The notes under the pieces are model-generated. The model saw nothing but the letters and a program-made list of their open reading frames with translations. It made no database searches and was not told where the DNA came from. This document shows positions 1-45,302 of a stretch of DNA of 45,302 bases, piece after piece. Every line of letters starts with the position of its first letter. The stretch's first letter is position 1. The stretch comes from Fictibacillus sp. FJAT-27399 (lineage in GTDB: Bacteria; Bacillota; Bacilli; Bacillales; Fictibacillaceae), in the NCBI RefSeq assembly GCF_001510655.1, contig NZ_LMVC01000002.1:1417991-1463292 (forward strand), written 5' to 3'. The position numbers and the translations under genes were made by a program.

Positions 1-109
1 CTTGCACCAAAAAGTAGGCGTTCACGCCGTTAAGGCTCACCGCACGCCCCGCGGAAAGCGAGCAGCCTGGAACGGAAATCAACAGCTTACAGACTTCTTG
101 GACAGCCCC
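1..109 (-). repeat. Intergenic inverted-terminus repeat, copy 1 (cut by window edge)
   Basis: Read on the minus strand, this begins with the terminal repeat GGGGCTGTCC and continues as in the copies at 8814-9038 and 45060-45302 (shared blocks include CGCTTTCCGCGGGG and GTGCGGTGAGCC). It lies directly downstream of the M36 protease gene. The far end lies outside the window. No ORF inside it looks real. Confidence 0.85.
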
Positions 110-121
110 TTTTTTCATGTA

Positions 122-1642
122 TTAATTGGTTGATAGCCCTCTCGCTTTAAAGACTGCATCAATTGTTTTTGCATTGCGGCCGCCATTGAGCTGCTGATCT
201 GCCTGCTTGATCGCCCGTGCCCCGTCATTAAATGTTGCATTGGGTGTCAGTGACCAATGAGACTGCAAAATAATTTTTGTAGCAGCGTCCCTTCCAATAG
301 CTCCTGCCAGCTCATATAGGGGCTGAGACCAAATCTCTCCATCCGCATGAACTTCCCCGGCAACATCCCTTGGGTATACTTTATTTTCATCCAGTCTTCT
401 CAGACAAGGAGGGTTTGACGAAGAATAGGAGGTTGAATCCCATTCCGCAACACAAGCATGTCCAAATCCATCCCCTGTAACTGCATCCTCATAGGTTGCA
501 CCAAGATAGTCTCCAAAGCCCTCCCCCATAGATCCTCCTTCAAGGGAGTCCCCAAAACCTGGAACCTGATTGTCCTGAATAGAATGTCCATATTCGTGAG
601 CGATGACTCCTGCATCCTCAGCATCATCCACCCCGCCAGAACCAAAGGTAAGATCCTTCTTCGTCGGGCTGTAAAAAGAGTTATCCTGTTTATACGTATT
701 CACATTCGCTGTAATCGAACGGTTGTTGATGTTGGTAAAACCTAGCGATTGAATGTAGCGCTGCAAGGTATCAATATGATAGTAAGCCATTACATCTTCA
801 AATTGATTATCCGAGCGAGTGTAATTGAATGTAAGGGTTGAACTTTTCGTCCTTGCTTTTGAGTTAATGGCAACATATTGGCCTGCCAGTTTTCCTGTTC
901 CATCAAGACCCAATAATTGAACATTTTTAAGCTGGGCGTTCAATGCTGGTGAATCCGCATCATTATTGTCTGCCAGCCCTGCCGCACTTCCACTGGACTC
1001 CACCGGATTCGGTAGAAAAACCTGCCCTGAACCTGTTGCTTTTTGGTTAAGATCCTTTTTCTCTATTAATCTCCCATTGCCCGCATGGACGATCGCTTCC
1101 CAGGCCCCAAATGGTTCATTCGCATGAATCACGACTTTATACACAGGAATGGCTTTGCCGTTTTGAATCACATAGCCAAACGTGTTCTCTGTCGTGCCCC
1201 ACTTACCTTTTCCTTTGTCATTGATATAGGCAGCAGCCTTTGTCTCAGCCTGCTCCTTTGTAAGCTTGTCCGGCGCACGTTCAACTGAGTTATATGGTGT
1301 ATAATCTGAGACTATCAAACTGACATGTCCATCAAGTTCGACTGTCGCGGTAAGCTGCTTGGAGAAAACAGGTGAACCGTTTACCATCTGCTGATAACGC
1401 ACATAGCTGCCGGCAGCTGTTGAAATGGTCGTAACATAGTCCAGGCCTGAGAGATCATTTGAAAGGTTGTACTTAGCGGCATTCCTTTTTAAAAAGTCAT
1501 CTGCAGAAGATTTCGCGCTTAATGATTGAGCGTTTACAGCATTTCCTCTTAAAGCAGGGCTGTTTCCATGCTGAAAAGAAGGCATACTGACTGACAATAA
1601 TATCACGGCCGCGGCCGCCAATGCCATGTTCCTCTTTTTCAT
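122..1642 (-). CDS. Secreted M36-type zinc metalloprotease (FTP-PepSY propeptide)
   Basis: Predicted secreted endopeptidase of 506 residues. Residues 1-20 form a signal peptide (MKKR then an Ala/Val/Leu core). Residues 45-200 resemble an FTP/PepSY propeptide that would keep the enzyme inactive until cleavage. The catalytic domain carries HEYGH at 349-353 (zinc ligands His349 and His353, general base Glu350), and GEGFGD at 373-378 supplies the third ligand, Glu374. The HADGEIW stretch at 432-438 fits the later histidine region of M36 fungalysin-like peptidases better than thermolysin M4. The ATG follows GAGGAGACAGGTGA. The gene stands alone, faces the metRS T-box leader divergently, and ends against a repeat element. 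M36 versus another gluzincin subfamily is a judgement from motifs only. Confidence 0.82.
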   Translation of the reverse strand: MKKRNMALAAAAVILLSVSMPSFQHGNSPALRGNAVNAQSLSAKSSADDFLKRNAAKYNLSNDLSGLDYVTTISTAAGSYVRYQQMVNGSPVFSKQLTATVELDGHVSLIVSDYTPYNSVERAPDKLTKEQAETKAAAYINDKGKGKWGTTENTFGYVIQNGKAIPVYKVVIHANEPFGAWEAIVHAGNGRLIEKKDLNQKATGSGQVFLPNPVESSGSAAGLADNNDADSPALNAQLKNVQLLGLDGTGKLAGQYVAINSKARTKSSTLTFNYTRSDNQFEDVMAYYHIDTLQRYIQSLGFTNINNRSITANVNTYKQDNSFYSPTKKDLTFGSGGVDDAEDAGVIAHEYGHSIQDNQVPGFGDSLEGGSMGEGFGDYLGATYEDAVTGDGFGHACVAEWDSTSYSSSNPPCLRRLDENKVYPRDVAGEVHADGEIWSQPLYELAGAIGRDAATKIILQSHWSLTPNATFNDGARAIKQADQQLNGGRNAKTIDAVFKARGLSTN

Positions 1643-1762
1643 TCACCTGTCTCCTCGCTATCATAATTTTCAGACAATTTAATTTTACTCCCGTAGGTGA
1701 CATGCAAGCAATAGACTTATTTATCTATTTTATTGTAATACTGGATATTATTTGAATATATT

Positions 1763-1771
1763 TGCTATAAT
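1763..1771 (+). promoter_or_regulatory. Probable extended -10 promoter for the T-box/metRS transcript
   Basis: TGCTATAAT is a perfect extended -10 (TGn plus TATAAT). No good -35 lies 17 bases upstream, which an extended -10 can tolerate. It is placed about 30 bases before the conserved start of the T-box leader. Confidence 0.55.
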
Positions 1772-1797
1772 AATGGTTACAAAATCCTTATTCAAAA

Positions 1798-2092
1798 AAG
1801 CAATGATGAGAAAAGTAGAATCGTACTATTTTTACACAGAGAGCTTCGGCAGCTGAAAAGAAGCAAAAAATGACGGTTTGAAAATGGTCTCTGAGCTCTG
1901 TCCCGAACGCTTCTTTAAGCAAGTAGGCGGCAGCAAGTGGTGGCACTTGTTATCAAATCCACAGTATAAGAGTGTTTTTTATCCACTCCGTACTAGCTGA
2001 GGTGACAGGCGCAAGCCTCTCATGAATGAAGGTGGTACCACGGGAAGATCAGCCCCGTCCTTATCTATATTTAGATATGGACGGTTTTTTTA
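1798..2092 (+). promoter_or_regulatory. T-box leader, methionine-specific
   Basis: Classic tRNA-sensing T-box leader upstream of a methionyl-tRNA synthetase gene. Visible parts are the AATGATGAGAAAAGTA start of stem I, an AGAGAG block, a probable specifier ATG (Met) at 1884-1886 followed by a purine, the conserved T-box AAGGTGGTACCACGG around 2029-2043, and an intrinsic terminator (CCGTCC 2055-2060, GGACGG 2079-2084, T-run 2085-2091). Uncharged tRNA-Met should favour the antiterminator and raise synthetase expression. The specifier is read by position and by agreement with the downstream gene. Confidence 0.9.
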
Positions 2093-2164
2093 ATGTCTAA
2101 GCATGCAATCCAACAGTTTAGCCAATTCTGATATAACTGAACTCTAAATTGAGGAGAATGACTA

Positions 2165-3796
2165 ATGGCGATTTTTATTGGAGGAGCCTGGCCCTATGCG
2201 AATGGCTCACTGCACACTGGTCACATTTCAAGTCTGCTGCCTGGAGATCTGTTAGCCCGCTATTACCGCCTAAAGAGAGAGAACGTATTATACGTTTCAG
2301 GCAGTGACTGCAACGGGACACCGATTACTATCCGGGCAAGGCAGGAAAACATTTCACCGCAGGAAGTAGCGGACCGCTATCATACCGAATTTCAGGATTG
2401 CTTCACCAGGCTCGGTTTCTCGTACGACTGTTACACAAGAACGGACCACCCCCAACATCATGAGGTCGTTCAGAAGATTTTTCTTACTTTATTAAACAAC
2501 GGATATATCTATAAAAAAGAAATGGAGCAAGCGTATTGTGAAACCTACGATCAGTTTCTGCCTGACCGTTATGTTGAGGGTACATGCCCCGTATGCGGAA
2601 AACAGGCGCGAGGAGATCAGTGCGACTATTGTTCTACCATCCTTGATCCTGCTGATCTGCTGGACCGGACATGTAAGCTATGCGGCCAGCCGCCCGTGTT
2701 CAAGCTCACTGAGCATTTCTATTTTGCGCTTCGTCAGTTTCAGGAAAAGCTGGAAAGAGATGTTGAACGAGCAGAGCAGAAACAATCCTGGCGGCAGAAT
2801 GCCATTCAGTTGACTAAGCGCTATCTACAAGAAGGATTGATCGACCGTGCCGTTTCACGTGACTTGCCTATTGGAGTAAGTATCCCGATTGAGGGCTATG
2901 AAGACAAAAAGGTGTATGTCTGGATTGAAGCGGTGTCAGGCTATCTTTCTGCCAGCCAATTATGGTCACAGGAGACTGGCAATGATGATTCGCTCTTTTG
3001 GAAGGAAGACACGATCACGTATTATGTCCATGGCAAGGATAACATTCCGTTCCACACCATCATCTGGCCTGCCATCCTGCACGGAACTCAAAATCCCGCC
3101 CTTCCCCGTCACATTGTTTCGAATGAATATTTGACACTGGAGAAGAAAAAATTATCCACGAGTAAAAATTGGGCGGTCTGGGTTCCAGACATTCTGGAGA
3201 GGTACCATCCGGATTCGATCCGCTACTTCCTAACGATCAATGCACCCGAAAACCGAGATACTGATTTTTCATGGAGAGAGTTCATCTATAGCCATAACGG
3301 CGAACTGCTTGGCGCCTACGGCAATTTTGTGAACCGGACACTTAAATTTATTGAAAAATATTACGGGGGGCTCTTGCCAAAGAGTAGAGTTGATCGTATC
3401 GCAGAATCCCTTTTACCTCCTCTTTACCAAAAGACAGGCCGTTTGATTGAAGAGTCCCGTTTTAAAGAAGCACTTGAAGAAATTTTCGCTTACATCCGTT
3501 CGGCGAATAAATATTTTGATGAACAGCAGCCTTGGAAACAAATTAATGAGAACCCTGCTGGCTGTGAGACAACAATGGCTACCTGTGTTGCCATTATCGC
3601 TAATCTCGCGCAGCTGCTGGAACCATTCCTTCCTTTTTCGAGCAAAGAAGTCCAGCAGGCACTTGGAATGAAAGAATCATCGTGGAAGGTGATTTATCCG
3701 GATCGAATTCAGCTTTCAGGTGTAAAGCCGCTGTTTGAGCGGATTGATATTAAACAGATCGACGAGGAACTAAAGCGCTTGGGTAATCCTTCTTGA
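2165..3796 (+). CDS. metG: Methionyl-tRNA synthetase, zinc-knuckle-rich form without C-terminal tRNA-binding domain
   Basis: Charges tRNA-Met with methionine in the cytoplasm. The 543-residue protein has the class I signatures HTGH (17-20) and KLSTS (329-333). Its connective-peptide zinc region holds three CxxC knuckles: C141/C144, C153/C156 and C170/C173. This resembles the E. coli/archaeal MetG type more than the B. subtilis MetS type. The anticodon-binding helical domain fills the last 170 residues, and the EMAP-like tRNA-binding domain is absent. The ATG follows TTGAGGAGAATGACTA. Some bacilli carry two MetRS genes, so this may be a second, inducible enzyme; that is inference. Expression is controlled by the methionine T-box immediately upstream. 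Confidence 0.93.
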
Positions 3797-3810
3797 TCCT
3801 TACAAAATGA

Positions 3811-3850
3811 AAGGACGAAACACCCGAACCTGGGGTTCGTCCTTCTTTTT
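3811..3850. terminator. Intrinsic terminator after metRS
   Basis: Stem AAGGACGAA (3811-3819) pairs with TTCGTCCTT (3836-3844), followed by CTTTTT. It lies between the converging metRS and MFS genes and may serve both strands, although the T-run is best on the plus strand. Confidence 0.8.
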
Positions 3851-3853
3851 ACT

Positions 3854-4426
3854 TTACATCACCTTTTTATCCAACTGGCTGGCTGATTCATCCATAACCG
3901 GGTGCTTCCAGAGAATTATCCCCCCGATCAAATACAACAAAGAGGTAAGATAAAACAATGAGCCGATGGTTAGAAAATCAATAATGTATCCTGTCATGAT
4001 GACAGCAAGTGCTGCCCAAATAGACGTCCATAAATGATAGTGGCCCACCTTTTTACCGGCATTGCTTCTTTCCGTGTGGCGGGATAGGGCTGTTTTTTCT
4101 GTTGTTTTCTGAAATGCTCCCAAAAGGCCCATAACTATCTGAATAACATAAACATGCCAGGTCTCAGATAGGACTGGAACCAGCAGCATGACCACCGCCA
4201 TTCCCCATGCATAGATCAGCAGCAGTATACGGTCACCAAACCTGTCACTCCACTTGCCAATGAACGGATGAAATAAGGCGGAAGATAAAGCAAACAGACC
4301 ATAGGCCCAGCCGAATTGAGAATAGCTGTCACCCAGATTGCGGAGAAGCAGCAGATAAAAAGGAAATACGATGCTGCTTGCCGTCATCATGACGCTTTGT
4401 GATCGTATGAGCTGTTTATAGGTCAT
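3854..4426 (-). CDS. Half-length MFS-type membrane protein
   Basis: 190 residues with about six hydrophobic helices, half the usual 12 of a major facilitator. The loop motif GKWSDRFGDR near residues 57-66 matches MFS motif A between helices 2 and 3, so this corresponds to an N-terminal MFS half. The ATG follows AAGGAGTACGGAG and overlaps the 3' end of the FAD oxidoreductase gene by 11 bases, implying translational coupling. It ends in a charged tail rather than at an obvious break. It may be a truncated transporter or a half-size protein that dimerises. No substrate can be assigned. Confidence 0.7.
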   Translation of the reverse strand: MTYKQLIRSQSVMMTASSIVFPFYLLLLRNLGDSYSQFGWAYGLFALSSALFHPFIGKWSDRFGDRILLLIYAWGMAVVMLLVPVLSETWHVYVIQIVMGLLGAFQKTTEKTALSRHTERSNAGKKVGHYHLWTSIWAALAVIMTGYIIDFLTIGSLFYLTSLLYLIGGIILWKHPVMDESASQLDKKVM

Positions 4427-5861
4427 CTCCGTACTCCTTATAAAAGTAGTTCATGAACATTTCGGACGGATCATACTTTCTTTTCAGTGCAAAGAATTCC
4501 TGCGTATGCGGATAGGCACGTTCCAGCTGGCTTTGGCTGGCGAAAGGGTAATAAGGCAGATAATAGCTGCCTCCATGATCGAGTGTAATATTAATGAGCT
4601 TGCGGACTACTCTTTTAGTATCAGCAGTGCCTTTCTTGCTTTTCTCCTGATTGATCAGCCAAACAAGGGCAAACATATCCTTTTTCGCATACGTCATCAT
4701 CGCCTGCTGGTCTTGATCAACATAGCGTATCGTAATATTCAGCACATTCAGATCTTCTTTAGTAAGAACTGCCTTTAAGTCATCCACATAAGAAGAGAAT
4801 TCATCCACTGGAACAAAATATTCCTGCAGGATCTCTGTCCTGTTTTGGCTGTCATATTCCATAAATTCACTGTCTGAACGCATAACATTATTCCGTGTCT
4901 CCACTTTTCCATTTTGCTTCAGAAAATAGTTTTTCTGAGTTTTCCATAATAATTCCTTGCCCCAGCTGCTGTACCGTGACGTTCCGAGCAATACTTTAGG
5001 CAGCACGACATTTCCATCGTTCCTAAGCGGCTCATTTTTTGTTGATTTTTGATTCTGCAGCAACCGGTAATTGGTAACGTACATCTCTTTAAAAAACGAA
5101 GGATCGGGTGCGATGGACAGGCGGGCCATATGCATACGGATGTTAGGATCATGCTTGACCTTTCTTTTAAAATAGTCCGTATACTCACTGTAGTCCATCG
5201 CGATTACTTCATTTTCATACCATTCATCCTGTGCTAATTTAAGTGTTACATCTAGTATGACGCCAAATAAACCATAACCCCCATTCACAAGTTCAAACAG
5301 CTCATGATTTTGTTTTCTGCTGACATTAATAATAGTCCCATCTGCTTTTAACAGCCGCAAAGACTCTACCGTATCAATTAAAGAACCATACCTTATATCT
5401 CTCCCATGTACATTGACACTGATCGAACCGCCAACGGTGAAAATATTTTGGGACTGCATCACTTGAACGGCGAGTCCATTTCCATGTATATAACGCTGGA
5501 TATCGTTCCATGTTGCTCCGCTCTGAACAGTAATTCTTTTTTTATCAGGCTGAAAATTCAGTACCCTATTGTATGTTTTCATATCAAGCATAATAGAGTC
5601 TGGGAAGTACGTTTGCCCTCCCTGGCTGTGCTGCATGCCCGCAATGGATATCTTTTCACCTGATTCCGACGCATCCTTAATCCATTTCTGAAGTTCTTTC
5701 TGTGATGTGCTCCGTCTGATTTCCTTTACTTTTGTCGGCAATAAACGTGCCGCATCTTCCACGGTTTTAGATTCCTGCCGATGTTTGTATGCAGCAAATG
5801 ACGCCGTCCAGCCGACAATGAAAATCAGCAAGAAAACAGCTAAAATAATATTTCTCTTCAT
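4416..5861 (-). CDS. Membrane-anchored FAD-binding oxidoreductase (PCMH/VAO-type)
   Basis: 481 residues. An N-terminal hydrophobic segment (MKRNIILAVFLLIFIVGW) acts as signal or anchor, so the enzyme probably faces outside. The FAD-binding PCMH domain spans about residues 60-230 (ISIAGMQHSQGG, then VQSGATWNDIQRY, FTVGGSISVNVHGRD and GGYGLFGVI). A substrate-binding C-terminal part ends in a region rich in Tyr (YYLPYYPFAS). The family oxidises alcohols, sugars or lactones with FAD; the substrate here is unknown. I chose the ATG at 5861 because AGGAAGGATT lies at good spacing, over an in-frame GTG at 5882 that has no such site. It is in one operon with the overlapping half-MFS gene. Confidence 0.85.
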   Translation of the reverse strand: MKRNIILAVFLLIFIVGWTASFAAYKHRQESKTVEDAARLLPTKVKEIRRSTSQKELQKWIKDASESGEKISIAGMQHSQGGQTYFPDSIMLDMKTYNRVLNFQPDKKRITVQSGATWNDIQRYIHGNGLAVQVMQSQNIFTVGGSISVNVHGRDIRYGSLIDTVESLRLLKADGTIINVSRKQNHELFELVNGGYGLFGVILDVTLKLAQDEWYENEVIAMDYSEYTDYFKRKVKHDPNIRMHMARLSIAPDPSFFKEMYVTNYRLLQNQKSTKNEPLRNDGNVVLPKVLLGTSRYSSWGKELLWKTQKNYFLKQNGKVETRNNVMRSDSEFMEYDSQNRTEILQEYFVPVDEFSSYVDDLKAVLTKEDLNVLNITIRYVDQDQQAMMTYAKKDMFALVWLINQEKSKKGTADTKRVVRKLINITLDHGGSYYLPYYPFASQSQLERAYPHTQEFFALKRKYDPSEMFMNYFYKEYGDDL

Positions 5862-5939
5862 AAAATAATCCTTCCTATCCACTGTTCCTTCGTCCGCGTT
5901 TATGTTACCAAATTAACCCATATGTGTATATAGTTGTTT

Positions 5940-6161
5940 TCACCTAGACAGATTGGTAACAGCCAAAACAAAACGGGTGGATTTCTCCACCCGTTTTCCA
6001 ATCTTATTTAGGAGCTTTTCATCTTTATTTCCGGAAGCTTTTTCACTGGTTGTTTCTTTTATCCCAACCTCTAAACCTATGACCGCGTATAGAATGGCTG
6101 CAGCTGTAACAGACAGCCATAGGAAGGTATGTAAACCGAGTCCATGATCACCAGCAAAACC
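5940..6161 (-). pseudogene. Probable C-terminal remnant of a membrane transporter
   Basis: An open minus-strand frame of 73 codons without a usable start encodes a hydrophobic helix (HTFLWLSVTAAAILYAVIGL) followed by a charged tail, as at the C-terminus of a transporter. An in-frame TGA precedes it and no upstream half is present. It could also be chance translation, but the helix and hydrophilic tail look gene-like. Confidence 0.35.
5971..5996. terminator. Hairpin inside the remnant
   Basis: AAACGGGTGGA (5971-5981) pairs perfectly with TCCACCCGTTT (5986-5996) around a 4-base loop. On the minus strand it is followed by TGTTTTGGC, a weak T-run. Confidence 0.5.
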
Positions 6162-6181
6162 TCAGAACATAACTTCAGTAA

Positions 6182-6214
6182 AAAACCCCATTCGGCTTAA
6201 ACGAATGGGGTTTT
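6182..6214 (-). terminator. Intrinsic terminator of the ohrR gene
   Basis: A 13-bp stem (AAAACCCCATTCG with CGAATGGGGTTTT) overlaps the stop codon of the MarR-family gene and is followed on the minus strand by a T-run. Confidence 0.85.
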
Positions 6215-6650
6215 ACTCTTTTTCTTGAATGTTGTTCAGTATTTTACCAAGGCTTCTCTTCAAGTTTTTCAGTTCATCGTCTTCCATCTTTATGTTTTCA
6301 AGCAGTGCACCGGGAATACATGCTGCTTTCTCACGCAGCCCTTCCCCTCTTTCCGTCAAGGAGACCATCACACTTCGCTCATCCTGCTTGGAACGGTTCC
6401 TCATGATCAGTCTATGAGCTTCCATTCTTTTCAGCATTGGTGTCAGGGTACCCGAATCGAGGAACAGCTTCTCACCAAGATCTTTCACGGCTAGCTCTTT
6501 CTTTTCCCATAGTACGAGCAGGACCAGGTATTGCGGGTAGGTGACGTCGAGCTCCTCCAGCAATGGACGGTACTGCTTCGTGATTTCACGGGCAGCCGCA
6601 TACACCATAAAACAGATCTGGTTTTCCAGTTTCAATGGGTCGTTACTCAT
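6213..6650 (-). CDS. ohrR: OhrR, organic-peroxide-sensing MarR-family repressor
   Basis: 145-residue winged-helix repressor that senses organic hydroperoxides by oxidation of an N-terminal cysteine. That residue is Cys13 in ENQICFMVYAAARE. Typical OhrR blocks follow: YRPLLEELDVTYPQYLVLLVLWE, LDSGTLTPMLKRME (recognition helix) and DERSVMVSLTERG (wing). It has a single N-terminal Cys and no second sensor Cys in the usual C-terminal place (the other Cys is in the AACIPG segment), so a one-Cys mechanism is likely. The ATG follows GAGGAGGCGA. It is divergent from the ohr gene, with palindromic operators between them, so autoregulation is expected. Confidence 0.93.
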   Translation of the reverse strand: MSNDPLKLENQICFMVYAAAREITKQYRPLLEELDVTYPQYLVLLVLWEKKELAVKDLGEKLFLDSGTLTPMLKRMEAHRLIMRNRSKQDERSVMVSLTERGEGLREKAACIPGALLENIKMEDDELKNLKRSLGKILNNIQEKE

Positions 6651-6714
6651 TTTTCTTCGCCTCCTCTCACTTCATAATCCTATTTCCACTATATTTCAAC
6701 CAAACATTACCGTC

Positions 6715-6740
6715 AAATTAAATTGTTAACAATTTAATTT
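6715..6740. promoter_or_regulatory. OhrR operator 1, perfect 26-bp palindrome
   Basis: The 26 bases are a perfect inverted repeat centred at GTTAAC, with AAATTGTT/AACAATTT arms. This resembles known OhrR boxes. It abuts the -35 of the ohr promoter and lies in the ohrR upstream region, so it can control both genes. Confidence 0.75.
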
Positions 6741-6769
6741 TTGACAAACAAATCACTTCATGTTAAATT
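6741..6769 (+). promoter_or_regulatory. Promoter of the ohr gene
   Basis: TTGACA at 6741-6746, a 17-base spacer, then TAAATT at 6764-6769 preceded by TGT (extended -10). It is placed directly between two operator palindromes. Confidence 0.7.
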
Positions 6770-6785
6770 GATATCAAGTAATTAA

Positions 6786-6797
6786 ATTGTGCACAAT
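6786..6797. promoter_or_regulatory. OhrR operator 2
   Basis: ATTGTGCACAAT is a perfect 12-bp palindrome just downstream of the expected transcription start. It shares AATTGT/ACAAT arms with the larger palindrome at 6715-6740. Confidence 0.6.
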
Positions 6798-6822
6798 ATA
6801 AATCAAAAGGGAGAGATCATGC

Positions 6823-7245
6823 ATGAAATCTTTATACACAGCAAAAGCAACCGCAGACGGCGGACGACAAGGTAAAGTTAAATCCAGTGACAGCACTCTT
6901 GATTTTTCACTATCCATGCCAAAAGCACTTGGCGGAAAAGAAGAAGCAGGTGCTACCAACCCTGAACAATTATTCGCTGCAGGTTACGCAGCCTGCTTTG
7001 ACAGTGCTCTTCAGCTTGTAGCCCGCCAGGCAAGAAAACGAGTTGAATCCAATGTTACCGCAGAAGTAAGCATCGGCAAAGATACCGATGGAGGCTTTGG
7101 TTTAGCAGTTGCTTTACATGCTGCCATTAAGGGAGCCAGTCAGGAAGAAGCCCAGCAGCTGATCGAACAGGCTCACCAAGTTTGTCCATATTCAAAAGCA
7201 ACCCGCGGAAACATTGAAGTGACTCTTCATGTTACAGCTGTATAA
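6823..7245 (+). CDS. ohrA: Ohr organic hydroperoxide resistance peroxidase
   Basis: 140-residue cytoplasmic thiol peroxidase of the Ohr/OsmC family that reduces organic and lipid hydroperoxides, usually with lipoylated partners. The two catalytic cysteines are present: Cys58 in AACFDSAL and Cys121 in VCPYSKAT. Arg15 and Glu48, which position the peroxidatic thiol in Ohr, are also there (GGRQGKV and TNPEQLF). Length is normal. The ATG follows AAGGGAGAG. It is divergent from ohrR and ends at a hairpin at 7259-7286. It is the Ohr rather than OsmC subgroup by the VCPYS motif. Confidence 0.95.
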   Translation: MKSLYTAKATADGGRQGKVKSSDSTLDFSLSMPKALGGKEEAGATNPEQLFAAGYAACFDSALQLVARQARKRVESNVTAEVSIGKDTDGGFGLAVALHAAIKGASQEEAQQLIEQAHQVCPYSKATRGNIEVTLHVTAV

Positions 7246-7258
7246 TGAATGCAAGAAG

Positions 7259-7286
7259 CCAGTCTCATGATCCGGGACTGGTTTTT
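7259..7286 (+). terminator. Intrinsic terminator of the ohr gene
   Basis: CCAGTC (7259-7264) pairs with GACTGG (7276-7281), followed by TTTTT. Confidence 0.75.
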
Positions 7287-7366
7287 GCTTAGGCAAATGG
7301 GATGACTTTTTACAGAGTGTCCGTTATAGTAGGTTCACTCTAACTAAACAAAAATGGGAGGAAAAA

Positions 7367-7660
7367 ATGATGAGCCCTATCACAGTTTCAGCCACGCTTA
7401 CAGCAAAACCTGGACGTGAAGAAGAAGCGCAGAACGTACTTCTTGAAGTATTGAAGCATTCGAGAAACGAGGAAGGATGCTTACACTATAACCTTCATCA
7501 ATCGCAGGATGATCCAAAAGTTTTTATGCTGTATGAATTATGGAAAGGTCAGAATGCAATCGACAGTCATATTGAATCGGCACATTATCAGACTTACAGA
7601 ACAAACATTGAGCCCCTGATTGATGTACGCAATGTCCAAAAATGGAATCAGATCGGTTAA
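7367..7660 (+). CDS. Antibiotic biosynthesis monooxygenase (ABM)-domain protein, quinol-monooxygenase-like
   Basis: 97-residue single ABM domain of dimeric ferredoxin-like fold. Diagnostic segments are TLTAKPGREEEA, EEGCLHYNLHQS, FMLYELWK, and HIESAHYQTY. Relatives such as YgiN oxidise quinols without a cofactor; the true substrate here is unknown. Two adjacent ATGs (7367 and 7370) follow GGGAGGAAAAA. The gene is monocistronic, with its own terminator overlapping the stop codon. Confidence 0.85.
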   Translation: MMSPITVSATLTAKPGREEEAQNVLLEVLKHSRNEEGCLHYNLHQSQDDPKVFMLYELWKGQNAIDSHIESAHYQTYRTNIEPLIDVRNVQKWNQIG

Positions 7661-7687
7661 AAACGGGGTGCCTGGCACCTCGTTTTT
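7659..7687 (+). terminator. Terminator built on the GGTGCCTGGCACC motif
   Basis: AAAAACG (7659-7665) pairs with CGTTTTT (7681-7687) around the near-palindromic GGTGCCTGGCACC (7667-7679). The same 13-mer core recurs at 13808-13820 and 39399-39411. Confidence 0.75.
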
Positions 7688-7776
7688 CCTATTCATTATT
7701 CACATTTGCGTTTTAAAGCAGTGATTTTGCTGCATACATAAGGTAACAGTATTTTTAACAGAAAGGATGCTTTCTC

Positions 7777-8772
7777 TTGATATCCTTAAGTATATTAGAT
7801 CAAGTTCCTGTTCCAAAAGGGCAGACTGCTGCAGAGACATTGCAGCAAAGTATACAGCTCGCCCAGATTGCTGAAAAGCTTGGCTATCACCGGTATTGGT
7901 TTGCCGAGCATCACAGCACAAAGGGGCTGGCAAGCACGGCTCCTGAAATATTGATTGCCCATACCGCCGCACTCACCCAATCTATCCGGCTTGGTTCTGG
8001 CGGTGTCCTTTTGCCGCAATACAGTCCGTTTAAGGTTGCAGAAACCTTTCAGCAGCTGGAAGCTCTTTCGCCGGGCAGAATCGATCTTGGAGTGGGCCGG
8101 TCATCCGGCGGTACGATGAAAACGAGACTTGCTTTAACAGACAACATAAAGAAAAGCTTAACCGCATTTCCCCGGCAGCTCCAGGATCTATCGTATTACC
8201 TGACGAACTCCCTACCTTCTGATCATCCTTTTCATGGGATAAAAACTTCTCCTCAAGTCCCCTCACCGCCAGGCCTTTGGGAACTGGGAATGGGCGAAAA
8301 CAGCGCCAGGCAGGCTGCCGAGCTTGGTATCGGTTATGTATTTGGGCATTTTATCAATCCCGAGAGGGGACAGGAAGCGTTTCAGACCTATCATGAAACC
8401 TTTCAGTCATCAGCCTTTTTCGAAAAACCGGCTGGTATCGCTGCGGTTTTTGTGATCTGCGGGGAAACGGATGAGCATGCTGAAGAACTAGCTTTAAGCC
8501 AGGACCTTTGGCTTCTCCGTGTTGAAAAGGGCCTGGACAGCCGGATACCGAACATTGAAGAATCAAAATCATACTCCTTCACACAGTTTGACCGGGAACA
8601 AATCAAAAAGAACAGAGAACGTATGGTGATCGGTTCTCCAGAGATCGTAAGAGACAAGCTTATATTACTTTCAGAACAGTATCAGACTGCTGAATTTATG
8701 ATTTTGACAAATGTATTTTCTTTTGCAGAAAGAAAAAAATCGTATGAGAGATTGGCCCATCTATTTAAGTAG
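7777..8772 (+). CDS. LLM-class (luciferase-like) flavin-dependent oxidoreductase
   Basis: 331 residues of the bacterial luciferase-like TIM-barrel fold, probably using FMNH2 or F420-like flavin in the cytoplasm. Family signatures are LSILDQVPVPKG at the start, GYHRYWFAEHHS (about 36-47), STAPEILIAHTAALTQSIRLGSGGVLLP and SPGRIDLGVGR. The first part matches the group sometimes called MsnO8-like LLM oxidoreductases. The start is TTG: an AAAGGA site lies upstream and the nearby ATG is out of frame. No neighbour hints at the substrate. A repeat element begins 41 bases after the stop. Confidence 0.85.
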   Translation: MISLSILDQVPVPKGQTAAETLQQSIQLAQIAEKLGYHRYWFAEHHSTKGLASTAPEILIAHTAALTQSIRLGSGGVLLPQYSPFKVAETFQQLEALSPGRIDLGVGRSSGGTMKTRLALTDNIKKSLTAFPRQLQDLSYYLTNSLPSDHPFHGIKTSPQVPSPPGLWELGMGENSARQAAELGIGYVFGHFINPERGQEAFQTYHETFQSSAFFEKPAGIAAVFVICGETDEHAEELALSQDLWLLRVEKGLDSRIPNIEESKSYSFTQFDREQIKKNRERMVIGSPEIVRDKLILLSEQYQTAEFMILTNVFSFAERKKSYERLAHLFK

Positions 8773-8813
8773 CTGCATGTTTATTGATTGGATAATAAAT
8801 GACACAACAAAAA

Positions 8814-9038
8814 GGGGCTGTCCAAGAAGTCTGTAAGCTGTTGATTTCCGTTCCAGGCTGCTCGCTTTCCGCGGGGCATGCGGTGAGCCTCTTGGTGCAA
8901 GCACCGGCGGGAGTCTCACCTGTCACGCTAGTCCCGCAGGAGTCTCGCATCTTCCACTTCAATTAACTTTTCATTGAAGATTTTTCAAGCCAAAAAGGGG
9001 CTGCCTGAAGGTCAATTTTCGACTTTCTGGACAGCCCC
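8814..9038 (+). repeat. Intergenic inverted-terminus repeat, copy 2 (complete)
   Basis: A complete 225-base element. The left end GGGGCTGTCCAAGAAGTC (8814-8831) matches the inverted right end GACTTTCTGGACAGCCCC (9021-9038) with one register shift. An internal second GGGGCTG (8997-9003) makes the last 40 bases a hairpin flanked by A and T runs, that is, a built-in terminator. It sits between the converging LLM oxidoreductase and nitroreductase genes. It has no coding capacity. Confidence 0.9.
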
Positions 9039-9043
9039 TTTTT
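8997..9043. terminator. Terminator supplied by the right end of repeat copy 2
   Basis: GGGGCTG...GAAGGTC pairs with GACTTTC...CAGCCCC, preceded by AAAAA and followed by TTTTTA. It can terminate either strand and lies next to the nitroreductase stop codon at 9048. Confidence 0.65.
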
Positions 9044-9047
9044 ATTT

Positions 9048-9647
9048 TTATTTATAGATTTTCACACGGTCTTTAAGCGGCTGGAATTCTTTTTCGCCTG
9101 GTGCTGCCACAGGCTTGCCGAATGGCATTTGAGCGATAAGCTTCCAGTTTTCTGGCACATTCCATTCTTTTTTGACTTCTTCATCAATGATTGGGTTGTA
9201 GTGCTGAAGTGATGCACCGAATCCTTCATTCTCTAGTGCAGTCCAAACAACAAATTGGAGCATCCCTGAAGAATGGTTGGACCAGATTGGGAAATTGTCT
9301 GCATAAGCAGCGAATGCTTCTTGAAGTCCTTCCACTACTTTTTGGTCTTCGAAAAATAGGACGGTTCCGTATCCGCTTCCGAACGCGTTCATTTTTTCTT
9401 CTGTCGGAGAAAACTGATCTACCGGAACGATGGCACGAAGAGTTTCTTTCGTGATATTCCAAAGTTTATCGTGGTTTTCGCCAAGCAATACAACAACACG
9501 GGCACTTTGTGAATTAAAAGAAGATGGTGTGTATTTTACCGCATGATTGATGATTTCCTGAATTCTTTCATCAGAAACAACGGCTTCTTTTCTGATTCCA
9601 TAATAAGAGCGTCTCTCTTGAACTGAAGTTAAAAAATCTTTTGCCAT
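9048..9647 (-). CDS. Nitroreductase-family protein (Frm2/HBN1-like)
   Basis: 199-residue FMN-dependent oxidoreductase of the nitroreductase fold. The N-terminal RRSYYGI matches the usual R-R-S/T FMN-phosphate motif. TPSSFNSQSARVVVLLG and the tail QMPFGKPVAAPGEKEF are characteristic of the Frm2-like branch, which also occurs in yeast. Substrate unknown; quinone or nitro compounds are typical of the family. The ATG follows GGAGGGAAATTAAC. Single gene, divergent from the cupin gene. Confidence 0.88.
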   Translation of the reverse strand: MAKDFLTSVQERRSYYGIRKEAVVSDERIQEIINHAVKYTPSSFNSQSARVVVLLGENHDKLWNITKETLRAIVPVDQFSPTEEKMNAFGSGYGTVLFFEDQKVVEGLQEAFAAYADNFPIWSNHSSGMLQFVVWTALENEGFGASLQHYNPIIDEEVKKEWNVPENWKLIAQMPFGKPVAAPGEKEFQPLKDRVKIYK

Positions 9648-9825
9648 GTTAATTTCCCTCCACTAAACGACCATTTTTATTGTTTATTACTTTATGTAAG
9701 TTAGTATAAATAATATATTTCATTACGTCAAGTGCTAACTTTCAGTAAAATAAGCGATTCATTGTGGTTAATCTTCAGCCATAGCGGGAATTCATTTTAA
9801 AAGTGTACTGAGGAGGCAAATCGAA

Positions 9826-10332
9826 ATGAGTACGTTTGAGGTGAAAACCTATTATTTTGAAGATGATGGATTCATTCCTAATCACCCAGATTGGCCGGTA
9901 TTGTTCTACGAAGGGGTTTTAGCCGAACGATCTTATCAAGCCGAACAGATTTTTAATGAGAACAACTGGCTAAACAGCTGGCGGAACGGCATTTTCGACT
10001 ATCATCATTATCACAGCAACACTCATGAGGTATTAGGTGTCATATCGGGATTTGCGACAGTTAAGATTGGTGGAAAATCCGGACAAGAGCTGCAGATTCA
10101 TGCTGGTGATGTCATCGTTTTGCCAGCTGGAACCGGGCATATTAACATGGAATCCAGCGCGGATTTTCAAGTGGCTGGTGCTTACCCCAACGGAATGGAT
10201 TATAATCTGATGCGCGGAGTCGACGGTGAACGCCCTACGACTCTAGAAGAAATACGTAATGTTCCTCTCCCTGAAACCGATCCTGTTTTCGGTACGGATG
10301 GACCTTTGCTTCAGCATTGGAACAGAAAATAA
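9826..10332 (+). CDS. Cupin-domain protein, YjlB-like
   Basis: 168-residue single cupin of the kind represented by B. subtilis YjlB. The first cupin motif is HYHSNTHEVLGVISG (about residues 62-76), with His residues and a Glu suited to bind a metal. The second is HAGDVIVLPAGTGH (about 92-105). The N-terminal stretch FEDDGFIPNHPDWPVLFY matches the YjlB type. The biochemical role is not established. The ATG follows GAGGAGGCAAATCGAA. Confidence 0.82.
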   Translation: MSTFEVKTYYFEDDGFIPNHPDWPVLFYEGVLAERSYQAEQIFNENNWLNSWRNGIFDYHHYHSNTHEVLGVISGFATVKIGGKSGQELQIHAGDVIVLPAGTGHINMESSADFQVAGAYPNGMDYNLMRGVDGERPTTLEEIRNVPLPETDPVFGTDGPLLQHWNRK

Positions 10333-10334
10333 GA

Positions 10335-10364
10335 ACAGCCCGAATCTTTGTTGATTCGGGCTGT
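10335..10364. terminator. Bidirectional terminator between cupin and membrane protein genes
   Basis: Perfect 12-bp stem ACAGCCCGAATC (10335-10346) with GATTCGGGCTGT (10353-10364) between convergent genes. T-runs are weak on both sides. Confidence 0.65.
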
Positions 10365-10366
10365 CA

Positions 10367-10984
10367 TTATGCCAAGGATTCAGGAGGCAGACCAGGTTCT
10401 TTCCCGCCGTCTGGTGCATCGAATTTTTGTTTTGTCCGTACCAGTGAAATGACGGCAATGATAAGGCCGCCTGAGGTATCCGCAATAAGATCCACCATCG
10501 TATCGCTGTTTCCCCCGCCCTGCAGCGTCATAGCAAAGATCTGATCCATACTGAACTCATACATCTCCCAGATGACTCCGCCAAGAACGGCAAATGAAAG
10601 AACGAACCAGAAGACAAGCCATGCTGAAATATGCGTGCCTCCTTCCCGATGAACGAGCCTTTCATAAAGAGCCACTGCAACGAAAGCCAGCAAAGCTCCG
10701 CTCAGTAAATGCAGAAACGTATCCCACCAGCCCAAACCATAAAAATGAAGAATGGAACCTAAATATTGTGATGCAAAAAGAAAAGCTAAATAGGAAAGCA
10801 ATATGGGCAGGTTAAACTTTAATTTAGTAAACCGGGCAAGGACAAGCGGTATGGCTCCGCACAGAACTCCTCCTAATGCTACCTGATAGCTGTGAACCTC
10901 TCCTTTTGGAAAGTAATAAAAAAACAAGACCGCCATAAAAACCGTGTAGGCCAGACTAATCATAAGGACCGACTTTCGTTTCAT
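10367..10984 (-). CDS. Polytopic membrane protein, DUF2238/YjdF-like
   Basis: 205 residues with about six membrane helices. Conserved-looking blocks are WWDTFLHLLSGALLAF (about 86-101), GGVIWEMYEFSMDQIF (about 135-150) and DTMVDLIADTSGG (about 161-173). These acidic and aromatic motifs inside or beside helices match the DUF2238 (YjdF-like) membrane family, of unknown function. The ATG follows GAGGTGTATGA. Single gene, converging on the cupin gene. Confidence 0.7.
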   Translation of the reverse strand: MKRKSVLMISLAYTVFMAVLFFYYFPKGEVHSYQVALGGVLCGAIPLVLARFTKLKFNLPILLSYLAFLFASQYLGSILHFYGLGWWDTFLHLLSGALLAFVAVALYERLVHREGGTHISAWLVFWFVLSFAVLGGVIWEMYEFSMDQIFAMTLQGGGNSDTMVDLIADTSGGLIIAVISLVRTKQKFDAPDGGKEPGLPPESLA

Positions 10985-11060
10985 TCATACACCTCATTTC
11001 CTGCTCATATAAATTATTGCCACCAAATCCAGAAATATGAATGTATCCTTTCGAGAACAC

Positions 11061-11096
11061 AAAAAAGCCTGGAATCTCACTCTTATCATTCCAGGC
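11061..11096 (-). terminator. Intrinsic terminator of the 139-residue membrane protein gene
   Basis: GCCTGGAAT (11067-11075) pairs with ATTCCAGGC (11088-11096). On the minus strand the T-run corresponds to A 11061-11066. Confidence 0.85.
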
Positions 11097-11111
11097 CTGC
11101 TTATCACGTTT

Positions 11112-11531
11112 TTATTGTTTTGTCGTATCGATTTGTTCACGCAGTGGCTTAACCACATTCATATCAACATCATAGGTTTTTCCTTTATAGACGACTTTTG
11201 CGTTTTCGTCTCCCTCCTTGCCTGTGATCTTTACGCTTTTACTCTGAATAACAAAGCTTCCGTCTTTCTTTTCAACATGTTTGGCATCAACCATTTCTTT
11301 TTTTATCACAGGCTCGATCGTTTTTTTATATGCCGTTGATGCAGAATTCACGCCTTGTTTTCCTATGTTCATAATTTTGTCGGGGCTTACCCCAAATATG
11401 ACAATAGCGATGATGGCAATAACTCCAAATATGAGGGCGGCACGCAGAGCAAGTTTAAACAATAACACAAACACGATGATTGCAAGCACCACCAGTATGA
11501 CAAGCAGCAAGTGATCTTCAATCCAAGCCAT
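11112..11531 (-). CDS. Hypothetical membrane protein with soluble C-terminal domain
   Basis: 139 residues. A very hydrophobic segment (residues 7-47) makes two helices separated by a short KLALRAA turn. A hydrophilic C-terminal part (50-139) contains strand-like stretches SFVIQSKSVKITG and KVVYKGKTYDVDM. I do not recognise the family. The ATG follows GAAGGGAAG at somewhat long spacing. It has its own terminator and no obvious operon partner. Confidence 0.65.
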   Translation of the reverse strand: MAWIEDHLLLVILVVLAIIVFVLLFKLALRAALIFGVIAIIAIVIFGVSPDKIMNIGKQGVNSASTAYKKTIEPVIKKEMVDAKHVEKKDGSFVIQSKSVKITGKEGDENAKVVYKGKTYDVDMNVVKPLREQIDTTKQ

Positions 11532-11609
11532 GGCTAAGTCTTCCCTTCCTCTTTTACCAATGTTAATACCCGAATGATTAACAAAATAGACAAGGAAATA
11601 AATCCCTTT

Positions 11610-12581
11610 TTATGAAACGTTAGCTCTTTTTAGATTTGAGCGTTTTTTCACCTGTGAAACATAGCTGTGAAGAATCATTCCAACCATGATTAATGCCATG
11701 CCAAGCCATGATAAAGCGGAGGGCATCGGCAAGGATAACATCCATATTTCACCCATTGCCGCAAAGAGGACTTCCGCAGATTGGGTCGCCTCAACAGCCG
11801 CTAACTGCTGCATGTTCCCCCTGACAAGATCCGTGGCATAAAAGAACAGCACCGTGGCGATAACGCCGGAAGAAAGAGCTACAAGGGCGGATTGAAAGGT
11901 TTGGACTGCCGTTGGAGGCCCATCGGCCAGCCAGCCAATAAAAGCGAGAACGATCCAGAAAGGAAGACTGGCGAGCGTCATGCCAAGTACCCGCTGATAA
12001 GCATCCAACCGACCTCTGCATAACTCCATCATTTTTCGATTACCGAGCGGATAAGCAAACGAAGCGACTAACACAGGAAGTGCTCCTAACAGCACATCAT
12101 TGAACGAAAGTGTTCTTGCCTGCTCCATCTGCATCAGGACAATGCCAAGAAGGATGATCAACGACATGGAGAGCCCCTTAAACGGAATCTTCCCTCTTAC
12201 CGATTGAAGCCCTTGTGATGTTTGAACCTGTTCCTTAAAAAAAGGAACGAGAAGTGAGCCTGAGATAATGGTAATCTGCCACGTTCCGGCAATCAGCCAT
12301 CCAGGTTCATAGGCTGCAGCAAAACAGATGGGAGCATAAAATAGGCCGAAGCCCACCAAACTCCATAACAGCCAGCTTTTCGGCTGTTCTTTCATGGTCT
12401 GCATCAGCTGGCCCAAGTTTCCCCTTAACATTACAATAATCAGCAGAAAGGGCACCATGAAAAAATAGCGAAGTGAAGCGCTCCAGATCCAGCTTCCTCC
12501 TGATAATTCCATTAAACGGTTTAGCACAAATGTAAAGGCAAAAAAGAAAGCAGAGCAAATTCCGACGATGACAGGCCGCAT
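11610..12581 (-). CDS. DMT-superfamily exporter (EamA/EmrE-type)
   Basis: 323 residues with ten hydrophobic helices, typical of a two-times-five drug/metabolite transporter. The sequence SAFFFAFTFVLNRLMELSGGSWIWSASLRYFFMVPFLL and later ESVEATQSAEVLFAAMGE-like segments fit the multidrug efflux branch of the superfamily. I chose the ATG at 12581 because GAGAGGTG precedes it at proper spacing. An upstream in-frame ATG at 12602 overlaps the GntR stop codon (ATGA). The overlap and co-orientation suggest the GntR regulator controls this exporter. Substrate unknown. Confidence 0.82.
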   Translation of the reverse strand: MRPVIVGICSAFFFAFTFVLNRLMELSGGSWIWSASLRYFFMVPFLLIIVMLRGNLGQLMQTMKEQPKSWLLWSLVGFGLFYAPICFAAAYEPGWLIAGTWQITIISGSLLVPFFKEQVQTSQGLQSVRGKIPFKGLSMSLIILLGIVLMQMEQARTLSFNDVLLGALPVLVASFAYPLGNRKMMELCRGRLDAYQRVLGMTLASLPFWIVLAFIGWLADGPPTAVQTFQSALVALSSGVIATVLFFYATDLVRGNMQQLAAVEATQSAEVLFAAMGEIWMLSLPMPSALSWLGMALIMVGMILHSYVSQVKKRSNLKRANVS

Positions 12582-12598
12582 GGAGTACACCTCTCTCT

Positions 12599-13246
12599 TC
12601 ATTTTTGAATCAGCAGTTCTCCGAGACTCAGCCAGTTTACTTCGGTCAGGAGAGCCGTTTTCTCACTATCTTTTTCTATGCAGGCATCAATGATTTGTTC
12701 ATGCTGCTGTATTGAATTCACCCCTTTTACGGAGCCGAATTGGGCCATTTCTAAACGGCGGATCTTAGCGGTACTTACCTCCAGCGCTTTCACCAGCTCA
12801 GGATTTCCGGCTGCTGTTACAAACACCTGATGAAAATCTTCATCCGCTTGAATGGCGGCTATAACATTCCTTTCTTCCATAGCAGATCTCAGCTTTTGAT
12901 TTTGTATTTTTAATTCTTTAACATCCTTTTCCTCCAGAAGTGGAACGGCAAGTCTGGCGGCTAATGCATGAAGTGCTGCAACGACGGTAAATGCATGGTT
13001 CGCTTCATCGTTATTTAACGGAGCGACTCTTGTCGCGGAACCCGGCATCGCTTCGACTAGTCCTTCATCTTCAAGTTTTTTTAGAGCCTCCCTTACCGGT
13101 GTCCGGCTGATGCCGAATAGCTCCGCAAGATCTTTGTCATGCAATCGTTCCTCAGGCTCCAGTTCTAATAAGAGTATTGCGTTCTTCAAATGATGATACA
13201 CTTCTTCTCTTAATGATAATCGTCTAATTGGTTGAATGTTTTTCAT
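12599..13246 (-). CDS. GntR-family transcriptional regulator (FadR/FCD subfamily)
   Basis: 215 residues. The N-terminal winged helix (SLREEVYHHLKNAILL then DKDLAELFGISRTPVREALKKLEDEGLV) binds DNA. The C-terminal all-helical FCD domain (about 85-210) probably binds a small acid, with D/H residues in EDFHQVF and QQHEQIID that can hold a metal. The chosen ATG at 13246 places the start as in relatives; ATG 13264 and TTG 13276 are in frame, and none has a strong ribosome binding site. It is coupled to the DMT exporter gene downstream. Confidence 0.85.
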   Translation of the reverse strand: MKNIQPIRRLSLREEVYHHLKNAILLLELEPEERLHDKDLAELFGISRTPVREALKKLEDEGLVEAMPGSATRVAPLNNDEANHAFTVVAALHALAARLAVPLLEEKDVKELKIQNQKLRSAMEERNVIAAIQADEDFHQVFVTAAGNPELVKALEVSTAKIRRLEMAQFGSVKGVNSIQQHEQIIDACIEKDSEKTALLTEVNWLSLGELLIQK

Positions 13247-13280
13247 AAAACCAATATATCGCATATCAATTGACAACTCA

Positions 13281-13312
13281 ATAAAAAAACCAGTGCAAAA
13301 GCCACTGGTTTT
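13281..13312 (-). terminator. Intrinsic terminator of the GNAT gene
   Basis: AACCAGTG (13288-13295) pairs with CACTGGTT (13303-13310). The minus-strand T-run is A 13283-13289. Confidence 0.8.
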
Positions 13313-13315
13313 GTT

Positions 13316-13777
13316 CTATTGAATTCTTTCCCGTTTGTACACAATTTCTCCATCATATACATCTCCCGTTGGCAGATAGCCTAGCCTCTTATATAGTACG
13401 GCTGCCCTCTGGTTCTCTTGATGGACCGTTAGCCGTGTTTCACGGGAATGAGGAAACCTCTCCTCAATCCAAGAAATCATCTCAATCATCGCTCTTTTTC
13501 CATATCCCTTCCCCTGATGCTTTTCATCAATAAGAAAACCATTGATCCAATACATGTTATCATTCTGCTCTTCAAATGCATGCATGATGAATCCTACCAT
13601 CATTCCTTCTGCATAGATAGCAAACGGAAGGTACTCAACATCCTCGCCGTCCGGCTTAATATAGACTTTAGCCAGCGATACAGCGACAGAAGGCACGAAA
13701 TGCTCCTGCTCTTTTTTCACTTTTAACAGCAGCGCTTCTTCCCAGTTGCCGCGATCGACAGGTTTTAACTCAAGCAT
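13316..13777 (-). CDS. GNAT-family N-acetyltransferase, BltD/diamine-acetyltransferase-like
   Basis: 153 residues. The acetyl-CoA pyrophosphate loop is QGKGYGKRAM (about 89-98), preceded by the strand MYWINGFLIDEKH. The C-terminal part HQENQRAAVLYKRLGYLPTGD is the usual last GNAT motif. The overall pattern resembles spermidine/diamine acetyltransferases such as BltD, but substrate specificity cannot be read from the sequence. The ATG follows GGGAGGGAGACTTC. Monocistronic, with hairpins on both sides. Confidence 0.82.
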   Translation of the reverse strand: MLELKPVDRGNWEEALLLKVKKEQEHFVPSVAVSLAKVYIKPDGEDVEYLPFAIYAEGMMVGFIMHAFEEQNDNMYWINGFLIDEKHQGKGYGKRAMIEMISWIEERFPHSRETRLTVHQENQRAAVLYKRLGYLPTGDVYDGEIVYKRERIQ

Positions 13778-13801
13778 GAAGTCTCCCTCCCGCTAGTTTA
13801 C

Positions 13802-13826
13802 TATAAGGGTGCCAGGCACCCTTATA
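13802..13826. repeat. GGTGCC(A)GGCACC palindrome
   Basis: A perfect inverted repeat of 12-base arms (TATAAGGGTGCC and GGCACCCTTATA) around one A. It contains the 13-mer core seen at 7667-7679 and 39399-39411. It lies between the GNAT and the 148-residue membrane protein genes, next to a separate terminator. Confidence 0.75.
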
Positions 13827-13858
13827 AAAAACGGCTCCGCCTATTAGGCAGAGCCGTT
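13826..13858 (-). terminator. Intrinsic terminator of the 148-residue membrane protein gene
   Basis: AACGGCTC (13830-13837) pairs with GAGCCGTT (13851-13858), with an inner GCCT/AGGC helix. The T-run lies on the minus strand. Confidence 0.85.
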
Positions 13859-13865
13859 ATTGCAC

Positions 13866-14312
13866 TTATGCTGTTTTTCGGAACTTTCCTGAAATCCCGA
13901 TCGCAAAAGAGATAATCGTTGTAATTAATAAAGCTTCTGTAATAGAGCTGAGAATCGTATTCAAAGACATAACGCTGTATATCTGTATAGAGACTCCGAT
14001 CGGAACGCCTAGAAATAAAACGACAGAGCCAAATATTGCATTTTTTAAAGTAAACAGGAATGTACGGTGGGCCCAGTCCAATACTCGCAAGCTTAATACC
14101 CAGAAAATACTGATCAATGACCAGAATAACAAAATAGAAGCTATGAACGAGTGAGAAGTCAGCCCGAACAGAACGTGTTCTGAATAAAGATTGATATTCA
14201 TAAAGACTTCAATTGTCTGATAAGCACCAACACCGAACAAAAGGATAAGATAGATCAAAGCGAACTCCATACCTTTATGCCCCCGGATTCTCCGTTTCAG
14301 TGAATTCATCAT
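13866..14312 (-). CDS. Hypothetical four-helix membrane protein
   Basis: 148 residues with four hydrophobic helices (about 17-36, 56-78, 88-110 and 120-142) and basic ends (LKRRIRGHKG, GKFRKTA). I do not recognise a family. Two adjacent ATGs lie at the start; GGGGGAAAG gives better spacing to the second one at 14309. It ends at a strong terminator and appears monocistronic. Confidence 0.65.
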   Translation of the reverse strand: MMNSLKRRIRGHKGMEFALIYLILLFGVGAYQTIEVFMNINLYSEHVLFGLTSHSFIASILLFWSLISIFWVLSLRVLDWAHRTFLFTLKNAIFGSVVLFLGVPIGVSIQIYSVMSLNTILSSITEALLITTIISFAIGISGKFRKTA

Positions 14313-14434
14313 CTTTCCCCCAAAAAAATGACTTAATAGTTATCATCTTATCATACAAAAAAAGATTTAGATTTTAAACCTGTTTTTTAAAAATTTTTGC
14401 AAAATAACGTTAATTAGTAAAAATGTACTACTTT

Positions 14435-15145
14435 TTATTCCTTTTTAAACAAAGCTGTCCATAAATCCGGAACACCGAATGTTGAACTTCCTGCACCCAT
14501 CACTTTCATCCTTCTAACCTCTACTGCCGTAAAGCTCCTGAAAATAGTTTTCAGCTTTTCCTCTGTATAGCCCAATCCGCCCATCACCGATTGCGCCCGG
14601 TACACCTCCCAGTCTGAAATTTCCGAGCCTCCCAAACTGCCGCCCATCACAAAACAAGTCACCGCAAAATGGCCGCCTGGTTTTAAAGCTCGGTTTACAA
14701 GTTCCACATAGGTCAGCCTGCGATGCGGGGCAAGGTGATGAAAACAGCCTGAATCATAGATGAAGTCATAGGATCCGTCCTCTATATCCAGATCAAAGAT
14801 ATTCTGATGAATAAAACGGACAGGAAGGTTTTGTTCCCGTGCCCGTTCCTCTCCCCAGTTTAAGGCTTCTTTCGACAGGTCCACCGCATCCACCCTGCAG
14901 CCTTTTTGGGCAAGATAAATCGCGTTCCTTCCCGGCCCACAGCCTAATTCAAGGGCTCTTCCTGGCTTTAAGTATCCTTTCTCGAAATATCCGACGAGGT
15001 TTTCATCAGGGACATTATGAAAAAAGGGAATCTTTTTCTCACGATCACGATAGAATTCATCCCAAAAAGGCACCGGGTCTCTCAATAAAGAATCCAGCAT
15101 TTGCATGACATCTTCTTGATTTAAAATAATCTCTGATTGATTCAA
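14435..15145 (-). CDS. Class I SAM-dependent methyltransferase
   Basis: 236 residues. Motif I is ALELGCGPGRNAIYLA, followed by VDAVDLSKEAL (acidic loop binding the ribose), FIHQNIFDL and DFIYDSGCFHHLAPHRR. The N-terminal part PVPFWDEFYRDREKKIPFF and the overall length resemble thiopurine/tellurite-resistance-type methyltransferases; the acceptor is unknown. I place the start at a TTG (15145) with GGGGAGAA five bases upstream. A TTG at 15160 overlaps that site, and ATG 15106 would shorten the protein by 13 residues. The 289 bases upstream, to 15434, hold only A/T-rich sequence and the terminator of the SDR gene. Confidence 0.83.
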   Translation of the reverse strand: MNQSEIILNQEDVMQMLDSLLRDPVPFWDEFYRDREKKIPFFHNVPDENLVGYFEKGYLKPGRALELGCGPGRNAIYLAQKGCRVDAVDLSKEALNWGEERAREQNLPVRFIHQNIFDLDIEDGSYDFIYDSGCFHHLAPHRRLTYVELVNRALKPGGHFAVTCFVMGGSLGGSEISDWEVYRAQSVMGGLGYTEEKLKTIFRSFTAVEVRRMKVMGAGSSTFGVPDLWTALFKKE

Positions 15146-15400
15146 TGGACTTCTCCCCAAACTTCGTTAATTTCCTCACCTTGTCAATTTCTATACAAAG
15201 ATTTAAAACCCTTCTTTCTCCATTTATCTCAGACCACAAACACAATCAAAACCTCACCTTCAAACGCCATGCATAGCTTTAATTCCGTTATTCATCTCTC
15301 GTTTAACACCCCTGTACTACCCGCTTTGTTTTCTTTAAATAGATACCTTAAAACGAATCAACGAACGGGTCGTTTTTACAAATACGAAAAAAAAAGAAAA

Positions 15401-15426
15401 AAGAAGAGCCCTAGACAGCTCTTCTT
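15401..15426 (-). terminator. Intrinsic terminator of the SDR gene
   Basis: AAGAAGAGC (15401-15409) pairs with GCTCTTCTT (15418-15426). The minus strand continues into a long T-rich run. Confidence 0.85.
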
Positions 15427-15434
15427 TTACTCTT

Positions 15435-16223
15435 CTATAAAAGTGTTTCTGCTCCATCAATATAGATTTCGGTTCCTGAAATATGGCTGGAACGTTCAGA
15501 GGCGAGGAATAAGACGAGATCAGCCACTTGTTTAGGTTCACCAGGCTTATGTTCAAGAGGCTGGTCTCCTTCCGGATAATCAACCGGAATCGCAATCTCC
15601 TTTACGGCTTCGGTAGCATTGGTATTTTGACCGATGTTGGTTTTAATGGCACCAGGACAGATCGCATTGACTCTTATCTTGTACCTGGCAAGTTCGAGAG
15701 CTGCCATTTTCATGAAGGCAACCTGAGCTGCTTTTGTAGAGCTGTAGGCTGCCATTCCAAATCCATGAAACGCCCGGTTCCCATTGATGGAACTGGTGAT
15801 CACGATGCTTCCTCCAGCTTTCTTTAAATAGGGTATGGCATGCTTCACGGTTAAAAAAGTACCGTTTAAGTTGGTGCTGATGGTAGTGTTCCATTCTTCA
15901 AGTGATAACTTTTCAATGGGAGCGAGCGTCCCGTTAATTCCGGCGTTGGCAAAAAGGACATCCATCCTGCCCCACTTCTGCACTGCTTTCTCGATTCCAC
16001 GCTGCACCTCACTCGGATCAGATACGTCCACTTCACAAGCTATTGCCTCTCCCCCTGTATTCCCGATTTCCTGTACCACTTCTTCCGCTCGTTCTTCTTT
16101 TATATCCATCACACAAACCTTCATGCCTTCCTTCGAGAAAGCAAGGGCTGACGCTCTTCCAATCCCTGAACCTCCGCCAGTAACAACTGCCACTTTTCCT
16201 GCTTCTTTTTGATAGATGCTCAT
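15435..16223 (-). CDS. Short-chain dehydrogenase/reductase (SDR)
   Basis: 262-residue classical SDR. The cofactor motif is TGGGSGIG at 15-22; Asp40 after the second strand favours NAD. NAG is at 93-95. The catalytic residues are Ser144 or Ser145, Tyr160 and Lys164 (YSSTK). A C-terminal ISGTEIYIDG matches the usual last SDR motif. The substrate is unknown. The ATG follows GAGGAGGACTATT. It is divergent from the GH144-type gene but has no visible tie to that locus. Confidence 0.9.
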   Translation of the reverse strand: MSIYQKEAGKVAVVTGGGSGIGRASALAFSKEGMKVCVMDIKEERAEEVVQEIGNTGGEAIACEVDVSDPSEVQRGIEKAVQKWGRMDVLFANAGINGTLAPIEKLSLEEWNTTISTNLNGTFLTVKHAIPYLKKAGGSIVITSSINGNRAFHGFGMAAYSSTKAAQVAFMKMAALELARYKIRVNAICPGAIKTNIGQNTNATEAVKEIAIPVDYPEGDQPLEHKPGEPKQVADLVLFLASERSSHISGTEIYIDGAETLL

Positions 16224-16336
16224 AATAGTCCTCCTCTATATTTCTTATTAATATACCCAATTTATTTTGTTTTTTTGTTGGATAATTCTGAACCTTTCTG
16301 TGGTAAACTGATGTTGAGATTTACAACTCGCATATC

Positions 16337-16346
16337 GAAACGTTTC
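16337..16346. promoter_or_regulatory. LacI-family operator before the GH144-type gene
   Basis: GAAACGTTTC, a perfect 10-bp palindrome identical to the four sites at 31521, 31597, 38400 and 38520. It lies 24 bases before the start codon, where bound repressor would block transcription. Confidence 0.75.
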
Positions 16347-16369
16347 TATTACCAAGGAGGCAGTATTCA

Positions 16370-17593
16370 ATGACCCCACTTACAAACGAACAATTGCTGG
16401 AGCTGGAGAGTAAACATTCTTTTTTATTTTTCTGGAATGAAACGAATACCGATTGCGGCAGCCCTGGGTTTGGCTTGATCCGGGACCGTGCACCGGGAGA
16501 CCCTGATATGTGTTCCGTCGCCTCGGTCGGCTACGGGTTAACCGCTCTTGTCATCGGTGCAGAACGGGAATGGATTTCAAGAGATGCAGCTTACGAACGT
16601 GCCGATGGAACACTAAACACACTATTATTAAATGCTGAAGAGGTTAATGGCTTTTTTTATCACTTTCTCTCGATGGAAACTGGAAAAAGGGCCAGAAAAT
16701 CAGAAGTATCCATCATCGACACAGCCATTGCTCTGTGCGGCGCAATGACAGCTGGAGAATATTTCGGTGGAAAGATTAAAGAAAAAACGCAGCAGCTTTA
16801 TGAACGAGTGAACTGGGAATGGTATCGGAACCCTGAGACGAACCAGTTTTATATGGGTTATACTCCTGAACGCGGGCACTGGGGGGCCTGGGACTTGTAC
16901 GCCGAGCAGTTCATGATGTATTTTCTTGCCGCCGCCTCACCGACACACCCCGTAAATCCGGAAATGTTTTATGACTTCCACCGGCAGGTCAGCTCCTATG
17001 GGGATGGGCCCTTATTCATTTATACATGGTTGGGCTCTCTCTTTACCTTTCAGTTCTCCCATGCCTGGTTTGATTTGCAGAACAAGACCGACCAGGATGG
17101 AATCGATTGGTGGGAAAATTCGGTTAAGGCCACACTTGCTCACCGGCAATATTGCATAGATGAATCGAAAACCTTTAAAACGTATGGTCCGAACTCCTGG
17201 GGACTGACAGCTTGTGACGGCCCTGCAGGCTACAGCGGAAGATATGGGGCGCCGCCTTCTGGAAGGGACGGTGCCAATGACCTGCATCATCCTGACGGAA
17301 CCGTCCCTCCAGCAGGCGCCATCGGATCCATTGTCTTTACCCCCCAAGAGAGCATGGAAGCGATGCAGCACTATTACAACAACGTTCCAGAGCTTTGGGG
17401 AGAATACGGTTTTATCGATGCTTATAACCTCGATGTTACCCCCGCCTGGTTTGGCACAAATGTCATCGGCATCGACAAGGGCATCTCTTTATTAATGATT
17501 GAAAACTACCGGAGCGGACTCGTCTGGAAATGGTTTATGAAAAATGAATATGCCCAAAAGGGACTGCAGCTTACCGGCTTTAAGATCAGCTGA
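16370..17593 (+). CDS. Glycoamylase-domain (GH144-type) glycoside hydrolase, intracellular
   Basis: 407-residue (alpha/alpha)6-barrel glycosidase. The C-terminal pattern LWGEYGFIDAYN, then NVIGIDKGISLLMIENYRSGLVWKWFM, is the hallmark of the Glycoamylase domain (PF10091), which includes the GH144 endo-beta-1,2-glucanases. Earlier parts SFLFFWNETN, GLIRDR and SVASVGYGLTAL also fit. There is no signal peptide, so it should act on imported oligosaccharides in the cytoplasm. The ATG follows AAGGAGG. The gene converges on the transporter operon and carries the same LacI operator, so it is probably co-regulated with it. Exact linkage specificity is inferred, not shown. Confidence 0.85.
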   Translation: MTPLTNEQLLELESKHSFLFFWNETNTDCGSPGFGLIRDRAPGDPDMCSVASVGYGLTALVIGAEREWISRDAAYERADGTLNTLLLNAEEVNGFFYHFLSMETGKRARKSEVSIIDTAIALCGAMTAGEYFGGKIKEKTQQLYERVNWEWYRNPETNQFYMGYTPERGHWGAWDLYAEQFMMYFLAAASPTHPVNPEMFYDFHRQVSSYGDGPLFIYTWLGSLFTFQFSHAWFDLQNKTDQDGIDWWENSVKATLAHRQYCIDESKTFKTYGPNSWGLTACDGPAGYSGRYGAPPSGRDGANDLHHPDGTVPPAGAIGSIVFTPQESMEAMQHYYNNVPELWGEYGFIDAYNLDVTPAWFGTNVIGIDKGISLLMIENYRSGLVWKWFMKNEYAQKGLQLTGFKIS

Positions 17594-17603
17594 GCTTCCT
17601 GTG

Positions 17604-17746
17604 AATCGGCATGTATTTGGCTGGGATCGGCATGTATTTGCGTGAGATCCGCATGTATTTTACCTAGATCGGATGTATTCTGAGAATCGCGCGTATTTTC
17701 CTCCAACCGGCGCGTAAATCCCTGCAACCCGCGCGTAACTACTCAC
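17604..17746. repeat. Degenerate tandem repeat of 21-bp units between convergent genes
   Basis: Seven head-to-tail units of 18-21 bases with consensus GATCGGCATGTATTTNCCTG. They start at 17604, 17625, 17646, 17667, 17685, 17705 and 17726. The first three keep CATGTATTT; the last three read CGCGTA. The 18-base fourth unit is a partial. Translated on the minus strand the best units give IHADxxQ heptads, but this frame looks non-coding. Confidence 0.8.
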
Positions 17747-17767
17747 CGCCGCTAAAAACGTCCAAAT

Positions 17768-17817
17768 AAAGCAGGCTTCCACCGTCACGAACCGTGACTG
17801 GCAGGAGCCTGCTTTTT
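17768..17817. terminator. Bidirectional terminator between GH144-type gene and permease operon
   Basis: Outer stem AAAGCAGGCT with AGCCTGCTTT (17768-17777 and 17806-17815) and an inner GTCACG/CGTGAC helix, with A and T runs on both sides. It serves the converging plus and minus transcripts. Confidence 0.8.
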
Positions 17818-17819
17818 CG

Positions 17820-18818
17820 TTATTCTCCAGAGATCCCCGTTTTGTCTGTGACCTCGACAAACCACCTTTGAGCAAAGAAGTACAGTATGAGCAGCGGTAA
17901 AATAACAAGCATGGTACCCGCAAGTTTGATGGATTCGTTAATGTCTGTTTTTGCAGACGCTGCCTGGCTGCCGCCGAACATGCTTTTAAACGCATCATTA
18001 AACTCCTGCAGTTTTAATGGCAGTGTGGACATGGCATCGCCTAGATAGAGAGAGGCCATATACGTTTCATTCCAATGCCAAACGAAAGAAAAGAGAAACA
18101 CAACAACCATAGCTGGCACTGAGATTGGAAGCACAATTCTAAAGAAGATTGAAATTCTTCCCGCTCCATCAATTTGCGCCGCCTCTTCTAATGCAACTGG
18201 AATCGACTTAAAGAATTGGGTATAGATCAGAATAAACAATGTACTCTTGATTCCCATCGCAAATACGGCAGGAACAATAAACGGCAGGGATGAACCCGTC
18301 ATTCCGTAGTTTTCAAATAATAGATAAAGAGGGATCATCACGACTTGCGCCGGAATGATAAAGGTAATAATCATCAGGGCAAACAGCACCGGTTTTCCTG
18401 GAAAGTTGAACTTTGCGAACCCGTACCCTACCAACGCACAGGAAATAGTTTGAGCCACAGCCGGTATCGCGGAATTTAACAGTGTCGTGCTCAACGTTTT
18501 TGGAAAATCAAGCACTTGCCAGGCTTGCACGTAATTTTCGATCGTAAACTCCCTCGGTATCCACATAACGGTCGGATCGAGCAGGTCATCCATGCTCTTA
18601 AAACTTTGTGAAACAATGAAGAGAATCGGATACAGATAGACGAAACCAATGCAGATTAATAGGTAATACGTAAAAAATTTAAAGACCAGGCCGTCGTTGC
18701 CCTGCTTGCCAAGCAGAAAACGTCTCGCACGGGTAAGCGGCAGCTTTTGGGCAAACTGGCTTTTTGTAAAAACAGAAACGGATGGAGTTACTTTTTCATG
18801 TTCTAAAATCGTCTTCAT
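17820..18818 (-). CDS. Carbohydrate ABC transporter permease, MalG type (second pair)
   Basis: 332-residue inner-membrane subunit of a CUT1-type importer, with six helices. The ATPase-docking EAA loop reads EEAAQIDGAGRISIFFRIVLP. The true start is ATG 18818, preceded by AAAGGAGGACAGCTTC; it overlaps the stop of the MalF-type gene as ATGA, so the two are coupled. The longer open frame to 18944 is not used. A 45-residue polar N-terminal tail precedes the first helix, and the last 35 residues contain an insertion (GGSQAASAKTDINE) before the final helix. No ATPase gene is nearby; a shared MsmX-type ATPase elsewhere is likely. Confidence 0.9.
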   Translation of the reverse strand: MKTILEHEKVTPSVSVFTKSQFAQKLPLTRARRFLLGKQGNDGLVFKFFTYYLLICIGFVYLYPILFIVSQSFKSMDDLLDPTVMWIPREFTIENYVQAWQVLDFPKTLSTTLLNSAIPAVAQTISCALVGYGFAKFNFPGKPVLFALMIITFIIPAQVVMIPLYLLFENYGMTGSSLPFIVPAVFAMGIKSTLFILIYTQFFKSIPVALEEAAQIDGAGRISIFFRIVLPISVPAMVVVFLFSFVWHWNETYMASLYLGDAMSTLPLKLQEFNDAFKSMFGGSQAASAKTDINESIKLAGTMLVILPLLILYFFAQRWFVEVTDKTGISGE

Positions 18819-19717
18819 GAAGCTGTCCTCCTTTTCATGCGGGGTTTTCGATAGCCCAGCTTTCGCTCCTTCTTTCCTTCCTTGTTCCTGAAAAAGAAAA
18901 AGATGATCAGGAGAATGACGAGAATCAAAGCCTGGTAGATCCATGAGAGAGCCGTCGCGTAACCAAAGCCTGTTTCAATCTTGAACATGTTTTCTTTAAT
19001 CGAATTGATTACATTGTTCACGGAGTTCGTGAACAGATCAACCGTGGTATAAATAAGATTTACAAGAATGAAAGGCTTTAAGCCAGGCAATGTGATCTTC
19101 CAGAACGTTTCCCATGGGGAAGCACCATCTATTGCTGCCGCCTCATAGATACTCCGGTTAATCTTTTGCAGTCCGGCAAGAAAAATCAAAATCTGAACTC
19201 CGGAAAACCACAAAATGAGAATAAATTTCTGAATCACCTCAATGATTGGATCGGCAAGACCGGGACCCATTGAATCTTTAATCATACTGACAATCCCGTA
19301 CTGTTCAACCATCGGTATGGTGCCAGCTCCTTGAGCGAAAAGTTCATTGATAACTGCGCCGCTAGAGATCACCACCGGCAGGAAGAACACTGCACGGAAC
19401 ATCCCCTTCATCTTAATCGGCTGGTTGATGAGCAGTGCGACAATCAATGAGAATATAACAACGATCGGTATCATGATCACCACAGTTTTTGTAAAATTAA
19501 ACACTTCGTCCATAAAATACGGATCTTTAAAAAACGCGTATTGATAGTTATCGAGTTTAATAAATTGCGATTTAATGCCTTCGGGTGTAATAAACACCTT
19601 CTCGAAGCTCATTTTCAGTGATGAATAGATCGGATAGGCCATAAAGAACAAGAAGCCGATCAGCCATGGCGAGATAAACAGCAACCCTGTCAAAGTGTCC
19701 TTTCGTCTGTTGGTCAT
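18815..19717 (-). CDS. Carbohydrate ABC transporter permease, MalF type (second pair)
   Basis: 300 residues with six membrane helices; the start TGLLFISPWLIGFLFFMAYPIYSSLKMSF is typical of MalF/UgpA-type subunits. The EAA loop is YEAAAIDGASPWETFWKITLP. The ATG follows GGGGGATAAGC and overlaps the stop of the DUF5696-like gene (ATGA). It forms a heterodimer with the MalG-type protein encoded next. The binding protein that serves this pair is not adjacent; the lipoprotein gene at the head of the operon is the likeliest candidate. Confidence 0.9.
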   Translation of the reverse strand: MTNRRKDTLTGLLFISPWLIGFLFFMAYPIYSSLKMSFEKVFITPEGIKSQFIKLDNYQYAFFKDPYFMDEVFNFTKTVVIMIPIVVIFSLIVALLINQPIKMKGMFRAVFFLPVVISSGAVINELFAQGAGTIPMVEQYGIVSMIKDSMGPGLADPIIEVIQKFILILWFSGVQILIFLAGLQKINRSIYEAAAIDGASPWETFWKITLPGLKPFILVNLIYTTVDLFTNSVNNVINSIKENMFKIETGFGYATALSWIYQALILVILLIIFFFFRNKEGKKERKLGYRKPRMKRRTAS

Positions 19718-22041
19718 TGCTTATCCCCCTTTTTCAAAACCAGAAAGTCTCTTGCACCGATCTTATGCCCGTTTACTTCTGCAGCTTTTGATTCGTAGTT
19801 TACCAGGATCACCGCTCCGTTAGAATACGTCACTTCAACGAGTCCCGGCTGAACGACTTTTCTCTGATCAATTGTTTCACCGGATACTTCGCTTAGCGGA
19901 GCTTTAACTCTTTCGTAAATACGCTTTGCGTCCTTCAGCCAGTCCTTATAGTAAGAGGCTGCTAGATTTTTTGATGGACCGCCGCTTAAAAGATGGGACG
20001 GCTGTTTCGTAAAATAAAAGGAAGGAAATGCACCAGTCTCCACCATTTTAAGAACCGTTTCATCCTCGTCCGCTGCAAAGTTCAGCGGGGTACTGTAGTA
20101 ATCCATATAACCGTGCAGCACCATCTGAACAAAAGGAACCGTATCCGTTGCATACATGTATTGAGAAGAACTCATTTCAATATTGTAGATTTTCGATGCG
20201 TGTTTTAAGAGAAATGCGTTTGGATTATACAGCGCAAGTTTTCCAAGTCTTTCATGAAGCTGATCAGCCAGTTTCATATAATCCGTTGCCGCTGACTGCC
20301 TGTCTGTCGGATGTTTCTTATGATAATCAGAAAACAGCAGAGAACTTGTATTCTCAAGTGCTGCGCCTGCAGATGGAATACCTTTTAAGTTTGCTGCATC
20401 CTCCTCTGCTAAAGTGACGGCTTTCCCAGGTGTGATGTAATATCGTTCAAGATCTGTCTTTTCCTTCTCGAAGGGATCTGAGCCTACTTTTTGAATCAAT
20501 ACCTGGTTGGTGATCTTGCGTGCCCCTTCCGTTTTCTCATCAAAGTTATCTGCCCCATCATATCCGTACGTATAATCGAGCTGCAGAGACAGTGACGAAC
20601 CTTGATTCTTCAGGACTTTTGCCAGACGTTTTAAACCTTCTGGACCGCCAAGCTGATCAGCTGCCGGAAATTTCTGAGGATTGCTGCCGGTCAGCCCGCC
20701 ATCTCCCCAGCCGCGCAGAAGAATATCGAGGTTGTCCAATCCATAGTCATTTAGTTTCTGCGTGATTTGTTTTACATCCTTAAACGATGTCATTTCCACA
20801 TATTTTTTTCTGAAAAGCCCTTTTTCCATTTCACCGCCAAGGAATTCAACGTGGGCTGGCACGTCTTTCCTGGAGACTTTCTGCTTTTTCAGTATGCCTT
20901 TTTGTTCAAGGTAGCTTCGGTAGGATTTGGCCATCCCGGTATACGATGCACCTTCACCTTCCAAGAAGTTATACCTGACCTGCATGTCGTTAAGAATGCG
21001 GGACTTCTGGTACGTATTATATCCGCCCATATTTTTGCTCGTCGGCTGGAAATAGGCATTGCGAACGATAAACCGGGGGGCAATCCAGTTGAAATTCGTA
21101 TTGAGCCCGGATGGATAAGCAACGATTTCCGAATTGTACTGGCCCTTTTCCACGATGCCAAGAAATCCATTCTGTCCTTCGCCATGAACGGCGCCAAAGA
21201 CCGGCATCGTCACAGGAACATTACGGATATCCGCTAGCCCAGGCGGGTTTACAGAATAATCCTGGCCATAAATCCTTCCGACAAATGGCTCATCGTATGA
21301 GACGGAAGGCTTCTGATAGCGGATCAATGCTCCGCTGCCGTCAGGAATCATCATATATCCCGGGAGATCATCGAGTCTTGTACTTCCGAAAAACGGATAA
21401 ACATAAAGGTTAGCGATCTTGCTATCTTTTTCTTTCCATTCGTTTTGAGGTATCTTGAGGACGAGCTGGCTGCCCTCTACTTTGACTTGGATGAGAAATG
21501 ATGTTTTCATTTGATGAAGATTCACTCGAAATTGAAAGCCTTCTGGAATGGCTTTTACATCCTCAATCGCACCGCCAAGCGATGCCAGGCTTCCTCTTTC
21601 GATCCCGGCATTATCATTAAAGTATTCGACCATGATTGGAGATTGGACGAGTTTGTTCCAATCATCGTTGAGGGATTCTTTTGCCAGCATTTCTTTTGAA
21701 GGATACGAACTCCACACATATCCCGTTTTTTTGTTCTTCACCATGATCCCCATGGTCTTCGGCTCCGCATAAAGCTCCAAAGCAGAGGTTGAGGCTTCTT
21801 TTTTATACCCTGCTGGAATGCGGGGAGACTTTACTGTTTTTTGTTTTTGGTCAGGCTGGGTGTATCGGTTGGAACTAAGTTCTACCAATGACAGTTCTTC
21901 GTGCTTTTTCAGCAGTTGCTGCGGCGGCACATCTTTCGTTCTTGAAAAAAGCCCGGAAGCGCCCGTCACGCCGGTAGAGATCAGCAGGAGAACAGCTAGC
22001 AGTCCGCCGATCACAGCTTTTTTTACAGTAAACTTAAACAC
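19714..22041 (-). CDS. Membrane-anchored DUF5696-like protein, glycosidase-like architecture
   Basis: 775 residues, function unproven. Residues 9-28 form one membrane anchor, so the rest is extracytoplasmic. Residues about 85-385 look like a beta-sandwich (GYMMIPDGSGALIRY, MPVFGAVHGEGQNGFLGIVEKG). Residues about 395-700 look like an alpha/beta barrel with acids at likely strand ends: Asp447 in RGWGDGG, Asp489 in QLDYTYGYDG, Glu563 in ALENTSS and Asp572. A small beta domain (725-770, VTYSNGAVILVNY) closes it. This order is seen in several retaining glycosidase clans. The start is GTG at 22041 with GGAGGTG upstream; it overlaps the preceding gene by eight bases. It may cut or present a polysaccharide for the importer; that is inference. 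Confidence 0.72.
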   Translation of the reverse strand: MFKFTVKKAVIGGLLAVLLLISTGVTGASGLFSRTKDVPPQQLLKKHEELSLVELSSNRYTQPDQKQKTVKSPRIPAGYKKEASTSALELYAEPKTMGIMVKNKKTGYVWSSYPSKEMLAKESLNDDWNKLVQSPIMVEYFNDNAGIERGSLASLGGAIEDVKAIPEGFQFRVNLHQMKTSFLIQVKVEGSQLVLKIPQNEWKEKDSKIANLYVYPFFGSTRLDDLPGYMMIPDGSGALIRYQKPSVSYDEPFVGRIYGQDYSVNPPGLADIRNVPVTMPVFGAVHGEGQNGFLGIVEKGQYNSEIVAYPSGLNTNFNWIAPRFIVRNAYFQPTSKNMGGYNTYQKSRILNDMQVRYNFLEGEGASYTGMAKSYRSYLEQKGILKKQKVSRKDVPAHVEFLGGEMEKGLFRKKYVEMTSFKDVKQITQKLNDYGLDNLDILLRGWGDGGLTGSNPQKFPAADQLGGPEGLKRLAKVLKNQGSSLSLQLDYTYGYDGADNFDEKTEGARKITNQVLIQKVGSDPFEKEKTDLERYYITPGKAVTLAEEDAANLKGIPSAGAALENTSSLLFSDYHKKHPTDRQSAATDYMKLADQLHERLGKLALYNPNAFLLKHASKIYNIEMSSSQYMYATDTVPFVQMVLHGYMDYYSTPLNFAADEDETVLKMVETGAFPSFYFTKQPSHLLSGGPSKNLAASYYKDWLKDAKRIYERVKAPLSEVSGETIDQRKVVQPGLVEVTYSNGAVILVNYESKAAEVNGHKIGARDFLVLKKGDKQ

Positions 22042-24094
22042 GGGCTTTCACCTCCGAAAGTATGGCATCCACAAAATCATACAGCTGGTTGGTTAAACCG
22101 AACATCATAAATCCGATCAGCCCGAGAATCCCCATTCCCGCAAACGTCAAAAAGATATTTTTCACCGTCTGTCCGAGCTCAAACCGGTGAATTTCCTTCA
22201 CCATCAGAAACATAAGCAGAGCGGTCCAAACGATCATTCCATAGCGGGCGATGTCATACAGTACAGATTCCATCAGGGTGAGGCCGTTGGAAACAATGGA
22301 CACCGGTATGCCTAAAAAGATATACGGGCTGAACGCATAGGCTGTACCGATATAGACATCCTTAAATTTCCCTTTCCCGTCATTGATTGTGCTCACCAAA
22401 TAGTTGGCAATGATCCAGACGGTAATGGGCACACTGATTTTCCAAAACTCATTCAGCAGTTTGACCTGCTGTGGATCCTGTGAACTGAACAGGAAGTTCG
22501 TATAAAGAAGATCGATGAAATAGACAACTAATAAAGCCAAATATAAAAGAGTAGCCATAAGAACAGAACCTTTGCCTTTATGCATGAGCTCCCAGTAGCC
22601 TTCGATCGGATGTCTCATGATTCTGAAAGCCTGAAGAAACTGTGAAACATGCTTCTGCTTTCTGGCACGCAGCCAAAGCTTTCTTACTCCGGCTCCCATT
22701 CCTTTTTTTCGATATAGCAGTTTCATAGCATAATAGGCAGCAAGCATGATGATCCCTGCAATGATAAAAGAAGAAGTGTGCTCAAGCATCCATTTTCTTC
22801 TGATCTCCCAGTAAGCAGTGGAATAGCCTTCAATGTCCTTTGAAATCGAAAAACGCGCTAAAGCTTCTTCGTATTTCCCCTTTTTTAAAGCCGCCATTCC
22901 CATCCCCTGATGCGCAAGCCCAAACATGCTGTTATACTTGAGAACTTCCTTCCAATACCCTTCACTTTTTTCATAGCGTCCTTCCGAATAATAGGACATT
23001 GCTTTATGCACAAGATTGGCATAGGCGGTCGGCTGGAACACTTGAATGGCTCCGCGCTGTTTGTCGAGGACAAATACCCGGCCCTTCGAATTAACTGCAA
23101 TACCCGATGGGTTTTTCGTCAATCCGAGCCGCTGGTTCCCGCTGTCCCCGCCGCTGAAACAAAAAATCAGGTTCCCCTCTGAGTCGTACTCATAGATGTA
23201 GCCGTACTCCCCGTCCACGGTATATATGTTGCCCAGGGGGTCAACGGTAACATCAGAAAGGCTCGGACTATTCATAACTGAGGGAATAAGATTTGATCCA
23301 GAGATGTTCAGTTTCTTTATTCCGCCGGTATCCGATCCAATGGTGCTCGTGTAGATCAGTCCTTCGTCATCAATCGCCAGGTTGCTCGCTGAGGGAGGCC
23401 TTTTGCTTTCCAGTTTTTTCAGCTGTTCCTTCGTATAAAGAACGTTTTGTATTTTCCGTTTCAAGTCAAAGGATGTCTGGTTGGCACCAAAGTAACCCAG
23501 GAATTCTCCTTTCGGACTGAGCTGGGCCAAGCCCTCGACAGATCCTTCCAATACGGTATACAGGTTTCCACGCTTGTCGACGATTACTTTTTTCGGAACA
23601 AAATTGGTGTCCTTTCCAAAAAGGACGGAGTTTGGCTTTCCAAACTCATTGATCTTCTTGCCGTTCGCATCGAATTCGTATAGCTTTTGGCTTCCGTAAT
23701 CCGAAACAAACACATGGCCGTTATCCTTAACAAACACACCCGTGGGCTGTGTCAGAATCCCTTTTCCGATGCTCTTGCTGAACTGGCCATCAGGTTTCAG
23801 TACGGCAATTCTGGCATTTCCTGCATCAGCCACGTAGATGGAATCGTGCTGATCAATAAAAATATCTTCGGGCTGCGAGAAAGGCTGAAGTTTTTCTTTT
23901 CCAACGCCTTCTGTATTCCCGATGGAAGCAAGCCCGTTAATCATCCCTGTCGGAAGGTAGGCATCCTGTGTCGTGATCCACTCTCCATCCGGATTGATGG
24001 TATACGTATCATAAGGTGCAGAAGCCTGCGCTGTCTCAGGCACCAGGAGGAGGGAAATGAACAGAACCACTATGATTTTTTTTAACACGGTCAT
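22034..24094 (-). CDS. NHL beta-propeller, TPR and Yip1-domain membrane fusion
   Basis: 686 residues combining parts not usually joined. Residues 1-25 are a signal peptide. Residues about 60-355 hold repeated NHL-type units (QPEDIFIDQHDSIYVADAGNARIAVLKPDG, TQPTGVFVKDNGHVFVSDYGSQKLYEF, NPSGIAVNSKGRVFVLDKQRG), forming an extracytoplasmic propeller. Residues 360-420 are two TPR-like helix pairs (YSEGRYEKSEGYWKEVL, KKGKYEEALARF). One helix at 441-460 crosses the membrane, and residues about 490-680 form a five-helix Yip1-like domain. ATG 24094 has its GGAGG only two bases away; the in-frame GTG at 24088 has better spacing and may be the real start. Its place between permease genes suggests a transporter accessory or sensor. 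Confidence 0.78.
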   Translation of the reverse strand: MTVLKKIIVVLFISLLLVPETAQASAPYDTYTINPDGEWITTQDAYLPTGMINGLASIGNTEGVGKEKLQPFSQPEDIFIDQHDSIYVADAGNARIAVLKPDGQFSKSIGKGILTQPTGVFVKDNGHVFVSDYGSQKLYEFDANGKKINEFGKPNSVLFGKDTNFVPKKVIVDKRGNLYTVLEGSVEGLAQLSPKGEFLGYFGANQTSFDLKRKIQNVLYTKEQLKKLESKRPPSASNLAIDDEGLIYTSTIGSDTGGIKKLNISGSNLIPSVMNSPSLSDVTVDPLGNIYTVDGEYGYIYEYDSEGNLIFCFSGGDSGNQRLGLTKNPSGIAVNSKGRVFVLDKQRGAIQVFQPTAYANLVHKAMSYYSEGRYEKSEGYWKEVLKYNSMFGLAHQGMGMAALKKGKYEEALARFSISKDIEGYSTAYWEIRRKWMLEHTSSFIIAGIIMLAAYYAMKLLYRKKGMGAGVRKLWLRARKQKHVSQFLQAFRIMRHPIEGYWELMHKGKGSVLMATLLYLALLVVYFIDLLYTNFLFSSQDPQQVKLLNEFWKISVPITVWIIANYLVSTINDGKGKFKDVYIGTAYAFSPYIFLGIPVSIVSNGLTLMESVLYDIARYGMIVWTALLMFLMVKEIHRFELGQTVKNIFLTFAGMGILGLIGFMMFGLTNQLYDFVDAILSEVKARV

Positions 24095-24101
24095 TTCCTC
24101 C

Positions 24102-24974
24102 CTACTTCAGACCCGAATGGGCCATCGTATTAATTACCTTGCTCTGCATGAATATAAAGATGACCAGATTAGGAATAAACATAATCAACCCCGCTGCAGC
24201 AGCCATCCCCTGCCCCGCAACATTGTTTTCTAATTTTGAAGTCAAGGTATTCATATAAAATGCAAAGGTCTTTAAGCTTTCATCGTTCATAAAGATGACT
24301 GATGTTTCAATGTTATTCCAGGCCAGCTGAAAAGCGAGAATCGCAACCGTCGCTAAAGCCGGCATAATCATCGGAAATATGATTTTTCGGAACAAAACAA
24401 AGTCATTTGCCCCGTCGATGGAAGCTGCGTCAATCAGCGAGTCAGGGATTTGGTCCACGAACTGCTTGACGAGAAAGACACTGACAGGCAAGGCGAGAAG
24501 CGGGAGAATATGTCCGAGAAACGTATCAGTCAGGCCCAGCTTTTCGATGATAAAATACCTGGGAATCATAACAGCAGCCGGCACAAACATCATCGCGATG
24601 ATGTTGGCTTCAAAAATGATTTTCTTCAGCATAAAGTTCTTCTTGGACAGCGCAAAACCCGCCATCGCGCTTACAAGACAGGTTAACAGCACAACCGATC
24701 CCGTTATAATGACACTGTTAAACAAGTACCTCGTAATCGGAACCAGCGTATTGGAAGTTTGCGACAAGAGGTCGGCAAAGTTCTCCATCGTAGGTTTATG
24801 CACAAAAAAACGCGGCGGGTATAAAAAGAGTTCATCCATCGGCTTCAGCGCCTGTGAAAACATAAAGAAGATAGGCAGAATCATGAACGTGCTCAACGCC
24901 AGTAAAATGAGGTAAAATTTCCATTGGCTGATATGAAACTTATCAGGATTAATCTTTGTTGATTTAAATGACAT
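24102..24974 (-). CDS. Carbohydrate ABC transporter permease, MalG type (first pair)
   Basis: 290 residues, six helices. The EAA-type loop reads IDAASIDGANDFVLFRKIIFPMIMP. I chose ATG 24974 because AAGGAG precedes it at nine bases; the longer frame to 24992 lacks such a site. It lies 7-8 bases before the NHL-Yip1 gene and 29 bases after the MalF-type gene, in one operon. It pairs with the permease at 25004-26014. Confidence 0.9.
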   Translation of the reverse strand: MSFKSTKINPDKFHISQWKFYLILLALSTFMILPIFFMFSQALKPMDELFLYPPRFFVHKPTMENFADLLSQTSNTLVPITRYLFNSVIITGSVVLLTCLVSAMAGFALSKKNFMLKKIIFEANIIAMMFVPAAVMIPRYFIIEKLGLTDTFLGHILPLLALPVSVFLVKQFVDQIPDSLIDAASIDGANDFVLFRKIIFPMIMPALATVAILAFQLAWNNIETSVIFMNDESLKTFAFYMNTLTSKLENNVAGQGMAAAAGLIMFIPNLVIFIFMQSKVINTMAHSGLK

Positions 24975-25003
24975 GCAGTTCAGCTCCTTCATGAGGAAGT
25001 AGG

Positions 25004-26014
25004 TCAGTCTTTTTCACCGAACAACCTCCAGCACAGCTTAGAGAATAAGTAAACAATCAGAAGCAGGACGACCGAAACAGCAGAAGCGTAGCCCATTTCA
25101 TAACGGATAAAGCCATAATCATCAATGTGGTTGATAATGAGCTGTCCTGCATATTGCGGTGTAGGGTTCGCCCCCGACAGCTGGACACCGATGACTCCCG
25201 CCTGTACCGTTCCGACCACAGCCATCACAGCGCCAAACAGCATCTGCGGCTTCATGGATGGAATGGTAATATAAAACACTTCCTGAATACGGCTTTTGAT
25301 GCCGTCAATATAGGCCGCTTCATACAATTCTTTGTCCACGTTCAGAATACCGGCAAGCATAGCCAAAAAACCTACTCCCATACTTCCCCATAATGAAACG
25401 ATAACCATGATCGGCATTAAAAAATCAGGTGACTGCGTCCATTGGATCGGGTCATTTATCCTCCCAAGTTTCAGCAGAATGCTGTTTAAGTAGCCGGCAC
25501 TGTCTCCGCTGAAAATGATGAGCCATACAACAGCCATCGCAATTCCCGCCGTCATGGAAGGTGAATAGATGATGAGCGTTAAAATAGTACGTGATTTTTT
25601 CGGAATCTGTGCCAGCAGCCAGGCCAGCCAAAATGACAAAGCATAGCCAACGGGTCCGACAATCAGTGAAAACTTTATCGTATTCGGAAGCACATACATC
25701 ATAAAAACATTGTCCTGCGTCAAAAGGTTGACGTAGTTCTGCAATCCGACAAATTTTGGTGCTTCCACCGTATTAAAGTAAGTAAATGACAGTCCGATGG
25801 CGGCGATGACCGGGATGACGATGAAAAGGATGAAAAGAAGCAGGAAAGGTCCGATAAACACCATCGCGCTCCATTCTTGCTTCAGCTTTTTCCGCTGAAA
25901 AAGAGCGACTTTCTTTTTTGATTTCAACTTCGGTTGGGGTGCCTGTGCTACCGTCGGGAGAACAGAAGCATTATTCTGTTTCTCCCTCGGCATCGGCATA
26001 TCTGGCAAACTCAT
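25004..26014 (-). CDS. Carbohydrate ABC transporter permease, MalF type (first pair)
   Basis: 336 residues. A polar, proline- and lysine-rich N-terminal tail of about 45 residues ([14 protein letters not shown]) precedes six helices. The EAA loop is [26 protein letters not shown]. The ATG follows GAGGTGACGTAA. It starts 10 bases after the 999-residue binding protein gene, so these two and the MalG-type gene probably form one importer. Confidence 0.9.
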
Positions 26015-26024
26015 TTACGTCACC

Positions 26025-29024
26025 TCATTTCTCGCGGAATTTAGGCATCTTGATTTTCTTCACGGTTTTTCCGTCACGGACATAGCCAAATTCCTCTTGC
26101 TTTTTCTTCATCTCACGGTTGGAAAGAACAATGGCATCTTCCAATGCTTTTCTTGGATTCTCTCCTTCAAACACAATGGAATTCCAGGCATTGCTGATTT
26201 CACGTTCCAGCAGGTAATCGCCAGGGACATGCGTCACGTCCTTCAGCCATTTCCACTGTTCATTAATGACATTCTTGTCCTCATCCGGCCATGGAAGCCC
26301 TTTAAAGGCAGCAAGGTTGCTCGTGTTCCACTTATAAGACGGCCCGTAATTGACTTCCATCTTCGTACCGTATTCCTTCTGAACTTCTGCCGAGGTCCAC
26401 CATTTTAAAAATTTCCATGCTTCATCTTTTTGCTTTGTCTTTTTGAAAATCAAGGCAGATTGCCCTGTTCCCGGCGCCCATCGCTGAATGTGTCCTTTTT
26501 CATCACGCACCCCCGGCTGAGGAGCGATCTTCCACCATCCGGCAAGCTCTGGTGCTGCGGAAGTTAATTGTACGTAGGTCTCATAATCCGAAATCCCGAT
26601 CGGCAGATCTCCCTCCCGAAAGTGGTTATAGAAGTTCGGAACCTGCAGCGGCATGCTGTAAATCGTGAATGCTTTGGTCATCAGTTCGAACCCTTTCAAC
26701 GCTTCATCCGTTCCAATTGCGGCCTTCATTCCGTCCTTCGTATAGAGTGATCCACCGAACTGATAGAGATAAGGTGTTGTCAGATGGAACGGCTTGAATC
26801 CGCCTGCCTGGGAAAGTGGCGTATAAAAATTCATGCCATGGCGCTGCAGCTCAGGCAGCATGTTAAGCACTTGGTCCCATGTTTGCGGAACTTTCATGTG
26901 TAGCGCATCCAAGATGTCTTTTCTATAAAACATCACCCAAAAGTTCTGGGTTTCAGGTATGGCATAAACGCCATCATCGAAATAGAACGGCAGCATAGCT
27001 CCAGGAGCAAAGCGCTTGTTTACAGATTTAAAATCCGGGAACTGCTTTAAATCGAGAATGGCTCCCCGGAGGGCAAGGTTATATGGCAGCTGATTGCTGA
27101 CTCCAAGTGCAACATCCGGAGATTTGTCAGCCGCATTGGCAAGAACCAGTTTTTGCTCATCCGGCATGATGGAAAAGGAAACCTTAATCCCTGTTTTTTT
27201 TGTAAAATGCTGGTCGGCCATCTGCTGCATCATGCTTACATACTGCTGCGGACGGTTTACCCAGACAGTAAGCTTCTTCTCCTTTTTCTTGCTCTGTGAA
27301 GCGTTTTCTCCAAATGATAAGAAAAACTTGGAAACCTGGCTGCTCCATTTTTTTGTCCAGGAAGCTTCAGCAGCCGGTAATTCGCTGTTTGACAGATAGA
27401 TCCTGTCGAGCTGCATCCGCTGATTCGGAAGCTCGGCCAGAAGGTCTCCAAGCTGCTGTGATGCCGATCCTGAACCTTGGTCGAGCATGCTCAGTTTGTC
27501 CGGCACGTCGTTTGGATTCTTCGACAGTTTCTCCAGCTGTCCGGCTGCCATCTTAAGGTTCCTTGCCGCGTCCGGTTTTTTTCCTGTCCGTTTTTTAAGA
27601 TAGGCGTATTCTTGATTCAGCTTTTCCGCGTTATCGCTCAATTGCTTTTTCAAGTCAGGAATCTGTGAAGCGATTTCCCATTCCCTGTTTTGGTCCACCG
27701 CATTTCCGGTTCCCATTTTTATTCGTAGAGAAAGCTGTTTAATATTGTCCATTACCTCTCTGACCGTTGTGACCGTTCTTTGGATCGGCTGGCCATCCAC
27801 GATTAAAGAAATCGTATGTTCCCCCTTATCAAGCCTTATGGAGTAGGTCTTGCCTTGTTCGTCACCGAGTGTCTCATTTTTCCAGGATTCATTATAAGGG
27901 AACGGGTAGGCTTTCAATTCTTTAAAAGGCAAGCGTCCATCTATTAATACGGTTCGGTAAACCGGCATATTTACTTTTTGATCCTGCAAATACTTTAAGG
28001 ACAAATGATACGTTCCTGCTTCTTTAACATTTACCTTCCAAGTTACTTTCTGTCCTCCAAGTTCAAACGATTTATCACCTGGAGTTCCAAGGGTGTTCAG
28101 CAGATTTTTTTTGACACTGTAGGGTTCAACGTTCGTATCCGGCAGTGAAACAGGCTGGATAAAGGGTACATTTTTATAAGTAAACCGTTCTGCTTCCACC
28201 TTTATTGTTTTTGTGGGTTTCTTGTACGCTTCATTGCCTCTTTGGTATTCTTCATACGATTGCAGGGCTTCCGGTACAGAGAGATGCATCTGTCCTAGTA
28301 GCATTGGTTCCCGCACATACTCCAGCGTTACCGTATTCTTGCCTTTTTTCAGATAAAAAAGCAGAGGTTCATCTTCAAAATAACTGGCATCCATGGCATA
28401 AGCGCTTTGCCAGTCTCCCACTTCTTTCAATTCAGGAGGATATTCGTTGCCTTTTTCATCATGAGGAAATTTTCCTTCAGGACTCTCCCATTTCCTGTCG
28501 AACACGATTCTTCTTGCTTCGAAAAACGGGTATTTTCCGTTCACTTTTATTCCCCGCTCCATCGTATTCACATTGCTTTTTAAAGGCTTGTAATCAAACT
28601 GAAGCTGATAAAGTCCTGATTCCGGCACTTCTACAGGGATCGCAAGTTCTTTTAATTTCTCATCAAAACGAACCGCTTTTTTACCGTTATCTTCTGTTGT
28701 ATGCCCTTTGGCCTGTAGTGACTTTGTCAGCGGAACAGACAAACGGTGATTCGTTGCTGCTTTTAATCCTGCTTTCTTCCATTGTGCAAGAACATCCGAG
28801 TAGCTGCTTTCCACCATGCTGGAGATTATGGTTTCATCCGTTTTCTGTTTGGATGCGGCATATTCGTCTTTTTTCTTGTCTACTACGTTATTTTTCTTTT
28901 TATCAAAGAGCTGATTTAAAAGGCTCTTCGTATCATTCTTCTCGGCGAAGATTTGTGCTGGAGACCATACTGTCTGAAAAATCAGCAGTACGGCTGCAAG
29001 GCGGAGGACCCACTTACATTTCAT
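26025..29024 (-). CDS. Giant extracellular solute-binding protein with two carbohydrate-binding-like modules
   Basis: 999 residues, more than twice the usual size of a sugar-binding protein. Residues 1-27 are a signal peptide ending AQIFAEK with no lipobox cysteine. Two related beta-rich modules follow: about 110-252 (SGLYQLQFDYKP, GIKVNGKYPFFEARRIVFDRKW, FYLKKGKNTVTLEYV) and about 275-420 (VEAERF, AGTYHLSLKYL, VLIDGRLPFKELKAYPF, IRLDKGEHTISLIV). They resemble CBM6/35-type folds. A helical linker spans 425-545. The family 1 binding-protein domain fills about 583-975 (LTVWVNRPQQY, PDVALGVSNQLPYNLALRGAILDL). The ATG follows AAAGGAG. It probably captures a large glycan for the adjacent permeases. 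Confidence 0.85.
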   Translation of the reverse strand: MKCKWVLRLAAVLLIFQTVWSPAQIFAEKNDTKSLLNQLFDKKKNNVVDKKKDEYAASKQKTDETIISSMVESSYSDVLAQWKKAGLKAATNHRLSVPLTKSLQAKGHTTEDNGKKAVRFDEKLKELAIPVEVPESGLYQLQFDYKPLKSNVNTMERGIKVNGKYPFFEARRIVFDRKWESPEGKFPHDEKGNEYPPELKEVGDWQSAYAMDASYFEDEPLLFYLKKGKNTVTLEYVREPMLLGQMHLSVPEALQSYEEYQRGNEAYKKPTKTIKVEAERFTYKNVPFIQPVSLPDTNVEPYSVKKNLLNTLGTPGDKSFELGGQKVTWKVNVKEAGTYHLSLKYLQDQKVNMPVYRTVLIDGRLPFKELKAYPFPYNESWKNETLGDEQGKTYSIRLDKGEHTISLIVDGQPIQRTVTTVREVMDNIKQLSLRIKMGTGNAVDQNREWEIASQIPDLKKQLSDNAEKLNQEYAYLKKRTGKKPDAARNLKMAAGQLEKLSKNPNDVPDKLSMLDQGSGSASQQLGDLLAELPNQRMQLDRIYLSNSELPAAEASWTKKWSSQVSKFFLSFGENASQSKKKEKKLTVWVNRPQQYVSMMQQMADQHFTKKTGIKVSFSIMPDEQKLVLANAADKSPDVALGVSNQLPYNLALRGAILDLKQFPDFKSVNKRFAPGAMLPFYFDDGVYAIPETQNFWVMFYRKDILDALHMKVPQTWDQVLNMLPELQRHGMNFYTPLSQAGGFKPFHLTTPYLYQFGGSLYTKDGMKAAIGTDEALKGFELMTKAFTIYSMPLQVPNFYNHFREGDLPIGISDYETYVQLTSAAPELAGWWKIAPQPGVRDEKGHIQRWAPGTGQSALIFKKTKQKDEAWKFLKWWTSAEVQKEYGTKMEVNYGPSYKWNTSNLAAFKGLPWPDEDKNVINEQWKWLKDVTHVPGDYLLEREISNAWNSIVFEGENPRKALEDAIVLSNREMKKKQEEFGYVRDGKTVKKIKMPKFREK

Positions 29025-29042
29025 GGCAATAACTCCTTTATG

Positions 29043-29084
29043 AAGGTAAGGCCCCTCCTGATGCAGGAGGGAGCCCGGTACCTT
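29043..29084 (-). other. Intercistronic stem-loop between the two binding-protein genes
   Basis: AAGGTA (29043-29048) pairs with TACCTT (29079-29084), and CCCTCCTG (29053-29060) with CAGGAGGG (29064-29071). No T-run follows on the minus strand, and the next ribosome binding site comes soon after. This resembles the mRNA-stabilising or attenuating hairpins found after binding-protein genes in ABC operons. Confidence 0.7.
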
Positions 29085-29086
29085 GC

Positions 29087-30433
29087 CTATTTTGTAGCTT
29101 CGTCCATTTTTTGTTTGGCATCTTTATACGCCTGGTTGGATCGTTTCTGGAAATCCTGGCTGACGTCTTCTGGTTTCACTTCGCCTTTTACAAATTTCTC
29201 GTAATTGTTGCCAACGATTTTCGTCATCACTTCCTGATAACCCGGGAGCCATTTCCATCCATCTACAAATCCGTCATTGATCATCGGCACCACGTTTTTC
29301 ATGCCTTCAGGAACTTCTTTATTATTAAGGTATTTTTCCCATACGCTTTTATCATTAATGAGAGGAAAGCTGGTAATCGGTTTTTCAACATCGATACGGC
29401 TCTCCCAGCCCTGCTTGGAATAGGTCATCCATTTCACAAGTTCAAAAGCAGCATCTTTATGTTTTGAAGATTTGGCCATGCCGATGTAGTCGGTAACAAG
29501 CGGTGCACGCTGCCCTTTGCCCTTTGGCATCGGAAGAAAATCCCAGTCAAACTTCAATTCTTTTGATTGCCATCCGAAATCAGAAGAACCGCCATAGCGC
29601 ATGGCCGCTTTTCCGACATTCCAAGAAGATTTTCCTTTTCCAAACTCTTTATCTCGTTCTTCTTGAGGCAGGATTTCTGCTGAAACTTTATCTTTGGTCA
29701 GCATCTCTGTAACAATTTTATTGGATTGAATGAATGCAGGCTTATCGAAGTTGTATTTCTCGCCGTCCCATGTCAGCCATCCTTGGGATGGATCCAGCTG
29801 TGGAATCAAGGTTTCGCGAAGGCCTCCGACTCCGTCAAAACCATATTGCTTATCATTGAATTTGGTAAGCTTGATTGCTTTTTCACGCATTTCATCAATC
29901 GTCCAGTCCGGTTTAGGAAGCTCGACGTTTTCTTTTTTGAAAATATCTTTATTGACGAAGATTCCATTGGCATAAAGACTTTGCGGAAGAGCATATTGTT
30001 TGCCGTTATATGCAGCCGTTTCTGTTAAATTTCCGAAGACATTATTCTTGTTGTATTCTTTGTCCTTTTTCAAATAAGGCGTCAGATCTTCAAGCCATCC
30101 ATTCGTTACGCTAGGCGGTACACTGAAAACGAAGAATACGTCTGGAAGCTTGTTTGCAGCTGCTGCCGCCGCTAATTTTTCATCCCATGGCCAGGTAATG
30201 GCTTTGTTCATCTTAACGTTGATATTCGGATGCGCTTTCATAAATGCATCAATACGCCGCTTCTCGACGGCTGGATCAGCCCAGCTGGAATAGGTAATGG
30301 TTACCTTTTTTCCATCCTTGCCGCTCTCCTCATTTGGTTTCTCTGCGCTTGATTTCTTGGAATCGGAACAGCCTGCAAGCATTACGGATAAACATAGTAA
30401 AACAGCCATTAACAATGCATAGGTTTTCTTCAT
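29087..30433 (-). CDS. Extracellular solute-binding lipoprotein (family 1)
   Basis: 448 residues. The signal peptide ends in LAGC, a lipobox, so the protein is a membrane-anchored lipoprotein, followed by a Ser/Lys/Glu-rich tether. The mature domain has the usual family 1 features: VTITYSSWADPAVEKRRIDAFMKAHPNINVKM, and KLPDVFFVFSVPP. I chose ATG 30433 with GAGGGGG upstream over the longer frame to 30460. It lies 76 bases after the LacI gene and heads the transporter operon. It may serve the second permease pair. Glycan substrate unknown. Confidence 0.9.
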   Translation of the reverse strand: MKKTYALLMAVLLCLSVMLAGCSDSKKSSAEKPNEESGKDGKKVTITYSSWADPAVEKRRIDAFMKAHPNINVKMNKAITWPWDEKLAAAAAANKLPDVFFVFSVPPSVTNGWLEDLTPYLKKDKEYNKNNVFGNLTETAAYNGKQYALPQSLYANGIFVNKDIFKKENVELPKPDWTIDEMREKAIKLTKFNDKQYGFDGVGGLRETLIPQLDPSQGWLTWDGEKYNFDKPAFIQSNKIVTEMLTKDKVSAEILPQEERDKEFGKGKSSWNVGKAAMRYGGSSDFGWQSKELKFDWDFLPMPKGKGQRAPLVTDYIGMAKSSKHKDAAFELVKWMTYSKQGWESRIDVEKPITSFPLINDKSVWEKYLNNKEVPEGMKNVVPMINDGFVDGWKWLPGYQEVMTKIVGNNYEKFVKGEVKPEDVSQDFQKRSNQAYKDAKQKMDEATK

Positions 30434-30509
30434 TTTTATCCCCCTCATGTTTGTTTTCACTCTTTAAAACCCGATTCATTGACTACATCCAGTCCCCCGC
30501 TCACCTCCT

Positions 30510-31502
30510 TCAAAGCCTCTTGGCAGAATCCCTTACGATCAGCTCAGTTGGCATAATATAATCTTTTTTTGCAATTTCCTCTGTTATGGAACGATAGATT
30601 AAGTGAGCTGAGAGCGAACCGATGTCATAGTTTGCCTGACTGACGGTAGTCAGCAGCGGTGAAGTGTACCTCGCCATCTCAATATCATCAAATCCGACGA
30701 CGGACACATCTTCGGGTACATCAATTTTTGCTTCTTTTAAGGCATTCATTGCTCCAATGGCCATCTCGTCATTTGCAGCAAAAATGGCAGTCGGCAGTTT
30801 TCCCTGCATGATCATCATCTTTGTCGCCAGATAGCCTCCCTGTCGTGTAAAACCGCCCTGCAGCATCCATTTTGGGTGAACCTCTAAATCGGATTCCTTC
30901 ATAGCCAGTTCGAAACCTTTTCGGCGCTGAAGGTTATCACGCGCATCAAGCGGTCCATTAATGTAGGCGATATCCCTGTGCCCAAGATCGATCAAATGTT
31001 TTGCTGCTTCATAGCCTCCTGATTTGTTATCCACCAGGACGCTCATAATAGATTCATGAGTCATGGCCAGCCGGTCCAGCACAACAATGGGGAAGTCCTT
31101 GCTTGCCGCCTGTTCAATCTCTTGATCACTCAAGTTAAACGATAGAATAATAGCACCGTCTGCTCTCCGCTCTGCTAAGAACCGAGCAGCGGTCGATGTG
31201 ATTCCTCCCATGGAGCTGCAGGCGATTAATCCGTAATTCAAGGACTGCAGAGTATCCTGTACTCCTCTTACCAGCTCTGAATAAAAAGGTCCCGCCAAGT
31301 TATCGAGGATCAGCAAAATGGTCTCTGTTTTATTCCGTTTAAGGTCACGGGCAATTCCATTTTTTTGATAGTTTAATGTTTTTGCTGCTTTAAACACTTT
31401 TTTGGCTGTCTGCGGAGCGACCTTTGTACTGTGATTTAAAGCATAAGAAGCTGTTGATACTGCCACACCAGCCAGTCTTGCAACATCTTTTAATGTAGCC
31501 AT
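30510..31502 (-). CDS. LacI-family transcriptional regulator of the locus
   Basis: 330 residues. The N-terminal helix-turn-helix and hinge read TLKDVARLAGVAVSTASYALNHSTKVAPQTAKKV. The sugar-binding core follows from about residue 60 (ILLILDNLAGPFYSELVRGVQ, VVLDRL, AIFAANDEMAIGAMNALKE, DVSVVGFDDIEMARYTSPLLTTV). The ATG follows CTGGAGGTTTC. Two GAAACGTTTC palindromes lie in its own promoter region, and identical sites precede the GH144-type and GH35-like genes. It therefore probably represses all three units and itself; an imported or derived oligosaccharide would be the inducer. Confidence 0.93.
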   Translation of the reverse strand: MATLKDVARLAGVAVSTASYALNHSTKVAPQTAKKVFKAAKTLNYQKNGIARDLKRNKTETILLILDNLAGPFYSELVRGVQDTLQSLNYGLIACSSMGGITSTAARFLAERRADGAIILSFNLSDQEIEQAASKDFPIVVLDRLAMTHESIMSVLVDNKSGGYEAAKHLIDLGHRDIAYINGPLDARDNLQRRKGFELAMKESDLEVHPKWMLQGGFTRQGGYLATKMMIMQGKLPTAIFAANDEMAIGAMNALKEAKIDVPEDVSVVGFDDIEMARYTSPLLTTVSQANYDIGSLSAHLIYRSITEEIAKKDYIMPTELIVRDSAKRL

Positions 31503-31520
31503 TGAAACCTCCAGCCGGTT

Positions 31521-31530
31521 GAAACGTTTC
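31521..31530. promoter_or_regulatory. LacI operator, proximal to the LacI gene
   Basis: GAAACGTTTC, a perfect palindrome 18 bases upstream of the LacI start codon, fitting autoregulation. Confidence 0.75.
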
Positions 31531-31596
31531 GAATTTAGGTAAAATAAATGACCTTTGTTATTGAGTTAATACCTTTATCTCTTCTCCATTTTTAGT

Positions 31597-31606
31597 GAAA
31601 CGTTTC
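31597..31606. promoter_or_regulatory. LacI operator, distal
   Basis: A second GAAACGTTTC 76 bases from the first. Paired sites may allow looping. It lies between the LacI gene and the 3' end of the alpha/beta hydrolase gene. Confidence 0.7.
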
Positions 31607-31649
31607 TATTTTTTTCATCATAGCAATCACTAATTATAGAATCGATCTA

Positions 31650-32300
31650 TTATTTATAATTTTCTGAATTATTATACTGGAGGAACCATTCATAAAGACG
31701 GTCATTGTCATACGTTTCACTCCATGAATCGTGTCCAGCATCAGGATAAATGGTGATCCTGACTTCCGCCTTTTCCTTTTGAAGAGCATGAACCATGGAT
31801 TGTGATTCCTCCACAGGAATGATGTCATCCTTTTCTCCATGAAATACCCAGATTGGCAGATTCCTTAAGCCAGCTGCCTTTTCGGGTTGAGTTTTCCCGC
31901 AAACAGGGGCAATGGCGGTCAACATATGCGGATACTGTATAGCAAGATTCCATGTTCCGGCCCCTCCCATGCTCAGCCCTGTCACATACACCCTGTCTGG
32001 ATCTGCATGAAATGCCTGAATGCAATACAGCAAAAGCTCCTTCAGTGTGTCCGCTTCATCTGCCCATTCTGAATCCTCCGGACATTGAGGCGAGATGGTG
32101 ATAAACGGAAAGGAATCGGCTGCACCTGCTTTCTTGGGTATGCCGTATTTTTTAAGAAGGTTCAAATTCGTCCCCCGCTCCCCCCTCCCATGGAGAAACA
32201 AAATAAGCGGCGGCGGCTCTTCTCCATAATATGTGGGCTTAGACAGCAGAAAAGGAAGCGTCTTTTTCTTGCCTGTAAATTCCCTGTGTTCAAGAATCAT
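31650..32300 (-). CDS. Alpha/beta-hydrolase (carboxylesterase, CE1/PHB-depolymerase-like)
   Basis: 216 residues, intracellular (no signal peptide). The triad is visible as Ser110 in GLSMGG, Asp158 in HGEKD and His190 in DAGHDSW; the oxyanion strand LILFLHGRGERG precedes. Such small esterases often remove acyl groups from sugars or oligosaccharides. The ATG overlaps the stop of the YesL-like gene (TAATG), so it belongs to the GH35 operon. Deacylation of the imported glycan is inference. Confidence 0.85.
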   Translation of the reverse strand: MILEHREFTGKKKTLPFLLSKPTYYGEEPPPLILFLHGRGERGTNLNLLKKYGIPKKAGAADSFPFITISPQCPEDSEWADEADTLKELLLYCIQAFHADPDRVYVTGLSMGGAGTWNLAIQYPHMLTAIAPVCGKTQPEKAAGLRNLPIWVFHGEKDDIIPVEESQSMVHALQKEKAEVRITIYPDAGHDSWSETYDNDRLYEWFLQYNNSENYK

Positions 32301-32926
32301 TAGGCTGTCACCTCGTCATTTTCGTCTATTTTCATTACGATTCGCTGGGTTCTCCATGTCAGCCAAGCCGTAATGGCACTGATTCCAAAAAACGGCATCA
32401 ATGATGGGAGCTTAATCAGGATCACCGTAATGGTCATTGTGCCCAGTATCGTAAACAAGGTTTGCAGCGGATGGACCATCGCGATCGAAAAAGCATATTT
32501 CCAGTACTGAAAGAAGCTCAGACGGTAATGGGTGAAGACAGGAAAGATATAAATGATTGCCATGGCAATCATGATAAACAAAAGGATCGACAGAGCTGAG
32601 AAAATAAAGAACACAGCAGATGACTTGCTCGAAAAATAGATAAAGTCCAGATAAAGTACGAAAATTAATAAAAAAGAAATCCATCCATAAGTTTGAGAAC
32701 TTATAAATGTCTGCCTGTACTCCTTCCAAAACACTGCAAATACCGGAAACTCCTCCTGCGATCTGATCCAGCGCCTGCATACCGAGAAGGCAGCAGCTGT
32801 TGCCGGTGAAAAACCGGCAACTACCGCACCCAAAAGCGTAAATAAAATCCAGAGGATGTTAACGTAAGCCAGTCTCATCAGCCAATTACACACTTCCATC
32901 ATCGGAAGGTTTCTCCAGGTATTCAT
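32300..32926 (-). CDS. YesL-like (DUF624) membrane protein
   Basis: 208 residues with five or six helices. The start MMEVCNWLMRLAYVNILWILFTLLGAVVAGFSPATAAAF is diagnostic of DUF624/YesL proteins, which are common in polysaccharide-use operons of bacilli (YesL in the rhamnogalacturonan locus). The exact role is unknown. The ATG follows GGGGGATGTCGGT. It overlaps the hydrolase gene by a shared base. Confidence 0.85.
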   Translation of the reverse strand: MNTWRNLPMMEVCNWLMRLAYVNILWILFTLLGAVVAGFSPATAAAFSVCRRWIRSQEEFPVFAVFWKEYRQTFISSQTYGWISFLLIFVLYLDFIYFSSKSSAVFFIFSALSILLFIMIAMAIIYIFPVFTHYRLSFFQYWKYAFSIAMVHPLQTLFTILGTMTITVILIKLPSLMPFFGISAITAWLTWRTQRIVMKIDENDEVTA

Positions 32927-32948
32927 ACCGACATCCCCCTTTTTACAT

Positions 32949-34052
32949 TCAAGCTAAGTCTACGAACAGCGACTGAAAACCAGCCAGAGGCTCCGGCTTG
33001 TCACACCGTGTTTCGAGCTCTAGAAAACGTTCCTGATCCGATGAATCTATGATCTTCTCCATGACCTCTAATACGTGCAAACCAAGTTCTCCACTGCAAA
33101 GAAACGGCCGCCTTTCTTCAATCCCTGCTATCATGTCAGCTAATCCTATTCCTCTGCAATTTCCGCTGAGTGTACTGATTAAAGGGGCTTCCTCCCATTC
33201 GTCTGTTTCTTGGTTCATGTAGTAGACAGGCCCATCAAAACCATTTGGATCTGGCAGGATTAGCGTTCCCTTCGTACCATAGATTTCGATTTTTGGCAGC
33301 TTCGTTTCCCACACGTCAAAGCTTGTCATAAACGTCGCGTTTACTCCATTTCCAAATTGAAGCAGTGAGGATACGTATGTCGGAACCTCTACCTTAATTT
33401 TTTTCCCGGCAAGCGGCTTGCTAGTAATCTCTCTTTCAGGTACTGTGATCTTATTCATGGAAACGGCTTTTTTCACTGGGCCCAGCAAGCTGATGAGAGC
33501 AGTGAGATAATAAGGGCCAAGGTCAAAAAGCGGCCCGGCACCCAGCTTGTAAAAAAACTCGGGATTGGGATGCCAGCTTTCGGGCCCTCTTCCCAGCATG
33601 AAGGCAGAAGCCCCCACGGGTTCACCGATCACCCCTTGGTCCAGAAGGTAACGGCACGTCTGCAGCCCTGCTCCTAAAAAGGTATCAGGAGCTGTCCCAA
33701 GGCAGAGGCCCAGCTGCTTCGCCTTCTCCATAACCTTTAAGCCTTCGCTGCAGCTAATAGCGAGAGGTTTCTCTGAATAGACATGCTTGCCGGCCTGCAG
33801 AGCCATCATGCTTACCTCGGCATGTGCTGCAGGAATGGTCAAATTTACGATTAAATCAATATCATCCTTTGCAAGCAGGTCAGATACCGTGCCGGCAAAG
33901 GAAATCTGATGCTTGGCTGCCTGCTCTTCTGCACGATTTATATTGAGGTCGGCAACACCTGTTATTTCATAGTTTAAGAATTTCTTTGGAGAAGAAAGAT
34001 AGATATCACTGATACTTCCTGTTCCAATTACACCTATTTTCGCTTTATTCAT
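32949..34052 (-). CDS. Gfo/Idh/MocA-family dehydrogenase (distal)
   Basis: 367 residues. The nucleotide-binding start IGVIGTGSISDIYL is the Rossmann glycine loop, and SEKPLA (about 94-99) carries the family Lys-Pro. These enzymes oxidise or reduce sugar hydroxyls with NAD(P), often making 3-keto sugars. The ATG follows AGAAACGGTGAAACG; the GGTGA part is a possible ribosome site, while its GAAACG pair resembles half-operators. It follows the isomerase gene by 13 bases in one operon. Confidence 0.9.
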   Translation of the reverse strand: MNKAKIGVIGTGSISDIYLSSPKKFLNYEITGVADLNINRAEEQAAKHQISFAGTVSDLLAKDDIDLIVNLTIPAAHAEVSMMALQAGKHVYSEKPLAISCSEGLKVMEKAKQLGLCLGTAPDTFLGAGLQTCRYLLDQGVIGEPVGASAFMLGRGPESWHPNPEFFYKLGAGPLFDLGPYYLTALISLLGPVKKAVSMNKITVPEREITSKPLAGKKIKVEVPTYVSSLLQFGNGVNATFMTSFDVWETKLPKIEIYGTKGTLILPDPNGFDGPVYYMNQETDEWEEAPLISTLSGNCRGIGLADMIAGIEERRPFLCSGELGLHVLEVMEKIIDSSDQERFLELETRCDKPEPLAGFQSLFVDLA

Positions 34053-34065
34053 CGTTTCACCGTTT

Positions 34066-34821
34066 CTATTTTAAAAGTTCATGAAGTACCTTGGCGTTCT
34101 CCTTGGCTGCGGTTTCCAGATCGGTTTCAAAATGCTCCTGCTCCACTACAAACCAGGAGACATTCAGATCATTGCCCTTCTTGACAATCGTCGTAAGATC
34201 CAGCTCGCCTGTTCCGAGGATCGTGCTTTGCTTCTCTGTTCCTTTTACCGCCATATCCTTCATGTGGAGCGTGACAAGCCTTTCGCCGAGCCTCTCCATG
34301 AATTCAGCAGGATCATAGCCAGAATAAGCAGCCCAGTAGCAGTCCAGTTCAAAGGAAACGAGTGAAGGGTCTGTTTCAGACAAAAGAATATCGTATCCAG
34401 TCGTCTCTCCATGTTTAGCGAACTCAAAATCATGGTTGTGATACCCGAGCTTCAATCCTTCACTCTTCAAAAGATGTCCGGCATGATTCAAGGTTTCTGA
34501 CACACGTTTATAATCATCGAGGTTCTTCCGGTTTTCTTCGGCCAAATACGCGAGGATCAGCAGGTCATTCCCAATTTCATGGCTGTATTCGATCTGTCGT
34601 TTAAGCTCGTCTTCTTTCAGCTGATCAAGTCCTGTATGGCTGCCGGCGGGTTTCAGTCCAAACTCATTCAATGCCTGCTTCAGCTGTTTGGCCTGGAGAT
34701 CATAGAAACCCGCGAACTGGGCACCTTCATATCCCCATTCTGAAACCTTCCTTAACGTACCGATAAAGTCCTTTTCACATAACTCTCTGATGGTATAAAG
34801 CTGTAATCCTTTTCTTTGCAT
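34066..34821 (-). CDS. Sugar isomerase/epimerase (AP-endonuclease-2 TIM barrel)
   Basis: 251-residue TIM barrel of the xylose-isomerase-like/AP_endonuc_2 group, which bind a divalent metal. Signature segments are GLQLYTIRELCEKD, GYEGAQFAGFYD, GYHNHDFEF (about 136-144, metal-ligand His), FELDCYWAAYSG and LVTLHMKDMAVKG. Relatives isomerise keto-sugars or inososes, and some cleave 3-keto glycosides by elimination. Its place between two Gfo/Idh/MocA genes hints at a shared redox pathway. The ATG follows AAGGAGG. Confidence 0.88.
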   Translation of the reverse strand: MQRKGLQLYTIRELCEKDFIGTLRKVSEWGYEGAQFAGFYDLQAKQLKQALNEFGLKPAGSHTGLDQLKEDELKRQIEYSHEIGNDLLILAYLAEENRKNLDDYKRVSETLNHAGHLLKSEGLKLGYHNHDFEFAKHGETTGYDILLSETDPSLVSFELDCYWAAYSGYDPAEFMERLGERLVTLHMKDMAVKGTEKQSTILGTGELDLTTIVKKGNDLNVSWFVVEQEHFETDLETAAKENAKVLHELLK

Positions 34822-34834
34822 GGCATTAGCCTCC

Positions 34835-35881
34835 TTAATGCAGAAGCGCTTTCGTCTCCTGTGTCTTTACAATCGTTTTTGTCTGGCTGGATTCCAGAGC
34901 AGCAAGTACTACGCTCAAGGATTTCAAGCCTTCTGTGCCATTAACAGGCGGTTCTTCGTTATTTAAAACACTCTTTATAAAAGCATCAATTACATGAGAA
35001 CTGTGCTGGCCGCCTGCGTCGTTCGTCTGAATCTTATCAAGCTCATATTTCACAACTTCCCCGCTCGTGTACTGTGCAATCAGAGAATACTGAGGATCAT
35101 CCTCCATTCTCAAAATTCCCTTTTCACCATAAATGATGGTGGAATTGTCGGCATGGTAGTAAGACCAGCTTGCTGCAAGTGTCCCAATGATTCCGTTTTC
35201 AGATTTCAAAATGCACACGGCATTGTCATCTACATCGGTATCGGCTTTGGCCAGTGTCTCAACAAATGATCCGACTTCTATAATTTCTTCTCCGATCAGG
35301 TAGCGGATCAAGTCCGTTTTATGTACCCCCAGGTCACCCATGGCACCGATGAACGCTTCATTCTTTCTGAAAAACCAGCTGTTCCTTCCGTCAACGCTCC
35401 ATCCTTCAGGGCCGCCATGACCAAAAGCCGTACGGAAACTGTAGATTTTTCCGATCGCACCGGACACAATCAACTCTTTCGCTTTCACATGCGCTGCGGC
35501 AAATCGCTGATTATGGCCAATCATCAGTTTTTTTCCGTTTTTGGCAGCAGCCTCAATCATCTGCTCCCCTTCTTGCCTTGAAGTGGCCATCGGTTTTTCA
35601 CAAAGAACATGTTTGCCGGCATTCAATGCTGCAATGGTAACAGGCGCATGAAGATAATTGGGAAGGCAGACACTAACTGCATCCAGTTCTTCCATTTTTA
35701 ATAGCTCCTGATATTCTGTGAAGGCCTTTGCCCCATATTGATCAGCATATGCCTGCGCTCTTTCTGGCACGAGATCGCAAACGGCCGCGAGCTCCACATT
35801 CGGATTAGCATCATATTCAGGCAGATGTCTGTACTTTGCAATCGTTCCGCACCCGATTACCCCAACTTTAAGTTTTGTCAT
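34835..35881 (-). CDS. Gfo/Idh/MocA-family dehydrogenase (proximal)
   Basis: 348 residues. It begins TKLKVGVIGCGTIAKYRHLPEY (Rossmann fold) and has CEKPMA at about 97-102 and GHNQRF soon after. The start is ATG 35881, preceded by GAGGGAGGAATTC; the longer open frame to 36001 would overlap the GH35-like gene and is not used. It is only distantly similar to the other family member downstream, so the two probably act on different substrates or steps. Confidence 0.92.
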   Translation of the reverse strand: MTKLKVGVIGCGTIAKYRHLPEYDANPNVELAAVCDLVPERAQAYADQYGAKAFTEYQELLKMEELDAVSVCLPNYLHAPVTIAALNAGKHVLCEKPMATSRQEGEQMIEAAAKNGKKLMIGHNQRFAAAHVKAKELIVSGAIGKIYSFRTAFGHGGPEGWSVDGRNSWFFRKNEAFIGAMGDLGVHKTDLIRYLIGEEIIEVGSFVETLAKADTDVDDNAVCILKSENGIIGTLAASWSYYHADNSTIIYGEKGILRMEDDPQYSLIAQYTSGEVVKYELDKIQTNDAGGQHSSHVIDAFIKSVLNNEEPPVNGTEGLKSLSVVLAALESSQTKTIVKTQETKALLH

Positions 35882-35894
35882 TTGAATTCCTCCC

Positions 35895-38357
35895 TCAATT
35901 TTGTGCTGCTGTTTCGATTTCTTTTGCCAGTCCTTCTGAAACCTGTTGAACATGAATGACCAGGTGATCATCAACCTTGGCATGTTTCCTTGATGTAACA
36001 ATGGTCAGTCCGTCTTTCTGTTCAACCTGTATATCAGCCGACGGTACAACCTTTGTGTTTCCTTCAAAAACGATCATGTCCTCTTTTTGTGTCAGCCTGA
36101 AGGCCATTTTATCAGGGTTTACTTCTGTGATCTCGGCGGTAGAAAAAGCGATTTCAACACCATTTTTCAATCTCATATTCACTGGAAGCATGAGCCCATC
36201 CTTGCTTTGCAGCAGAAGCTTCTTACCACCAAACAAAGGCTTTTCATCAAGATAAAGGTGCAGCTCTTTATCAAGGCCGTCGAGATTCAGGAGATGGCAG
36301 AACTGTTCTCCATCCTCATTTGCTGTTGATGTTAGAAAAATACCGTGGTCTTTGAAATCATGCTTCAGACGAGCTTTAGCCCCCAGCCTCTCGAGTGCTT
36401 CTGTAAACAATGGAATATCACAGCTGTAAGCCGCGCCTATAATAATTGCCTTTCCATGGCCATACGCGGCTTCAAATCCGCATACTTCATCGGTGCCATA
36501 AACCTTCAAGATCGGTTCAGCCTTTCCGATATCAAAAGTCTGGGCGGTATGGCTCCTCACTTCCGGCCGCGGCGCTGCCCATCCAGCTGCAGTAAGGGAT
36601 AAATAATAATGGGCTGATTCCTTTCTCGTTCCCGCCGGAATTACACCAAGTGCACCAGCTAACACTGTACATGGCTGACCCACCATGTCATAGACAGGGA
36701 CTTCTCCGTAGAGGAGCAAGCCTCCTCCATCCCGAACATAATCGGAAAGTTTCTCCTGAATTTCAGGATCCATATATCTTGCTGAGGGGAGAGCTAAAAC
36801 TGGTGTTTTCTTCGGGTCCAGCGGTTTGTTTTGAATATCTGCTGCTCCGAAACGATAACCGGCAAGCAGCATCGCCCGGCCCATGATCTCCCATCCACCG
36901 CCGGCACGATGACTCTCAATGTTACGGAGGATCTCTTGCATTTTGCTGCTTTTAGGATAATGGGACTCTGTCATGTAATAGTCAGGGATAAACCCAAAGG
37001 CCACAGGGTCATGTTCTTCTTTCATGACAGCCAGTTTATCAGAAATAGCCATCATGGTTTTCGTAACTCTTGCCATACGAGGATAGGTGTAATTCAATTC
37101 TCCCTCAGGGCTTACAGGAGCTGCGAATCCATGCCGTTCACCGGTAAAAGCAATCCTGTCATTTCCATCGTTCAATCCCTGATCCATCCTGTAATTGCGG
37201 CCTCCGGCAAACAAATAAAAGTTAATCAGGCGGTTTCCTTGTGCCATACACATTCTGATTTTAAAATCGACGGCTGATGGATCATAGCGGTCACTGTAGG
37301 TCGTTCCAAAATTCCCGTCACCGCAGTTAAATTCCACAGAGGTAAGCGGCTGGTCCTCCAGGTGAACGGCATCCATGAAGCCGTTTATTAAATAAAGGTC
37401 CTGAAAGGTCGTCATATTCAAGTCGCCAAAATAAATATCCGATCCGGACAAATATCCTGGATTTTGTGTATACGATTCATAAAGCTGGCTGATTCCGATC
37501 GGATACGTGAGTGCTCTTCCCCCGCCTGTACCATGGATATTGATCACAAACGGAATGTCCTTCACCCCGAACTCCTCAGCATAGGCCCGAAGCTTGGCGA
37601 CATATCTGCTAAACCGGTGCCTCATATAACGGCCCAAATCCCTCATTAGCTCAGAAGCATACTCTTCTTTAGGGGAGCGGATCTGTTCGTTTCTGGCATC
37701 TTGCGCTTCAAATAAAAACGGATAACGCTGCTTCAGCTTCTGTTTTTCAACCTTTAGCTGAAGCCATCCTGAAAAGTCCTCAAGCAGCTGATCTGTCAGG
37801 TCAGGCGAGTTGCTTACCCATGAAAGCATGCCAATTTCATTATCAAGCTGAACAGCGATTACATTTCCACCGTGCTGATGCAGTCTGGGCTCGATTACAC
37901 CCATAATGTGCTGGAACCATCCGCGGGTTTCCTTTAGAAAAGCTGGGGCGAGATAATCAATGGTTCGTGTTGATACTGCTCCTCCATCCCATGTAACCGG
38001 GATGATTTCCGGGTGCTTTTCGTATACCCAATAGGGAATTCCTTCGTTTTTCATTTCTGCCATGATGAACGGGCCGGGTCTCGCAAAGAAATAGAGGCCA
38101 TTTTCATGGCAAAGATCAATGAAACCTCCGATATCCAGTTCAGGACGGGACTGGCCAGTCAGGTCCACTTCTCCTTCCACTGCTTCATGGCAAAGCCATG
38201 GAATATAGGATGCGACAGCATTGCAGCCTGCTTCTATTAATTTGGTGATGCGGTCTTGCCAGTCGCTTCGGTCAAGTCTATAGTAATGAATCTCACCGCA
38301 CATGAGGATTTCGGGTTTTCCGTCAATGATGATTTGTTTATTCTTGATTTCAATCAT
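35895..38357 (-). CDS. GH35-like glycoside hydrolase, intracellular
   Basis: 820 residues. The N-terminal barrel has GH35 landmarks: IIDGKPEILMCGEIHYYRLDRSDW, YIPWLCHEAVEGEVDLTG, and FARPGPFIMAEMKNEGIPYW. Likely catalytic acids are Glu174 (VQLDNEIGML, acid/base) and Glu342 (TSVEFNCGDGN, nucleophile). Beta domains follow from about residue 480. There is no signal peptide, so it acts inside the cell. GH35 is best known for beta-galactosidases, but beta-1,2-glucosyl-active members exist. The ATG follows TTGGAGGAGTCCT. It is the first gene of its operon, with two LacI operators and a cre-like site upstream. Confidence 0.85.
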   Translation of the reverse strand: MIEIKNKQIIIDGKPEILMCGEIHYYRLDRSDWQDRITKLIEAGCNAVASYIPWLCHEAVEGEVDLTGQSRPELDIGGFIDLCHENGLYFFARPGPFIMAEMKNEGIPYWVYEKHPEIIPVTWDGGAVSTRTIDYLAPAFLKETRGWFQHIMGVIEPRLHQHGGNVIAVQLDNEIGMLSWVSNSPDLTDQLLEDFSGWLQLKVEKQKLKQRYPFLFEAQDARNEQIRSPKEEYASELMRDLGRYMRHRFSRYVAKLRAYAEEFGVKDIPFVINIHGTGGGRALTYPIGISQLYESYTQNPGYLSGSDIYFGDLNMTTFQDLYLINGFMDAVHLEDQPLTSVEFNCGDGNFGTTYSDRYDPSAVDFKIRMCMAQGNRLINFYLFAGGRNYRMDQGLNDGNDRIAFTGERHGFAAPVSPEGELNYTYPRMARVTKTMMAISDKLAVMKEEHDPVAFGFIPDYYMTESHYPKSSKMQEILRNIESHRAGGGWEIMGRAMLLAGYRFGAADIQNKPLDPKKTPVLALPSARYMDPEIQEKLSDYVRDGGGLLLYGEVPVYDMVGQPCTVLAGALGVIPAGTRKESAHYYLSLTAAGWAAPRPEVRSHTAQTFDIGKAEPILKVYGTDEVCGFEAAYGHGKAIIIGAAYSCDIPLFTEALERLGAKARLKHDFKDHGIFLTSTANEDGEQFCHLLNLDGLDKELHLYLDEKPLFGGKKLLLQSKDGLMLPVNMRLKNGVEIAFSTAEITEVNPDKMAFRLTQKEDMIVFEGNTKVVPSADIQVEQKDGLTIVTSRKHAKVDDHLVIHVQQVSEGLAKEIETAAQN

Positions 38358-38399
38358 AGGACTCCTCCAAGGCTAAATTTGGAATGAAACGCTTTTGGT

Positions 38400-38409
38400 G
38401 AAACGTTTC
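38400..38409. promoter_or_regulatory. LacI operator, GH35 operon (proximal)
   Basis: GAAACGTTTC, 43 bases upstream of the GH35 start codon, just downstream of the likely promoter. A related half-site, GAAACGC, lies 14 bases closer to the gene. Confidence 0.75.
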
Positions 38410-38451
38410 GAAACACGTTAAAAAAAATTTTTATTAAATACTCGAACCCCT

Positions 38452-38465
38452 TGCAATCGCTTTCA
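38452..38465 (-). promoter_or_regulatory. CcpA cre-like site at the GH35 operon promoter
   Basis: On the minus strand TGAAAGCGATTGCA fits the cre consensus TGWAARCGYTWNCW with one mismatch (A for Y). It overlaps a possible -35 (TTGCAA, followed 17 bases later by TAAAAA), so catabolite repression is likely. Confidence 0.6.
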
Positions 38466-38519
38466 ACTAATGGTTTGCCTAGTCGTTTTACAGAAAAATC
38501 CAGAGGGCTGCTAAGAATT

Positions 38520-38529
38520 GAAACGTTTC
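38520..38529. promoter_or_regulatory. LacI operator, GH35 operon (distal)
   Basis: A second GAAACGTTTC, 120 bases from the proximal site. The cre-like site lies between them, an arrangement suited to looping repression. Confidence 0.7.
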
Positions 38530-38639
38530 GAAATAATCTTAATAAAATTTCCTTGATCTTACAAGTTCTTTTTTAAATATTCTCAAAAATATAACAAATT
38601 GCCTATTTTTTATGGCTGTTTTCGTAACCTTTATTGCTC

Positions 38640-38875
38640 TTAGGAGTGGTTGAACTGGTTGAACTCCGTTTCATGATGGTCGCTTTCCGCGGGGCGTGCG
38701 ATAAGCCTCTTCGGCGCAGGCGCCTCCCGAGTCTTACCTATCACGCTCGTCCCGCAGGACAAGGAAGGCTTCGGCAGCGTTATATCGCACGAAGAAAATG
38801 TGAAGTTCATTTTCCAGGAGTTTCGCACCTTGCACTGCAATCAACCTGACAATCTTTTAGAAAAGAGGCTTTTTT
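38640..38875 (+). repeat. Diverged relative of the intergenic repeat
   Basis: Shares CGCTTTCCGCGGGGCGTGCG, then AAGCCTC, GAGTCTTACC, TATCACGCT, CGTCCCGCAGGA and TTTCGCACCTT with the full copies, but lacks the GGGGCTGTCC ends. It carries about 60 extra bases in the middle (around 38760-38815). It fills most of the 577-base gap between the GH35 promoter and the next gene. Confidence 0.7.
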
Positions 38876-38894
38876 ATTAAGCTGGATTTATTTT

Positions 38895-38930
38895 AAAAAA
38901 ACCGCCTGCCCACTGGGCAGACGGTTTTTT
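38895..38930 (-). terminator. Intrinsic terminator of the 125-residue protein gene
   Basis: AAACCG-CTGCC pairs with GGCAG-CGGTTT around CACT, with A and T runs on both sides. It lies just past the stop codon on the minus strand. Confidence 0.8.
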
Positions 38931-38934
38931 CACG

Positions 38935-39312
38935 CTAGTTATGATAATGTTTGATTTCTAACGAAACGGTCAGGCGGTCTTTTGCTTTATCATCATAGGA
39001 ACGGTAATGGGAGATAACCTGATTTTTTCCTGTCACTCGACATTCCAGCACCTTTTGATCAAGCCCCTCTTTTGTCTCAAGAAGGAGGTCAACATCCCCC
39101 AGATGCAATGAGTACGTGCAATAAGTAAAACCGAGAAATTCACTCTTCTTTTTATGTGTTTCAGGATGAAGCATGATAAAAGTCGCCAAATCCGTAACCA
39201 TCATTGCTGGCTGGTTCTTGATCTTTCCAAGCACCTCCCTGAATCCGTCAGAAGCTTGTCCCATTTTTTGCTCTGTCCAGTTCAATGCCGTCTGCAGCCA
39301 ATTCGTAGCCAT
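38935..39312 (-). CDS. Hypothetical protein, 125 residues
   Basis: A soluble protein with no signal peptide. An N-terminal helix (WLQTALNWTEQKMGQASDGFREVLGKI) is followed by alternating strands (FLGFTYCTYSLHLGDVDLLLE, RLTVSLEIKHYHN). I do not recognise the family. The ATG follows AGGGAGGGAATGAA. It has its own terminator and no clear partner. Confidence 0.65.
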   Translation of the reverse strand: MATNWLQTALNWTEQKMGQASDGFREVLGKIKNQPAMMVTDLATFIMLHPETHKKKSEFLGFTYCTYSLHLGDVDLLLETKEGLDQKVLECRVTGKNQVISHYRSYDDKAKDRLTVSLEIKHYHN

Positions 39313-39376
39313 TTCATTCCCTCCCTGATTTTTCCTTTTTCACTATCATTGCCAAAGAAAGACGTGTTCTATTCTT

Positions 39377-41421
<2,045 letters not shown>

Positions 41422-41433
41422 TTACACACAGCA

Positions 41434-41469
41434 TAAAAAAAAATCGGGTTCTAGTAAGAAGAACCCGAT
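41434..41469 (-). terminator. Riboswitch expression-platform terminator before thiC
   Basis: TCGGGTTCT (41444-41452) pairs with AGAACCCGA (41460-41468). The minus-strand T-run is A 41435-41443. It lies between aptamer and thiC start, as expected for TPP-induced termination. Confidence 0.85.
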
Positions 41470-41514
41470 AGGATAGACAAAGAAAAATATACGATATGTA
41501 TATATGACTTCGAC

Positions 41515-41612
41515 TCCTACTTCCCTACGCTGGTATAACCCAGATCAGGTTCAAAGGGTCAAAGAGCTTATTCTCTCTTCTCTCAGCCCGGCTGACGGGC
41601 TCCCCTAGCAGA
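41515..41612 (-). promoter_or_regulatory. TPP (THI-box) riboswitch aptamer
   Basis: On the minus strand the conserved blocks appear in order: AGGGGAGC, GGGCTGAGAG, a variable P3 arm, GACCCTTTGAACCTGATCT, GGGTTATACCAGCGTAGGGAAG. It precedes thiC and the terminator at 41434-41469, so thiamin pyrophosphate should repress thiC. The remaining bases to 41823 hold the promoters of thiC and the GT2 gene, which I could not place with confidence. Confidence 0.95.
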
Positions 41613-41823
41613 AAACGTATTCTGTTTCCAACGTAAGCATAGCTTCTCTGCTCTTCATGCACAATCCGTCTTTTGGCACAGGTATATATTCACCGAAGTC
41701 GTTTAGCCGCCAAAATATGTATGGGCTTTCAATTGACAGAAAAGTTCAACTTGTTGGTTTGCCATTGAAAAGGTATTTTGGTCATGATTTACTTTAACGA
41801 AGCATAAAAGGAGGTCAATCACA

Positions 41824-43179
41824 GTGGAATATGCAGTACTTTTTTTCTTCTGTCTTTCTATCGCTTTTCCAATCATTCATTCCTTTAACTGCCTTCCCTT
41901 ATTTAAAAAAAGGAAAAAACGGTATCGGCCAAAACCGATTTTTGAAAAAAGTGTCAGTGTACTCATTCCTTGCTACAATGAGGAGAAAATTATTGCAACA
42001 TCCGTTGAAAACATGAAAACCTTAACCTACTCTTCGTTAGAAATCATTTATATTAATGACGGTTCAACTGATGCTACACTTGGAAAACTTAATGAGCTAT
42101 TAAAACTAAAAGAAAGCTCAAAACTCCCGCTCAACCACCTAAAACATAAGAAAGTGATCGAATTTTACAAGTCCGAGCTTTATCCGAATATTTATGTGCT
42201 TGATAAAACGAACGGCGGAAAGGCCGATGCGCTCAATGCAGGCATTGAGTATTCTAGTAATGAACTTGTTGTAACACTTGATGCAGACACAATAATGACA
42301 GACCATTCCCTGCCGGCCATCAATGAAACTTTCGAAGAGCAAAATGTGGTCGCTGCCGGCGGCATGGTGCATGTACTTCAGACAAAAACGAAGAATCCAT
42401 TCTCAGGGCTGACATTACGTGGGACGAACCTGCTGATTCGAGCACAGGCGCTTGATTTCCTCCGGGCCTTTTACATTACGAAGGTCTCCCATGCAAGGTT
42501 TGGAGCGCTCTCAATCATTTCAGGTGCATTTGGTATTTTCAGAAAGCAGGTCCTGCTTAGTGTCGGTGGCTATCGTACGACGATTGGAGAAGACATCGAT
42601 ATCACTCTAAAGATTCAGCGCCACATTTCTGGTGATAAGAACAAAAAGGTTACTTTCATACCTGATGCCGTATGCTATACCGAACTTCCTGAAAACCTAT
42701 GGGATCTGTTCAAACAGCGGGTCCGCTGGCAAAAAGCATTCATTGACTGTGTCATTCATTTCAGATCATTCCTTGGAAAAAATCTATTTACGAGTTCTGT
42801 TTCCTTTTTCTATATTTTTGAAGCTTTTATTTCCGGTACACTCGCGGTTTATTTTATGACCAGTATCTTTGTCGTTGACGGATTCGCCCTGCACTCGTCC
42901 GTTCTTGAATATGTACTCATCTATGTTTTGTACATCTTTATTTTCGGCCTTGTATACGATATGGTGGCCATCGGAATGGGAGAATATCATGGCTACGCTT
43001 TTCAGGAAAAAGACACATACCCCCTTTTAGCAACTATTCTTTTTGATATCTTTATTTTCAGGATAGTGACAATGGTATGTGTTGCTTATGGAAGCATCGC
43101 CTATTTCTTCAATCGGGACTGGAATAAAGTATCTAGAACAGGCCGTGAATACCAGGCAGACTCCCGCCCTGCCGCATAA
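41824..43179 (+). CDS. Membrane GT2 glycosyltransferase (processive, PgaC/NodC-like)
   Basis: 451 residues. One N-terminal helix (1-20) is followed by the GT-A domain with DGSTD at 79-83, DAD at 153-155, GED at 255-257 and QRVRW at 298-302. This D,D,D,Q(Q/R)xRW set marks processive beta-glycosyltransferases such as poly-N-acetylglucosamine or hyaluronan-type synthases. Several C-terminal helices (about 310-440) would form the export channel. The start is GTG 41824 with AAAGGAGGTC upstream. It is alone, with no deacetylase or partner genes nearby, so the product polymer is unknown. Confidence 0.88.
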   Translation: MEYAVLFFFCLSIAFPIIHSFNCLPLFKKRKKRYRPKPIFEKSVSVLIPCYNEEKIIATSVENMKTLTYSSLEIIYINDGSTDATLGKLNELLKLKESSKLPLNHLKHKKVIEFYKSELYPNIYVLDKTNGGKADALNAGIEYSSNELVVTLDADTIMTDHSLPAINETFEEQNVVAAGGMVHVLQTKTKNPFSGLTLRGTNLLIRAQALDFLRAFYITKVSHARFGALSIISGAFGIFRKQVLLSVGGYRTTIGEDIDITLKIQRHISGDKNKKVTFIPDAVCYTELPENLWDLFKQRVRWQKAFIDCVIHFRSFLGKNLFTSSVSFFYIFEAFISGTLAVYFMTSIFVVDGFALHSSVLEYVLIYVLYIFIFGLVYDMVAIGMGEYHGYAFQEKDTYPLLATILFDIFIFRIVTMVCVAYGSIAYFFNRDWNKVSRTGREYQADSRPAA

Positions 43180-43325
43180 ACACGCTTTATCCCAAATGTT
43201 TTCTTGAAAGATTTGTGAACGAGGCAAAAAAATTAGCACATATTAGTTTATTTTGACTGATAAAGAGGAATAAAGTATCAGGAAGAATTTTTCCATATTC
43301 TAAACGTGCAGGGCAGGGTTAACTT

Positions 43326-43466
43326 ATGCTAAAAAAAACAGAGGTAATGCTGTTCATGAAGGAAATCGCCATGCTTACGGATGAATATTTACGTTGCAGA
43401 GATCGGTTTCTGAAGGAACAGATAAAAAATGATATCGATTTTCTGCATTCAGTGATTCATTCATAA
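43326..43466 (+). CDS. Possible small protein, 46 residues
   Basis: An ORF too short for most callers, starting MLKKTEVMLFMKEIAM and mostly helical by composition (EYLRCRDRFLKEQIKNDIDFL). A weak GCAGGG site lies eight bases upstream. It lies in the 400-base gap between the GT2 and hydroxylase genes, which otherwise holds only a terminator. Codon use looks gene-like, but there is no family match. Confidence 0.4.
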   Translation: MLKKTEVMLFMKEIAMLTDEYLRCRDRFLKEQIKNDIDFLHSVIHS

Positions 43467-43540
43467 TTTCATTTGTTCATGATGAACACTGTTTTGTTCT
43501 TTACTTTTCACTTGTGTCTGTGTTTGAAATTCCACCCATA

Positions 43541-43578
43541 AAAAAACCCAGAGAGCCGTTTTTTGCTCTCTGGGTTTT
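43541..43578. terminator. Bidirectional terminator before the hydroxylase/DinB gene end
   Basis: AACCCAGAGAGC (43545-43556) pairs with GCTCTCTGGGTT (43565-43576), flanked by an A-run and a T-run. Confidence 0.85.
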
Positions 43579-43579
43579 C

Positions 43580-44737
43580 TTAGTTTTTAACGACCGTGCG
43601 TTCAATAAGAAGTTTGATCGCGTGCAGCTGTCCCAAATGATTGGATTCATGAAAAACAGCCATGTTTGCTAGTTCACGGAATGTTTCCAGACCAAGGAAC
43701 GGCTTTTTCAATTTTTCATCCAGTGCTTCTTCCGGGATGTCTTTAATTCGTACGAGCTGATCCTGCAGCTGAGTGACCAGTTCTTCAACGGATGGAACAT
43801 TTCCCTTCCAGTCTGCCGGCTTTGTTCCTTTGCCAAACAATTCTACATAGTTTTCGGACAGATGAGCTGACTTTTTCGGAAAACCGAAAAGAAATTGCTC
43901 AGTTACGGTTAAGACATGTCCGATGTGCCAGTGGATGGTATTGTTGAATCCTTCCGGCTGAACATCAGCCATTTCAGCAGGAACTGCGCTGGCATTTTTC
44001 AGAAAAAATCCTCTTGTCATTTCAAACTGCTTGTAAAGGTACTGATTCATTATGATCATCTCCTCAAATATCTTTATCTTCTTTTCTACTGTAACAAAAA
44101 ATCCACTAAAAAAGCAGTACGCTCTTTTTTCAAGATCCCTTGCTGTTTGACTCATTTCTACCCTTTTCTCATCCTTCAACGTACCAAATAGTGCATCCAC
44201 AAATGGAGTGGACACTCCATACCAGTAGTTTTCATTTTTATAATGATGAAGCGTATGTGTCTTTTTCAGCCACTTGCCGAATCTGGAGTTAGGTTTGATC
44301 GGCCGGTGCGCGACATAGTGCTTCCATTCATAAACGAGGAGCATACAGACGAGTCCGACCGCAAATGGCAAGCTGATTAAAATGGAGCCCGTTATAAAAT
44401 AAAATAGGGCCGAAAGCACAAACAGACTGGGAATGCTGTACCAGATTGGAAGAAAAAGGAGTTTCAGGTCATCTGGAAACTTATGATGATCATAATGTAA
44501 CCGCTTTAAAAATTTAAGAAACAGAGGATTTTTAGGTGCTTTTAAATGAAATAAAAAGCGATGAGTGAAATATTCACTGAACATAAAGGCAACAAGCCCC
44601 AGAAGAAAGCAGAGAACCGCCTGCCAACTAATACCGGACGCCACTACAAAGACAGCCATTCCTAACATAATCAATGACATGACCAAAATGTCTAAATGCA
44701 GGAAAAAGTCCTGATACAATCCCTTACTCTTCATCAT
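43580..44737 (-). CDS. Fatty-acid-hydroxylase domain fused to DinB-like domain
   Basis: One 385-residue frame holds two unrelated parts. Residues about 1-215 are a fatty-acid-hydroxylase/sterol-desaturase type membrane protein with the di-iron His clusters EYFTHRFLFH, LHYDHHKFP, KHYVAHRP and THTLHHY. Residues about 232-385 form a DinB/YfiT-like four-helix metal-binding domain (MNQYLYKQFEMTRGFFL, HWHIGHVLT, VFHESNHLGQLHAIK). Between them lies a low-quality stretch (CFFSGFFVTVEKKIKIF). In-frame ATG 44049 has GAGGAG upstream, so DinB may be translated separately. The hydroxylase may have lost its stop by a small indel. The start ATG follows GGGAGGGTGAA. Confidence 0.7.
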   Translation of the reverse strand: MMKSKGLYQDFFLHLDILVMSLIMLGMAVFVVASGISWQAVLCFLLGLVAFMFSEYFTHRFLFHLKAPKNPLFLKFLKRLHYDHHKFPDDLKLLFLPIWYSIPSLFVLSALFYFITGSILISLPFAVGLVCMLLVYEWKHYVAHRPIKPNSRFGKWLKKTHTLHHYKNENYWYGVSTPFVDALFGTLKDEKRVEMSQTARDLEKRAYCFFSGFFVTVEKKIKIFEEMIIMNQYLYKQFEMTRGFFLKNASAVPAEMADVQPEGFNNTIHWHIGHVLTVTEQFLFGFPKKSAHLSENYVELFGKGTKPADWKGNVPSVEELVTQLQDQLVRIKDIPEEALDEKLKKPFLGLETFRELANMAVFHESNHLGQLHAIKLLIERTVVKN

Positions 44738-44738
44738 T

Positions 44739-45037
44739 TCACCCTCCCGTTTTCCACAATCGCAAACTGTCCTCCATCATTTGCTTCGTAAGGCTCCCTG
44801 CGGCATCTGCATCTCTTTTTAAAAATGTATTCAACAGTTCATTATAAAATTTTCTTGAAGCGGAACGATGGAGCGGATTTTCAAAAAAAAAAAGGATTTT
44901 GCCAGACGCAGATAAACCTCTTTAAAACTATTAATGATCAGGTGATAGATCGGATTGTGTGATAAGCCCGCATGCTTCTGCTGAAGGTTCCAGTCAAAAG
45001 CAGCATATTCCTGGGCATTGTCCTTCAGCTCATCCAT
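44739..45037 (-). pseudogene. Truncated, frameshifted FadR-type (GntR FCD) regulator
   Basis: The C-terminal FCD domain only: DELKDNAQEYAAFDWNLQQKHAGLSHNPIYHLIINSFKEVYLRLAKS, then after an 11-base A/T run (44883-44893) the frame must shift to continue ENPLHRSASRKFYNELLNTFLKRDADAAGSLTKQMMEDSLRLWK and stop at 44739. The winged-helix half is missing; repeat copy 4 begins 23 bases upstream. Its stop is one base before the hydroxylase ATG, so it once headed that operon. Confidence 0.75.
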
Positions 45038-45059
45038 ATTTTATTTTATAACTAAAAAA

Positions 45060-45302
45060 GGGCTGTCCAAGAAGTCTGTAAGCTGTTGATTTCCGTTCCA
45101 GGGTGCTCGCTTTCCGCGGGGCGTGCGGTGAGCCTTACCGGCGTGAACGCCTACTTTTTGGCGCTAGCGCCTGCGGGAGTCTCACCTGTCACGCTAGTCC
45201 CGCAGGAGTCTCGCACCTTCCACTTCAATCAACTTTTCATTGAAGATTTTCAAGCCAAAAAGGAGCTGCTGAAGGTCAATTTTCGACTTTCAGGACAGCC
45301 CC
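45060..45302 (+). repeat. Intergenic inverted-terminus repeat, copy 4
   Basis: Starts GGGCTGTCCAAGAAGTC and ends GACTTTCAGGACAGCCCC at the last window base. It is the closest match to copy 2 but carries, like copy 1, the longer middle part with ACGCCTACTTTTTGG. It lies directly upstream of the truncated regulator gene. Confidence 0.88.

Follow-up and report, generated by a model that had tools for sequence, protein, structure and literature searches.

A putatively LacI-controlled Fictibacillus locus as the probable uptake and cytosolic-breakdown arm of a beta-1,2-glucan regulon of two loci

The stretch of DNA analysed here (the window; 45,302 nucleotides from Fictibacillus sp. FJAT-27399) contains a locus of ~22 kb (16337–38529) that, judging from its sequence, probably serves uptake and cytosolic breakdown within a beta-1,2-glucan regulon of two loci, the second of which lies on the unlinked contig C10. 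Beta-1,2-glucan is a well-supported candidate for the substrate of this route. An earlier note on the window had guessed at this glucan, and most of the computational tests favour it, including the GH144 clan residues, the closest relative of the GH35 protein (the beta-1,2-glucosyltransferase IaSGT) and the operators common to the locus that holds the GH94 gene.

Organization of the locus

Pfam and NCBIfam profiles bore out the gene set described by the earlier note. Besides cytosolic enzymes of the GH144 and GH35 types, it comprises an esterase, a TIM barrel and a pair of Gfo/Idh proteins, together with four permeases in two pairs, two binding proteins and three unusual membrane proteins. The three transcription units were deduced from gene order. 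The mechanically called ORFs 17820–18944 and 34835–36001 begin too early, and their starts are corrected below.

16370–17593, plus strand: GH144-type beta-1,2-glucanase (PF10091), no signal peptide seen
17820–~18818, minus strand: permease P1a of the importer module (start corrected from 18944)
18815–19717, minus strand: permease P1b of the importer module
19714–22041, minus strand: DUF5696 protein (PF18952), one N-terminal membrane helix with a GH129-like fold outside
22034–24094, minus strand: NHL/TPR/Yip1 protein (YIP1), hydrophobic N-terminus, NHL repeats, TPR and Yip1 membrane domain
24102–24992, minus strand: permease P2a of the importer module
25004–26014, minus strand: permease P2b of the importer module
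26025–29024, minus strand: large solute-binding protein (SBP), 999 aa, C-terminal SBP domain at about 584–980
29087–30460, minus strand: lipoprotein-type SBP of ordinary size
30510–31502, minus strand: LacI-family regulator
31650–32300, minus strand: alpha/beta-hydrolase esterase, cytosolic
32300–32926, minus strand: DUF624 membrane protein, weakly MusI-like
32949–34052, minus strand: Gfo/Idh/MocA oxidoreductase B (GfoB)
34066–34821, minus strand: xylose-isomerase-like TIM barrel
34835–~35881, minus strand: Gfo/Idh/MocA oxidoreductase A (GfoA; start corrected from 36001)
35895–38357, minus strand: GH35/GLMA-type enzyme, no signal peptide seen

A common operator in two unlinked loci

The operator that had been reported ahead of all three units was recovered as the exact 10-bp palindrome GAAACGTTTC at five sites in the window, all of them intergenic.

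16337–16346: GAAACGTTTC, ending 23 bp before the GH144-type gene
31521–31530: GAAACGTTTC, upstream of the LacI unit
31597–31606: GAAACGTTTC, upstream of the LacI unit
38400–38409: GAAACGTTTC, upstream of the GH35 unit
38520–38529: GAAACGTTTC, upstream of the GH35 unit

With up to one mismatch allowed, the window contains 11 matches against 2.0 expected, a number reached in none of 100 shuffles, and the 19 other palindromes obtained by permutation of the half site have 0 occurrences each in the window. The 4.5-Mb genome has 19 exact sites, 10 of which lie in the window and C10 loci (five in each); the two loci represent 0.73% of the genome, giving P = 4e-17 under uniform placement, a nominal value because the tract counted was itself bounded by operators. 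Eight of the nine exact sites outside both loci fall within predicted ORFs. The LacI proteins of the two loci differ (38% identical), and both carry ST.SYALN at what we take to be the recognition helix.

As in the window, the palindrome precedes each unit of the C10 locus. The genes there code for a GH94 (SOGP), a GH3 resembling Lin1840, a sophorooligosaccharide importer resembling Lin1841 and a GH144-type enzyme that is secreted. The C10 SBP matches Lin1841 at E = 2e-146 and the GH3 matches Lin1840 at E = 1e-234. Whole-genome searches confirmed that GH94 and GH3 are absent from the window. An organism lacking both is ruled out, since C10 holds the sole GH94 of the genome, with SOGP domains, and one GH3 gene of the four, both under the same operator. 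The whole genome holds only two PF10091 proteins, one in the window and one on C10.

The GH144-type and GH35-type enzymes

The nearest solved relative of the GH144-type protein is XCC2207/XcSGL (E = 2e-59). Residues were mapped through our own alignment to XcSGL, with the roles of acid, base, Phe and Tyr in clan GH-S taken from the available excerpt of PMC12102758. The general acid E179 (E239 in XcSGL), the base candidate D117 (acidic, at the position of E142 in CpSGL) and F225 (F286 in XcSGL) are each conserved in 62 of 62 homologs. The candidate equivalent of XcSGL Y367 is Y292, in a loop that aligns poorly; 33 of the 62 have Tyr at this position. The conserved residues fit a GH144-type protein (clan GH-S), a putative endo-beta-1,2-glucanase. 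According to the same excerpt of PMC12102758, SGL-clan enzymes are argued to require filled subsites −3 and +2, and a cytosolic enzyme of this clan would therefore want long substrates. A signal peptide is, however, present on the GH144 next to the module in several loci of Paenibacillus and Cohnella.

The GH35 protein has IaSGT as its closest solved relative (residues 7–667 aligned, E = 1e-56). All seven −1/catalytic residues of IaSGT (Y52, E102, N175, E176, N275, E343 and Y378) are kept, and their equivalents Y51, E101, N173, E174, N273, E342 and Y381 are invariant in 10 sequences. IaSGT Arg349, which binds the glucose at subsite +1, is replaced by G348, a Gly that is likewise invariant in the 10 sequences; donor or acceptor may therefore differ from those of IaSGT. 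The available excerpt of PMC8861115 indicates that Arg349 varies among IaSGT homologs and that IaSGT takes aryl- and alkyl-glucosides. On this alignment we class the protein only by its closest solved relative, IaSGT, and leave transferase activity unassigned.

The Gfo/TIM branch

The TIM barrel had previously been labelled an isomerase, a label that gives way to that of a likely eliminase because the AtOGE active site is intact: the Mn site of AtOGE (His132, Asp163, His189 and Glu233) and its catalytic His134 are all kept. The five corresponding residues (H128, H130, D160, H186 and E227) are found in 14 of 14 homologs. Judging from these residues, the protein is most likely an OGE-type 3-keto-glucoside beta-eliminase; the substrate of AtOGE itself is a 3-keto flavonoid glucoside, according to the available excerpt of PMC10628242. 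DgpA is the closest solved relative of GfoA, which suggests a glucoside 3-dehydrogenase, while GfoB is suggested to be a 3-keto reductase or a second dehydrogenase. A ThuA-Gfo-Gfo-TIM322 operon elsewhere in the genome, with a hydratase-type TIM322 at C1:85658–86623, could serve as the source of a hydratase. Published work reportedly describes a 3-keto pathway in Bacteroides as well.

The importer module

Seven genes in the order bigSBP-P2b-P2a-YIP1-DUF5696-P1b-P1a form a module that is intact in all 20 other DUF5696 loci examined in the order, where it adjoins other glycan genes. Strong DUF5696 places that lie outside the GH35 block number 24, and the 20 are all of these but G081:C483, G123:C20, G164:C65:27385 and G184; a 25th place (G060) is a short match. 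Across the phylum, five of 20 regions drawn from 26 genomes over the cut-off (L217, L218, L219, L222 and L224, the last ending just after DUF5696) lack the large SBP and the P2 pair, which counts against a fixed seven-gene unit. Other module copies stand beside xylan- and arabinan-type genes, so the module by itself is no proof of beta-1,2-glucan; some adjoin signal-less GH10-type genes, and secreted ones are also present there.

The 999-aa SBP consists of a beta-rich N-terminal part, a helical part and the C-terminal SBP domain. A Foldseek search with its AlphaFold-type model (mean pLDDT 70.6) placed 5yse, a binder of sophorooligosaccharides, second and a binder of cycloisomaltooligosaccharides third; since many maltose-type binders reach similar scores, its ligand is left unassigned from the fold. 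The ordinary SBP matches Lin1841 weakly (E = 6e-9) and is 25–30% identical to the block SBPs of other GH35 regions, except that of G167 (48%). The ABC importer parts of the window amount to two binding proteins and four permeases, with no ATPase among the scanned locus genes. Shared ATPases of the MsmX type occur in Bacilli, and a MalK-like ATPase at C6:1723985–1725076 is 54% identical to one that adjoins another module copy.

The AlphaFold model of DUF5696 (pLDDT 87.6) retrieved GH129 proteins as the top 11 Foldseek chains, with a best E of 5e-35 and TM (target) of 0.72–0.77; the match covers most of the length of the protein at 13–14% identity, and the GH129 profile matches at E = 1e-5. ZgGH129 D486 aligns with S567, the nucleophile being placed by a single HMM alignment. 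Only D234 and E668 are acids kept at ≥95% in 37 sequences, and within the inspected stretches of 66 sequences the best acids are D572 (55) and D633 (D or E in 61). Acid conservation thus does not support an ordinary GH129 hydrolase, although the catalytic role could still fall to D563, D572, D633 or E668.

The literature searched on DUF5696 and the NHL-TPR-Yip1 gene set does not mention the module, which is apparently undescribed. We tentatively raise the possibility that Bacillota have in it a composite ABC importer of a class not described before, made up of two permease pairs, an SBP extended by beta-rich domains, an NHL-propeller/TPR/Yip1 membrane protein and a GH129-fold protein, anchored in the membrane, that has turned glycan-handling subunit. 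Such an importer might take in glycans that are long or cyclic, uncut, for endo-enzymes in the cytosol. Here, the glycan imported whole would be cyclic or long beta-1,2-glucan.

Distribution among relatives

A genome-neighbourhood check on the gene order revealed the GH144-GH35-importer block in many genera of Bacillales, which rules out a combination unique to this organism. The earlier remark that no description of the combination had been seen agrees with the literature searched, in which no paper on it turned up, but the locus is widespread. Among 397 genomes of the order, 42 of the 45 with a close GH35 also carry PF10091 (Fisher p = 4e-33, a nominal value given the relatedness of the genomes) and three are without any PF10091 match; GH35 matches of a second clade (G048 and G175, 33% identity) were left out of the 45, and including both gives 42 of 47. 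All seven module genes are present in 14 of 17 order-level close-GH35 regions, window-type GH144 in 11 and SOGP or GH3 in 13. Gene labels in these regions, as in the DUF5696 loci of the order and phylum and in the Fictibacillus relatives below, are best BLAST or HMM matches on mechanically called ORFs. GH35 adjoins the window-type GH144 in 10 of the 17, several of which lack Gfo/TIM genes.

A further 80 loci from named or MAG genomes, kept from 137 relatives, include 39 with a window-type GH144 (≥45%) and 12 with only another PF10091-type gene; a GH144-type, SOGP or GH3 gene lies within 10 kb in 62. Sixteen of the 80 are shorter than 22 kb, some come from one genome or from near-identical MAGs, and some of the genomes are also among the 17 regions (e.g. 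L143 and G082), so the counts overlap. Thirteen of 17 loci without local partners were checked, and 12 of the 13 genomes have PF10091; six of the 13 PF10091 matches lie in open frames longer than 600 aa and therefore need not be simple GH144 enzymes.

F. fluitans keeps the gene order, with GAAACGTTTC operators at matching places, and has DUF5696 and two PF10091 genes. F. terranigra has the closest GH35 (85%) and the GH35-Gfo-TIM-Gfo genes with other genes upstream; its 15.6-kb locus contains no exact GAAACGTTTC, and the species has neither DUF5696 nor a window-type GH144, only a secreted-type PF10091. Within the same genus, the window-type GH144 of G306 is accompanied by neither GH35 nor DUF5696, and all three are missing from G219. 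These patterns indicate that the branches are separable. The missing DUF5696 in F. terranigra, G306 and G219 counts against a fixed locus; it lowers the weight of the two-locus explanation and raises that of another glucoside, discussed below.

Proposed pathway and alternatives

In the proposed regulon, the LacI proteins would release the window and C10 loci upon a beta-1,2-glucan signal. The C10 locus would cut the glucan outside the cell and import short oligomers, while the window module, with its two permease pairs, giant and ordinary SBPs, NHL-TPR-Yip1 protein and DUF5696, would import longer or cyclic, perhaps substituted, beta-1,2-glucan using an ATPase shared from elsewhere. The cytosolic GH144 would then cleave the imported glucan, the esterase remove acyl substituents, the GH35 enzyme transfer or release beta-1,2-glucosyl units, and SOGP and GH3 complete chain breakdown. 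GfoA, the OGE-like TIM barrel and GfoB may provide a side route of oxidation, elimination and reduction for glucosides left by the hydrolases.

It is also conceivable, if rather unlikely, that the locus serves beta-1,2-glucan but imports only short linear sophorooligosaccharides, with a second importer that is redundant or differently tuned and a cytosolic GH144 that trims leftovers. The ordinary sophorooligosaccharide importer already present on C10 and the divergent window SBP, no obvious long-chain binder, fit this idea. However, the subsite requirement argued in the excerpt of PMC12102758 implies long substrates for the cytosolic enzyme, 14 of the 17 regions retain the 999-aa SBP along with the other module genes, and some module copies elsewhere have GH10-type neighbours that lack a signal peptide, though secreted ones are found there as well.

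We consider it doubtful that the GH35-Gfo-TIM-Gfo-esterase operon acts on another beta-glucoside (e.g. glucosides from plants or microbes, or glycolipids that contain sophorose) and is merely co-regulated with beta-1,2-glucan genes. The aryl- and alkyl-glucosides accepted by IaSGT (PMC8861115, excerpt), the flavonoid substrate of AtOGE (PMC10628242, excerpt), the esterase in the operon, the loss of Arg349 and the F. terranigra arrangement speak for it; against it stand operators identical to those of the SOGP locus and the adjacency of GH35 to window-type GH144, several times without Gfo/TIM genes. A reading of GAAACGTTTC as a general LacI-type site, whose sharing would not imply a common regulon, appears very improbable. 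GAAACG half sites are indeed common among LacI-family regulators and each locus has its own LacI protein, but the concentration of exact sites in the two loci, the position of eight of the nine others within ORFs, the matching operators of F. fluitans and the common ST.SYALN all argue for shared control.

If the two-locus regulon is correct, it would explain beta-1,2-glucan use by some Gram-positive bacteria and bring 3-keto-elimination chemistry together with GH144 and GH35 under one regulon. It would also provide a first function for the membrane module of seven genes, DUF5696 and NHL-TPR-Yip1 among them, which recurs across Bacillota. The two-locus arrangement makes the substrate directly testable.

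Comparison with known systems

The C10 locus resembles lin1839–lin1841 of Listeria innocua (SOGP, GH3 and sophorooligosaccharide-binding protein) in its Lin1840 and Lin1841 relatives and SOGP, under the same operator as the window; in contrast to the Listeria genes, the window has no GH94 or GH3 and adds a cytosolic GH144, a GH35, a second, composite importer and the Gfo/TIM branch. The IaSGT cluster of Ignavibacterium album (GH144, GH94 and GH35), as presented in the available excerpt of PMC8861115, likewise combines GH144-type and IaSGT-like GH35 genes with SOGP-type and ABC genes. That cluster is described there with a TonB-dependent transporter, whereas the window has the DUF5696/Yip1 module, a GH35 that has lost Arg349, and GH94 and GH3 at an unlinked locus.

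Gfo/Idh proteins and a sugar-isomerase-like TIM barrel are common to the LgdA-LgdB1-LgdB2-LgdC levoglucosan pathway of Bacillus smithii (PMC7676230, excerpt) and the Agrobacterium AtOGE operon (PMC10628242, excerpt), and the metal site and catalytic His of AtOGE are kept in the window TIM barrel. Unlike in those systems, as far as the excerpts describe them, the window branch sits in a putative beta-1,2-glucan regulon and the hydratase-type TIM322 lies outside the operon. The modelled fold of DUF5696 is shared with the GH129 glycosidases NagBb and ZgGH129, but DUF5696 is membrane-anchored, is found with permeases and does not evidently keep the catalytic acids. With TdCIBP, which binds cycloisomaltooligosaccharides (PMC13084667, excerpt), the window would share the idea of a cyclic glucan imported and then cut inside, although that system uses one ordinary SBP, whereas the window has a seven-gene module with a putative ligand.

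A second locus carrying the same operator

The gene content and operators that the earlier note had reported for the window's glycan locus are as described. A whole-genome search (4.50 Mb, 13 contigs) returned 19 exact copies of the 10-bp palindromic operator GAAACGTTTC, of which five lie in the window and five on contig C10 of the same genome (at 122242, 127083, 127140, 127284 and 127352); eight of the remaining nine fall within predicted ORFs. The C10 locus includes the following gene:

C10, about 122286-123629: PF10091 (GH144-type) protein with a signal peptide

It further encodes two permeases, a solute-binding protein (SBP) matching Lin1841 (E 2e-146), a GH3 matching Lin1840 (E 1e-234), a GH94 enzyme (SOGP, 1116 aa) and a LacI regulator, which shares 38% identity with the window LacI and has the string ST.SYALN in common with it in the DNA-binding part. 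The only GH94 of the genome and both of its PF10091 proteins lie within the window and C10 loci, and one of its four GH3 genes is on C10. The window holds no GH3, as previously stated, but the partners that the note did not find exist on C10 and are apparently co-regulated with the window though unlinked to it.

Other features of the window are as follows:

1794-2065, + strand: T-box leader (Rfam, 97 bits) upstream of ORF 2165-3796
41505-41616, - strand: TPP riboswitch upstream of thiC (39613-41406)
41824-43179, + strand: GT2 glycosyltransferase, weakly PgaC/IcaA-like, beside thiC
43580-44737, - strand: single protein with the odd pairing of a fatty acid hydroxylase domain and a DinB domain

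Enzymes of the window locus

For the window GH144-type protein, the closest match is XCC2207, identified as XcSGL in PMC12102758. Its general acid E179, base candidate D117 and clan phenylalanine F225 are each kept in 62 of 62 GH144-type sequences, taken from the window, C10 and relatives' loci with GH35, and simple tests revealed neither a signal peptide nor a hydrophobic segment. The nearest relative of the GH35-type protein, across most of its length, is the beta-1,2-glucosyltransferase IaSGT. All seven -1-subsite and catalytic residues of IaSGT named in PMC8861115 are invariant in ten sequences, and the position of IaSGT Arg349 is occupied by Gly in the window-type GH35 of this alignment.

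The best solved match of the xylose-isomerase-like TIM-barrel protein is 8bvk, the 3-keto-O-glucoside beta-eliminase AtOGE (PMC10628242), whose four metal ligands and catalytic His are kept in 14 of 14 homologs; GfoA, one of the two Gfo/Idh proteins, is nearest to DgpA. A second operon on contig C1 (82820-86626; L242 6821-10627), comprising ThuA, two Gfo/Idh genes and TIM322, is of the 3-keto-glycoside type and unlinked, and no GAAACGTTTC was found in the 20 kb fetched around it. In size, TIM322 comes close to what has been reported for LgdB2, which acts as hydratase in the levoglucosan route of B. smithii (PMC7676230), and it may be a hydratase of that type.

Conservation among relatives

Of the 397 genomes surveyed in the order, 47 have a GH35 match, which in 45 cases belongs to the close clade; PF10091 occurs in 73 of the 397 and accompanies close GH35 in 42 of the 45. 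Judged by GH35 identity, the closest named relative is Fictibacillus terranigra (85%), followed by F. fluitans (73%). A gene-order search for the combination, which the earlier note had not seen described, found GH35-Gfo-TIM-Gfo-DUF624-esterase-LacI-SBP-large SBP kept in F. fluitans, with exact operators upstream of GH35 (two) and LacI (one), but the set is patchy elsewhere in the genus. In F. terranigra, GH35-Gfo-TIM-Gfo is 84-91% identical yet sits behind a different gene set, the only PF10091 is a secreted-type one, DUF5696 was not found, and the exact operator was not found in the 15.6-kb locus. The region upstream there (L133) is a long same-strand run including DUF624, an SDR and another Gfo/Idh, replacing the window's upstream region. 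Within the same genus, G306 has a window-type GH144 and lacks GH35 and DUF5696, and none of the three was found in G219. Compared with block SBPs in other annotated regions, the window's ordinary SBP shows 25-30% identity, except in G167 (48%). The branches are thus separable, and other glucosides may also be substrates of the GH35/3-keto branch.

Seventeen of the 20 annotated regions contain a close GH35. All seven genes of the importer module are present in 14 of these, while the other three, from one genus, have three or four at the region edge. A window-type GH144 (at least 50% identity) is present in 11 of the 17, directly adjoining GH35 in 10, and in three further regions the sole match is short, at 34-39%; at least one of SOGP and GH3 occurs in 13 and neither in four. 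Within 10 kb in 80 loci from named or MAG genomes, we found a window-type GH144 (at least 45% identity) in 39, another PF10091-type gene in 12 more, SOGP in 24, GH3 in 24 and at least three module genes in 49. Seventeen loci had none of these, and PF10091 was present somewhere in 12 of the 13 such genomes tested. A second GH35 clade (31-35%) lies near the block in other loci, and Bacillaceae bacterium Marseille-Q3522 has two adjacent GH35-type ORFs on a 4.2-kb contig.

Importer module and DUF5696

At order level, 40 of 249 genomes have a DUF5696 match above the Pfam cut-off; at phylum level, 26 of 299 do. In all 20 loci fetched from the 24 strong ones outside the GH35 block, the large SBP, P2b, P2a, YIP1 (NHL-TPR-Yip1), DUF5696, P1b and P1a are present in this order, YIP1 being a single gene or split in two. 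Neighbours at loci outside the block include GH10, GH43 and arabinofuranosidase-type genes. The GH10-type genes at G059 (assigned by Pfam), G051 and G087 (both assigned by eye) start without a signal peptide, but G051 and G087 have a lipoprotein-type neighbour too. All 20 phylum regions pair a YIP1-type gene with DUF5696, 17 have both P1 permeases, and in 15 the large SBP occurs together with a P2 permease. In some Bacillota (L217, L218, L219 and L222) the module is shorter, consisting of YIP1-DUF5696-P1b-P1a and lacking both the P2 pair and the large SBP. None of the papers searched names DUF5696 or combines three of four terms for the module.

The DUF5696 model (mean pLDDT 87.6) is matched over most of its length by GH129 enzymes in structure comparison (best E 5e-35), with weak agreement in profile search (E 1e-5). 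The position of ZgGH129 D486 falls at Ser567, as read from one weak profile alignment, and inspection of barrel stretches across 66 sequences turned up no invariant acid, so that a hydrolase role is unlikely. D234 and E668 are the only acids kept at 95% or more in 37 sequences, and the active site has possibly shifted. DUF5696 is thus probably a GH-derived, membrane-anchored glycan-handling subunit.

Proposed mechanism

The mechanism as a whole is a computational proposal. A cytosolic location of the endo-type GH144 would be sensible if the chains entering the cell are long or cyclic; SGL-clan enzymes are argued to require both subsites -3 and +2 to be occupied (PMC12102758). Sulfatase-family genes, found no more than 10 kb from GH35 in 14 of the 80 loci and sharing at least 35% identity with the G182 copy in 12, might act on substituted glucans; together with the operon esterase, they would, speculatively, fit such substrates. 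The G182 copy contains a CAPSR string, and one such gene (L042 14733-16193) is near GH35 and a divergent GH144, with similar genes in L151, L166, L168-L170, L174 and L208. For the uptake of a cyclic glucan whole, TdCIBP (PMC13084667) provides a precedent.
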